A stretch of 64,000 nt of DNA from Micropterix aruncella (taxonomy: Eukaryota > Arthropoda > Insecta > Lepidoptera > Micropterigidae): NCBI GenBank assembly GCA_944548615.1, contig OX155950.1, forward strand, positions 30,907,691 through 30,971,690, read 5' to 3'. The notes below the pieces were generated by a model, which ran no database searches, was not told the origin of the DNA, and was given only the letters and a program-made list of their open reading frames with translations. The translations under genes were made by a program, and so were the position numbers. Below are positions 1 through 64,000 of the stretch, piece after piece (position 1 is the first letter of the stretch; the number at the start of each line of letters is the position of its first letter).

Positions 1-680
1 ATTTGTCTACTCTGATGCTCTTTGCCTGACGTCAAATTGGGTGACCACACGAATAGGATTCGTGCAACAATTTAACTAATCAACACATAAAATAAATTAC
101 TTCTTTTATTTTATAAACTGACGTTATTACTGTTTTCATTTTAGGCGAATACGAAACAACACTAATTCTGAAGATGTAAATTCACAGACGAGGTGAGTAA
201 ACAGTGTAGGTAAACAAAACTACATCAAAAGGTAATGCTCACAGGTAAATGCATACCTAATTTAATATTTTGATTTTAGTGTAATTCGAACAATAATTAT
301 GTTTTATCAGAACTTTAAAGTTTTATCAGAACTGTCGGAATCAGAATATTATTTTGAAATCAAATATCAAACTTAAATATTGAATTTGAAAATCGATTTA
401 GGGCCGATTTATATATGAAACCTGAAGTACAAATATAAGTTGAACCATCGGTTTAGTAAATTCATTCATAAAGCGACAAAATTTAATTCGGGTTTTCGTA
501 GTATGACGTAAATTATACTTTGGTTGGAAGGGGTTGTTTTTGTTGCAAAAAGATAATTGTGGTTTTTAGCCAAAAATTTTGTAGTAATAATAATAAACCT
601 ACTTATAACATAGTTACGCGCAACCCTGACTCACTGACTGATTTTGTAACGCTGTAGGTAAAGACAGTATTTTTTTAAAT
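1..680. other. AT-rich stretch, no gene seen
   Basis: No open frame longer than a few dozen codons and no recognisable motif. The sequence is AT-rich and runs directly into the short tandem repeat at 690-1010. Confidence 0.5.
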
Positions 681-689
681 TTGTCAGTT

Positions 690-1010
690 TTTAAACTTGA
701 AATGCTACTTCGAATTTCGAATTTGAGATTGTACTTCGAATTTCAAACTTGAAATTGTGCTTTGAATTTCGAACTTAACATTCTACTACGAATTTCAAAC
801 TTGAAATTCTACTTCGAATTTCGAACTTGACATTTTACTTCGAATTTCGAACTTGACATTCTACTACGAATTTCGAACTTGAAATTCTACTTCGAATTTC
901 GAACTTGACATTTTACTTCGAATTTCGAACTTGACATTCTACTTCGAATTACGAATTTAACATTCAAGTTCGAATTTCGCACTTGACATTTTGACATTTG
1001 AAATTCGGAA
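690..1010. repeat. Minisatellite, about 26-bp unit
   Basis: About a dozen imperfect copies of a unit built on TTCGAATTTCGAACTTGACA, some with a shorter or longer spacer. The units contain the palindrome TTCGAA. The array abuts the 5' end of the YqaJ pseudogene, so its expansion or insertion may have removed the gene's upstream part (inference). Confidence 0.85.
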
Positions 1011-1035
1011 TTTCGGTTAAATTTCGATAATTTCG

Positions 1036-1608
1036 GACAATGAAAATATTGCAAAAAAACAGTTGTCAAAACAAGAGAATGTGAAAATAGACCCGAGTGG
1101 ACTTTTTCTTGATGGGGAAGTACCATTTCTTGGTGCGTCACCAGACGGTATCATTGATGAAAATACAATTGTTGAAATAAAATGTCCAATCACAGCTTAC
1201 AAACTAGGATTAGAAAAAGCTATTCATGAAAAAAAGATATCATTCTACAAAAAAATACAGAACGGTAATTATATAATAAACAAAGAACATAGTTGGTGGT
1301 ATCAAATACAGAGGAAATTGCATGTAACAAGAAGATCTAACTGTATGCTTGGTATTTGGTCTGGGGATAAGTTTCCTGTAAAAATATAATTAATTTACAA
1401 GGATTGCACCTTTTGGGAAACTAAAATGAAAAATAAGTTGATTAAGTTCTACACAGATTGCATGCTTCCTGAACTGGTAGATCCTAGACATACGAGGAAT
1501 ATGATAATTAGAGAACCATCTTATATAGTTAGTGCTATAGAGGGGCGCAAAAGGAAAAAGGAAGAGGAAAAAGAAAAGAAAAAAACACAGACAAAAAACG
1601 AAGAATGA
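1036..1608 (+). pseudogene. YqaJ-type nuclease, C-terminal fragment
   Basis: One reading frame gives the core of a YqaJ-like recombinase/exonuclease of the PD-(D/E)XK fold: PFLGASPDGII (catalytic Asp) followed by VEIKCPI (Glu-x-Lys pair). The same frame continues after a single in-frame TAA at 1387-1389 into a tail with LPELVDPRHTRN and a Lys/Glu-rich end. There is no ATG upstream of the conserved part, and the frame is lost into the minisatellite at 690-1010, so the N-terminus is missing. In arthropods such proteins are multicopy and often carry an upstream transposase-like domain; the fragment at 6333-7475 shows that arrangement. A related tail lies at 9054-9243. Family assignment is firm; broken status is seen directly. 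Confidence 0.75.
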
Positions 1609-1736
1609 CGATTTTGAATGAAGTCAATAAAGACGAAGACACACTTCATGATCAAAGTCCTAGTATAGCTGCTGAAAAAGTACTGATTTTTGATGAGTTT
1701 TAAATTCAGTTACCAATCGAAAAACCCACACGAACA

Positions 1737-1737
1737 C

Positions 1738-1787
<50 letters not shown>

Positions 1788-1829
1788 AACACATGCACAA
1801 ACACACACACGCACACACACCACACACGT
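1737..1829. repeat. (CA)n microsatellite
   Basis: A long CA/AC dinucleotide run with a few interruptions. It sits between the YqaJ and PIN-like pseudogenes and creates His-Thr or Val-Cys open frames on the two strands that are not genes. Confidence 0.95.
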
Positions 1830-1834
1830 GTGTC

Positions 1835-2690
1835 GAAGCTCATCATTTGCTTCAATAGCTGACAAATACACCCAGTGCACCACTGCTTATTACGGTTCAA
1901 TCGTGGCAGTAGTTTTCGATGGATACCCAACAGATCCTACACAAAAAGGCACGAAGAGCTCTGAAATCTCCGGAAATAATATTTGATAAAAATACTAAGG
2001 CTCAGGTTTCACAAGAGAATTTCTTATTAAACGACAAAGTAAAATTCGTTTCACCGACCTGCTGAAAACGAGAATGGAAAAGCTTAACATATTCGGGTAC
2101 TGCATGCTAAGGAAGATGCTGACAGGCTCATAATCACTACAGCTGTCACTTTTGTCTCTTCCTATGATATAGTGTTAGACGCTGGCGAGGACATGGACTT
2201 GTTTATAATCCTCACTGGGATCTCACGCCATCGTGACGTTTTATTTTAAGAAACGTGTAATACACAATGCTGCAGATGTGATCTATTCCAGAATAACCTC
2301 TTCAACGTAACATCAAAACCGGACATTTTTCTTTTCATCCACACCTTCAGTGGGTGTGACTCGGCATCTTGCTTCTTCGGACAAGGGAAGATAAAAATGT
2401 TTTTCATACTCCAAAAACACTCGGACCTCGGAAAGAAAGCTGCTATTTCTCTTGACACCACCTCTACACCTGATGAGATAGCAGCAGCAGGGGACCAGAT
2501 TTGGTAGTTTCTCTGTACAGTGGCAACCCCGAATACGACATCCAGAGCCTTGATGAGCTGCGGTATCATCTATTCGAGAGGGCTGCAGCCAAAACGAGCT
2601 TCAATCTCGCCAGGTTGAGTACAAGAGAGGCTACCCGTCAATTCTACCGCACCTACCAGCTATCAGGTACCAAATTAAGGCGACGTACTA
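1835..2690 (+). pseudogene. PIN-like uncharacterised protein, degraded
   Basis: Reading across several frameshifts gives a recognisable order of motifs: AYYGSIVAVVFDGY, then TKSSE with basic residues, then KEDADRLIITTAV, a GEDMDLFIILTG stretch, FIHTFSGCDSASCFFGQGK, and a C-terminal LDELRYHLFERAAAKTSFNL. I recall this order from a multicopy family of uncharacterised arthropod and cnidarian proteins whose spaced acidic residues resemble PIN/FEN-type nucleases; that nuclease link is inference. The frame changes several times and there are in-frame stops (for example after GDQIW near 2506), so it cannot encode a full protein. It lies just downstream of the YqaJ pseudogene on the same strand, separated by the CA microsatellite. 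Confidence 0.6.
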
Positions 2691-2699
2691 CTTAAAAAA

Positions 2700-4400
2700 T
2701 AAACCGTATCTGAGTTTTTAAGCCCCGCCTACTTACCCCCTCCCGTCGCGACGGGGCAGGTGTTTATTATGTTGACTCATCTCGCAGCGATATTCACTCG
2801 CTATCGATGTCTGGACTAAACACACTAGGTATACACTATTGCAATGGGATTTATATTTTGGGATTATGCAAGTGTCATGTACCTACGCTGGTGAAGAAGG
2901 CTACGCTTTATCATCATCTAAACTTGAACATTATATTACTTTCCCGGCTGCCACTGGTAGGGAAGGTGTTGTGATCGTGCGGAAAAAAATGTTTAGATAA
3001 CGATAGAGATGTCCATTTTGAGGTCCACCAAGATGATTAAGACCATTTTCAGAGAAATGTATGTCTGTTTGCCTGTATGTAATCTCTCACGATAACTGCC
3101 GAGCCGTTGAACCGATTGAGTTGAAATTTGGAACATAGGGATAGTATCACCCTGGAATGCGCCCATTAGATTTTGGCTGTCAACTGTTAAACCAAACTAT
3201 CACTGTCAAAAATTGACAGAAGCCATATCTTACAGAATTTCATTTGCGATATGAAATCCCCTGAAAAACTGTATTAAGAAGAGTCACCTGTCACTAATTA
3301 ATTTTCGACATTTTAAAATTATTTTAAATGGTAATAGATGACAATTGGAGAAATGCCGTTAACTGTTTTGGATACAGTTTTCCAAGGGCTTTTAAATGAC
3401 ATAAATCGCAATTCATGTTCCGTGAGATACAGCTTTAGTATTTTTTTGATAGTTGTAGTGACAGTTTTTGATAGTATTTTTTGGCAGAAAAAACATTTAG
3501 AATCGAATTAAAAAACAACATTGTGTATCGAACTATTTATTCGCGGTATAATAGTTTTTTGAGGAGGACATAACGACACCCATCGCCTTGTACATTATCA
3601 TTAAAAAATTATTTAATTAAAAAGTAATATAATTTATTTTTAGATACTGTAAGCACATCATTGTAAACTTTAAAGAAATACACATCATTAAAAATAAATA
3701 ATTATTAATTAAAATATAAAATCATTAAGACAAAAAATCATGAAGACATTTCTGGTTGGCAAAGTAGTCTGTTATTTCTGAGTAGATACATACATATTAA
3801 ATGTAAAGAGACGAATAAATACATTTAAAATTGCGCAGTACATTTGAGACTTCCTTTTTGTAGCCTTGACAGTGTCGCTTTGTAGTGGTGCGCCGACTTT
3901 GGTAATTAAAATTCATCAAATGATAATACATTTTCAAAAGCCTGTTCATCATTATTAATTAGATCTGTACTCAGCACAGATTTGGAATATCGTGTACTTT
4001 TCGGTGGCTCTATATTGCTTGTGCTTTGCTTTGGAGTGTTATTGGCAAGTACATTCTCTGTGAGTTCTTTGCTCACTTTGTGATGGAATCACTGAAAACT
4101 AACTACCGCTTAAGCGTTGGACAAGGGAGAGGAACCGATTTCTTTCGTTTTATCGTGTCGTTTCTTTTATTTGCTTCTTTCAAAGTGTATTCAGGCTCCC
4201 TTAAATCCATATTCCTTCATACTCCTGGATCGATAATTTCAGGTAATACACAGTCCATATAAAAACAAACAAGTTTTTTCCATGACATTTGTCCAAATCA
4301 AATCATTCGTCTGTATATATTCGGTTTTGAGGAGATCGTTTTTACCAGACCAAAATGTAAATAGGCACACTTCCTTTCCAGTTATATGTATCGTTCCAGT
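2700..4400. other. Non-coding AT-rich DNA with a dispersed repeat
   Basis: No gene seen. Around 3030-3110 the sequence AGATGATTAAGACCATTTTC followed by a GTCTGTTTG-type stretch also occurs near 45677-45720, so this part belongs to a dispersed repeat. A small open frame at 4026-4262 has no recognisable product. Confidence 0.5.
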
Positions 4401-4698
4401 TACAGTTTCTTTCCAGCACACTTTCTTTAAAGTTATCCACAATACCACAGATAGTTCATACCTTGTTGAAAACTTACGTTTTTTCGTTCCTCAGCGATTA
4501 ATTCGCAATTCACGCACGTTTGAGGTATCTCGTGCCAATACCAACTACGGGAAACATTCCATCGCTTATGGGCTGATATGCACGTACGACTCTTGTTTCT
4601 CCACCATCGACATTTTCAACCTCAACCAACCGACGTTCGTTAAAGAATTATTCAAATCAATTGCACCTAACGAGCTTGTTAATACCTATAGTAATTAG
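4400..4698 (+). pseudogene. LINE ORF2 C-terminus, truncated
   Basis: The last 95 or so codons of the open frame ending at 4698 match the C-terminal pattern of insect Jockey/CR1-like non-LTR retrotransposons: DSSYLVENLRFFVPQR, then a basic stretch, then TNYGKHS, ending with an IDIFNLNQ segment. No reverse transcriptase catalytic motif is present upstream, so this is a 5'-truncated copy, the usual fate of LINEs. The assignment rests on motif order alone and the clade is uncertain. About 170 bp separate it from the protease pseudogene. Confidence 0.45.
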
Positions 4699-4867
4699 TT
4701 ATATACTTTCTATACAACAAAATAAAATTCGAAATTTAAATTCTAAGTGTCAACATATTTTAAAATTTTCTCCCCTCTAAATAATAATTAAATAATAAAT
4801 TTTAGTTATTATAGTGCAATTCTATAGTCTGGATTAACTCGCGGTTAACACGGGACGCGTCCCGAAG

Positions 4868-5289
4868 GATCTGATCGGTCTGAGCTGTTCACTTTAAATA
4901 TTCGACCAGCGTGTCTATGGAAAAGTCGACCATCGAAAACAAGCGAGCTGTAGTTACTGGCTGAAGGCAGATCGACTTTGCTGAAGATACATCGGAGGAC
5001 TTACTGAAGGTGGTGGTGGATTTGATTGACCAGCCACCTTTCGAAGACTATATGCAAAGACTCTCAGAAGGAGGTTACCGCAAGGTATAAGGACGATCAA
5101 TTGTGCGCTGGCAGCTTAGAAGGATTACGAGACTCTTGTGGAGGCGATAGTGGTGGACCTCTGCAAGTGGCGATAGCTGACAACCAATGCCTTTTCAACA
5201 TAATCACCGTTACCAGTATTGGAAAGAGCCCTTGCGGAAGTGCCAAGGGACCTGGCATATACAATGCCGTGAAGAGTCATGTGAAATAA
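4868..5289 (+). pseudogene. Trypsin-like serine protease (S1), C-terminal half
   Basis: The sequence encodes the C-terminal half of an S1 protease in more than one frame: FTLNIRPACLW, then a shifted frame with a TG-stop-RQIDFAEDTSEDL segment where homologues have Trp-Gly, then another shift into YKDDQLCAGS, DSCGGDSGGPL (catalytic Ser and oxyanion hole) and GPGIYNAV. The His and Asp of the triad are absent. At least two frameshifts and a stop make it a pseudogene. No intron interrupts it over about 420 bp, so a retrocopy is possible. Its end overlaps the CLIP-domain frame that follows. In life such proteases act in extracellular cascades (immunity, melanisation, development). Confidence 0.75.
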
Positions 5290-5621
5290 ATGGCGTTTTA
5301 GGAGTATGTCTACCGGCGAAAAATTGTCCAAAAACTGAGGGGGATTTGCCAAAAGGGAAACTATCACAATTTTGTATAATGTCGGAACAAGAGACTGTAT
5401 GCTGTATTCAACACAGCCCCATGAGCAACAACACGAGATCATCAGAAAACCAGGATAAATCCAATAATGCATCTTCTATATCACCGCCTACTACAACAAC
5501 TACCAATAAGTCACCGGTCATCTCTACAATAGCTCCAGAAAAAACTCAAACATCACCACAAGCCATAACTACCAATTTCATAAATGACAGTGTGAAAAAC
5601 GAACTAAATCCGAAAAAATAG
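5271..5621 (+). pseudogene. CLIP domain plus Ser/Thr-rich linker
   Basis: In the frame ending at 5621 the six cysteines of a CLIP domain are present in order: ESCEINGVLGVC, LPAKNC, QFC and ETVCC. They are followed by a long Ser/Thr/Asn/Pro-rich linker with runs of Thr, as between CLIP and protease domains in insect clip proteases. No signal peptide precedes it; instead the frame overlaps the end of an S1 protease domain, the reverse of the normal CLIP-then-protease order. No protease domain follows. The domain is clear; whether it is expressed is doubtful. Confidence 0.7.
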
Positions 5622-5639
5622 CTCTGCAATATTGAGTAA

Positions 5640-6330
5640 AAATTTAACAATGGCAGTCATTGCTGCGTTAGCGATTAATTGATTTATTTTATTTTATCTG
5701 CATCCAAACTTTTCTCTGGTCGTAACGGTCTCCGTTCCATCGGGTTCAGAAGAGGGAGGAAGAGAGAGTGCACCCGTGGTCGCGCGCCCACCTGTGCACT
5801 ATAATATAGCCTGCGCACTTGACTGCTTCCGAACAGTGGACTCTGAGAAGACTAAAGAAGTCACTAGAATCTACAATGCAGTCGCTGTGGCCGAACACGG
5901 CTAGAAGGATATATATACAACATATCAGTAGCTACCACAAATATTTATAAACATCTATAAATATTTATTATATATCTATAAATACCTATAAACATCAATA
6001 AATATCTGTATTTATATATCCACTATACGACCTATCTATATCTTTATTTATATCTATATACATATACACATACCATCGTCTAACTCCTTCTTCCTAATCA
6101 CTTCCAATTCCCTACCTCTCCCATCGGTTTTCTATATATTTTTTATATTTAATATGAACTTTGTTTATTTTATAATTAATTTTTAAGTGTAATATGCTGA
6201 AATCCAAATGTGTAATAAACGATTATAGGCGTAATGTTTTTCTTTTTTTTCTACATTTATGCACACGTATGTATATTGTATGCGCTGTATTTTTCCAGAA
6301 ATAAAATAAAAAATAAATAAATAAAAAGAA
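5640..6330. other. AT-rich DNA with short simple repeats
   Basis: No gene. Between about 5930 and 6070 there are loose repeats of ATAAATATCTATAAATA type, and a poly-purine/poly-T background up to the next pseudogene. Confidence 0.5.
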
Positions 6331-6332
6331 AT

Positions 6333-7475
6333 TATATATGGACCTGTCCTTGAACTTGAACGTACCAGTGATGTTTGATGCTGATTTCAAGTTTTCCATC
6401 TTTCTGTTTCCAAAATGTCACTTTTCTTTTTCTTGTCGCTTCCGTTAACCAGATTCTATGCGCTGTAATGGGAAATTTGACTTCAAAAATATAATCATCA
6501 GATATTCCATCTGGAGAAGCTCCCAAAAATGGAAATTTAGGGTCAATGAATAATCCACATTGCTGAATTTCCACTTTTTCTAGACATATTTTTCATTCTA
6601 GTGCAGTTGTTTCATTTTCTTTTCCATGGCAAATTGATGCTACGTTGCTCAAATCCCATTTTCAGTCATGGATTTAACTAAATTGGCGCATTTTGTGTGT
6701 TGTTAACTATTGACAATTTTGCCAAAGTTAGACGCAGTTACCATTTTTCTTCGTAATTCCAACCACTCGCTGCTTTCACCTTGAATAACCGTAAGTTTTT
6801 CAATTCGCAATCGATCATTTTTCTATTTTCCAATTCTTGAAATAACAGAGCTTTGCTTTTTTCGAATATTTCTGATGGAACATCGGGTTGGTTGCAATGT
6901 TCTCCATAATGCGAATTATTGTTTTTTTTTTCAAAAAAACTTTCTGCTTTTATTTCTTTTATAAAGAATGGATTTACTTAAATGCCTCTGTCTTATTTAT
7001 TCCACTTTTGATATCCTGCCAGAGGGACTTTTGCCTATATATTTTTTATGTAATCTTGAGAGTGGCTGTTTTGTATTAAATGATATAACTGCCGCATTAC
7101 ATCGCGCTTGGTAAGACTGCTTTTGGATGTAATTTGTCCTCTTACCACCAATAAATTTTGCAATGATGCCGTTAAACCTTTCGAGAACATTACTATCTAC
7201 ATCATGAATTAGGCTTCTTGCATGTATTGCTACCTACGTTTTAAGTTATGTAACGTATTCTTTCCCAAATAATGTCACCCATCAAACAACTCATTGCATC
7301 CAGTGTTTCATTTTCCGACAAACAATTTTAAAAACTTCTACATTTATCATGGTTTCCAAATGCATCTATCGGGGCGTTCAAAATGTCATTATACAGGCAA
7401 TCAATTTTCTCATCAATTGAAAAGTTTTGACATTTATTATAAGCTACTGCTGATGTAATATTTCTTCGCATTTTT
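6333..7475 (-). pseudogene. Transposase-like plus YqaJ nuclease gene, degraded
   Basis: On the minus strand, reading across frameshifts from 7475 down gives NITSAVAYNKCQNFSIDEK, APIDAFGNHDKC, HARSLIHDVDSNVLERFNG and YQARCNAAVISFN, a transposase-like N-terminal part I recall from multicopy insect proteins. It continues with FEKSKALLFQELENRK, MVTASNFGKIV, TKCANLVKSM, CHGKENETTALE, then CGLFIDPKFPFLGASPDGI and FEVKFPITA, the YqaJ PD-(D/E)XK core. In-frame stops after KIVNS and TTALE, several frameshifts and the lost C-terminal tail show it is dead. It gives the domain order that the fragments at 1036-1608 and 9054-9243 lack. The transposase label is inference from remembered family architecture; the YqaJ part is firm. 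Confidence 0.7.
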
Positions 7476-7709
7476 AGTTTTTTTTTTCACAGACATTACA
7501 AGTTGAATAAAAGCTTTTAAAAAGTAGATACCTACGTTTTGTTTTTTAAATTACAATTCTGCCTATCTGACGGTTTTCTATATTAGAACGGTCAGAATCG
7601 TAGCCTAATAGTATATTATATTTATACATGGTGTATAGCTCTGTCGTATGGCTCTAACGCAAATGTATTGGCATTATTTACTGTCCCCTTATATATGACA
7701 CATTTTGAC

Positions 7710-7812
7710 TCGCGGGAAGCAAGCTGAAGTGGCGCACTTGTTTTAAACTCGCATAAGATCACACCGGTCGTAGGTTCAAAACCTACCGATATGTATATTT
7801 TTTTTTTGTTTT
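7710..7812 (+). repeat. tRNA-like sequence (SINE head or tRNA pseudogene)
   Basis: A box-B match (GGTTCAAAACC) sits in a perfect T-arm-like hairpin GTAGGTTCAAAACCTAC, with a box-A-like AGCTGAAGTGGCGCA about 50 bp upstream and a long run of T downstream that could stop RNA polymerase III. I could not form a convincing anticodon stem, so a tRNA-derived SINE head or a decayed tRNA is more likely than a working tRNA. Confidence 0.5.
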
Positions 7813-7819
7813 TATACAT

Positions 7820-9050
7820 AAAGAAACATTGTTATCAAATAAATGAACACTTTTTATTAAAAAAAAGTAATATTGTAAATTTAAAAAAAATTTAAATAAA
7901 TATTAAATATTATTTTACTTATTATTGTTTCTATTTTTCAACATATGATTTATCATGTTTTTAAACCTCTTTCATTTACACGGTGAAATAGCCATCTAAA
8001 ACCGATATTTTTTTACTTCACATCTCCGATCCATCGAAATGTCAATTTGGTAATAATAAGTCATGAAACAGAGCGTCGCGAACGCAACCGCATATGTCGG
8101 CCTTCGAAGCCGAAATGAACCACGTTTCTAAGAGCCAATAACATTTCATTATAAAAGGTTGGCTGTTATGCCATTTGAATCAGTAATTGATCCCCACATA
8201 AGAACCATATTGACCCAATGTCGCTTGCGGCATTTTGAATGCCAGCGCGTCGTCGCGAGAAGAGCGCGCTCATCTCATTGTATGACAAAAATAATATAAA
8301 CGGGCTCTGCAAAATATTATTTTTAAAATATACTGATATTTTATTTGAAAAAAATAATCGTCAGTACTACAAGTTTATTGTACATAGTTTATGTAAAAAA
8401 AAAACAAACTTGAAAAAAACACACAGTAATAAGTAATATTTAACAGTGAATATGGATGAAAGTTACACTTTTTATATAATTTTTTTTAACAAGAAAAACT
8501 TATTTTTTTAAATTTATGCGAAAGCATTCCTCTTTACAACTATTGTTAAAATGCCGTAGTATTTTTTTTGAGTTTCTTGATCGTGCAGTTTAGTGTGAGG
8601 CACGTTTCAAAAAATGCTCTAAAATGAAAATTTCCTGTATAGCTCCCAGATTTAATTATTTTCCTCAATTTTCCAATACTTAAAAAAAAAACTGAAATAG
8701 CTATCTACTTAAGAAAGGTACTGTGAGTTACTATAATTTTTTTTTGTTGGCTAACATCATCAGTTATTTCAGTATGACTGTTCAAAAATTGCCAAAAAAT
8801 GTAATTTTCGAAATTTACCTACATCGTCGCCTTAAATCGTTCTTATACAGCTCGTATACAGCTCTACTCTATATTTCTAAACATATAAATTGTCTTTCGT
8901 CATTTTCTCTTCAACTGTCAATTCTGTTCCAGGTGCATAAATGGCTGGGAGCCGGACAGGACCCTCTCGACTGGGGATGAATATCCACCTCACAAGGCCT
9001 CAGTCCCAAAATGATGACCAGAGACGCAGTGCCACAACACCTTTTGCCGA
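7820..9050. other. AT-rich DNA, no gene seen
   Basis: Open frames are short and rich in Lys, Asn, Phe and Tyr, as expected from base composition. I see no motif. Confidence 0.45.
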
Positions 9051-9053
9051 TTC

Positions 9054-9243
9054 AGCAACTATACCAGGAGTTTGATTACGAAGCGTGTCTTCGTCTTTAT
9101 TGACTTCATTCAAAATCGTCATTTTTCGTTTCTTGTTTTTTTTTCCTCATCCCTTTTCTATTTGCGCCCCTGTATAGCACTAACTATATAAGAGGGATCT
9201 CTAATGATCATATTCCTCGTATGCCTAGGATCGACTAGTTCAT
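9054..9243 (-). pseudogene. YqaJ gene family, 3' tail fragment
   Basis: The minus strand is closely similar to 1474-1670: it encodes LVDPRHTRNMIIRDPSY and the Lys/Glu-rich tail, then the same 3' untranslated sequence (a GACGAAGACAC-type stretch). An in-frame stop lies in the basic tail. This is a third fragment of the family in the first 10 kb, with no nuclease core attached. Confidence 0.7.
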
Positions 9244-9701
9244 TATCCTATGTTTTTTATTACCTTTATGCTATGTTTTTTTGCTAATTGCGGGCGTTTT
9301 TGTTTACGTAATTACGTAATTCTTGTTTACCAAATTTTCTAACAATAATAAAATGATTACAATACAAATCCGATTATTATTTCACAATACGTACTTTTAT
9401 TTATTTAATACCTTTGAATCTTGAAGGTACACTATTTTCGTACGTATGGTCACTCTACAAGCCGCTCTCGGCGCGCGCGGCATTTCCAGTTCTCTTATCA
9501 CGCGTTGGCTCCGCCCAATCGCCCAAAGCCGTTGACAATAGTCGTCGCCTTAAGTTCTAGGGAAAAGTTGTAGAGGTTGATAATGCCTACAAAAAAGTCA
9601 GCGACGGCATATGTCTAACTTTTATATTTAAGTCACAAAAAGTAGTTTTTCAAATTTAAAAAAAATATTTAAATCGTTAGGTCATGTTTATTGGTCATAT
9701 T

Positions 9702-10000
9702 GGGCTCGATTGCGTTCCTTCGTGAACTAAAATCGGTAATTAGTCCGTGTGAACGAGACAGGGCAATACGCTAGAGCGGAGTGTAAGATGACCGGTTGTC
9801 GCTTTTTCGCATTAAAACTGCGCGCCAAGGTCAAATCTTACACCGCACGAAATATGCTCGAATTTATTCGGACGAGTATAAGTTCAACAGGTAGTATTTA
9901 TCGATGATCGTTCGTTTCATATTCCGCTCTAACGTAACGCTCTGTCTCGTTCGCTTGGACTAATTTTAGTTTTAGTTCACAAAGAAACGCAATCGGGTCC
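9702..10000. mobile_element. 299-bp MITE with about 85-bp inverted repeats
   Basis: The left end (GGGCTCGATTGCGTTCCTTC) and the reverse complement of the right end (GGACCCGATTGCGTTTCTTT) stay alignable for about 85 bp, through GTGAACTAAAA, ATTAGTCC, GAACGAGACAG and TAGAGCGGA. The element is flanked by ATT on both sides (9699-9701 and 10001-10003), a probable 3-bp target duplication. It has no coding capacity. A 3-bp duplication fits a PIF/Harbinger-type or related element; the superfamily is uncertain. Confidence 0.75.
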
Positions 10001-10595
10001 ATTATCAACAAATATGAATTATTATCAAAATAAGTAAATTTATCGTCTCAAGTGTTTAAAACTTCTCAAGTGTTTAAGATTTTTCCCTTTCACTGCATAT
10101 AATTTCACTTTTACTGCATAAATGGTTAAAGAGATAAGACACTCACAAATAGGACACTCACAAGGAGACACTCACAAATAACGGTAATATAGTCAAATTG
10201 GCATGCAAATACATACATAAATATGCAGTAAAAATATAACCCTTCTTTTGGCAGTCAGGAAATAAATCATAGCACTCAGTACTAACCAAACCACACTCAT
10301 AATATGATCACAAGTAAAAAGTTTTACCGCCCAACGAAGTGGGCACGGGTCAGCTAGTATTATTATAAAATCGGCGTTCCAACATTCTGAAAAAATGAGT
10401 AAACTAATAATATTCAAAATTAATGACAACTCCGCTTTTGTTACTAATTTTGAGATGAACTGAAATGCCTCGAAATCTTCGTTCCGTTTTATGTCAAGGG
10501 GTAAAGAGGGTTGGCTGAGATTGTGGCATTCTTACGAATAAATTTATTAAATTGGGATATAGCTAACAATGTAATAATATAAATAATAAAAAATC

Positions 10596-11030
10596 GTTTG
10601 TGTCACCCTAAGATTTTCCCGGCAAGTAGCCAACACCCCTCCCCCCCCCCCCCCCCCCCCCCCGCGTCAACCCAACCTTTCCCCGCACGCCAATTTGTAG
10701 TATTTCTGTGGTATTAAAATGGTATTTTTCCAAACATTATGCAGTAGTTTCTTATTATATGGCGCTTTAAATATTATTTGCGTCGCGTGTATACGAGATA
10801 TTGCAACCAAAATGTCGGTAAAACAAGGCATCCGTGTACCGAATTTCAAGTCTCTAGCTGCAACATTTCGAGCTGCAACTAGCGCGCCCCCTGGTGGACC
10901 GATTTCAACCACAATCTTATCAACTCTTGCCATGATGAAATGATGCTTGCATGCCGAACTTCAGTTCAATCGGATTAAGCGTTTGGGCGCTATCGTGGAG
11001 GAACACACACACACACACACACACAGAAGT
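10596..11030. repeat. Dispersed repeat with poly-C tract and (AC)n
   Basis: Segments match 57800-58280: GTGTCACCCTAAGA followed by CGGCAAGTAGCCAA, and further on a GTACCGAATTTCAAG-like stretch, GGTGGACCGATT, CTCTTGCCATGA and CGGATTAAGCGTTTGGGCG. A C-homopolymer of about 25 bp lies near 10636-10662 and an AC run at 11004-11026. The small open frames here are by-products. The family is a dispersed non-coding repeat of unknown class. Confidence 0.65.
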
Positions 11031-11667
11031 GCGTTTACAATACTATACCTCCTCGTCGGTTGGTTGGCCGATAAATTAAAATAAGCTACGCGATTTTAAG
11101 TCTATTTAACCGATTTCATTTTGTTTGAATTAAATTGTTATTAATTGTCAGATCAACTAAAATACAAAAGAAATATTCGTTTTGTTTTATGTCAATGGAT
11201 AAAGAGGATTGGCTGAGAGATTGGCATTCTTAAGTATAATTTTATTAAATTGGGATATAGCTTACAATGTAATATAAATAATAAAAATGGAACTCCCTGA
11301 GCGAGAAAGTTGATTAATCCTCATAATATCCTACGTTGACTTTGATGCGCAGGGACAAACGTTTAACGAAACTCGAAACAATATTCCGTACTTCCCCCAC
11401 AGCTATTTTATCCCATTTCCGGGCAAGCCCTGTTTTAACTCATTTAAACTTCTGTGCCGTGCGACACAGACCCTTCCTATAAAATTAAACATACAGTGTA
11501 GACTGTATAGCCCATGAGATTCAGGTCGGGCGGGTAGGATGGCCATTCTTGAGAGCTGATGAAATCAGGAAAATTGTCTTAACACAACGGGCGAATACAA
11601 TCCCGAGCATGTTTTTCAATCCCGGGATTACGGGATTTTTGATGCGTAATCCCGGGGTCCCGGGGAT

Positions 11668-12480
11668 ATAATAATAATAATAATAAAACGCTTTATTAGT
11701 TTCATCAAAAAGGCGAGCTTATTGCCTAAAAGCAATATCTTACAGCTAACCTTAACCTAATGGAACTACATGTTATGCGGTAAAAATAAGATAAACTAGG
11801 CAATTTAAACATTCACATTCAGCAGGAAGAAAAAACAATAAATTTAAAATGAAAACAAACAATAAACCTATAATGACGCAGGGGACGCAATAGGGAGGGG
11901 AAAATGGGAAAAGTTTATAATCGTGGATTCAAGTATTCTTTGAGCCTGCGTTTGAAGCATAATAAACTCGGTGCTATCCTTATACGTACGGCGGGTAAGG
12001 CATTCCAGAGACGGGCTCCACCTACGGAGAAGGAGTGCGGGAAGAAACCACTACTAAACAGGGATCGAGAGCAGTAGGTTGTCTTCAGATCTCAGAGGGC
12101 GCCAGTGAGAAGATAGAGGTTTGAACCTACTTATAAGATAGTTCGGAGCGGCCCCCTTCAGGATTCTGAAGAGCAAACCTAGGACTCTCGTATCTCTCCT
12201 TTCTCGGGTCGTCAGCCAGTGAAGTCTCCTTCTGTACTCCGTTTTATGGTCAAACTTTCTTAGGTCATAAATGAAACGAATGCAGACATTTTGCATCTTC
12301 CTTGATGTCGAGAAAGGCAACACCTGAATAATCAAGAAGAGGGAGGAGAATAGATTGGCAGATTGTGATTTTGCTTTCCTCGGGGAGAAAATTCCTAATT
12401 GAATGGAATGACGCGCGTTCGAAATGTAATAGCTTGTGTCGCATATTAATAATAAACGGATAGAAATCCTAATCATTTAA
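11668..12480 (-). pseudogene. LINE ORF2 C-terminus with (TAA)n-type tail
   Basis: The minus strand from 12480 encodes the C-terminal region of a Jockey/CR1-like non-LTR retrotransposon: MQNVCIRFIYDLRKFDH, RRLHWLTTRERRD, LGLLFRILKG and SEDNLLLSIPV. A frameshift follows, then FFPHSFSVGGARLWNALP and LKEYLNPRL. The 3' end is an ATA/TTA trinucleotide run at about 11668-11692, typical of some LINE tails. There is no reverse transcriptase core, so the copy is 5'-truncated and dead. Confidence 0.7.
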
Positions 12481-12499
12481 AGGATTTCTATCCCTGTTT

Positions 12500-13105
12500 G
12501 GTTTCAGTGCGTTGGTGTTCAATAAATGCAATACGTGTGATCTGAGCATGTGAGCGAGTGACCGCGAAATCTGGCGCGGCGTATACAACCGAGATTGAGA
12601 ACGACTTTTGGACAAAGACAATACATTTACCCCTACGTATTCCACGTCAATACGTTTCCCCTACATAACACAGTCGTGAAATCGGCTTCTCGCTTAAACC
12701 TTCGCTTTAGTCGACTCTCCACACTTTGATCTCAGACGTACGCGTCGCTTCTCATAGCGAGTGAGTAAACTACCCCTATCCCCGACACATAATGGATCGT
12801 CGGCAGCCCAGGCTGCACTTAAGCGGACGTCACGGCGGCGGAGGCCTCAGTCGAGCGTTTTAATGAGTCTCCTTTCAGGCGGCGAGGGCTACGCCATTAC
12901 CTCCTATCATATCTGAGACTTTAATATTCGCCCCTACAATGCGCTCTCCTCGCGAAATTGCCGCCCCGGCCAATGCGACGCGACGGCCAGCGGCAGCGAG
13001 AGCGGCGAGGACGCTATTACAAACAATGAGGCTCAGCGGATCGCCGGAAGGACGTCTCCTGCTCCTACTTCTCCAGTTCTCATTCGCGCTCCAACAATAG
13101 CTACC
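12500..13105. other. GC-rich island with a tiny signal-peptide-like ORF
   Basis: Base composition rises well above the surroundings with many CpGs. On the plus strand a 24-codon ORF at 13026-13100 (MRLSGSPEGRLLLLLLQFSF and a short tail) looks like a secretory signal peptide, but it stops with TAG and I find no good splice donor inside it. The stretch could be a promoter/first-exon region or an old GC-rich repeat; I cannot decide. Confidence 0.3.
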
Positions 13106-15030
13106 ATTTCTTTAATTCCAAATAAAGCTGTTCATATATTCCAATCTCACGAATAGCAAAAACATGTACAGGTTAAATGTAATTGAAGACAATCGCGGTT
13201 GCTTGACATAATAAGCATTTGACAGTATAGGAGTTAAAACTGTAGTTTTAAACTTTTTAAGGACCATGGGACGTATGTGTCCCATAACTTTAAAATTCGT
13301 TTTATAAATTATATTTTGTCCATGTTATTCAGATATCAAAATCTTAATAGTAACAAAAAAATAACCGCCCTACCTTTGGGTCCTCGTTTTTTTTTCGTTA
13401 AATTTCTCAATAACAATACTTGTTTAAAATATATAAAATAGTTTAAATTTATTCATGACAAAATATATAGCGGTTTATATACGCGGTTGTTCGCGTGTAT
13501 ACGAAATATTGCAACAGATGTCGGTTTTATATATTTTTTTACATATTTCTAGCTACAAGCATATTGAGCTACAAGCACCCAAGCCAAATTTAACTCTATT
13601 TAAAAAAAGGAATGTTACACAATTCCTGCAAATACCAAATAATTAAAAGGAAAAGGGTTTACCGCAGCGTTGAAAAAATGGCTTATCGAAAAAAGCTTTT
13701 ACACGTTAAACGAATATTTCTCATAATATTATATTGTGGGCATGTTTTTTTTTACAATAATTCAATTAGGAAGATTACCTACACATTTTAAATTAGATAC
13801 ATTTCGTATTAATAGGCGGATTTTTGATTATTCCTTGATTTTTAATTTCTTCTTTATTTTTTATATTATTGGTGAATTATTTTTATTAATTGTCTTCTAC
13901 TGTTAGTGCTACTTATCCGGTCTGTTTAGATTTTTTCATGTTATTTTTTTTTCCTAAATGTTATTTCAGGCCATTCAATGAACATTACGAATTATTATTG
14001 ATTTGAGATATTATAGGCAAACCAGTGAAATGATGACATTTTTAATAAGAAATTACAAAATTAGCAGATAAGTAAATTTGTTAATCTGTTATAATAACAG
14101 ATAATTGTGAGAGACATAATTTTACGCATTATCACCATAAATGTACCACCACAATTTCGGACAATAAATATATTCTATTTCTATTTCTATCATTTTAATA
14201 TTTTTCTTTATTTATTTTTCAATATGATAATATAGCGGACGTATCACGTACGTTCATATAGGTAAGGCTGTTAAATTGATGTTTAAAACCATACCGTATT
14301 TCTTTTTAAACATCGCTAATTACCAACGAACTCGCAGATCACTCGATCCTCATTCGAAATCCCCAGGAGTGAAAAACATAAGGACTTATTGCGATGGTTG
14401 AAGTCATATTAAGGGTTACGGGAAATCAATATTTTTATTTTTTTGGTAATTCCATTTTTAAATTTACTAACTTAAAATTTTCATTTTAGCAAGGGTTTAT
14501 GAGTGAGAAAACGTGAGACAGTGCAAACCAAATATATTTGAGTTTCTAAAAAAATACATGATACTTAAATTACACCTCATAAACTAAAGAAAACTATATT
14601 AGAAGAATAACATAATAATAAGAATATGTGAATTTCTAAAAAAAATACATTTTACTTACATTACCTATACCTAAGAAAAAAACGAAAACGTGGAAAAGTA
14701 ATTACAATGAAAAAGTATTTTCCATCACAGTTCCTCCTCCTCAGCGTCAACCAAAGGATCATCGAGGTACCCCACATCTGGGACCTGACGGGAAAGGGTG
14801 ATCAAGGTCCACCGTCACCGCGTGGATCTTGATCTTCCTCGTCACATGTTTTCTTCTCCCTTCTTTCTTTCGAAAATCGATTAATGCTTCGATTCGCTTG
14901 GAAACAAGCTAACAAATGGCATTAGTATATCATTTTCACACAAAAAATGGCATTGATTGTTTTCCCGTAATCCTTTATATATTTTAGAACCGTAGCCTGA
15001 TAGTTGTCACTGAGGGATTCGATTCTTCGG
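13105..15030. other. AT-rich DNA, no gene seen
   Basis: Only short low-complexity frames. A GCGTGTATACGAAATATTGC stretch near 13493 resembles part of the dispersed repeat at 10790, so a relic of that family is present. Confidence 0.45.
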
Positions 15031-15031
15031 T

Positions 15032-15300
15032 ATTCGAGGTAACATCTGGCGTCCCACACGGGCCACAAGGTTTCAACTTAGGAGCCCTGTTATTTTTAAC
15101 TACCATTAACGATTTATCCAGAGACTAAAATACAATTTCCTAACGTATGCGGACGATCTAAAAAGTTATAAGAAAATTTTGAATTTATCTGACCGTCATA
15201 AAATACAAATTGACCTTAATTCTCTATTTACTTGGTGTTCAGAAAATAAAATGGCTCTCAACACAGGTAAATGCCAGCGATGTCTACAAATGCAGGAGCA
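15032..15300 (+). pseudogene. LINE reverse transcriptase core fragment
   Basis: The sequence encodes the central palm of a non-LTR reverse transcriptase in two frames: FEVTSGVPHGPQ and LGALLFLTTINDL, then after a frameshift FLTYADDLKSYKKILN, where YADD is the catalytic box, and WCSENKMALNTGKCQ. At most 90 residues survive, with no upstream or downstream domains. A Jockey/I/CR1-like source is likely. It lies about 800 bp left of the giant element and is not part of it. Confidence 0.75.
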
Positions 15301-15879
15301 GGGGTCATGTTTAATACAACATTATAAATGATCACAACCTAACATGTGTAGGTATACCATTTCATCGCATATTTTACACTTTTCAATAGCCTGTAACTTT
15401 TGAACAGTTCTTACTTTCAGGTGCCTGTGTTGTTTATTTTGATGAATATCTTTCAAAACATTATTTTCGCTGATTAACAATTCACTATCAGTTCTAGGAT
15501 TAGCGTGGGTGTAGTAAGAGATGAAATAAAACTGAACTAAAAAAAATATATTTTATTGTTAAAGGAAATTTAGCAATTATGTAACCTCCAAACCCGGGAA
15601 AAGACTCTTTTATAACAAAGTGATAAATATACAAAATTAATATGAACTACATAACATTGATATAATAATCGTAATGAGAAACAATCTTTATCTCCACCGT
15701 TCTCCCTGTGAAAACACTGACGAAAAGTAAAACATTTTGATATTTTATGCAGTAAGATCCGTTTCGCATAAATATAGCGGCTTCATGTTGTTATTATTTA
15801 CATACATCGCAAGATAATTCAATGGATAAGCAAAGACACTAAAAAGAAAACATTATTTAAAAGTTTACGTATATTGTGT

Positions 15880-16103
15880 GTATTTTTTAATATATCTTTC
15901 TTTCATTATTATTATTTAATTATCATTCATTACTTTGATTAAATTTTAGATTATTCTTGCAGATTTTTTTGAATAAATATTTTATTCTAATTACTCTATT
16001 TTGACAATTTTAAAGATTTTTTAAATTCTCATAATATTTTTAATTACTTTAATTACTAACTACCCTAATTACTAACTAACTAATATTTTTAATTACTAAC
16101 TAC
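15880..16103 (+). repeat. Left half of a dispersed repeat split by the giant element
   Basis: This AT-rich block (for example ACTTTGATTA, GGATTATTCTTG-like and TTTTGAATAA stretches) matches 44445-44610. The match is broken exactly at the giant element and resumes at 43583. It is non-coding. Confidence 0.7.
16100..16103. other. Left target-site duplication CTAC
   Basis: The four bases CTAC immediately before the first LTR recur immediately after the second LTR (43583-43586). Four-base duplications are usual for several insect Ty3/gypsy lineages. Confidence 0.8.
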
Positions 16104-16308
16104 TGTAATGTTCCATACTGGGGTCAAGAAAAACTCAACAAATGTCATCTGACCACTGATTTTATGTAATTGATATCTTTAGCAATATATGACATTCGGA
16201 TATTAACCCTTAGAAAACCATCCATGAGAATGAAATTCACTACGGCATGTTTTCAACTCTTGACAGTCTGTTTGTGAGGGGGTGTTAGTGTGCACATACT
16301 AATATATA

Positions 16309-16656
16309 ATGGTGTCTTATTCAATGAAGAAAACTTTTAAAAACATAAAAGTTGCAAGTTTGCATAAATACGAAGATCGGCTGTCTGCAAATCATCACAA
16401 CAGAAAACCACCGATCGGTGGTATTGGCGTTTCAGAGGTTGATAGGATACGAAACACAGATGAGAATTTCATTGCTTTTCAATTACAATGCGGTCCTTAT
16501 AGAAAGATAACAATCAGTGGCACAATTAAGTGCAGGGGTGCGATATCATTGAACTATGAAATTGCCGCCATACAGATAAAAGACACCAATAAAGGAAAAA
16601 TGTGGACACGGGAAAAAATTAATGATCCAGATGGTTTTAAACAGCTGGGGGCGTAG
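16309..16656 (+). CDS. 115-aa ORF in 5' LTR, unknown function
   Basis: Starts at the ATG overlapping a TATA-like CTAATATATAATGG, with a second in-frame Met at codon 6 (MVSYSMKK). I do not recognise the product. It has a basic N-terminus, a NHHNRKPPIGGIGVSEVDRI segment, a middle with alternating hydrophobic residues (FIAFQLQCGPYRKITISG) that could be beta strands, and a charged C-terminus. There is no signal peptide or membrane segment. The copy in the 3' LTR encodes the same protein, but the element is so young that this is weak evidence of selection. It could be an accessory protein of the element or a chance ORF; its TATA box is so close that the start may lie at a downstream exon instead. 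Confidence 0.35.
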   Translation: MVSYSMKKTFKNIKVASLHKYEDRLSANHHNRKPPIGGIGVSEVDRIRNTDENFIAFQLQCGPYRKITISGTIKCRGAISLNYEIAAIQIKDTNKGKMWTREKINDPDGFKQLGA

Positions 16657-17111
16657 CATACCAGAAATTGCGACACCTGCATTCAATCGTAAGAGGGGAA
16701 GATAAAGTATGAGGAGAGTGAGAAACAAACATGAAGGGGCGTATGAAATGAGTATATCTAATTATAACTACTAGATGTGATTGGAGAAAGAAATTACCAG
16801 AAATGACAGAGTTCGGTTCTGTGGGATTAAAAGGGGGCAATAAATAAAGCAAGATGCCAGGTGCAGATGATAATCGTCTGATGACTCATCGAATCCCGAG
16901 CAAACTCCATACAAGAAAATTCTAGAAGGCAATAAATTAATTGACAAAGTGACAGGTTTTTGTTGACACTCATAAAAATGCAATGTGACATAAAAACGAA
17001 CCCCACCAAAGCTTCTAATTACTAGGAAATTGGAGGTGTGGCGTTATTTGATTGGCTAAAAGACGAAATTTAGTGAGTGGAAGGGTTAAGGAGTCATGGA
17101 GGGGGAAAGCC

Positions 17112-17405
17112 TATTTAAGGCGTTGCACAGGGGGATTCGTGGCATTTCGAAGAGGATTCCGGGCCAGCTCAAGAGGATCAAGACGGACAGGACTCCGGGA
17201 CCAACTCAAGAGGATTCAAGACTCACTGGGCAATGAAGATGACTCATCCTCCGAGGGATCACAGCCAGCAGAGTCATTTATCGACCGTTCGATGAGTGAA
17301 ATAATTCGGAGTATTTTTTTAACCTACGGAAACGCGAGCTGCTCTCCGACGAGTTGGCTGAAGAAGTATTATTCTATTTGCAAGTATTTAGAGTCAGTGA
17401 ATAAA
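17112..17405 (+). promoter_or_regulatory. Possible LTR core promoter and poly(A) signal
   Basis: TATTTAA at 17112-17118 is followed about 290 bp later by AATAAA at 17400-17405. In an LTR this spacing would fit transcription start and polyadenylation within an R region. Between them an open frame without an early ATG (17052-17492) and a 46-codon ORF beginning ATGGAGGGGGAAAGC at 17092 overlap in different frames; neither is recognisable. AT-rich DNA yields such motifs often, so this is tentative. Confidence 0.35.
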
Positions 17406-17599
17406 ACAGTTTGTAGATTTCAAAATTTAAATAATATAATACAGGGAATTCCTTTTCGGTTCGGACATCGGGGAGATCAGTTTTTCGATTGATAAACTAA
17501 AATGTGTTGAGTAAAATAAAAAAATAAACAATAAAGTAAATTTCATAAAAATAAAACGAATCCTATTAGGATTTTTAAGAAAAATAATAAAACACTTCA

Positions 17600-19690
17600 A
17601 AATTAATGCTTTTCTAGAAAACGTCGTATTACGCCAGAATATATTCAGTTGCAAAGACAAAATATAAAAATTGAAATAATCAATCAAAATTAATGGTTTC
17701 CTAAAAACCGACTGAATTCTTTAAAATATATCGAATTCTTGAGGACAGGCCATAAAAAAATGAAATAATCAATCAACTTTAATGGTTTTCTAAAAAAACC
17801 GACGGAATTCATTAAAATATACCCTATTCTCGAAGATAGGCCATAAAAAAATGATATAATCAATCAATAATCGTGATCTTCTAAAAAACGATATAATTCA
17901 TTAATATAATTCCAATTCTCGAAGATAGGCCATAAAAAATGATATAATCAATCAATAATCGTGATCTTCTAAAAAACGATATAATTCATTAATATAATTC
18001 CAATTCTCGAAGATAGGCCATAAAAAATGATATAATCAATCAATAATCGTGATCTTCTAAAAAACGATATAATTCATTAATATAATTCCAATTCTCGAAG
18101 ATAGGCCATAAAAAATGATATAATCAATCAATAATCGTGATTTTCTTAAAAAACGATATAATTCATTAATATAATTCCAATTTTCAAAGATCGGCCATAA
18201 AAAAACGAAGTAATCAACAAACAGCTTTGAAATTCTAGAAATCAATGTAGTTCACCAAAATATATTTATTTTCAAAGATCGGCCATAAAAAACGAAGTAA
18301 TCCACAAACAGCTTTGAAATTCTAGAAATCAATGTAGTTCACCAAAATATATTTATTTTCAAAGATCGGCCATAAAAAAAACGAAGTAATCCACAAACAG
18401 CTTTGAAATTCTAGAAATCAATGTAGTTCACCAAAATATATTTATTTTCAAAGATCGGCCATAAAAAACGAAGTAATCCACAAACAGCTTTGAAATTCTA
18501 GAAATCAATGTAGTTCACCAAAATATATTTATTTTCAAAGATCGGCCATAAAAAAAACGAAGTAATCAACAAACAGCTTTGAAATTCTAGAAATCAATGT
18601 AGTTCACCAAAATATATTTATTTTCAAAGATCGGCCATAAAAAACGAAGTAATCCACAAACAGCTTTGAAATTCTAGAAATCAATGTAGTTCACCAAAAT
18701 ATATTTATTTTCAAAGATCGGCCATAAAAAACGAAGTAATCCACAAACAGCTTTGAAATTCTAGAAATCAATGTAGTTCACCAAAATATATTTATTTTCA
18801 AAGATCGGCCATAAAAAACGAAGTAATCCACAAACAGCTTTGAAATTCTAGAAATCAATGTAGTTCTCCAAAATATATTTATTTTCAAAGATCAGCCATA
18901 AAAAACGAAGTAATCAACAAACAGCTTTGAAATTCTAGAAATCAATGTAATTCACCAAAATATATTCAGTTTCCAAAAACAGACCATAAAATACTAAGTA
19001 GTCAATCGACAGCCTTGAAATTCTAAAAAACGATATAATTCGTCTTAATATATTCAGTTTCCAAAAACAGACCATAAAATACTAAGTAGTCAATCAACAG
19101 CCTTGAAATTCTAAAAACGATATAATTCGTCTTAATATATTCAGTTTCCAAAAACAGACCATAAAATACTAAGTAGTCAATCGACAGCCTTGAAATTCTA
19201 AAAAACGATATAATTCGTCTTAATATATTCAGTTTCCAAAAACAGACCATAAAATACTAAGTAGTCAACCGACAGCCTTGAAATTCTAAAAAACGATATA
19301 ATTCGTCTTAATATATTCAGTTTCCAAAAACAGACCATAAAATACTAAGTAGTCAACCGACAGCCTTGAAATTCTAAAAAAAAACGATATAATTCGTCAT
19401 AATATATTCAGTTTCCAAAAACAGACCATAAAATACTAAGTAGTCAACCAATACCCTTGAAATTCTAAAAAACGATATAATTCGTCTTAATATATTCAGT
19501 TTCCAAAAACAGACCATAAAATACTAAGTAGTCAACCAATACCCTTGAAATTCTAAAAAACGATATAATTCGTCATAATATATTCAGTTTCCAAAACAGA
19601 CCATAAAATACTAAATAGTCAACCAACATCCTTGAAATTCTAAAAAACGATATAATTCGTCATGATATATTCAGTTTCAAAAAAAAAAAA
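17600..19690. repeat. Tandem array, about 22 units of 87-88 bp, 5' LTR
   Basis: Each unit contains GGCCATAAAAAA or GACCATAAAATAC. Three subfamilies follow in order: about 5 early units (ATGATATAATCAATCAATAA), 9 middle units (CGAAGTAATCAACAAACAGC) and 8 late units (TACTAAGTAGTCAAC). Middle units carry CTTTGAAAT and ATTTTCAAAG, which can pair into a stem with a loop of about 45 bases. Units of 87 bp keep frame, giving on the minus strand a 29-residue repeat containing IDYLVFYGLFLETEYI. Confidence 0.95.
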
Positions 19691-19854
19691 AAACACAAAT
19701 ATAAAATGTAAATTAAAAAAAAAAAAAAATTATTTTGATAGAAGTTTTAGGAGTTTGATCTGGAAGGTGATTGGGTTCCTGACCAAGTCGATAAAAAATG
19801 TCGAGACTAACTTGGACGGTGATCGTTTACCCAAAGGATTGAACTTGTAAATTC

Positions 19855-21170
19855 ATAAAATAATAAAACAGAAAAAAATCTAAAAATACTTGTAAAGTTG
19901 CAAAATTACAAGAAGCTCGGAAAACCGCAAGATTACAAGGAAATTAGTCGGTTTCTTTGAGAAACGTTGTAAATTAATAAAACAGATAAAATCTAAAAAT
20001 ACTCGTAAAATCGCAAAATTGCAAGAATGTTGGTCGATTTCTTTACAAAACGTTGTAAATTAATAAAACAGATAAAATCTAAAAATACTCGTAAAATCGC
20101 AAAATTACAAGAATATTGGACGATTTCTTTACAAAACGATGTAAAATAATAAAACAGAAAAAAAATCTAAAAATACTCGTAAAATCGCAATATTACAAGA
20201 AAATTAGTCGATTTCATTGAAAAACGTTGTAAATTAATAAAACAGATAAAATCTAAAAATACTCGTAAAATCGCAAAATTACAAGAAAATTAGCCTATTT
20301 CTTTGAAAAACGTTGTAAAATAATAAAACAAATAAAATCTAAATATACTCGTAAAGTTGCAAAATTACAAGAAGCTCGGAAAACCGCAAGATTACAAGAA
20401 AATTAGTCGGTTTCGTTGAGAAACGTTGTAAAAACAATAAAACAAATAAAATCTAAAAATACCCGTAAAATCGCAAAATTACAAGGAAATTAGTCGGTTT
20501 CGTTGAGAAACGTTGTAAATTAATAAAACAGATAAAATCTAAAAATACTCGTAAAATCGCAAAATTACAAGGAAATTAGTCGGTTTCGTTGAGAAACGTT
20601 GTAAATTAATAAAACAGATAAAATCTAAAAATACTCGTAAAATCGCGAAATTACAAGAATGTTGGTCGATTTCTTTACAAAACGTTGTAAATTAATAAAA
20701 CAGATAAAATCTAAAAATACTCGTAAAATCGCAAAATTACAAGAATGTTGGTCGATTTCTTTACAAAACGCTGTAAAATAATAAAACAGATAAAATCTAA
20801 AAATACTCGTAAAATCGCAATATTACAAGAAAATTAGTCGATTTCTTTGAAAAAAAACGTAGTAAAATAATAAAACAAATAAAATCTAAATATACTCGTA
20901 AAGTTGCAAAATTACAAGAAGCTCGGAAAACCGCAAGATTACAAGAAAATTAGTCGATTTCTTTGAGAAACGTTGTAAAATAATAAGACAAATAAAATCT
21001 AACGATACTCTGAAAGCCGAAAAAATTACAAGAAAATTAGCCGAATTCTTTGCAAAACGTTGTAAAATAATAAAACAGATAAAATCTAAAAATACTCGTA
21101 AAGTTGCAAAATTACAAGAAGCTCGGAAAGCCGCAAAATTACAAGAAAATTAGCCGATTTCTTTGAACTA
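19855..21170. repeat. Second tandem array, about 14 units near 86 bp, 5' LTR
   Basis: Unit core: AATACTCGTAAAATCGCAAA, then ATTACAAG, GTCGATTTCTTT and AAAACGTTGTAAATTAATAA. Some units are lengthened by a GCTCGGAAAACCGCAAGA insertion that looks like a partial internal duplication. The stretch GATTTCTTTGAAAAACGTTG aligns loosely with GATCTTCTAAAAAACGATAT of the first array, so the two arrays may share an ancestor. A 150-bp spacer (19700-19850) separates them. Confidence 0.95.
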
Positions 21171-21851
21171 TGTATCCAAATGATAATCTAGTAGTAGTGT
21201 CATATGATCTTCAGTTAATTCGACAGTAATAAAATAATAATGATTATATTAAATTTTGGACTAAAGAAAGTTAAAAATAAGACAGTGGAATGCGTTATAA
21301 AAGATACGTAAAAATTTATAAAAATTGGAAAATTTAGAAAGGCCTAAATAAACATATATATAAAATAGTAGAGGGATTGATAAATCTTATATCTACACAT
21401 GGAAGGATATATAATCGAAAAGTTGATAGCGAATATAAACACATAATATCATACAAGGAATTAATTTATATGTATTTATAAAACATATTATGGTAAAATA
21501 TTAGAATTCATTAAGAGGAATAGGAATAGGTTGTTAGGCGACTCCAGTGGCGAACCAGATTGGTGAGTTGTTTTGATTTTTTTGCAGGAGACCATGTTCA
21601 ATGGAAATAATACAGAGATGTTTTTTTGTGTGATAATGTCAAAGAAACTCTAAGAGAATTAAAACAAGAGAATTTGATAATTATAGACTATAAAATAGGA
21701 TTCTTTGAATACTGTTGGCAATATAATATTATAATCTGAGAATTGAGAGTGGCAGATGTATTTATGTGGATGAATTACAATTTGATCAATATTTGAAAGA
21801 AAAATATTGGAATTAAAAGTAATTTTTATAATTAGTTTTAAAATTGTTTTG

Positions 21852-22170
21852 TCATAAAAAGAGCTTGTGCATGACATGGGCTTTGTAATATATATATTAG
21901 ATGGTGATGTGTTTATATTTAGATATGTTAGAATGGTGGTGGAGTATTTTTTTGTAACTAGTTTTGGGTTGTTTTGATGTTAAATGGGCTGTGCATGAGA
22001 CGGGGCTTTTCTACATATTAAATGGTGGTGGGTTTATATATTGATATGTTAGAATGGTGGTGGAGTATTTTTTGTAACTAGTTTTGGATTTGTTTGTTAT
22101 AAAATGGCTGTGCATGAATTTGGCTTTGATACAAGTTGTAGGGTGGAAAGGTAGTATTTAAATATGTTGG
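21852..22170. repeat. Three tandem copies of about 125 bp, 5' LTR
   Basis: Each copy has a TGTGCATGA stretch, ATGGTGGT, a GATATGTTAGAATGGTGGTG-like segment and TTTTTGTAACTAGTTTTGG. The third is more diverged. Non-coding. Confidence 0.8.
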
Positions 22171-23964
22171 AACGATGGTGAAGTTGTATTTTATATCTTA
22201 TTTGTATGTAGTAAGCGAAGATATTTATGAGTATATTTATTTTTATGTATATATGTTATATATGAGTAAATATATGTATATATATAGATATGTGTGTATG
22301 TATATATGTGTGTATATATTTTATGTGTGAGTGTATTATGACTGAGTGTGTGTGTGGCTATGAGAAGATGATAGTGGAGATGTGTATTTTGTTGGGTATA
22401 CAAGGAATGTTTTATAGTATGAGGTATGGATTTTGATGTGAAATTTTAGCTAGTTGGCTTTGTCATTGTTTTAATCTTGAGTATCACAATTTCGTATCAA
22501 ATTCGCAAGTTTGACTTGTCTTTTCTGGAATGAGAGAATGGCAGGTGAGACTGAGTATTTTTTTTCTATTGTTTCGCTCTGGGAATGACTGGACAATATC
22601 AAAGATACGATTAATTGGAGGCTGTTTGCTTTTCTTCTCGATTCAAGCAAAGCGGATCGATTATGGGTTTGCATGAGTGGTTGTACTATTGGTTGTCCAC
22701 CACTGGAAGAAAAGTGATCCGTTGCGCTACCCCTGACGTGTCGTTGTGGCTGGCAGGGCTCGCTGGCGCTTCATTGGTTGGTTTTCGTAAGTTGACAATT
22801 TGATAGAGCGGAGAGATCGGAAGCGATGACAACGGTAAAACGAGGTACTGGCGCTGCCAGAATAATATGAAAATGATATCTTATTTTGTTAAGTTTGGAT
22901 TTGGTTAGATAGTTTTTTATAAATACTAGAACGAATATGACTATTAGGCAATCAATTAGAATATTTATATATGTATATATGTATGCATAGCTATAGTTTT
23001 AGATATATTTTTTTAAGGAAAGGAATTATGCTTTAGTTATTTGTTTATTTGAGATTGATTTCGATATTGGATGAGTGGATGAATGAGTGTAGAAAAGTAT
23101 AGGATTCCATACATTCATTCTTCTGAGGTCGAAACTGGTTTACGTCCGAATTTCATAAAACAAATTTAAAATAAATAATTTTAGAAGGATTGTATTACAA
23201 AAGGACATAGAATGGGACTGCTCTCTGAATATTCATGATTTTGGTCCTGCTTTTGGTGAATTGGATTGGCTGTATTGGGAAAATGTAGATTTCAACTCGT
23301 TCATTTTTTTTCGAGACTGGGACTGAGTCGCGTTCGCTCTTCGGGAAGGAACGGGAAAGTTTGGAATGGTCGATACACAAACGCGATCTTCAATAAAATA
23401 TGAAACGGAAATATACTTTAAATTACATTTTCTTCTAACAATAAATAATAACATTAAATAATAAAAAAAAAAGGTCTGATTGTAAGGGAATTATAAGAAA
23501 AATAGATTTGTATATTTTTTTAATAATTGATAGATGTTTTGTAACTTCAAATTCCTAAAAACTTCCTCCTATATCTCCTCCATTAAAACATCCAGAATCC
23601 TAATATAGAATCAATTTTATTATAGACTTTATGAATCCCACATTCAAGTAAATTCAAATTAGATTTTTAGCTACATGCTAATTTGTTTATTTTTTTAATG
23701 TGATGGCGCACGGACTATCTTAGTCCTTTCACAATGAAATGAAAATATTCAACATAAATAAGTAAAAACTAGTACAGCGAATGAAATAAGTTGTATCTAT
23801 TGAGTGGAAATGGTTGAGAAGGAGGTTGTTATACGATGGAGATTGGAAGTGCTACATTTGAAAGAACGGAATTGTCATCTTTAACACTATACCAACAACT
23901 ACGAGGTTTACAAAGGTTATAACGAAATTTAGCTGTATTCACCGTAGTGCACAGGTTGCAGGTG

Positions 23965-24152
23965 CTGGCGCTTAGTTGATGAGACCTAGGCGGGTGGTAC
24001 TTGTTGCCTGTGGTGGATTGAGTTGACGAGACCTCATCCTGCAACGATGTCCCTGTTTAGGCTTTTGTACAGAGTTGACGAGACCTCTGCAAATGCAACG
24101 TGGTTTAGGGTTGTACAGAGTAGACGAGACCTCTGCAACACAACGTGGGAAA
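23965..24152. repeat. Four copies of a GTTGACGAGACCT repeat, 5' LTR
   Basis: Units of about 45-50 bp built around GAGTTGACGAGACCTCTGCA. The spacing is about the length of one nucleosome linker turn pattern or a protein-bound module; no function is known. The same array is present at 42372-42559. Confidence 0.8.
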
Positions 24153-25175
24153 ACAACGGTATAGTGTGAACTTGACTCTATCGTTTGATCAGAGTAGCAT
24201 CGATAATCTTCACGTCGAATGACCAACAATCAACAGAAACTCAATCAACGTTATGGATTACGCTTTCTTCGGTAAACATCTTCGGAACGAGAAATCTTCG
24301 ATACGTAAATGTATCATCTTCGGAACGAGCTAACCCTAAAAGGGTATCACAAATTATCTACTCATCATGTTCCAGAAATCCTAAAATATTTGCGTCATCA
24401 CGCACGGTTGTGGTAAGGAGCAGCGAGGGGTGGTAAATGGTGGCTGCACTCAATCCCCTCCCCCCGGGAGAAATCTCAACACTATCCTTAAAATCCATCT
24501 ACATTGTAAAATATATAAATGACCAAAAATTATTCATTTAACTATACAGTTAGTAATTACACCGAGATAAAAATATCTATCACTTTTTTAAATAAGAGAA
24601 AAGCTAGAACTGTAGGTATTGTGTTATAAAAATAGTCAAAGTTATGATGATTACTTGTTTTTTTTTGACGAGAGAAGCTATTCGTGTCCAAATTGTACTA
24701 GAAAACACATTATTGTGATGAATGTGACCGATTTTCTACTCCATGTCTATTATCAATATGAATGTTGAGAGAATGTCTGTTTGACGGGCAAAGGGTTGAA
24801 ATCTACATTTACTTGGTCTTATGCTCTATATTTGTTGTCGATGTGAATGTTCAGTGAGTATCTGTTAAAAGGGGCAAAGCGTTGTAATCAGCATCAGTTT
24901 GTTTGTGAGATTGAGAGTACGTGTTTGCTTAGATGATGACTCCAGAATGCGTTGAATTGTGACTTCCGAAAGGTTAAGTTTGTAAGGATTGGAGTGAATG
25001 GTAGAGATGTTATGAATGGTTGTGTGTATATATGTATATATGATGTATATATTTATATTATGTTTATATTTTTATCATATTATTGTATTGAAATATCTAT
25101 GCGTATATAAGTATATATAGTATCAGCGGGGAGCTCAATGACAGTCTTTTTTAGACCGGGGTTGTGACTCTTTCA

Positions 25176-25460
25176 ATTGGTGCTGCGTGACCATGAGGAT
25201 GTCAGTAACCATAGGGATTACTGCGGCTAACACAACGGTTTTAACTACTAGATTGATCATGAGCCAAATTAGATTTTTTGAATTTTTGCGAAAATTTTGG
25301 TACAAAATTTTGTTACCTGAAAAGTTCATTTAAAAGAAAGAGACAGATGTCCTGAACACGAAAAAGAGTTCATTTAGTGCCGCGTGACCATAGAATACTA
25401 GTAACCTTAGTGGTTACTGCGGCTAACACAACGATTTAAATCACTAAGATCATTACCGAA
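25176..25460. repeat. Two-copy repeat at start of the internal region
   Basis: GCGTGACCAT, AGTAACC and TTACTGCGGCTAACACAACG occur twice, about 200 bp apart (near 25185-25265 and 25380-25450). Non-coding. Confidence 0.75.
25178..25200 (+). promoter_or_regulatory. Primer-binding-site-like sequence
   Basis: TGGTGCTGCGTGACCATGAG begins 2 bp after the first LTR. As I remember insect tRNA-His, its 3' end would be complementary to TGGTGCCGTGACCAGGAT, so the match holds if two small insertions are allowed (after TGGTGC and after GACCA). A related GTGCCGCGTGACCATAG occurs 200 bp downstream. The position is right for a reverse-transcription primer site; the match is imperfect. Confidence 0.35.
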
Positions 25461-25989
25461 TCTTAGATATTTGATTACTCATTGGGATTTAAATAGTTAT
25501 ATTTTAGAAAGAAAATAAGAGCTCAGATACATTTACATTTGAAAAAATCAAGAACCAATTTGGGGAGCATCTGGCAACGCTAAAACGCCACTGTGCCACT
25601 GTTTGGGCGGGCGGTAAGCATTGTTGTTTGGGCGAAATGGTGACGCTATTAACGGTGTCACGAAAAAATGGTGACAGAGGGGTTCTGTGCCGAGCGTTCA
25701 AACACGGGTTTTTGTTGCACCTGCGGATGCATCTTTTATTGTGTATCGGGGGTATAAATGACAATGACTTTGGGGGCGCTGGGGACTCGCACTGTGGGGC
25801 ATAGGACGCTAGGCTGTTAAATGTAGTTGAGTATGATATAATAAAATGAAAATTCATAAATAATAATCAATTGGTTTTAAAACATTGGGATCGAGTATGC
25901 ATGTAATTATGTATATGTATATGTATATATATGTGTGTGTATGAATGCAGTTTGAAGTAGTTCCAAGATCTTTAAAATCAGGTTAGAAT

Positions 25990-27115
25990 CATATATTAGG
26001 GACGTAGAGAACAGCGCTGTATCAGAGATCTGACTCTCGCGCCCTTACTTCCAGTTGTGGTAGATTTACTCCGATCTCTGGACTGGTTGCGGGTTCGGGT
26101 TCGCTTGGGCGAGTTTCTCCCTGGTGTAACGAGTGAGGTGGTGTTAATCGATTTATAGCGGACCATGGCATCTTTTGCCTGACTGTTTGTCCAGGGTTGA
26201 TGGATATTCAATCCATTCCGGGATTGGCTGTCATCAGGTGGACGACCAATTTTCTCTGTAGAAGACAGTATTATATTCAGACTTCCCCGACTGTTGGGAC
26301 AACAAGGGTTGTCGACTACGGCGGGCGAGCCCGACACCTCAGGAAGTTTTAATGATTGGTTGTTCTATCTTCCTGGAGTAAGTGCAGAAAACTTGGACAA
26401 AACAGTCCACTGTCTACATCAGACACAAACTCGTAGGAGGTCAACACCTTAGCTGCGAGATAGACGGGAGTGTTACTCAGCGGGCTTGCACTCGCGCCTT
26501 TACTTCCAATTACAAACCAGATTACTCCGGTCTCTCGATTGATTAAGGGTTCGAGGTCGCTTGTGCGGTCCTCTCTCTTACGGGGCGGTGAGACGGTGTA
26601 TACCGAATCTGTCGCGGACCATGGCATCCTTTGCACGGCTGTTGGTACAGTATCGGGTAGCCGATGGGGCGGTCGCCGTGGGGTCCGCAACCACCTCACT
26701 CTATAGGAAACAGTATTGCTTCCAGACTCCCCGACTGTTGGTCGGAGTGCATCATCGATTGACTTACGCCGCACGGTGCGCAAACCGTCCAGGAGCGCCA
26801 AAGGTTGATTCCCAGGGGAAACTAATCATGGGGTCAGAGTTCTATCTGGGTTCGCGCTTCGTGCGTGGAGGCCGTCGGATGGGTGTTAGCCCGTGAATGT
26901 GATCAGCCAGAGTAGGATAGGTCTTCGTAGCCAACTCAGCAAGTGCCCATTCACTCACTGTTGGATAAAATGCACAGTCAATTGACTGATGCCGCACAGT
27001 GCGCAAACCGCCCAGGAGCGCCCAAAGTTGATCCCAAGGAGAGACTGACTCGCGGATTGGAGTCGTACCTAGGACCGCGCTTCTGCGTGAAAGGCACTGG
27101 ATGTATGTGATTCTC
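25990..27115. repeat. Dispersed repeat family copy inside the giant element
   Basis: Contains two related halves, each with a GCGGACCATGGCATC stretch, a CTCCCCGACTGTTGG-like stretch and, in the second half twice, CACCGCACGGTGCGCAAACC-type sequence. Relatives are at 52121-52760 and 61232-62106 (shared GTCGACTAC..GGGCGA, CCGGTCTC-type and GCCGCACGG.GCGCAAACC stretches). The open frames at 26349-26896 on both strands overlap each other and follow the GC-rich base pattern; I do not think they are genes. Confidence 0.65.
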
Positions 27116-27129
27116 TGAGTTGAACCGAT

Positions 27130-28480
27130 TTAGATATATAAATGTTAAAGATCTGGAAACAACAATTCCTTAAATTGCACTAACTGCAGCAGATCCAAAA
27201 GACATTTTTGGGTTAGTTAAATGGAATATTGTACAATGTCTATAATTAATATGGAACTTTAAATTAATAGAATAGAATAGAAAATTGTTCAATTAACGAA
27301 AAAAAAAAAAAAAACCAATGAAATAGTATAATTATGGGTGTTTCAATCATGATAGAGCAATTTTGTGATGTACATTTTTACTTTAAATGCTTTATGAAAA
27401 ATCATAGGGAAAGTAACACTGTGCGAAGTTTTGAGTCATTCGCGGTTATGTTGTCAGTGTTTCCGATCTCTCTACACTTTACACCACGCTGACTGCTTGA
27501 CAGGGTTGACACAAATTTTGATTGAGGTTGTTCATTTAAGGGGATAGTCGTGTGACATTATCCAATTTTTTTTTACAAATTTTAATGTCTAGGGTTTTTT
27601 GAGTTTTGTGCACATATTTCAATGAAACAGTCTTTACTGTCAGTATGTGACATTTGCGGGGTTTAGACGCTGTACACTTTGTTGAAGGGGCGCGAAGGGT
27701 TAGGATTTTCAAATTTTGGACTTTGATAATACTTCAAACTTTTAGACTTTGATAATATGCAATAGTATTTTATTTGATTTTGATTGGAACAAACTTACTA
27801 CGGTTGTCATTAATGGGCATGTATGTATGTATGTGTGTATGAATGTATATGTGTATATGTGTGTATATGTGTATGTGTGTGCGTGTGTGTGTAATGTATG
27901 TGTATGTGTATATATATATGTTTATGTGTGTATATATATGTATGTATATATATATATATCAATATTGTTATATAGTTACAAAGAATTACATTTCTACGAC
28001 AACTGACATTACTAGACATGAATTGCTGTTAGACCTTAAATCTGAATAATATTTTTTAACATGTTCGGACGATACAAATAAAATATGAATTAGTTATTCA
28101 TACTTTTAAATTCAGAATTTATTTAAAACAACATAAGAATTTCACGTTTTATATACATAATGGACTGAAATAATAGGTTTATAGTTTAGGAGTAGGTAGT
28201 ACATATAGGAGGTATTCAAACTTTCATGAAGTTCAATGTTTGATAATACTAAACTGCCGAGATAAGCATTATTATTAAAGAAATACTAAAATGTCTAATA
28301 GTATTATAAAAAAAAATGGCAATTTTATATATATAGTTGCATGTAGTTTGATGTCTAGGTATAAATATTAGCATTCCAATATTTAGCTTATCTTAGATGA
28401 ATATTTATATTGTAGATAGTATAGAAAACGAATTTACCGCGTGAAATTGTAGGACCCGACGTTTCGGTGACGTTGCAGCC
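27130..28480. other. AT-rich DNA with (TG/TA)n microsatellite
   Basis: No gene. An alternating TATG/TGTG microsatellite covers about 27815-27960 and makes false open frames on both strands. Confidence 0.6.
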
Positions 28481-28639
28481 GCCGTTGTCTAGGGTAGACT
28501 GAAGAGCTGTCAGTCCGTAGTTTTGCGAGTAGGCCGAAAAACCGCTGCCGCCACTGCATAGGTTATAACGGTGGTGGGGGGCCAGGCTCGGAGCGCGGGA
28601 ATTTTTAAAAAATCTGTCTTGCATACAACACTCACTGTA

Positions 28640-29245
28640 TCCTGTTTTACGTCTTTGCGTTCGGCGTTCGGCGGCGGGAACATTTTAAGAAGAGGGTTCC
28701 ACGTAGAAGAGAGTTTGTAACCGTCATCTCTATTGAAGTTCGGAGTTCTTCTTATTTCAATGGCTTCCTGGATCATGCGAGGAAAGTAGAATTGTTCCTT
28801 GGATAGAACAATGGGATTTTGAAACTGCATTCAGTGGTTACTTCCACTATCCAATATATGTTCGCAGATCGCCGATTTTTCTCGCTGAACGTTTTTAACA
28901 GCTTTGATGTGTTCTGTCAGTCGCGTGGCTGTGGGCCGTTTCTGTTGTCCAACATAGGCTAGACCGCAGCTGCATTCGATTTATACACATCCGGGGTTTG
29001 CAGTGATATTACATCCTTTACAGGCTTCAAAAATCGAGCTATATTTTGGGTCGGTTTGAAGATCGTTTTAATATCGAATTTGTTTAGCATCTTACTTATT
29101 CGATCAGTCACGCCCTTGACGGATGGTAAGAATGCTCTTGATCTGCTCGGTTTTTGGGTTTCGTCTGTATTGGATCGTGTGCGTGTCTCGTGATATTTTC
29201 CGTATCCATTTTTTCTAAGGACATCATTGACATGTTTCGTTTTCT
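28640..29245 (-). pseudogene. Penelope-like element, C-terminal GIY-YIG endonuclease part
   Basis: Minus strand from 29245 reads HVNDVLRKNGYGKYHETRTR, LPSVKGVTDRISKMLNKFDI, KTIFKPTQNIARFLKPVKD, a VYKIECSCGLAYVGQQKR segment with the GIY-YIG-like AYVG, TRLTEHIKAVKN, EKSAICEHILDSGSNH, then after a stop EAIEIRRTPNFNRDDGYKLS. This order is typical of the linker and endonuclease of Penelope-like retroelements. The reverse transcriptase is missing and a stop and a frame change interrupt it. It is cargo or debris in the internal region of the giant element and is opposite to that element's presumed direction. Confidence 0.8.
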
Positions 29246-29269
29246 ATCCTATTTATAATGTCAAACGGC

Positions 29270-32200
29270 CGCGATGATCTTCGATTTTATAATATTTTAT
29301 TTATAACCATAGAGAGGGAGAAAAATATTAATTAAAAGTATGTTCAAACACTAATTATTATAGAAACAATATTTAGTAGTGATTTCGAAAGTAGTATAGA
29401 CTCTAAAATTCCTGAAGGTTTAAAATTATGCCATGAATAGCTTTAGTTATCTACTGCCAATTTTTTTTGAAACTATTTACAAAAATAATAATGAAGGGAT
29501 ACGGAATATAATAATCATACTTTTCACTGCACAGCCCTGATTTGCCGTTATAAGGTGCTTGGCAGGCTCGCGGTTTGTTTTCTCAATAGGGCAGTTTTTG
29601 TATAAATGCATGACAATATGCGGGTATAAGAGAGCTATATAAGGGCTATTGTGTAAGCGACGAGGAAGAATTTTCGGCTTGCGCGAAACGATAAATAGGG
29701 TGCATTTTTGGGCGAGTTAATAAAATTTTATTAGGGTCTCGTTTTATAAGCGTGAAGTGTGTCATTTGAAATGGTTGATTTTATTGACAGATAAAGGATG
29801 CTTGATAGTGACATCTGTTATACATCAGTATTAGTTATGATAGTTTTGATACTGGCCTGTTATATTGTTTATTAATTTTGTATTTAGATATTGAGTCTGA
29901 TGGGAATTCTTGATTGTTTTTGCATGTTAATTGCGTTCGTTCAATTATCTAAATTTGATTGACTTAAAGTTAATTGCATGATAATTTGATTGATGATGGT
30001 ATTGCTTAATTTAGAACATTGATTACATTCACATCAAATGCATTTGCCAATTTTTTTTGGGTATATAAATTTTGAAAAATTTAAAATTAATTTTATTATA
30101 TAAAAAAATAGAATATTGACTTTAGTCTGGAAAATTCTTTTGTTAGATAAAAAAAAAAAAAAAATAACAAGGCTTAAATTAACTTGTAGATAGTTAGTAT
30201 TTTGAAATGTAGGTGTTAATGTATTAGTTGTTAATTACGCTTATCTTTGAGTGAGTTAAATATTGATTTGAACATGGTTTTTTGTTGAATCTTTCAAGAT
30301 TAGAATAGTTTTGGAAAATATTGGAAGAACAAGTTAAGGGAATTCCATTATTTGGAATAGATAGTGGATTTTGATGGTTGTTTGTCAGTTTAGAATTTAA
30401 CATCTATTTTTTTATTTTGAAAAATAATAAGCCAATTGTTTGATTCTGGACAAAAAATTTCAATAGGGTTTATTCATTAGTCACAGACAAATACAATAAT
30501 GCCATGAATGCATTATATAAATAAAAAAGGGAGGGTTCAAAACATTGACCGTCTGTTCAATACTACCTAAGTTGGAAGAACCAATTCCAGAGCTAGCATT
30601 TCTATAAAGGTACTGCTAGAGAATTACAAGATACTACGGTAGTTGGGCTGATTTGATTACTACGATCGCACCGGCAATTAGCGCAGAGGTCCGACATCGT
30701 GAATGCTTTGATATTCGAACAAGTTGTATATAGACGCAGATACTCTTGTGTTTTCGTCATATGCAATTTTGTCACTCACGGTTCATAATGAGAATGGGAT
30801 GTAATGTGACCATTTCAACGCGTCAACTTTCGCATTGAGTTTTTTTATGTTGGTCCATTTGAGTTATCGATAATATAGATTACAGTTTTGAGTCAATGTG
30901 AAGTTGTCATAAGCGGAGTAGAAATTGTACTATAATTATAGTATTTGAGCTTTAATTTTGTGCCAAGTACAGTACTGTAGGTTAATATATCAGAATAACC
31001 GGAGGAGATGAGCAATATTTGTTAGCGAAGGCTTGACTTCTAAGAACAGAGAATTATTTTTATAAGGGAAAAATATGCGAATTTTTTATTGAGAACCGGC
31101 ATTGCATAGCGTCCGAATCACGACTGGGTAGTAACATTTTTTTAACATTTTTTGTGGGAATGAATTTGTTTGCAATAATAGTATCAGAGTTAACAATGTC
31201 CTTTATCTTTAGACAAATTCCATTTTAATTATTAGTCGTCCGTTAGTTTAATTTTAACATAAAACAACATTTTACAATATACACTTAAAACAAATACATG
31301 TATTGCATTACAAGAGTCTAATTTGTTCATATTTACACCATTTAGAACACACACAATAAAATAACTCAAAATCTGCTACTATCTTTCGCTAGTTTATGTT
31401 GATGTCACATATCTGAATCTCATCAAAACCAAATTGGATAAACCTGAGCGACTGCATAATATTTGCATAATGTACATGTACAATCTACGGAGATATGACC
31501 ATGTTTCAAATACTTAGTAGGACATCAAAGACACAATATTGAGAGATATGACTAAAGGCATAATATATGCTATAATGTAAAATTTAATTTTATAGTTTAT
31601 TATAACTTAATGTTTTTTTCTTTTGCTTACTCTCTTTTTACGTCATCATGTTGGTTGACTGAAAGATATTGTAAGCTTTGGCTTTTTTCGTATTTTTGTA
31701 CGACTGATATATCTAATATTTGATGTATGATTGGTCTGTCATGTTTCGATGACCATTTCATTAATCCCACAAACGATTGTTCACACTCAAAATAATAGAC
31801 TTTTGTATAATACTAAAGTTGAAAGTACATTAGTTTTACTATGTAGGTTGGAAAAAAAAAACGTAATTTATGTAAGTTTATTGAAAATTGTAACCAGTTT
31901 TATATGCTGTAAATCTGATTATTTTAAAAAAAATAATTTTCTGTTATCTAAAATAAATAAATGATTAAGTAAATTGATATACTGTTATAGTCAGTATGTT
32001 GTATAGTGAGATAATTATTTTTTGTAAGCATAAACGGATAAATTTTACTTACAAGTTATAAATGACATATGAAATTGATTTTTTTTAAATTTACAACTAT
32101 AAACAAAACATAATATTAACATAATCTAATATCATTGATTTTACACTATGTTATAAAACTGAATGAAAAATTGATTATTTAATCATCAGTACGTAATAAA

Positions 32201-33000
32201 ACTTAGTATTTTAGTATAAAACTTTTGAAAAAGACTTACGGGTCAGGTAATGATTCTGGACCTTATACTTGTCTTGGTGGTTTTCAATGAGCGAAATGCA
32301 GATGGGCACAACTTCACAAATGAATTCAAACATAGTAAAAACATTACTTTTCAATATTTCAGTAGAAGTACTGAACGGCAGAGCGAAGGAATCGGTTGTG
32401 ATCAAATTTGGTTCACTGGGAAGGCAAAGATACAGGTAGCAAAAGGGGTCTGTCAATTTTTTCTTGAGGTGAGTTTTTTTATTCAAGCGAAGGGACACCA
32501 TTGTTCATGTGATACCCAGATGCGGGTGGCTCACGTAAATTTAAGGTGACAGGGGTTTATTACTCTGTTCATGAATTATGGGTATTGAACTGATTTGGAT
32601 CTACGGTTTTGTGGGAACTGTTATAGTCACTCAATATCAATTGGTAAGTTGATTTCTTGGAGAGACTTGGATTAATACTCAATGTGTGTAAATCGTGATC
32701 GAATAGTCAGTTTTGAAAAATTACTACAACTATTACCAAGTATTCGGCATCGAACAATTGGCTTTTAGAAATATATACATGATTTTGAACATATACAAGA
32801 ATATTAAAGAAAAATGGATGTTATTTAAAAAGTCACAGAAAAAGTGAAAAATTATGACAATATCGTACGTTGAGTTCGCTAATGAGTTTTAAGTTATTTT
32901 AATGGTAATAGAGAGGGAGAAATATGTATATGTATTAGGTAGGAGTAAGTGTATGTATGTATGTATGTTGGTATGTATGGTATGTATGATATGTATGAAT
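29270..33000. other. AT-rich internal region, no gene seen
   Basis: The longest frames are short and low in complexity. A 99-codon ORF at 32250-32549 begins with a hydrophobic MILDLILVLVVF stretch but has no recognisable domain. No gag zinc knuckle, protease DTG/DSG, YXDD or integrase motif was found here by eye. Confidence 0.5.
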
Positions 33001-33025
33001 GAGTTTATGAACATTTTTGAAGTTC

Positions 33026-33535
33026 ATGCATGGAGTCAAATTTGTAACATTCACTTAAATATTAATAAATATTCAGTGATAACATACAAAAGATCATCTA
33101 CTCATCTGATGTATGATTACTCCATCGCTGAATGTGAGCTTCTTGGAGTTACTAAAGTCAAGGACTTGTAGATTTTTCTTTGACTCCAAGTTAAACTTCA
33201 AGTAACACTTTAGATAATTATCTACAACTTCTTACAAGCTTCCAGGGTTTATGATATATTAATCCAAACACTTCATTGATATTCGGATTATGTGCCCGTT
33301 GTATTACAATCATTATATGCGATTGTTAGAAGTCGCATGGAAACGAGTACGGCCGTTTGGAATTCGCATGGGAATATTTATACTCTCAAGCTGGAAAGGG
33401 TACAGAAATGTTCTTTTGAGATTTTTCTTCAAGCGGAACGGATAATGTCCATTTTTGTATCTGACTGCATTTATCATAGACAGGGTTGGCCGTAATTCTC
33501 TTTGTCTGAGAAGAGAAGTGTTTACCATGTCTTGA
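33026..33535 (+). pseudogene. LINE reverse transcriptase C-terminal fragment
   Basis: Reading across frameshifts gives WSQICNIHLNINKYSVITY, YDYSIAECELLGVTKVKDL followed by a stop and FLDSKLNF-like residues, then AIVRSRMETSTAVWNSHG and NIYTLKLERVQK. This matches the region downstream of the catalytic box in Jockey/CR1-like non-LTR retrotransposons. The YXDD box is not present upstream and there are several stops. It lies in the 3' part of the giant element's internal region. Confidence 0.65.
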
Positions 33536-33539
33536 GGTT

Positions 33540-34510
33540 TTAGACTAGGTTATAGTAGAACTGGTAACTTTGGTTTGCTGGCCAGGGTGAATCTTTCATA
33601 CTGGGTGGTTGTCTTCGTGCTTGATCGCACCACATTTCGCGGAACCGTTCTCGCGCACTAACCTTGCTAAGTTGGATATGTTGGCGTGCTTTGCGGCGCT
33701 TAAATGAGATTCACTCAAAGACATTGAGTTCCTATATTTAATTACCTTCGTCTGTTAGAATTGCAAGCTATTGATTGTTTATTATTATAAGACATCTAGT
33801 ATTATGAATATCACTTTAAAGGTATAGTAGCAGTGATATCTTTATTAATTTTCTTCTCAACACCTTGGTTTTACTGTTGAGTTGATTGGCGATGGATGAA
33901 TGGTTGGAATGAATAAATAAACAGATAGATAACGATATGTATATATGAGAAAAAAATACACTTCTTGATATAAAAAAAATAATAATAATAATAATATATT
34001 AGGGAAACTGAGAGTTTTTTTCTTGATGTTTGAACCGAGTAAGAAAGTGTATCTATCATTCAAATCTAAATAGAATAAAGGGGTCAATAAATTAAAACAG
34101 TTTACACGGTAAATTAAAAAAAATGACTTTTATAAATATAAAAGAAATCGAAGAGGGCGAGTAAGACTTGATAAATAAAGCAGAAGGAATTGAAGTGATG
34201 GGACACGAAGAAATAAGAACTGATACGGAGGAAGATGGAAGAATAAGATTGATACATGAAGGAAAACAAAGAACAAATCGGTCATGGTATCCAACAAACA
34301 TAAGAGATCAAAGGATTGACCATGTAATAAATAAGATGGGAGGAGAGATGATGGCAACTGGGAACATTATCTGAGATGATATACCCTTGTATCATTAATA
34401 AAATCAGTAGAATTTCCAGAGTTATAATATAGGGGAACTATCTATTATGAAATTAAATTCTAAAATTTCCAGACTACGTAAGTAAATTTCAGAAATTTTA
34501 TTTGGGCGAT
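33540..34510. other. 3' end of internal region, no polypurine tract seen
   Basis: No gene. Purine-rich stretches occur at about 34145-34300, but the 20 bp just before the second LTR end TTTTATTTGGGCGAT, which is not a polypurine tract. This is the weakest point of the LTR interpretation. Confidence 0.5.
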
Positions 34511-34715
34511 TGTAATGTTCCATACTGGGGTCAAGAAAAACTCAACAAATGTCATCTGACCACTGATTTTATGTAATTGATATCTTTAGCTATATATGAC
34601 ATTCGGATATTAACCCTTAGAAAACCATCCATGAGAATGAAATTCACTACGGCATGTTTTCAACTCTTGACAGTCTGTTTGTGAGGGGGTGTTAGTGTGC
34701 ACATACTAATATATA

Positions 34716-35063
34716 ATGGTGTCTTATTCAATGAAGAAAACTTTTAAAAACATAAAAGTTGCAAGTTTGCATAAATACGAAGATCGGCTGTCTGCAAATC
34801 ATCACAACAGAAAACCACCGATCGGTGGTATTGGCGTTTCAGAGGTTGATAGGATACGAAACACAGATGAGAATTTCATTGCTTTTCAATTACAATGCGG
34901 TCCTTATAGAAAGATAACAATCAGTGGCACAATTAAGTGCAGGGGTGCGATATCATTGAACTATGAAATTGCCGCCATACAGATAAAAGACACCAATAAA
35001 GGAAAAATGTGGACACGGGAAAAAATTAATGATCCAGATGGTTTTAAACAGCTGGGGGCGTAG
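34716..35063 (+). CDS. 115-aa ORF in 3' LTR, unknown function
   Basis: Second copy of the ORF at 16309-16656, with the same start context and an identical predicted protein. In an LTR element the 3' copy would not normally be the translated one unless the LTR drives its own transcript; both are equally open here. No family recognised. Confidence 0.35.
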   Translation: MVSYSMKKTFKNIKVASLHKYEDRLSANHHNRKPPIGGIGVSEVDRIRNTDENFIAFQLQCGPYRKITISGTIKCRGAISLNYEIAAIQIKDTNKGKMWTREKINDPDGFKQLGA

Positions 35064-35518
35064 CATACCAGAAATTGCGACACCTGCATTCAATCGTAAG
35101 AGGGGAAGATAAAGTATGAGGAGAGTGAGAAACAAACATGAAGGGGCGTATGAAATGAGTATATCTAATTATAACTACTAGATGTGGTTGGAGAAAGAAA
35201 TTACCAGAAATGACAGAGTTCGGTTCTGTGGGATTAAAAGGGGGCAATAAATAAAGCAAGATGCCAGGTGCAGATGATAATCGTCTGATGACTCATCGAA
35301 TCCCGAGCAAACTCCATACAAGAAAATTCTAGAAGGCAATAAATTAATTGACAAAGTGACAGGTTTTTGTTGACACTCATAAAAATGCAATGTGACATAA
35401 AAACGAACCCCACCAAAGCTTCTAATTACTAGGAAATTGGAGGTGTGGCGTTATTTGATTGGCTAAAAGACGAAATTTAGTGAGTGGAAGGGTTAAGGAG
35501 TCATGGAGGGGGAAAGCC

Positions 35519-35812
35519 TATTTAAGGCGTTGCACAGGGGGATTCGTGGCATTTCGAAGAGGATTCCGGGCCAGCTCAAGAGGATCAAGACGGACAGGAC
35601 TCCGGGACCAACTCAAGAGGATTCAAGACTCACTGGGCAATGAAGATGACTCATCCTCCGAGGGATCACAGCCAGCAGAGTCATTTATCGACCGTTCGAT
35701 GAGTGAAATAATTCGGAGTATTTTTTTAACCTACGGAAACGCGAGCTGCTCTCCGACGAGTTGGCTGAAGAAGTATTATTCTATTTGCAAGTATTTAGAG
35801 TCAGTGAATAAA
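35519..35812 (+). promoter_or_regulatory. Possible LTR promoter and poly(A) signal, 3' copy
   Basis: TATTTAA at 35519-35525 and AATAAA at 35807-35812, identical in spacing to the 5' LTR. If real, transcripts started in the 5' LTR would end near here. Confidence 0.35.
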
Positions 35813-36006
35813 ACAGTTTGTAGATTTCAAAATTTAAATAATATAATACAGGGAATTCCTTTTCGGTTCGGACATCGGGGAGATCAGTTTTTCGATTGAT
35901 AAACTAAAATGTGTTGAGTAAAATAAAAAAATAAACAATAAAGTAAATTTCATAAAAATAAAACGAATCCTATTAGGATTTTTAAGAAAAATAATAAAAC
36001 ACTTCA

Positions 36007-38098
36007 AAATTAATGCTTTTCTAGAAAACGTCGTATTACGCCAGAATATATTCAGTTGCAAAGACAAAATATAAAAATTGAAATAATCAATCAAAATTAA
36101 TGGTTTCCTAAAAACCGACTGAATTCTTTAAAATATATCGAATTCTTGAGGACAGGCCATAAAAAAATGAAATAATCAATCAACTTTAATGGTTTTCTAA
36201 AAAAACCGACGGAATTCATTAAAATATACCCTACTCTCGAAGATAGGCCATAAAAAAATGATATAATCAATCAATAATCGTGATCTTCTAAAAAACGATA
36301 TAATTCATTAATATAATTCCAATTCTCGAAGATAGGCCATAAAAAATGATATAATCAATCAATAATCGTGATCTTCTAAAAAACGATATAATTCATTAAT
36401 ATAATTCCAATTCTCGAAGATAGGCCATAAAAAATGATATAATCAATCAATAATCGTGATCTTCTAAAAAACGATTTAATTCATTAATATAATTCCAATT
36501 CTCGAAGATAGGCCATAAAAAATGATATAATCAATCAATAATCGTGATTTTCTTAAAAAACGATATAATTCATTAATATAATTCCAATTTTCAAAGATCG
36601 GCCATAAAAAAACGAAGTAATCAACAAACAGCTTTGAAATTCTAGAAATCAATGTAGTTCACCAAAATATATTTATTTTCAAAGATCGGCCATAAAAAAC
36701 GAAGTAATCCACAAACAGCTTTGAAATTCTAGAAATCAATGTAGTTCACCAAAATATATTTATTTTCAAAGATCGGCCATAAAAAAAACGAAGTAATCCA
36801 CAAACAGCTTTGAAATTCTAGAAATCAATGTAGTTCACCAAAATATATTTATTTTCAAAGATCGGCCATAAAAAACGAAGTAATCCACAAACAGCTTTGA
36901 AATTCTAGAAATCAATGTAGTTCACCAAAATATATTTATTTTCAAAGATCGGCCATAAAAAAAACGAAGTAATCAACAAACAGCTTTGAAATTCTAGAAA
37001 TCAATGTAGTTCACCAAAATATATTTATTTTCAAAGATCGGCCATAAAAAACGAAGTAATCCACAAACAGCTTTGAAATTCTAGAAATCAATGTAGTTCA
37101 CCAAAATATATTTATTTTCAAAGATCGGCCATAAAAAACGAAGTAATCCACAAACAGCTTTGAAATTCTAGAAATCAATGTAGTTCACCAAAATATATTT
37201 ATTTTCAAAGATCGGCCATGAAAAACGAAGTAATCAACAAACAGCTTTGAAATTCTAGAAATCAATGTAATTCACCAAAATATATTCAGTTTCCAAAAAC
37301 AGACCATAAAATACTAAGTAGTCAATCGACAGCCTTGAAATTCTAAAAAACGATATAATTCGTCTTAATATATTCAGTTTCCAAAAACAGACCATAAAAT
37401 ACTAAGTAGTCAATCAACAGCCTTGAAATTCTAAAAACGATATAATTCGTCTTAATATATTCAGTTTCCAAAAACAGACCATAAAATACTAAGTAGTCAA
37501 TCGACAGCCTTGAAATTCTAAAAAACGATATAATTCGTCTTAATATATTCAGTTTCCAAAAACAGACCATAAAATACTAAGTAGTCAATCGACAGCCTTG
37601 AAATTCTAAAAAACGATATAATTCGTCTTAATATATTCAGTTTCCAAAAACAGACCATAAAATACTAAGTAGTCAACCGACAGCCTTGAAATTCTAAAAA
37701 ACGATATAATTCGTCTTAATATATTCAGTTTCCAAAAACAGACCATAAAATACTAAGTAGTCAACCGACAGCCTTGAAATTCTAAAAAAAAACGATATAA
37801 TTCGTCATAATATATTCAGTTTCCAAAAACAGACCATAAAATACTAAGTAGTCAACCAATACCCTTGAAATTCTAAAAAACGATATAATTCGTCTTAATA
37901 TATTCAGTTTCCAAAAACAGACCATAAAATACTAAGTAGTCAACCAATACCCTTGAAATTCTAAAAAACGATATAATTCGTCATAATATATTCAGTTTCC
38001 AAAACAGACCATAAAATACTAAATAGTCAACCAACATCCTTGAAATTCTAAAAAACGATATAATTCGTCATGATATATTCAGTTTCAAAAAAAAAAAA
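36007..38098. repeat. Tandem array, about 22 units of 87-88 bp, 3' LTR
   Basis: Same three subfamilies as in the 5' LTR, here with 8 middle and 9 late units. The last middle unit has GGCCATGAAAAAC where the 5' copy has CAGCCATAAAAAAC, suggesting that different units were lost or converted. Confidence 0.95.
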
Positions 38099-38262
38099 AA
38101 ACACAAATATAAAATGTAAATTTAAAAAAAAAAAAAAATATTTTGATAGAAGTTTTAGGAGTTTGATCTGGAAGGTGATTGGGTTCCTGACCAAGTCGAT
38201 AAAAAATGTCGAGACTAACTTGGACGGTGATCGTTTACCCAAAGGATTGAACTTGTAAATTC

Positions 38263-39578
38263 ATAAAATAATAAAACAGAAAAAAATCTAAAAATACTTG
38301 TAAAGTTGCAAAATTACAAGAAGCTCGGAAAACCGCAAGATTACAAGGAAATTAGTCGGTTTCTTTGAGAAACGTTGTAAATTAATAAAACAGATAAAAT
38401 CTAAAAATACTCGTAAAATCGCAAAATTGCAAGAATGTTGGTCGATTTCTTTACAAAACGTTGTAAATTAATAAAACAGATAAAATCTAAAAATACTCGT
38501 AAAATCGCAAAATTACAAGAATATTGGACGATTTCTTTACAAAACGATGTAAAATAATAAAACAGAAAAAAAATCTAAAAATACTCGTAAAATCGCAATA
38601 TTACAAGAAAATTAGTCGATTTCATTGAAAAACGTTGTAAATTAATAAAACAGATAAAATCTAAAAATACTCGTAAAATCGCAAAATTACAAGAAAATTA
38701 GCCTATTTCTTTGAAAAACGTTGTAAAATAATAAAACAAATAAAATCTAAATATACTCGTAAAGTTGCAAAATTACAAGAAGCTCGGAAAACCGCAAGAT
38801 TACAAGAAAATTAGTCGGTTTCGTTGAGAAACGTTGTAAAAACAATAAAACAAATAAAATCTAAAAATACCCGTAAAATCGCAAAATTACAAGGAAATTA
38901 GTCGGTTTCGTTGAGAAACGTTGTAAATTAATAAAACAGATAAAATCTAAAAATACTCGTAAAATCGCAAAATTACAAGGAAATTAGTCGGTTTCGTTGA
39001 GAAACGTTGTAAATTAATAAAACAGATAAAATCTAAAAATACTCGTAAAATCGCGAAATTACAAGAATGTTGGTCGATTTCTTTACAAAACGTTGTAAAT
39101 TAATAAAACAGATAAAATCTAAAAATACTCGTAAAATCGCAAAATTACAAGAATGTTGGTCGATTTCTTTACAAAACGCTGTAAAATAATAAAACAGATA
39201 AAATCTAAAAATACTCGTAAAATCGCAATATTACAAGAAAATTAGTCGATTTCTTTGAAAAAAAACGTAGTAAAATAATAAAACAAATAAAATCTAAATA
39301 TACTCGTAAAGTTGCAAAATTACAAGAAGCTCGGAAAACCGCAAGATTACAAGAAAATTAGTCGATTTCTTTGAGAAACGTTGTAAAATAATAAGACAAA
39401 TAAAATCTAACGATACTCTGAAAGCCGAAAAAATTACAAGAAAATTAGCCGAATTCTTTGCAAAACGTTGTAAAATAATAAAACAGATAAAATCTAAAAA
39501 TACTCGTAAAGTTGCAAAATTACAAGAAGCTCGGAAAGCCGCAAAATTACAAGAAAATTAGCCGATTTCTTTGAACTA
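38263..39578. repeat. Second tandem array, about 14 units near 86 bp, 3' LTR
   Basis: Equivalent to 19855-21170, with the same unit order including the lengthened GCTCGGAAAACCGCAAGA units. I saw no difference in unit number. Confidence 0.95.
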
Positions 39579-40259
39579 TGTATCCAAATGATAATCTAGT
39601 AGTAGTGTCATATGATCTTCAGTTAATTCGACAGTAATAAAATAATAATGATTATATTAAATTTTGGACTAAAGAAAGTTAAAAATAAGACAGTGGAATG
39701 CGTTATAAAAGATACGTAAAAATTTATAAAAATTGGAAAATTTAGAAAGGCCTAAATAAACATATATATAAAATAGTAGAGGGATTGATAAATCTTATAT
39801 CTACACATGGAAGGATATATAATCGAAAAGTTGATAGCGAATATAAACACATAATATCATACAAGGAATTAATTTATATGTATTTATAAAACATATTATG
39901 GTAAAATATTAGAATTCATTAAGAGGAATAGGAATAGGTTGTTAGGCGACTCCAGTGGCGAACCAGATTGGTGAGTTGTTTTGATTTTTTTGCAGGAGAC
40001 CATGTTCAATGGAAATAATACAGAGATGTTTTTTTGTGTGATAATGTCAAAGAAACTCTAAGAGAATTAAAACAAGAGAATTTGATAATTATAGACTATA
40101 AAATAGGATTCTTTGAATACTGTTGGCAATATAATATTATAATCTGAGAATTGAGAGTGGCAGATGTATTTATGTGGATGAATTACAATTTGATCAATAT
40201 TTGAAAGAAAAATATTGGAATTAAAAGTAATTTTTATAATTAGTTTTAAAATTGTTTTG

Positions 40260-40578
40260 TCATAAAAAGAGCTTGTGCATGACATGGGCTTTGTAATATA
40301 TATATTAGATGGTGATGTGTTTATATTTAGATATGTTAGAATGGTGGTGGAGTATTTTTTTGTAACTAGTTTTGGGTTGTTTTGATGTTAAATGGGCTGT
40401 GCATGAGACGGGGCTTTTCTACATATTAAATGGTGGTGGGTTTATATATTGATATGTTAGAATGGTGGTGGAGTATTTTTTGTAACTAGTTTTGGATTTG
40501 TTTGTTATAAAATGGCTGTGCATGAATTTGGCTTTGATACAAGTTGTAGGGTGGAAAGGTAGTATTTAAATATGTTGG
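40260..40578. repeat. Three tandem copies of about 125 bp, 3' LTR
   Basis: Same as 21852-22170. Confidence 0.8.
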
Positions 40579-42371
40579 AACGATGGTGAAGTTGTATTTT
40601 ATATCTTATTTGTATGTAGTAAGCGAAGATATTTATGAGTATATTTATTTTTATGTATATATGTTATATATGAGTAAATATATGTATATATATAGATATG
40701 TGTGTATGTATATATGTGTGTATATATTTTATGTGTGAGTGTATTATGACTGAGTGTGTGTGTGGCTATGAGAAGATGATAGTGGAGATGTGTATTTTGT
40801 TGGGTATACAAGGAATGTTTTATAGTATGAGGTATGGATTTTGATGTGAAATTTTAGCTAGTTGGCTTTGTCATTGTTTTAATCTTGAGTATCACAATTT
40901 CGTATCAAATTCGCAAGTTTGACTTGTCTTTTCTGGAATGAGAGAATGGCAGGTGAGACTGAGTATTTTTTTTCTATTGTTTCGCTCTGGGAATGACTGG
41001 ACAATATCAAAGATACGATTAATTGGAGGCTGTTTGCTTTTCTTCTCGATTCAAGCAAAGCGGATCGATTATGGGTTTGCATGAGTGGTTGTACTATTGG
41101 TTGTCCACCACTGGAAGAAAAGTGATCCGTTGCGCTACCCCTGACGTGTCGTTGTGGCTGGCAGGGCTCGCTGGCGCTTCATTGGTTGGTTTTCGTAAGT
41201 TGACAATTTGATAGAGCGGAGAGATCGGAAGCGATGACAACGGTAAAACGAGGTACTGGCGCTGCCAGAATAATATGAAAATGATATCTTATTTTGTTAA
41301 GTTTGGATTTGGTTAGATAGTTTTTTATAAATACTAGAACGAATATGACTATTAGGCAATCAATTAGAATATTTATATATGTATATATGTATGCATAGCT
41401 ATAGTTTTAGATATATTTTTTTAAGGAAAGGAATTATGCTTTAGTTATTTGTTTATTTGAGATTGATTTCGATATTGGATGAGTGGATGAATGAGTGTAG
41501 AAAAGTATAGGATTCCATACATTCATTCTTCTGAGGTCGAAACTGGTTTACGTCCGAATTTCATAAAACAAATTTAAAATAAATAATTTTAGAAGGATTG
41601 TATTACAAAAGGACATAGAATGGGACTGCTCTCTGAATATTCATGATTTTGGTCCTGCTTTTGGTGAATTGGATTGGCTGTATTGGGAAAATGTAGATTT
41701 CAACTCGTTCATTTTTTTTCGAGACTGGGACTGAGTCGCGTTCGCTCTTCGGGAAGGAACGGGAAAGTTTGGAATGGTCGATACACAAACGCGATCTTCA
41801 ATAAAATATGAAACGGAAATATACTTTAAATTACATTTTCTTCTAACAATAAATAATAACATTAAATAATAAAAAAAAAGGTCTGATTGTAAGGGAATTA
41901 TAAGAAAAATAGATTTGTATATTTTTTTAATAATTGATAGATGTTTTGTAACTTCAAATTCCTAAAAACTTCCTCCTATATCTCCTCCATTAAAACATCC
42001 AGAATCCTAATATAGAATCAATTTTATTATAGACTTTATGAATCCCACATTCAAGTAAATTCAAATTAGATTTTTAGCTACATGCTAATTTGTTTATTTT
42101 TTTAATGTGATGGCGCACGGACTATCTTAGTCCTTTCACAATGAAATGAAAATATTCAACATAAATAAGTAAAAACTAGTACAGCGAATGAAATAAGTTG
42201 TATCTATTGAGTGGAAATGGTTGAGAAGGAGGTTGTTATACGATGGAGATTGGAAGTGCTGCATTTGAAAGAACGGAATTGTCATCTTTAACACTATACC
42301 AACAACTACGAGGTTTACAAAGGTTATAACGAAATTTAGCTGTATTCACCGTAGTGCACAGGTTGCAGGTG

Positions 42372-42559
42372 CTGGCGCTTAGTTGATGAGACCTAGGCGG
42401 GTGGTACTTGTTGCCTGTGGTGGATTGAGTTGACGAGACCTCATCCTGCAACGATGTCCCTGTTTAGGCTTTTGTACAGAGTTGACGAGACCTCTGCAAA
42501 TGCAACGTGGTTTAGGGTTGTACAGAGTAGACGAGACCTCTGCAACACAACGTGGGAAA
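42372..42559. repeat. Four copies of a GTTGACGAGACCT repeat, 3' LTR
   Basis: Same as 23965-24152. Confidence 0.8.
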
Positions 42560-43582
42560 ACAACGGTATAGTGTGAACTTGACTCTATCGTTTGATCAGA
42601 GTAGCATCGATAATCTTCACGTCGAATGACCAACAATCAACAGAAACTCAATCAACGTTATGGATTACGCTTTCTTCGGTAAACATCTTCGGAACGAGAA
42701 ATCTTCGATACGTAAATGTATCATCTTCGGAACGAGCTAACCCTAAAAGGGTATCACAAATTATCTACTCATCATGTTCCAGAAATCCTAAAATATTTGC
42801 GTCATCACGCACGGTTGTGGTAAGGAGCAGCGAGGGGTGGTAAATGGTGGCTGCACTCAATCCCCTCCCCCCGGGAGAAATCTCAACACTATCCTTAAAA
42901 TCCATCTACATGGTAAAATATATAAATGACCAAAAATTATTCATTTAACTATACAGTTAGTAATTACACCGAGATAAAAATATCTATCACTTTTTTAAAT
43001 AAGAGAAAAGCTAGAACTGTAGGTATTGTGTTATAAAAATAGTCAAAGTTATGATGATTACTTGTTTTTTTTTGACGAGAGAAGCTATTCGTGTCCAAAT
43101 TGTACTAGAAAACACATTATTGTGATGAATGTGACCGATTTTCTACTCCATGTCTATTATCAATATGAATGTTGAGAGAATGTCTGTTTGACGGGCAAAG
43201 GGTTGAAATCTACATTTACTTGGTCTTATGCTCTATATTTGTTGTCGATGTGAATGTTCAGTGAGTATCTGTTAAAAGGGGCAAAGCGTTGTAATCAGCA
43301 TCAGTTTGTTTGTGAGATTGAGAGTACGTGTTTGCTTAGATGATGACTCCAGAATGCGTTGAATTGTGACTTCCGAAAGGTTAAGTTTGTAAGGATTGGA
43401 GTGAATGGTAGAGATGTTATGAATGGTTGTGTGTATATATGTATATATGATGTATATATTTATATTATGTTTATATTTTTATCATATTATTGTATTGAAA
43501 TATCTATGCGTATATAAGTATATATAGTATCAGCGGGGAGCTCAATGACAGTCTTTTTTAGACCGGGGTTGTGACTCTTTCA

Positions 43583-43586
43583 CTAC
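43583..43586. other. Right target-site duplication CTAC
   Basis: CTAC directly after the terminal CA of the second LTR; matches 16100-16103. Confidence 0.8.
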
Positions 43587-43890
43587 CCTTAATTTGTTTA
43601 TTGGTAATTTGTATGACATTTTGTTTCGAAGTTTATGTAGGTAATTAAAATAATTTTAATACAATTAAGTAATATAATGGTTAATTAAATAGATTTCTCA
43701 ATATTATAATAATTAAAATAAATCGTCTACCTCGGAACATGCGGCAGTCTAGTTAGGTTTTGACTATTGTAAATTATACCTGACTATTGTAAATTTGAAA
43801 TGTATAAAATTAATTTGAAATTGAATTTGAATTGAATTTTGTGTCATCGCTGAAGTACGCGCTGGGTCTAGTAATATGGCAAGGGACTGT
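43583..43890 (+). repeat. Right half of the dispersed repeat split by the giant element
   Basis: From about 43590 it matches 44625-44880: ATTTTGTTTCGAAGTTTATG, TAATTAAAATAATTTTA, ATAAATCGTCTACCT, GCGGCAG, then GCTGAAGTACGCGCTGGGTC and ATATGGCAAGGGACTG. It continues the block at 15880-16103. Confidence 0.7.
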
Positions 43891-43894
43891 ACTT

Positions 43895-44440
43895 CATTTT
43901 TACAAGCTTTCATTTACCTTGCAATGTTTGTAAGTATCTATGTTTGTTTAGGTCAAATCTTGCAAGCTGTATTAGAACGACTTCCTCTTATCCTATGAAG
44001 TTGACATTCTACAGGTAATTTCAGTTCCGATGACCATGCATTTTTATGGTGAGCATGACTCTACACCCAGGATCGGCTCCCAACGAGGCTACTTTTCCAC
44101 GGTCAACAGCGCAGATACACAATTTTGTATACGCATTCAATTATGACAGCCCGTTCTAAATTTCACCATGACATGGCTGCTGCACCCAGGGTTGGCTCCC
44201 GACAAGAAGACTCCTCAATGGTCGACAGCACCGAAACGTTGCCCGTTATGATAGCCCGTTTTAAGTTTCACCGCGTTAGGCTGCAACGAGGGGACTTCTC
44301 AACGGTCGACAGCACAAACACGAAATTCTGTATAGCATTAAATTATGATAGCCCGTCCTAAGTTCCACTATGATATGGCTGCTGCACCCAGGGTTGGCTC
44401 GGGACAAAGAATTTTAATAAAAGCTTGTTTTTTAAAACGT
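43895..44440 (+). repeat. Dispersed repeat, first copy
   Basis: Shares with 46225-46790 a long run: TTTACCTTGCAATGTTTGT, TATCCTATGAAGTTGA, ATGCATTTTTATGGTGAGCA, then three to four internal sub-repeats with CACCATGACATGGCTGC and CACCCAGGGTTGGCTCC. The repeated CATTCAATTATGATAGCCCG gives short open frames that are not genes. Confidence 0.8.
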
Positions 44441-44444
44441 ATTT

Positions 44445-44790
44445 TTACTAATAACTTATTTAATATATTTTTTCATACATAATTATTATTTTATTATTAT
44501 CATTAAATACTTTGATTATATTCTGGATTATTCTTGACGATCTTTTTGAATAATAATTTTATTCTTGTAACTCTATTTTGACTATTATTATTGATTTTTA
44601 AAATTTTCATTATATTTTAAATTACTTGTAATAGTTTAGTGAAAATTTTTATGCTATTTTGTTTCGAATTTTATGTATGTAATTAAAATAATTTTATTAC
44701 AATTAAGTAGAATAATTTTAGATAGATTTCTCAAGATCATAATAATTAAAATAAATCGTCTACCTTAGAACAGGCGGCAGCATAGATAAA
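44445..44790 (+). repeat. Uninterrupted relative of the giant element's target site
   Basis: Continuous copy of the repeat whose two halves flank the giant element. Around 44610-44650 (TTACTTGTAATAGTTTAGTG and on to ATTTTGTTTCGAA) the left-half and right-half matches meet with no extra sequence between them. Confidence 0.65.
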
Positions 44791-44999
44791 TTATAACTAT
44801 TGTAAATTTTAAATTCAGTTTGAACTGAAATGTGTAAGTTAGCGCTGAAGTACGCGGTGGGTCTAATATGGCAAGGGACTGTTGTACCTACTTCATTTGT
44901 GGTCTTCGACCTTCGTCATTTTTCTCATGTTCCACATCTCAATGCCATGCTTGCCATTTTTATTTTACGGCGTCACTGAAATATTTGATTCGGATACAG

Positions 45000-45215
45000 A
45001 AATTGAATAATCCAATTATTCCAGGCGCGTCTGGCGGGAGGCGCCCGTTTTTCTATGGGTGCGATTTCATAATAATAATTCGATTACGCCCACAACGGTG
45101 ATAATATGACGTGCCTTCACCACTCATTTAATTAAATTTGAAATGATCCGTGGCAAAGCGAAAGAGGCCGATTTAATTACACGGCCGTTGACAGCCGAAC
45201 GGAAATCATTTTGTT
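45000..45215 (+). repeat. GC-richer dispersed block, first copy
   Basis: Matches 46800-46985: TTACGCCCACAAC..GGTGATAATA, GACGTGCC, AAATTTGAAATGATCCG and GGCAAAGCGAA followed by AGGCCGAT. In the second copy this block follows the 46225-46790 repeat directly; in the first it is separated from 43895-44440 by the AT-rich block at 44445-45000. Confidence 0.7.
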
Positions 45216-45219
45216 TCAC

Positions 45220-46200
45220 TGCAGTATTTTTTAGTTCATAGCTCTTATTGTTTTAATATTATTTACATAAAGATGACAATCATTTGTGAACACGCCAATT
45301 TTTATTTCGAGATGAAGTCGGATATACAGGACGAGTTTTAAATTAGTGACATCCGTGTAGGAAGTAAATCAGTACGCCGAACTAGGAAACTTTTAATAAA
45401 AAATGTTGTAATAAAAAAAAAACAAAAAAAAAACCTTTTTTGTTTTTTGGTTTGTTTTGAAAATGAATATAAAAAGCTATAATAAGCACGATGCGCTATC
45501 TAGCGGTGGGTAAAATATCGCTTTATATATTGATTAGCGATATTTTACCTATCTAAGAAAAATGGCGCTAATTGGCGCAACGCGCTCAACGCTTCTCAAA
45601 CTTTTCTTCTATAAACAAAATTTACAAATTTGACAAAAAAAAGGTCATTAATTAAAAAAATATCCCCCCCCCCCCCAAGACGATTAAGACCATTTTCAGG
45701 CTGAAGTCTGTCTGTGAGTCTGTTAATGGTAGGAAACCGAAAAAACTGCAATCATTTAGCAGTTTTTGCGATAATCAAAAGTGTTTCGGAGGGCTGCCGT
45801 GTTCAAAAACTTGGATTTAGCTTCTCAGACACATCCCATACAAGAAAATAAAACGAAACTAACTACCCCTCACTAGATGCAAGTTATGATGTACTAGTTT
45901 ACTAGACTAAGGCGCGTATGGCCACAGTTTACCGAGAGAACAGTAGACGCACTCTCGAGCGAGATGGCCATGCGGGGAGAGGGTGCGAGGCAAGCAAGCA
46001 TAGGATTAGGTATACGTCTCGGCGGACGCCTTTAATTGGCGTTACGCGCGGATGAATGTTGACGAATTTCTGGAACGTTTGAACATCTGCGTCGGCGGAG
46101 TAGCAGACACATGGCGGCCATGTTCGAGCCCTTAGGACTCGTGACGTATCTCGCTTCGATTTCAATTTGTTCTAAGAGAAGCTACTGTCTGGTATGCTGT
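45220..46200. other. Non-coding, with C-homopolymer
   Basis: No gene. A C run of about 14 bp lies near 45663-45676 and is followed by the AAGACGATTAAGACCATTTTC sequence related to 3030-3110. Open frames at 45929-46165 are overlapping by-products. Confidence 0.5.
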
Positions 46201-46224
46201 GGTACGGCGGGGGGCGCCCATTTT

Positions 46225-46790
46225 TACAAGGTTTTATTTACCTTGCAATGTTTGTTAGTTCAGGTCAAATCTTGGAAGCTGAATTGGAACAACTTTCTCT
46301 TATCCTATGAAGTTGAAATTTTACGTGTTGGTTCAGTTCCGATTACAATGCATTTTTATGGTGAGCATGACCTGATTCTACACCCAAGATCGGCTCCCAA
46401 CGAGGATACCCTTCCATGGTCAACACCACAGACACACAATTTTGTATACGCATTCAATTATTATGGCCCGTTCAAAATTTCACCATGACATGGCTGCTTC
46501 ACCCAGGGTTAGCTTCCAACGAGAAGACTCATAAACGGTCAACAGCACAGCAACGAGATTTCGTATATGCATTCAATTATGATTCTAAGTTTCACCGCGA
46601 CAGGGTTGCTACACCTAGGGTTGGCTTCTAGCGAGGGGACCCCAACAGCAGAAACACGAAATTCTGTACTCGTATAGCATTCAATCGTGATAGCCCGTTC
46701 TAAGTGTCCCTATTGCATGGCTGCTGCACTCAGGGTTGGCTCAGGACAAAGCATTAAAAAAAAGCTTGTTTTTAAAAATGTGTTTTTACT
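46225..46790 (+). repeat. Dispersed repeat, second copy
   Basis: Counterpart of 43895-44440, same orientation, with an upstream AAGAGAAGCTACTGTCTGGT stretch (near 46177) that recurs near 47308-47327. Confidence 0.8.
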
Positions 46791-47881
46791 ATTCGCTCGC
46801 CAGGTTCGTGTCATTCGACGGGCTCCCGTGCGACAGTATAAAAATACTAATAATACGGCTACGCCCACAACATCCCGGTGATAATACGACGTGCCACACC
46901 AATCGTTTCATTAAATTTGAAATGATCCGGGGGCAAAGCGAACAGGCCGATGTAATTACGGAAATCATTTCAGTTTCAGCGAGCGCCGCGCTGGCAATAG
47001 TCATAATGTACAGATGGATATTTGACCGATATTGTGCGAATGCTGACAGGCTCCGTGGGCGGTTTGAGTGGCGTCAGAAATGCTCCATTGTGTTTTGTAA
47101 TTAAATTGATTGGATTTATGCAAAAGCGGCCCAAACACTCTTATTTTCGTGTTTTAATTTATTTTACAGAATAACATACAGCCAACCAGTATCGATAGGT
47201 TGTTAACCTTTTCACACATGAGAATTTCTAAATAAAGACCTTTTCACCCAAGAGAATTTCTAATAATGATTCCTGACGTCACTTGCTTCGATTTCAATTT
47301 CGTTCTAAGAGAAGCTACAGTCTGGTATACTGTGCTTCGGGCGTCCGACATACGAAACCAGGTTCCGTGAAAACTACAGTTGACCTACTTTCCAAAATGA
47401 TCTATTTTTATATTTGTAATAATCCACGCAATATTAGTAATGAGAAGACGAGCAACAATAACAAGCTGGCTCATGATCTCACGCCAAGATAAACATTGAG
47501 CATCCCCGACTTAAAAAGAAAATAAAAACCGGATTACCGCCGAATCGTCCAAGTTCATAATTCGACGCTCGTATTCCGGGAAGAAAAAATTTACGAGCGA
47601 AGAGGGTCGCCAATTAGGTAGCGTAATTTAGGATAGATGAAAAGTAATTAGGTTGATACTAACAGGTCGTTAGCTGCGGCTCCCCGGTGGGCGATTCGTC
47701 AGCGAAGGAGCGGCCGTTGCAGACGTTGAAGAACCACCATCGCGTCATCTTCTTGCTAAACCACATCAGAATCCAATGTTCGCGCACTCGGCACCGCGGA
47801 AAATACACTCACTGCAGTTCACCACTTCTGTTAAACTGATAATAAATGCACTGTGTAAAAGATCCGCCTATACGCGCGCAG

Positions 47882-48449
47882 TTTTCACCCGCGCCCGCCG
47901 CGGTTGCGGGCCAACTGTTTGTTTTAAAACACACGACACCGCACACTGAGAAAATATACCAATGTAATACAAGGAAATACGCATGTTTCAAGAAGGATTA
48001 CGTATAGAATTCGGACTGCGGTCCACACGCCCGAATTAACATGACGCCTAACGGTGTTGGCGTGGTGGTAGTGACCGTGCCGGAATGTTAAAACAATGTT
48101 ATTTCATTACGTAGCGGCCATGGGATTTCGCTTCTAACCGTATGACTCGATATAATCAGACACATGAATCATGTTGAAACTACAGTATACTGTTATTTCC
48201 GTATTAGCCGTACGGAAAATGTTGATACAATCGAGAAATGGAGTTTCAAAAAATTCCTTGTAATTTAACAAAATGACGATTGAAACATCGTTGTTCTGTA
48301 TAAAACCGTAATGGTACAAGATGTAATGTAAGAATGTAAAAAAATGGTGATGTAAAATTTAATCCAATATTTTTCTCAGTGCAGGTTTGCGCGGTCGGGC
48401 TTAGAGCTCACGTCGCGGTTTTTCACCCGCGCCCGCCGCGGTTGCGGGC
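47882..48449. repeat. Pair of identical 30-bp GC-rich repeats
   Basis: The same 30 bp, beginning TTTTCACCCGCG and ending CGGTTGCGGGC, occurs at 47882-47911 and 48420-48449, each followed by GC-rich sequence. The core CCCGCGCCCGCCGCGG can fold on itself. The sequence between the copies has no gene. Confidence 0.85.
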
Positions 48450-48610
48450 ACCCGGCGTAGATATGTATGCGCGCGGGTGAAGTTCTAAAGTTAACCGTGT
48501 CCCGCGCGGTTCCACTAGTGGCCCGGATGCGCTGCGGGCACATTTTAAAAACAAGCGACTAAATTTTACATACTTATCTGCATTCTACGGGGGCCTAAAA
48601 GCCTAACATT

Positions 48611-49393
48611 CTTACCAATAAAATGATCTTATAACCGCGTTAAACCCTTGTTATTGTTATACCCGGTATAGCCGAGTTATAACGAAGTTGTAAAATCGTG
48701 ACCAATAAATCAGTTGTAACGCGGTTATAACTAGTCCCTGAAATCAAAGACAAGTCATATTTCTAGCATGGCAACGCACGCTTGGAAGCAGTGTGGCCAA
48801 CTGAAGCGGCATGAAATGCACATGAAATGTCACTTTTTGTTGTCAGAAAGCCCGTGCCCATTGTTTTGTTATGCGAATGCTGATCGAATTAATTCTCAAT
48901 CGCGAAAAGTTGCCGTCGAAATTATGCCGTCGACATTTTGCAGGTCAGTTGCAATTCACGACGCATTTCGATTTCTTCCAATAAATCCAGATCGATCATA
49001 TCATCCAAGTCGTCAAAATCCATTATTCGGCTAAAACGCAGGATTTCACAGCAGTATAAAAGGCGTATCCTCATCGTAACACGGCTATTACAACGAAAGC
49101 GCACGATTCGCGAACGAGAAGCTCCACGTCCGCGACTGTCAGGTGGCTGTCAATTTGAAACAGCTGTTAAGCCGGTCGGCTATTTTTAAGCTAATACTCC
49201 GTTATACCGCTGTTATACCTGGCCTAGGGGGTGGTATAGCGGAGTTATAGTGCGGATGGAAATCCAGTACCACTATTCCACGCTTATACCCGAGATGATC
49301 AGTGGTGTAAGCTATACCGCGTTTATTGGTCACAGATTTTCTTATACCTAGTAATAACAGAGGTATAAATTTTACAACTCGTTTATTGGTAAG
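48611..49393. mobile_element. Inverted-repeat DNA transposon remnant, possibly Harbinger-like
   Basis: Ends are CTTACCAATAAA (48611) and its reverse complement TTTATTGGTAAG (49382-49393). A second GTGACCAATAAA pair lies about 90-100 bp inside, and both arms contain TTATACC/GTTATAAC motifs, so the inverted repeats are long and imperfect. The interior carries the short acidic ORF at 48922-49023. No clear target duplication. Superfamily is inference from that ORF. Confidence 0.55.
48922..49023 (-). pseudogene. Possible N-terminus of a Harbinger-type transposase
   Basis: A 33-codon ORF begins MDFDDLDDMIDLDLLEEI followed by EMRRELQ. Short acidic starts followed by a Glu/Arg-rich helix are usual at the N-terminus of insect PIF/Harbinger transposases. 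It stops after 33 codons and no DDE domain follows, so at best it is a remnant. Confidence 0.3.
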
Positions 49394-49879
49394 GCTGTAA
49401 GTGTTAAAGATGATTTAAATCTACTAAGATTTAAATCAACTTTTGTTGATCAACTATAATCGATTAAATACACTCGAAACTGCATAGGAAACTCGTGTAG
49501 TAAGCGATGAATAACAAGGAGCTTTGTTGAAAACACTGAGGATAATTGGTACAATAGAGCATCGTTACCATCGCCGACAAAGGAATAGGCGATATCCATC
49601 GATATATTAGCTATCGATGGCGATATCTACTTGTTGCCCCCTTGACGCATATAGAGTCTTTGCCACAAAGAGATTCATGCTGTGTTTCAGAGAGCCCACC
49701 GTTGATTTGGCCATAAATGTTGCGGTAAAGAATAATTTCAAAACTACTGATGATAATGCTACAGAACTATCTATAATTATCTCTGTGTCCGATTTTGACT
49801 TGGTTTTGTGAATTCGATACTGAATTAACGATAACACAAGAAGCGTTTCGATTGTGATACTTTGGGCCCAGATTCCATT

Positions 49880-50410
49880 CTAAGGCCTGTTTCACATGTA
49901 TACGGTTCCATTCGGTTCGGTTCGTTTTCGGTTGCAACCCAGCGATCTGCCCAACTTGAAGGTCAGTGACCTACTTGGACTGGTAAGAAGTACCGGGCTA
50001 CTAGCTGACCATTGACCTAACCACACAGTGGGTAGTTACAAAAGACCTTACAGATCTAGGTGACATCAAGGGCTGGAAACAAGCCCCCCACTCCATCTAC
50101 TACTACTACTTCTTAATTTAGATTTTTTTAAATACAAACATAGGTTTGCAAATAGGTAATAATTATAACTTGCGTTTGCAAGGAAAAGTCAAGTTAAACG
50201 ATATTTACAAATTTTGAAACGCATATTTTGAGCGCTCATCCGAAAAAGGACTGTGGAAAACCTGTTCGTATCGAGGGAGTATTCGGTGCTCTACTGTTTC
50301 TATTAGGTACCAAATGGAAGCCAAAGCACCGTTTCACACTTGTCTTGTCGGCGGCGACCGAAACAGAACTGAAAACGAACCGAACCGAATTGAACAGCAT
50401 ATGTCTAAAA
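49880..50410. repeat. Imperfect inverted repeat
   Basis: ATTCGGTTCGGTTCGTTTTC at about 49913-49932 and its inverse GAAAACGAACCGAACCGAAT at about 50371-50390, each with a TTTCACA(T/C) stretch outside or inside. Probably an old MITE; ends not defined. Confidence 0.35.
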
Positions 50411-50909
50411 CAAGCCTCCTACAACATCCAGAAAATGGCCGACGCATGGAAATCACATGCTCGGCGCTCATAAAGAGGGACAGAAGAAAAACATAAAATA
50501 CACATTTTTTTAAAGGATGACAACGTCAAAAATCCCCATAACAAAAAATAACCACCATAATAACTACTTCTACTACAAATAATAAATCGTAGCTAGCTAT
50601 CTTAGCAGCAGAAAATTACTTATGATCGCATCATATATCAGTATTATTTTTTGTGATTTTAGAATATTCTTCAATTAGTTTTGATTATCTCTAATTATTA
50701 TTTTTATAATTTTTGTTAAATGTTTTTTTTTTAATTAAAATATAATTTATATGAAAAAAATTTATATATTTTTAAATATAATATAGAAATCCCATCAGGT
50801 TAATTAACTACAATTAATTGGTAACTATGTTGCTTTATATTAGTTTGTGATTTTTTGGTCCTTATTATTTGATCAATGTATTTGTTTAATATGATTATAC
50901 ATATCTATA

Positions 50910-51424
50910 TCCTACTAATATTATAAACGCGAAAGTTTGTATGTATGTATGGATGTTTGTTACTCTTTCACGCAAAAACTACTGAATGGATTTTGATGAA
51001 ACTTTACAATAATATAGTTTACACATCAGAATAACACATAGGCTATAATTTATAAAGATATAGTGTGAATTATCTAAAATATAACGATAACTCTCAAGTA
51101 AGTAGGAAAAAAATGTACGAAATTGATATTCGAAATTTAAATTCTAAGCGTCAACATATATTTTGAAAATTTTCTCCTACTATCCTACTAATCCTACTAA
51201 TATTATCCTACTAATATTATAAACGCGAAAGTTTGTGTGTATGTATGGATGTTTGTTACTCTTTCACGCAAAAACTACTGAATGGATTTTGATGAAACTT
51301 TACAATAATATAGCTTACACATCAGAATAACACATAGGCTATAATTTATAAAGATATATGGTTTTCTATCATCATTATCACAATTTTCCATCACCACGCG
51401 GGTGAAACCGCTGGGCGCAGCTAG
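50910..51424 (+). mobile_element. Nested pair of non-autonomous Helitrons
   Basis: Two 5' ends reading TCCTACTAATATTATAAACG (50910 and 51206) each lead into the same 150 bp (GCGAAAGTTTGT, CTTTCACGCAAAAACTACTG, GGATTTTGATGAAACTTTAC). The second copy ends with a GC-rich hairpin region and CTAG (51421-51424) followed by T, as Helitron 3' ends do. The short Helitron is 51206-51424. The first copy has lost its own 3' end. Confidence 0.75.
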
Positions 51425-51429
51425 TATGT

Positions 51430-52115
51430 AAATAAAGGGAAAATCAGAAAATCTCTCATTTTAGTTAGTTTAATGCATAGGATAGGTACTTGATCAATTA
51501 TATGCATGCTTGTATTTTAATATAGCTACACATTAAGTGAATATAAGCCTAATAAAATAAAAACACAACAAATAGCTGAATAAAAGACAAAATCGCATTA
51601 ATTCGATTTTTCAAAAAAAAAATACTAGCGACGAAAGGAACTATGCAAAGGTTTTGTCTATTTCATTTCTAATCGTCAAAATAAAGATCCGACGTTTCCT
51701 GACGAGCGTCGCGTATCACATCGACTAGACTGTAATCACCTTACCAAGTATTTTGGTATACTGTGGATCGTATGTAGGCACGGTTACACAAGTTTCTACT
51801 GCAGGCACACAGTACTGTTTTATTTGGGGGGCGGAAACGTCGCGCCACTCACCCGCACCGCTCACTGGCCGCCCAGAACCGGCAAAATAAACAGACAAAA
51901 CACACTCAGTTGCCGTTCAGTATATGCTGACACCGCGGATCGTGTAGCGTGCGCAAATATCACCCCATAGAGCAGGAGTCGCCCGTTATATGCGCTTCGT
52001 CATCGGGCACACGCATCAAATCAATTTGGGGCGCTCGAGTACTTCTTATATCTCAGCATTAGGTATAGCGAGTTTATATTTCTTTCTTTCCTTAAACAGC
52101 AAAGCATATGATATT
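51430..52115. other. Non-coding, partly GC-rich
   Basis: AT-rich to about 51640, then mixed composition with several CpGs (51780-52000). No coding motif. Confidence 0.4.
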
Positions 52116-52120
52116 TGGAG

Positions 52121-52760
52121 ATGTCGACTACAATGGGCGAACCAGTCATCCCATGAACTTTCAACGATAATAACCGTTCTGTCTGCCGTTGGGTGAGCGT
52201 AGAAGACTTTGGGACGATACAAATCTACCGTCCAGCAAAGCCACGAACCCGCCAGAGTCCAACGCCTTACGGCGAGGCACTAGGAAGGTAACTTAGTGGG
52301 CCACCTCGCCCCCTGACTACCAGTTTTGTCAGGATATCTCCGCCTGAAATTAACCATCAGAATACTTCCGTCCTCCCGACTGGTTACGGGACCGAAGCCT
52401 CTACCTCTTGTATTACAGCAGTAATTCAATATGAATATATCGCGGACCAGGGCGTCCTTTGCCCGTAATGCCACTCGGGATCAGGTGGCCGATATGTCGT
52501 TTCAAGAGTGGCATGACAACAGGTCAACATCCACCCCCGCTGCTTAGGAGACAGTATATTTCATAGTCTTCACACTTCTTCATTAATTTAGTCAGAGTGC
52601 ACAACCGATTGGCCCACGCCGCACGGTTCACAAACCACCCAGTAGCGCCGGAGGGCAATCCCCCAGGGGAAATCCCATCAGCCGTAAGGCCTGAGACGCG
52701 ATATTCCTTACCGGGGGTAGTCCTTCACACGAGGAGGCTACTGAATAGGAGCTGAATCGT
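52121..52760 (+). repeat. Dispersed repeat related to the 61232 foldback
   Basis: Shares GTCGACTACAATGGGCGAAC, GTGAGCGTAGAAGACTTTGG, CTTACGGCGAGGCAC and, later, CTCCCGACTGGTTACGGGAC and GCCGCACGGTTCACAAACC with the copies at 61232-62106 and 25990-27115. I do not see the long inverted end here, so this copy is partial. Confidence 0.65.
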
Positions 52761-53329
52761 GAGTTGGGCCGACCCTAGAATACATTGGATCTTATGGCCC
52801 AAGCTGCACGAAACCATTCGCTACCTAACATATGATGTAATATGTGATCATATAATCTCTAGACCTACATATCCTCTAGAAACATGTTCGATAAATATGT
52901 ATTAAACTTAGCATCGGCGGTTTATGCAGAGATGTTAATATATTATACATAATGTACGACGCGGGATCAAAAATATAATCGAGAAAAACTGCGAAATCCC
53001 GATTCCACGAATCCTCGTTTTACCGCATGTATCGTTTATTTTTATGGTCCCGCATTAATCCTATATAAAAACCAAAAAATAGATCTTATCAGATCGTTTA
53101 ACATATCGCTATTTATTGTGCTAATTTGTGAAAACGGCTTACAGGTGCGGTCAAAACTGAAAGTTGTTTACGTTGTACAGATTGTTCGTTGAAGCTGATG
53201 AACCGATAAAAAAAGAGTAATAAACTATATTTGTGATAAGACTGTCGCAATTACTTAGGAAACGCAATGTAAATAGTGAATAAAATATATGATTTTGCAC
53301 ATAACTGTTACCATATCAGATGAAGGTTG

Positions 53330-53990
53330 TTATGCTATCCACTTTCTTGTTACTCGACACTAGATAGCGCTGCAGCACATCAACTTCTACACCGTTCAAC
53401 CGATCGCCATGAAAATACATAAGTAAATAAGAAAATACATAAGTATTTGAATACAGATAATATTTTTTGAGCTATTCACATTGTTGTAACTCGCCACATC
53501 GACTTCTATACCGTTCAATCGATCGTTATGATAATTGGTATACATGGGCATTTACTATATAATTGGTATACATGGAACAATAATTTTGAAAATAAATTTA
53601 TTCTTATTCTTATTTGAGCACAGATAATATTTTCGCACTATCCACTGTGTTGTAACTCGCCACTAGATGGCGCTGCAGCACATCAACTTCTATACTATTC
53701 AACCGATCGCTATGAGAATTGGAATACAGAGGCATTTGAGAACGGATAATATTTTCACGCTATCCACTGTGTTGTAACTCGCCACTAGATGGCGCTGCAG
53801 CACATCAACTTCTATACTATTCAACCGATCGCTATGAGAATTGGAATACATAGGCATTTGAGAACGGATAATATTTTCACGCTATCCACTGTGTTGTAAC
53901 TTGCCACTAGATGGCGCTGCAGCACATCTACTTTCTATACCGTTCCACCGATCGCCATGAAAATTTGTACACATAGGTATTTCAGCTCTG
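53330..53990. repeat. Minisatellite, about 118-bp unit, five to six copies
   Basis: Unit contains GTTGTAACTCGCCACTAGAT, GGCGCTGCAGCACATCAACT and CAACCGATCGC. Copies near 53640-53900 are almost identical; outer ones are diverged and one has an insertion. An inverted relative lies at 60540-60700. Confidence 0.9.
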
Positions 53991-53999
53991 ATATAACAC

Positions 54000-56375
54000 G
54001 AGCAAACCCATGTAATATCACTAGTATATATAATATGAAATACTGACAAGATAATACGAAATAATATTGTTCGAAATAATACTGTTACGCTAGTGAGCTC
54101 ATGTTGACCAGCTTGTATAGTACCACAGCGTGTACCAACTTATGTGGCGTTTGAAACAATGAAAGCATTTCTGTATTAGCAAAAAAAATAATTATTGAGG
54201 TCGAGAAAAAAGTCATTTTGTACCACAGCTATAAACGGTTTGAATGTTTTTGTACCACAGCTATAAATTTATTTTATTTATTTATTTTATTTATCCCTAG
54301 TATTACATGATTAAATTTCCTATAGTATATTTTACATGATTTAGTCGTACATACAAAATGTAGAACCCTGGAAATTTACTAAAGGTGCGGCGTCGGCGGG
54401 ATTTTATCACCTCGCTAGGCAGAACTTGTATTGAGGTGATATTTAGTACTGCGTTCATCTGTCGGGTGTATAGGTAATTTCTGTAGTCATGGAAAATCCT
54501 ACAAGTGTATATTGTATAACTATTATAGTATATATATTACACAAAAAGAAATATTTACTAAATTAAATGAGTTGTAATATATATGGGAGATATATGAATA
54601 CAGTTATGAGGCTAATGAGAAAATAATAACAATAATAAGTAATATAAATCATCTTTGCACCTATTTAATAACGTTAGTTACTAACGACTCACAGTGCTCC
54701 CTCGTCGAGTGTAATAACGATAATGTTACCAGTCTTTTTTAGTGAGCGTCATTTTGAATGATTGTAGCTTGGCCTAATTAGGTGGCCTAAATGGTTACGA
54801 ACTTTTTCAAATAAACGCTATTGTCTATGTATTTATTTTTCATATGTAGAGTCGCTCTGGTAATTTCGCTATGGTTGTCTACTTCTGGATTTTCATATTT
54901 TATGTCCTATTACGTAGTTTTTCTTAGAGTTAGGTTCATTAGGTTCGCACATCAATCATGCTCCGCGCATCTGCAACTGCTCAAATGAAGACGGAGTGCG
55001 CATCAACTCAAGAACAACGAGTGCTCCGCAGTTTTCATTCGAACGTTGAGCAAACGCGTCGTCGCCAGAATTTATTTTTAAATTTCTCATCCTTCGGATG
55101 CCACAGCACTGTATAATTTCATTACTATTCGATTAGACCTACACATTTCTCTTCGGCCCACTCCATAGCGACGGCTTCGCGGTTACTGAACGCCGAACGT
55201 GATGCGCGAGACGTACCCACCAACGTCTCACTTTGCTCGCGTCCACGAACACACTGCGCTCCACATTGTGTTCGCGGCATTTACCGCCACCGCTTGGAGC
55301 GCTCGCCGCGGAGCGTGCAACGTTGCACGCTCCAGGAGCGCGAACGTATCCGCTACTGGAGCAGAGTTCTTGCGCGAATGTAATGGATACACCCACCTTT
55401 AAGATGAACACTAAATACCTAAGCACTGAAATTACTGATTTTGAAAGATCCCACCACTTTCCCGGATTGACCCTTTTTACGATTTTTTTGTAAGTCCCTT
55501 CAAAGACAATATAAAGAAGTTTCACTTGATATAACCACTCGCTGTTTAAACTACTACATACATAACAAACATTATGAAAAATCAAAACATAAAATCAAAA
55601 TCTGATTGTCATATCGTCATCGCTCTATATGTGAGAACTCGTGAATGCCAACAAGCAAACTTTCCAGGGCATGAAAAAATACTTAGTAACTTAGTTCGCG
55701 AGATATTTTTTTTTCAGTTGTGTAAATTTAAAAAAACCAAAATTTAAAGGGATCAAATAAAAAAAATATATCAGTTTACCGTACTAACGATTAAAATTGT
55801 CGCGAGGCATTACTACTAAGCGCGTAAGAGGTATCCTGGGATAAAATCATCAACTCATGCCTACGTGATTTTACACCAATAACAATTTTTAAAAAAACGC
55901 AAATCCGATTTTTTGCGCATACGAGGTTTCACATACAGATCGACGATATATTCCCAACTATTTCCGGGAGAAAACCACATCCTAAAACAAATGCGCCAAT
56001 TCCTCGAGGATGACGGTTTGATTCGTGTGCCCGATGACTAAGATATAGTAAATATCGGAAACTCCTTCCGGCTCTGGGTCGGCCCATGTGCCGCTGCGCT
56101 GTGATTTTTCACGCGACGCCGCTTTATTGAGAGATTAGCACAAAAATGGTTGATCCAGCAGAGCGTGCAACATGGTGAAATACTGTATTACTTGATCATT
56201 ACTCTAATGAAATATATTGCTGGGTAGAAAGCGATTTTCAACCAGCCGGAAGGCAAAGATAATAGTGTATAGACACTAATAATAGTATTAGGCCAAAAAT
56301 GGCTTTAAGTGAATTATTTTGGCAACTCGGCAGTTTAGTGAATGAAGAATGGGATCATAATCAGAAGATAATATG
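54000..56375. other. Non-coding stretch with a 24-bp palindrome
   Basis: A TTTATTTATTTTATTTATCC stretch near 54265 looks like a LINE 3' tail in minus orientation, but no coding part is attached. A GC-rich patch at 55150-55380 contains a perfect palindrome at 55310-55333 centred on CAACGTTG. The open frames there on both strands are shadows of the base composition. Confidence 0.45.
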
Positions 56376-56377
56376 TC

Positions 56378-57205
56378 ATATGAAGAGGTGGGGTTAACAT
56401 AGTGCCAAGCGCCATTTCTGCAAAAATCGAGCTGGGGGAGAATTCTGGTGGAGAAAAGTAAAAACTATGATTCTGTAGAGTTGGTTTCATGTTTCCGCCT
56501 ATAGACCGCGCGGGAGAGCCATCGCACTGTGTTGCCCTTAGTTATTGTTTACGAATCGCTCGAGGCAAGATAGTGTCGAGCGACAATGCGGCGAAACAAT
56601 CCTGGCAGATCCTGTGTCCGGCGGTTACAATTTACTAAAGAAGAAGATGAACATGTCTTGACTACCGGCCCTCATCTGACGACTCAACAAGCGACTCGGA
56701 CACCGACACTTCAATAAATGTAAGTAGCGCTTGGCATTGTCTTCCACCTAACATCAATACCCAGTTTTGTCGCTTGGGATCTCAGCACTGTTCTACATTC
56801 CTTTATTGGTATAACTTTGATCTTATACGTTTATTCCTATCTTCGATCGTACTGCTATACTAATGCAATTTAGAGTAAGAGAATAACATTCTTGTCTGTA
56901 TTATTCATCAATAATTCCACTCTAGAATGCGATATACCTTAAAATTTGATTAAATTTTAGGTGCAACATAGTGCTAAGCGCCTGGACAAATAATTTTCAA
57001 AAATCTACAAAAATACGAAAAAAAGGCCTAATATTAACAAAAATGGGGTAATATACACATGAAGATATGTACAAATGCTTTCGAAACTCATATAGCCTCT
57101 AAATCAAATTCCCAGATTTGAGGATTTAATCAAACTTTCAAATGCGTTTCTCGCTGAACCTGAAAAATGGCGCTTGGCACTATGTTACCCCCCACCTCTT
57201 CATAT
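56378..57205. mobile_element. 828-bp DNA element with inverted repeats
   Basis: Left end ATATGAAGAGGTGGGG and AACATAGTGCCAAGCGCCAT; right end is the inverse ATGGCGCTTGGCACTATGTT and CCCCACCTCTTCATAT, with a 2-bp difference between them. A further AACATAGTGCTAAGCGCC lies inside at 56963. It carries a short exon-like ORF at 56586. No clear target duplication seen. Confidence 0.75.
56586..56719 (+). CDS. Exon-like ORF with splice donor, unknown
   Basis: ATG at 56586 opens MRRNNPGRSCVRRLQFTKEE and runs 43 codons to a TAA. A consensus donor GTAAGT starts at 56720. A one-base frame change after DEHVL would extend into an acidic Ser/Asp-rich stretch (SSDDSTSDSDTDTS) that reaches the donor. Basic then acidic Ser/Asp starts occur in some DNA transposases such as piggyBac-like ones, but nothing here proves that. 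Likely the decayed first exon of the surrounding 828-bp element. Confidence 0.25.
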
Positions 57206-57259
57206 CCAGAAGCGCATTCATCAAAAAGAAAAACATTCTCATCAGCAAGGATCTTTTAA

Positions 57260-57690
57260 GAATGAGATTGGTTAGATGCTATGTGTTTTGTTCATCTATA
57301 TAGAACGGAATCATAAACTCTGTCAAAATCCTGTTGTAAAGAAACTTGGCATTCGAATACTCATACCGGGTATACCTGAGGATGCTTAAGATTTCATGGA
57401 CTGATAAAGTTCGTAATGAATTGGTACTCCAAAGAATGGGGAATAGATTGCAGCTGCTCACGATGATTAAACGTCGGAAATAGGAATACATTGGCCACTT
57501 CATGAGAGGCAGCAAATACCACCTTCTACTATTTATTATCCAGGGAAAAATACCAGGATGTAGATAGAAGCCCGGGAAGATGCCGAATTTCTTAACTGAA
57601 GAATTTGAAACAGTGGTTTCGACAGAGCACGAATTACTCGTTCTGGGCAGCATCTATGATGATAGCCAACCTCATACGAGGAGAATGGAC
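57260..57690 (+). pseudogene. LINE ORF2 C-terminus, RTE/Jockey-like
   Basis: Reading with several stops gives RLVRCYVF, YLRMLKISWTDKVRNELVLQ, LTMIKRRK-stop-EYIGHFMRG, KYHLLLFIIQGKIPG and, after a stop, LKNLKQWFRQSTNYSFWAAS and MMIANLIRGEWT. This is the familiar C-terminal tail of insect RTE-like LINEs (ISWT, IKRRKLEYLGH, LQGK, W.AA..R..IAN). No reverse transcriptase box remains. It begins right after the 828-bp inverted-repeat element, so that element may have inserted into or beside it. Confidence 0.7.
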
Positions 57691-57799
57691 ATGAAGAAGA
57701 GAAGAATAGCTCTAGGAAAACATTCGATGAAAGTATTTCAAATTCAAGCAACATTGGTAGTCGTCCATTTTAATGTCGATGATTTTATCAACAAAAAAA

Positions 57800-58285
57800 A
57801 CGGTTGTGTCACCCTAAGACTTTCTCGGCAAGTAGCCAAGAACTGATTTCATCTGAATATTAATTTAATAAATAAAATCGATGAGCGCCTTATCGCGGTC
57901 GGCGGAAGAACCCAATTGAATTCCGTTGCGACGACCTTGGACGGCGCGGTTCGTTACTTGGATAAGGGCGGAGTTGTACCAAGCGCCAACAGATGGCGTT
58001 AATATGTAATTAAAATGTATGGCGGAAATTACATATTATTAGACAAGCTTGTATATGAGATATTCCAATCAAAATGTACAATGTGGTTTCGGGCAAACAA
58101 GGCATCTGTGTACCAAATTTTAAGTCTGTAAGTCCAATATTTAGAGGGTAACATATGTCTAGTGCTCCCCGTGGCGGACCGATTACAACCAACCTCTTCA
58201 ACTCTTGCCATGAGCAAATGATGCATGTATTCCGAATTTCATCGCAATCGGATTAAACGTTTGGGCGACAGACTTTCCTCTGGAA
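57800..58285 (+). repeat. Dispersed repeat, second copy of 10596-11030
   Basis: Shares GTGTCACCCTAAGA, CGGCAAGTAGCCAA, AAACAAGGCATCTGTGTACC, CTCTTGCCATGA and CGGATTAAACGTTTGGGCGA with the copy at 10596. It lacks the poly-C and AC tracts. Confidence 0.65.
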
Positions 58286-58665
58286 ATGGTCTTGATCGTC
58301 TCTGGGTGGCTCAACATAAATATTTCGTTTTCATCTTGAAAAAAAAATTTGCCCGTTCACAATACTTTCCCTCCTCGCAGGTTGGTGGGCCGGGAAAGCA
58401 AATATAGTGGAAAATATGCGGTTTCTGAATGTCGTAAGTACGTGAGATTTAATTTGAAAAAAGACATTTTGTTTAGGTAAACAAGAAATATTTATTACTC
58501 TATTATATTCCAATCATTAGAGATAAGGAACAATATTTCAAACCATTTAATTAGGCAAAAAATGAAGGTAAGGTACATTTTTGTTATGTGAACAACTAAA
58601 TCAAGGGTCTTGCTTAATATACTAATGAAAGACGGTCCCAATAAACAGGAGCAGCATACTGCCCA

Positions 58666-59619
58666 TAAGGCTAAGACCACACTTGCGTTTTTTCACGCGG
58701 AACATAAGCGTTTTTTCACGCTGCGTTTATTAACGCAAGGACGTGGCAACATTGCGCGTGAAAAACTGCAGTCTTTACCTAGCTTTTACATTGATGGGAT
58801 TTCATGGGATGGTCTCCAATGGGCTGACATGCCTATTGGAGACCATCCCATCAATTGGAACTAGGGGAAATAATGTCGGAGTGCAAACTCGAGATCACTA
58901 TAGCAATTATTTATGTTCTAAAGAAGGTTCTGTACTATGGCAAAATCGTTCTTGCAACATCTCAACTCCATAAAAAATCCTAATAAACTTGAACATGTCA
59001 ATGTATTTTAATGAATGTATGTAATCTGTGTATTATAATGATGATATTTTAATGATGTATTTGAATGAATGCATGAAATCCTAATAAATTTGAACATATT
59101 CTTAACGTATTCTTAAATATTCTTCTTAACGTATTCTTAAATATTTATTTTTTGCATCTTTCTCTTCCCACTGTTCTCCGACCACGTTCATTGTTATTGT
59201 TTACCAAGAATTCCTCTTCAGTTCTCTGTTTTTGTATTCTTGATTTTTCACATCGTAAAGACAGGGGTGCTGCTGCACTTCCAAAATTAATCGTTCACTA
59301 TCAATATGATCCATATTAATCAGCGCAACACAACAATCAGCTACAATACGGAACAGCCAGGAACGAGCAATAGTCAAGTGTTTACACTTTGCGTGTTTTC
59401 AAACAAGTGTGGCCAGAGAACAGCGTGGAAAACAGTTGCAAAAATAGGCCGGAGCGCGTTCACTTTGGAGTAGGCGGCGTGAGACCTTGGGAACGCGGCA
59501 CATCAGCGGGAAAAAACGCTGTGTCTGGCCAGCCACGTGCTCCTCCAGCATGCCTATTTTTGCAGCGTTTTTTCACGCTGAAACGCAGCGTGAAAAAACG
59601 CCAATGTGGCCTTAGCCTA
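58666..59619. mobile_element. DNA element with inverted repeats and internal hairpin
   Basis: Left end TAAGGCTAAGACCACACTTG then GCGTTTTTTCACGC; the inverse right end reads TTAGGCTAAGGCCACATTGG then GCGTTTTTTCACGC. Both arms repeat the GCGTTTTTTCACGCTGCGTT motif. Inside, 58804-58820 and 58835-58851 form a perfect 17-bp stem with a 14-base loop. No transposase seen. Confidence 0.7.
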
Positions 59620-59624
59620 AGCCT

Positions 59625-61230
59625 AAAACACCAATTTCGTAATTTTGCAAACTATTTGTGAATAAATTATTCCGATGTATTTAAATATTCTGAAATTACT
59701 TATTAGCTCAATAAATCAACGTATTGCAAGCTATTTAGTTTCTAGCCCCGCAAGAATCGATCGATACGAGAAACTTAATTTCAAAGTTTTGATTTAATTT
59801 AATGTTTATTTCATATAGCACGCGACAAAGCGACTGAAATAGCCTCGGCGCAAAACGGCGGAATAGGGCACAACTTAAATAACTTCATTGCGGAAGTTTC
59901 AGCGGCAGCGTTGTGTTGTCGACGAGTTTGTCACCGGTAAAGTACATTAGATATATTGTACGTGTTTTTTTATTTATTTACTTATTTTATTTTTCGGAAA
60001 ACTAACAGCCTTTTATACTTAATGCTAACACATATTATACAAATCTAAGGCCAATTAAAAGTTTTCAAAATTAAACTAAACACTTTGTTACAGCGCAAGA
60101 AGAAGATATGAAGAGAATACAGTTTTTTCCGTAAGAGGAAAGGGATAGCAACATTATGAGTTTAATAGATGTCATTAAGATATATAATATACATCCATAT
60201 ATACATACATACATACTCATAATTTCACAAATAAAATAATAATATAAATAACACGGTAATATAAGATTAAAATGTAAAAAGTACATGTAATATAAATACA
60301 TATAATATGCATAATAATATATTTATAACGTAATATACACATGTACTTTAATAGAATACTAGTGGAATGTTACCCGGCGATGCTCGGGTATTCGCTTCCT
60401 TCCGCCCCCTCCCCTTCCCCCCCACCCCCAGAGTAGCCTGTGTTACTCACCTTCGGTTATCACTATTCAAAACATCACATTGTTTCAATGGTCCTTTTCA
60501 ACTTTCACTTTCGCATTTATAAAATTTTCATTTGGCTTGGTTGAAAGGTATAGAAGTTGACGTGCTGCAGCGCCCTCTCGTGGCGAGTTACAACAAAGTG
60601 GATAGCGCGAAAGTATTACCCAAGTTCGAATACCTATGTATACCAATTTTCATGGCGATCGGTTGAACGGCATAGAAGTTAATGTGCTGCCGTCTAGTGT
60701 ATTTGTCTATTTTCAGTAACAATTTTTGATTTTGTGTTTTTTGTCTATATTTCTTTGTATTGACAGCTGCAAATAAATATTTATTATTATTATTATTATT
60801 ATTATTACAGGATGTAAATATACTTCAGTTCTCCCCTGAACAGCGGTCTACTATTTTCTCAAATTAGGCTATACCCAAATCAGAAACATTTGTCGCGGTA
60901 AGGGATAGCGGTCCGGCTAGTGACTTCATTAACTAAATTTTAAGTTTCCGCTCCAATTCGTTCTGGGTCGCAGACCGTCTTCGCACTAATTATTTACATA
61001 TATATCGTTCTCCTCCATATATTAATTGCTCTCCGGAATCGTCCCTTCGAACCCTTTGTTGTCTTTAAATTAGTCTATCAGTCATAGTGGGAATTTAAAT
61101 GATGCTTGGCGACGAAAATCGCGGATTACTGCGGGAATTCTTGGTAATATTAGTCTAACCGTGCAATGCGGCGCGGTGCATTGCGGTACGTTTTTACGCT
61201 GGACAAAAAAAACGATTTTTGTGGTACGCA
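59625..61230. other. Non-coding, with inverted minisatellite unit and microsatellite
   Basis: An inverted unit of the 53330-53990 minisatellite lies at 60540-60700 (GATCGGTTGAACGGCATAGA, GTGCTGCAGCGCC). A TTA run is at 60781-60807. A TTATTTATTTACTTATTTTA stretch near 59970 resembles a LINE tail. No gene seen. Confidence 0.5.
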
Positions 61231-61231
61231 C

Positions 61232-62106
61232 AGTTGGGTAGTGTCGACTACAACGGGCGAACCCGTCACCCCAGGCTGGTATAGCGACATGTGATCGTTC
61301 TTTCTGCCGTGGGATGAGCGTAGAAGACTTTAGGACGGTACAAACCAACGGCCCAGCAAAGCCACAGCTTACGGCGAGGCACCGGGAAAGGTCCCCAGCG
61401 GGTAGCCTTGCCCATGACTACCAAGATCCATTTTGATCTCAGATCGGTCCTACTCACGATTCAACTACTATTCAGAAGCCCCCTCGTGTGGAAGGCTACC
61501 CCAGGTAAGACTCTCGCGTCTCAGGCCTCACAGCTGGTGGATCAGTTCCTCCGGCGGGATTGCCTCCCGGCGCTACTGGACGGTTTGCGCACCGTTCGGC
61601 AACGCCAATCGCTTGTGCAATATTACTAATTGCTGAAGGAGCATGGAGACTATGGAAATATACTGCCTCCTAAGCGGCGGCGGTGGATGTTGACCTGTCG
61701 TCAACCACCCTTGAAATGACCATTAGACTACCTGCTCCTGAATTCAAAGCAGGACAAAAGATACCTTCGGTCCGCGATAGGTTCAAACTGAATCACCGCT
61801 GAACATACTGCAGGTAGAGGTCGTGCAAGTGACTTCGGACCCGTAACCAGTCGGAAGGTTGGAGGTATCCTGATGTTTAATTCCAGACGGAGATATCCTT
61901 CCAAAACTGGTAGTCAGTTCCAGTCAAACTGGTAAAAGTACCTTTCCCGGTGCCTCGCCGTAAGGCGATAGCCTCTGACGGGCTCGTACTGGGTTTGTAC
62001 CGTCCTAAAGTCTTATACGCTTATCCCACGGCTGAAAGAACGATCACATATCGTTATACCAGCCTTGGGTGTCGGGTTCGCCCATTGTAGTCGACACCGC
62101 CCAACT
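61232..62106. mobile_element. 875-bp foldback element with about 170-bp inverted ends
   Basis: Left arm AGTTGGGTAGTGTCGACTAC and the inverse right arm AGTTGGGCGGTGTCGACTAC stay alignable through GGGCGAACCC, GTGATCGTTCTTTC, GCCGTGGGAT, AGACTTTAGGACGGTACAAA and TTACGGCGAGGCACCGGGAA. The interior contains CTGGTGGATCAGTTCCTCCG and a CTCCCGGCGCTACTGGACGG stretch also seen, inverted or direct, in the relatives at 25990 and 52121. No target duplication or ORF of note; non-autonomous. Confidence 0.75.
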
Positions 62107-62419
62107 TCAGCAATCCATATTTTTTTTTAAATTCCATAGTGAGCACGCTTCCATGTGATTCTATAGTTCACAGAATTTCCGAAAATTACACGCACAGAAA
62201 TTTACCGCAATGCGCGGTTATACTCAAAAAGCTCAAAAGCCTCCAGTTTTATTGTTATCGTTGAGCAAACAAATCTCAACCAATCAGAAAACGATTTTTA
62301 AAACATACAAAAATATTTCACATAATCTCAAACTTCTCGTAGAAAGATTCAATAGTATGTGGTTTTCGGTACAGCATTAGCGAAAATTATATTAACCATC
62401 CCGTTATCGCAAAACAAAA

Positions 62420-62700
62420 GACACCTGTTGTAAACTGATATTATTGTCCCCTAAACAATGAGCGGCTGTTGCAAAGCCAGCCTCTCTCCATTGTTGTCTC
62501 GTCTGAATTTACGGTGCGAAAACTTCGCAGTAATACACCGGGCGCGCGCGGCGGAGCGGCCAGGACGTGCGTTCGCCGCGACGGCCGCCGATAGACTGAC
62601 GACCGGGGGGCGGAGGCGGGCGAACGAAACGAGGGTAGTAGGGGGTAGACGCAGACGGAGGGTAGTGAAAATCTGTGCAGGGTGAAACTAGACGGAAAAC
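62420..62700 (+). other. CpG-rich patch
   Basis: Strong local rise in G+C and CpG (for example GGGCGCGCGCGGCGGAGCGG at about 62539). An ORF from ATG 62458 across it is Arg/Ala-rich and mirrored by an ORF on the other strand, as GC-rich DNA produces. Could be a promoter or first-exon region of a gene lying outside the window; unproven. Confidence 0.3.
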
Positions 62701-63104
62701 TGTTGATTGCGACCGTGTTGCCTTCCGCATATTATGTGCTGATGCCGTATGTATGCCACTGTAAACACTCGTTACTATGCGGGCCGCGTTTTCTACCAGG
62801 CGAGACTGAAAATAATCAGCGCTGTCGTATACTCCAGAAACAATTTACATTTAAAGGGTTTCTTTTCATAATGTCTAGCTACCTACTGCTGATTAATCAA
62901 ATTTTAATGAAATTACAAGCCTACTAGGTTTGTCAAGTCTTGGTCTGTGTACGTTGGAAGAGTGACCATGAGATATATTGTGGTTGGCATTTAATGGGGG
63001 ATGCCAGTTTCGGAGTCACGAGTATTCTCGTGGTAATTATTAAATTTATAACTTGTTTCATTTAACCGAGCGTCATGCTAGTCAGCTCGCGGAAATGCAA
63101 TATC

Positions 63105-63810
63105 CGGAAATGCAACACAACATTTTGATAATTTCACACACTTTAGCAGTAGGTATACCATCAGTCAGTTTATGATCAAGGTCACGGACTGTTCAGTCTG
63201 TGACGTTGGTCAGACTGACGGGAAAAACATTTTGATAATTTCACACCCTTCATCAGCATACCATCAAGGTCACGGACTGAACTGATGCCAGATGGAACGT
63301 GTAACACCCGTCATAGACGTCATAGAATGCCAGATTGAACGCGTTACACCCGTCATAGACGTTGACGTGACGTGACGTTGGTCAGACTGACAGGAAATTG
63401 ATCGTTTATTGCGTTGATTGATGGACTGACCTGATGCATTTTGAAACATTTTGATAATTTCACACATTTATCGGTAGGTATACCATCAGTCAGTTTATTA
63501 TCATGGTCACAGACTGAACTGATGCCAGATTGAACGTGTAACACTTGTCATAGACGGGTGTTACATCAGTTCAGTTCAGTTCAGTCTGGCATTAGTAACA
63601 CCCGTCTATAACGGGTGTTATACGTTCAAACTGGCATCAGTTCAGTCCGCGACCTTGATCATAAACTAATAGAAATTATTAAAATGTTTGAAAATCCATC
63701 AGTTCAGTCCATCAGTCAACGCAATAAACGAACAGTTTCCCGTCAGTCTGACCAACGTCACGGACTGAACTGATGCCAGATTGAACGTGTAACATCCGTC
63801 ATAGAGATCT
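63105..63810. repeat. Complex direct and inverted repeat
   Basis: GGTCACGGACTGAACTGATG, GCCAGATTGAACGTGTAACA and GACGTTGGTCAGACTGAC recur three to four times in direct order (63180-63560) and again inverted (63560-63720). The centre folds: TAGACGGGTGTTAC near 63552 with GTAACACCCGTCTA near 63595. Probably a foldback element with internal duplications. Confidence 0.75.
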
Positions 63811-64000
63811 GGCTCGCTGGATGTTTTGGTCAGTCGAAAACGTCAGCGGACGGTGTGCACAGAATGCAAGATGCATCCGTGCGTAAGAAGGAATACGCGG
63901 GAGCTCGCACATACGTGCGAGTTTAACGATTAAAGATGGAGGAAAAACTCATTAAGTGTGTTAGCAGCAGAGAATTTATTATTAATAATATGCACACGAG

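What the first reader, a model, noticed from the sequence alone, without database searches (positions are those of the whole stretch)
16104..43582. A 27.5-kb LTR-type element with 9-kb LTRs and no visible gag-pol
Two 9,072-bp direct repeats with sharp ends begin TG and end CA, enclose 9,335 bp and are flanked by CTAC on both outer sides. A 4-bp duplication plus TG...CA by chance is very unlikely. LTRs of this length would be extreme for an insect, and the internal region holds no recognisable retroviral-type enzymes, so this may be an undescribed giant non-autonomous (LARD-like) family mobilised in trans.
Basis: partly seen in the sequence, partly recalled or inferred. Interest (0 to 1): 0.92.

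Follow-up and report, generated by a model that had tools for sequence, protein, structure and literature searches.

The report
Giant gene-less LTR retrotransposon with partner
A 27.5-kb jumping element with two 9-kb end repeats and no recognisable genes of its own sits in this genome; sister copies show that it has moved by reverse transcription, and a 22-kb gene-carrying element in the same genome bears matching control signals and probably supplies the enzymes.

Summary
Two 9,072-bp LTRs (TG...CA) enclose 9,335 bp and are flanked by CTAC. The held host assembly (1.08 Gb) contains a family: three full copies, 12 inferred solo LTRs and older remnants. Of 15 loci where both LTR ends were seen, 13 have a perfect 4-bp duplication and two have one mismatch. 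In the first 1,480 nt, LTR pairs differ by 0-2 bases within an element but up to 3.9% between the three full copies, as expected when both LTRs come from one RNA. No gag-pol domain was found in stop-free pieces of the LTR or interior. The element keeps a tRNA-His-type primer site (with inserted bases) and a short purine-rich/LTR-start signal. A Ty3/gypsy element in the same genome ('B', 22.3 kb, 5.2-kb LTRs, protease-RT-RNase H-integrase) has the same primer type, LTR-start signal and duplication length; one B copy even carries the giant's 5' leader. So this is a giant LARD-like family, most likely mobilised in trans by B-type gypsy elements. Its LTRs exceed those named in the passages read; no earlier description was found in the searches made. 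Helper use is inferred, not shown.

The parts
16100..16103 (.). 4-bp target-site duplication, left copy (CTAC)
16104..25175 (+). 5' LTR, 9,072 bp, TG...CA
   Evidence: same 5' end at 18 places; 3' end matched at other loci
17112..17119 (+). TATA-like TATTTAAG (LTR position 1009), possible promoter; AATAAA motifs at LTR 1297-1483 lie just downstream (inference only)
   Evidence: LTR 344-1497 or parts of it are kept in diverged relatives at 73-81%
17664..19681 (+). 87/88-bp tandem array inside the 5' LTR (counterpart 36071-38092 in the 3' LTR)
19916..21167 (+). 86-bp tandem array inside the 5' LTR (counterpart 38324-39575)
25176..34510 (+). internal region (INT), 9,335 bp, no gag-pol detected
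25178..25200 (+). primer-binding-site-like sequence of tRNA-His type: TGGTGC(TG)CGTGACCA(TGA)GGAT, brackets mark bases extra to the tRNA complement; the 3-nt insert is absent from C36 and C20
25177..25391 (+). leader, first PBS-leader unit (INT 2-216); a counterpart (83%) lies in the C9 copy of gypsy element B
25374..25472 (+). second, diverged PBS-leader unit (INT 199-297, 77% to INT 2-103)
31755..31765 (.). probable deletion scar: the C36 and C20 copies hold extra sequence here
33018..33887 (+). LINE-derived stretch (INT 7843-8712, 78% to a LINE with RVT_1 nested in the C2 copy)
34499..34510 (+). polypurine-tract position, TATTTGGGCGAT, directly before the 3' LTR
34511..43582 (+). 3' LTR, 9,072 bp
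43583..43586 (.). 4-bp target-site duplication, right copy (CTAC)

Best explanation
This is a young copy of a giant non-autonomous LTR retrotransposon family (LARD-like) that moves by reverse transcription with enzymes made by autonomous Ty3/gypsy elements of the kind found at C9:32511658-32533979 (called B here). Shown from sequence: movement through an RNA copy, the cis signals, no detectable gag-pol, and a gypsy element with matching signals. Inferred: an RNA of roughly 18 kb starts inside the LTR near the TATA-like motif, enters B-type particles, is primed by tRNA-His, and is copied and integrated by B-type RT and integrase, which leaves 4-bp duplications. Also inferred: most of the LTR length lies in a long U5 that grew in part by expansion of tandem arrays.
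For: Mobility: perfect 4-bp TSDs at 13 of 15 loci with both LTR ends seen, one mismatch at the other two. Over the first 1,480 nt the LTR pairs of C1, C36 and C20 differ by 2, 1 and 0 bases, while C20 is 3.9% from C1. Non-autonomy; the three full copies share the interior. PBS: host tRNA-His(GTG) genes end TTCGAATCCTGGTCACGGCA (5 places; the 2 checked are tRNA-His), complementary with CCA to TGGTGCCGTGACCAGGAT; this 18-mer follows an LTR-like ..TCA-A at 4 of 5 exact-form places found (the reversed-pattern control had 1 hit against 7). C36 and C20 carry it with a 2-nt insertion, the window copy with 3 more nt. Partner: B has 5.2-kb LTRs (6 substitutions in 5,199), TSD AGTG/AGTG, G-patch, protease, RT, RNase H and integrase domains, and an integrase similar to that of Ty3. 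The 33 nt across the PPT/LTR start match the giant at 25 positions; the best of 72,976 background positions in the window flanks reaches 20, and the nested BEL element reaches 9. The C9 copy of B carries the giant's leader (83% over 238 columns) between its LTR and its own PBS; the C19 copy does not. Mosaicism: C1 differs from C36 by 5 of 1,479 at the LTR start but 39 of 1,200 plus 129 gap columns at the LTR end; C1 is 3.9% from C20 at the LTR start but 23 of 2,882 at the start of the interior (C1-C36 there: 27 of 1,884), as template switching between packaged RNAs would give.
Against: The giant's PBS is not an exact tRNA-His complement (2-nt insertion; 5 nt in the window copy). LTR bodies of B and the giant are not alike; sharing is limited to the termini and leader. 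Only one B copy was read over its length, and B copies were not counted. B's gag was assigned by position: that frame had no Pfam match. The shared leader could be common descent of a tandem PBS unit rather than template switching. In the array part of the LTRs the pairs look less alike (32 of 2,995 for C36; 171 of 2,976 plus 46 gap columns for C20), and from the coordinates the two C20 LTRs differ in length (about 8.0 and 8.9 kb); I ascribe this to array changes but did not resolve it. No expression data.
Confidence: 0.85

Rival explanations
1. It is an internal-deletion derivative of an autonomous element with the same 9-kb LTRs whose intact copies are lost or unassembled.
For: Internal deletion is a common origin of non-autonomous LTR elements (general knowledge). 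The assembly has 742 contigs, and C666 holds broken copies.
Against: The leader-junction search (19 candidates, all scored) and the internal-3'-end search (6 candidates, all scored) showed no coding copy with these LTRs; of the 3' LTR ends read, none outside the giant and its relatives is followed by a primer site. The three full copies share the same interior, and the gag-pol in C36 belongs to a nested BEL element. Not every LTR copy was read into its flanks. This rival concerns origin and does not exclude trans mobilisation.
Confidence: 0.1
2. Assembly artefact or tandem segmental duplication that mimics LTRs.
For: The repeats are nearly identical and long, and contain arrays that are hard to assemble.
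Against: Different flanks with 4-bp duplications at 13 of 15 loci, within-pair identity with between-element divergence, and PBS/PPT-like signals at the expected junctions.
Confidence: 0.02
3. Mobilised by BEL/Pao machinery, such as the element nested in the C36 copy.
For: A BEL/Pao element with pol domains lies inside the C36 copy.
Against: Its PBS region (TAAGCTGGTCC...) and PPT/LTR start differ (9 of 33 matches). Its 2,358-bp LTRs and its absence from the window and C20 copies mark it as a nested insertion.
Confidence: 0.03

Closest known systems
LARD, large retrotransposon derivatives (barley; Kalendar et al. 2004, seen only as cited in PMC6431247)
   Same: Long LTRs, a non-coding interior shared by copies, retained cis signals and TSDs, movement in trans assumed.
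   Different: Barley LARD LTRs are recalled as about 4.5 kb; that was not checked.
Ty3/gypsy LTR retrotransposons (element B in the same genome)
   Same: Matching PPT/LTR start, tRNA-His primer type, TG...CA ends, 4-bp TSD, and the leader in one copy.
   Different: The giant has no detectable gag-pol; LTR bodies are unrelated; LTRs 9.07 kb against 5.2 kb.
Burro (planarian) and Ogre (plant) giant gypsy elements (passages of PMC6431247)
   Same: Gypsy-type giants of 16 to more than 30 kb; Ogre size comes largely from LTRs of 1.9-6.5 kb.
   Different: Both carry coding regions; the giant here does not, and its LTRs are longer.
TRIM elements (PbTRIM of an ant, PMC3532108, start of abstract only)
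   Same: Non-autonomous LTR elements in an insect.
   Different: TRIMs are miniature; this is at the opposite end of the size range.

Membership tests
LTR retrotransposon | Direct LTRs with TG...CA ends and a short fixed-length TSD at independent loci | tested here: met
   13 of 15 loci perfect 4-bp TSD, 2 with one mismatch
LTR retrotransposon | LTRs of one element more alike than LTRs of different elements | tested here: met
   0-2 differences in 1,480 within three pairs; other loci 0.3-7.6% from C1
LTR retrotransposon | PBS complementary to a host tRNA 3' end just inside the 5' LTR | tested here: inconclusive
   tRNA-His type, but interrupted by a 2-nt insertion, and 3 more nt in the window copy
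LTR retrotransposon | Polypurine tract at the 3' LTR junction | tested here: inconclusive
   TTTGGGCGA(T/C) is conserved in the three full copies, subfamily 2 and B, but it is short and not a pure purine run
LARD | No coding capacity for gag-pol, interior shared by copies | tested here: met
   (stop-free pieces of 55 aa or more only)
LARD | Moved in trans by an autonomous element | tested here: inconclusive
   matching signals and shared leader in B; mobilisation itself not observed
Ty3/gypsy | Ty3-type pol order and RT/integrase phylogeny | not testable with these tools
   the giant has no pol; only its signals resemble those of gypsy element B
BEL/Pao | Pao-type pol, or signals shared with a Pao element of the host | tested here: not met
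   no Pao protein match; signals differ from the one nested Pao element compared

The most novel reading that the evidence does not exclude
The genome holds a two-part system of giant gypsy retrotransposons. Autonomous elements of about 22 kb with 5-kb LTRs and a leader of nearly 6 kb carry, in the same particles, a gene-less relative with 9-kb LTRs whose long U5 grows by tandem-array expansion. Co-packaging leaves visible scars: exchanged leaders and mosaic LTRs. If so, minus-strand strong-stop synthesis of about 8 kb is tolerated, far beyond what is usually assumed.
Probability: 0.5. Interest if true: 0.75.

Novelty: new variant of a known kind. Interest (0 to 1): 0.66.

Why it matters
LTRs of 9 kb exceed what the passages read describe: 80 bp to more than 5 kb, with none over 1.5 kb then known in Drosophila or Anopheles gambiae (PMC3485330, 2012), and up to 6.5 kb in Ogre (PMC6431247). 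A recently active family of this size without genes, with a candidate helper in the same genome, makes several questions testable: how long a strong-stop DNA and a packaged RNA can be, whether packaging depends on the leader alone, and how tandem arrays grow inside LTRs. It also warns that pipelines with an upper LTR-length limit would miss such elements (inference).

Tried and rejected
BEL/Pao as helper was rejected on PBS, PPT and nesting. A captured host gene in the interior: Pfam on stop-free pieces showed none. Window tRNAs and Rfam families at the gathering score: none. C4 was first taken for a full element; it is a 5' LTR plus about 195 nt of leader, then other DNA with a carboxylesterase frame, and it was left out of the TSD count for lack of a 3' end. 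C666, C24 (two places), C37 and older fragments were left out because one or both ends were not seen. C2:8577104 has a PBS-like match beside an unrelated sequence, with no frame over 134 aa in the 4 kb read. The five exact-form PBS places L062-L066 showed no long gag-like frame within about 3 kb downstream by eye; since B has a leader of nearly 6 kb, that does not show they are non-coding. Virus-like genes upstream of two subfamily-2 LTRs on C32 raised the idea of captured viral genes; the search for their 5' LTRs did not complete, so it stays open.

Papers: passages found in PMC6431247, PMC4028053, PMC3118150 and PMC3485330 (the one passage of PMC3118150 was only a supplement note). PMC1470764 is not held. 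All others were seen as search listings with abstract starts. No earlier description of this family, or of animal LARDs of this size, was seen in the listings; these are ranked top lists of an open-access library, so the absence is weak evidence.
Full report
Observation. The window holds two direct repeats of 9,072 bp at 16104-25175 and 34511-43582. They begin TGTAATGTTCCA, end GTGACTCTTTCA, enclose 9,335 bp and are flanked by CTAC on both sides. A global alignment gives 9 substitutions in about 8,900 compared positions; the 352 gap columns are four blocks of 87-88 nt and one single base. That is about 0.1% divergence. With an insect-like mutation rate of about 3e-9 per site per generation (recalled, not from a call), the insertion is of the order of 100,000-200,000 generations old.

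A family in the same genome. The window lies in a held assembly of 1.08 Gb in 742 contigs. The LTR start occurs intact at 18 places: 15 with different genomic flanks and 3 at internal-LTR junctions, one for each of three elements. In that first search only 40 of 2,640 candidate places were scored, so its count is a lower bound. A search with 1.3 kb of the LTR's 3' part had 38 candidates, all scored, and shows about 24 LTR copies at 91% or more plus older remnants. Full copies are at C1 (the window), C20 and C36, with LTR-start spacings of 18.4, 20.9 and 30.8 kb. LTR-length stretches with both ends, inferred solo LTRs, lie on C320, C19 (two), C2, C17, C23, C5, C9, C3, C13, C14 and C35. Only the C9 one was read throughout and C2 nearly so; the C2 and C14 ones are longer (about 14.7 and 11 kb), and at C2 a LINE lies inside.

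Target-site duplications. Both ends could be read at 15 loci. Thirteen have perfect 4-bp duplications: CTAC (C1), CAAT (C36), AACC (C20), ATAT (C320), ATAC and AATT (C19), ATAG (C2), GTGT (C17), TTAG (C23), CACT (C5), CTAC (C9), TAAT (C3), GTAT (C13). C14 (AGTT/ATTT) and C35 (ACAC/ATAC, with the diverged subfamily-2 LTR start) have one mismatch. Fixed-length duplications of differing sequence are the mark of integrase-mediated insertion.

Reverse transcription. Over the first 1,480 nt the LTR pairs differ by 2 (C1), 1 (C36) and 0 (C20) bases, whereas C20 is 3.9% and other loci up to 7.6% from C1; C36 is only 0.3% from C1 there. The C1 pair and the C20 pair each group in the tree; the two C36 LTRs are the closest to each other. 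This is expected if both LTRs of an element derive from one RNA template. In the array part the pairs looked less alike (32 of 2,995 for C36; 171 of 2,976 plus 46 gap columns for C20), and coordinates put the C20 LTRs at about 8.0 and 8.9 kb. I ascribe this to changes of array units but did not resolve it.

Interior. Pfam found no retrotransposon domain in 47 internal and 35 LTR stop-free pieces of 55 aa or more; the weak matches were 12 unrelated families, one piece each, best E 0.012. BEL pol and its upstream frame found no match in the element. Degenerate pol with shorter open pieces could escape this. The C20 and C36 copies have the same interior at about 88-98% identity piece by piece. 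They hold extra sequence at window 31755, where the window copy appears to have a deletion between short repeats. C36 also carries a nested BEL/Pao element with 2,358-bp LTRs and long open frames. C20 carries a LINE fragment near that spot.

LTR anatomy. Two tandem arrays (87/88 bp and 86 bp) fill about LTR 1561-3578 and 3813-5064. The 6.1-kb solo LTR at C9 lacks LTR 1492-4326, so part of the length is array growth in other copies, or loss in that one. A TATA-like motif at LTR 1009 and AATAAA motifs at 1297-1483 lie in the segment 344-1497, all or part of which is kept by diverged relatives. From this I infer, without RNA data, a U3 of about 1 kb and a very long U5.

Primer site and partner. 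Just inside the 5' LTR the full copies read TGGTGCTGCGTGACCA, followed by GGAT in C36 and C20 and TGAGGAT in the window. Host tRNA-His(GTG) genes end TTCGAATCCTGGTCACGGCA (5 places; the 2 checked by ARAGORN are tRNA-His). Its complement with CCA is TGGTGCCGTGACCAGGAT, so C36 and C20 carry the full 18-mer interrupted by two bases. A pattern search for the motif gave 7 places against 1 for the reversed-pattern control; five have the exact 18-mer, and at four of those it follows a ..TCA-A end typical of an LTR, at the fifth ..GCAATA. C9:32528677 and C19:21284459 belong to one element, B (98% over 3,016 columns). At C9, B has 5.2-kb LTRs (6 substitutions in 5,199), TG...CA ends, an AGTG duplication and a length of 22.3 kb from the coordinates. 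Its frames, read in two pieces, carry G-patch, aspartic protease, RT, RNase H and integrase; the frame in gag position has no Pfam match. The integrase resembles Ty3's. The best of 21 listed proteins is 71% identical over 75% of the pol piece and comes from an unnamed contig.

Why B-type elements are the likely helpers. The 33 nt spanning the PPT/LTR start read TATTTGGGCGATTGTAATGTTCCATACTGGGGT in the giant and TTTTTGGGCGACTGAGATGAACCTGACTGGGGT in B, 25 of 33 alike. The best of 72,976 background positions in the window flanks reaches 20, and the nested BEL element scores 9. TSD length and PBS type agree. The C9 copy of B holds the giant's leader (INT 2-216, 83%) between its LTR and its own PBS; the C19 copy goes from LTR straight to PBS. 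This can be template switching between co-packaged RNAs, or common descent of a tandem PBS unit that C19 lost (the giant itself has two such units). Either way it ties the giant to this gypsy group. The window copy is also a mosaic: near C36 at the LTR start (5 of 1,479), unlike C36 at the LTR end (39 of 1,200 plus 129 gap columns), and at the start of the interior a little nearer to C20 (23 of 2,882) than to C36 (27 of 1,884), although its LTR start is 3.9% from C20.

Comparison with known kinds. It works like a LARD and meets the tested LARD features; trans mobilisation is inferred. The passages read give LTRs from 80 bp to more than 5 kb, with none over 1.5 kb then known in Drosophila or Anopheles gambiae (PMC3485330), Ogre LTRs up to 6.5 kb, and material between LTRs rarely above 10 kb (PMC6431247). 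A honey-bee study lists 301 automatically called LARD models not inspected in detail by hand (PMC4028053). I therefore call it a new variant of a known kind, notable for size, for a genome taken to be an insect's, and for coming with a candidate helper.

Noticed in passing
L060 (C32:4589801-4599800), 1981-3609 +: Virus-like fusion glycoprotein frame (Pfam Monjiviricetes_fusion, E 1.7e-175). Further partial copies by eye, the last ending at 7603, lie about 2.2 kb upstream of the internal end of a subfamily-2 giant LTR; whether they lie inside the element is open.
   Followed up: partly
L061 (C32:5442301-5452300), 637-1794 +: Rhabdovirus nucleocapsid-like frame (Pfam Rhabdo_ncap, E 6.6e-74) about 8 kb upstream of the other subfamily-2 internal end; part of the stretch reads N and was left alone.
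   Followed up: partly
L031/L032 (C36): BEL/Pao element with 2,358-bp LTRs (99.9% alike) and long open frames nested in the C36 giant copy, same orientation.
   Followed up: yes
window 28440-29250, - strand: Translation looks like a degenerate Penelope-type endonuclease fragment (recalled motif; Pfam gave no such hit to the pieces scanned).
   Followed up: no
L055 (C4:29359401-29369400), 165-1583 -: Carboxylesterase frame (PF00135) about 8 kb beyond a truncated giant copy at C4.
   Followed up: no
window 1021-1386 +: YqaJ-like recombinase domain frame (PF09588, E 2.2e-8), outside the element.
   Followed up: no
L062-L066: Five loci with the exact tRNA-His primer-site 18-mer, four right after an LTR-like CA end; one (L063) is element B, the others may be further giant gypsy families with long leaders.
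   Followed up: partly
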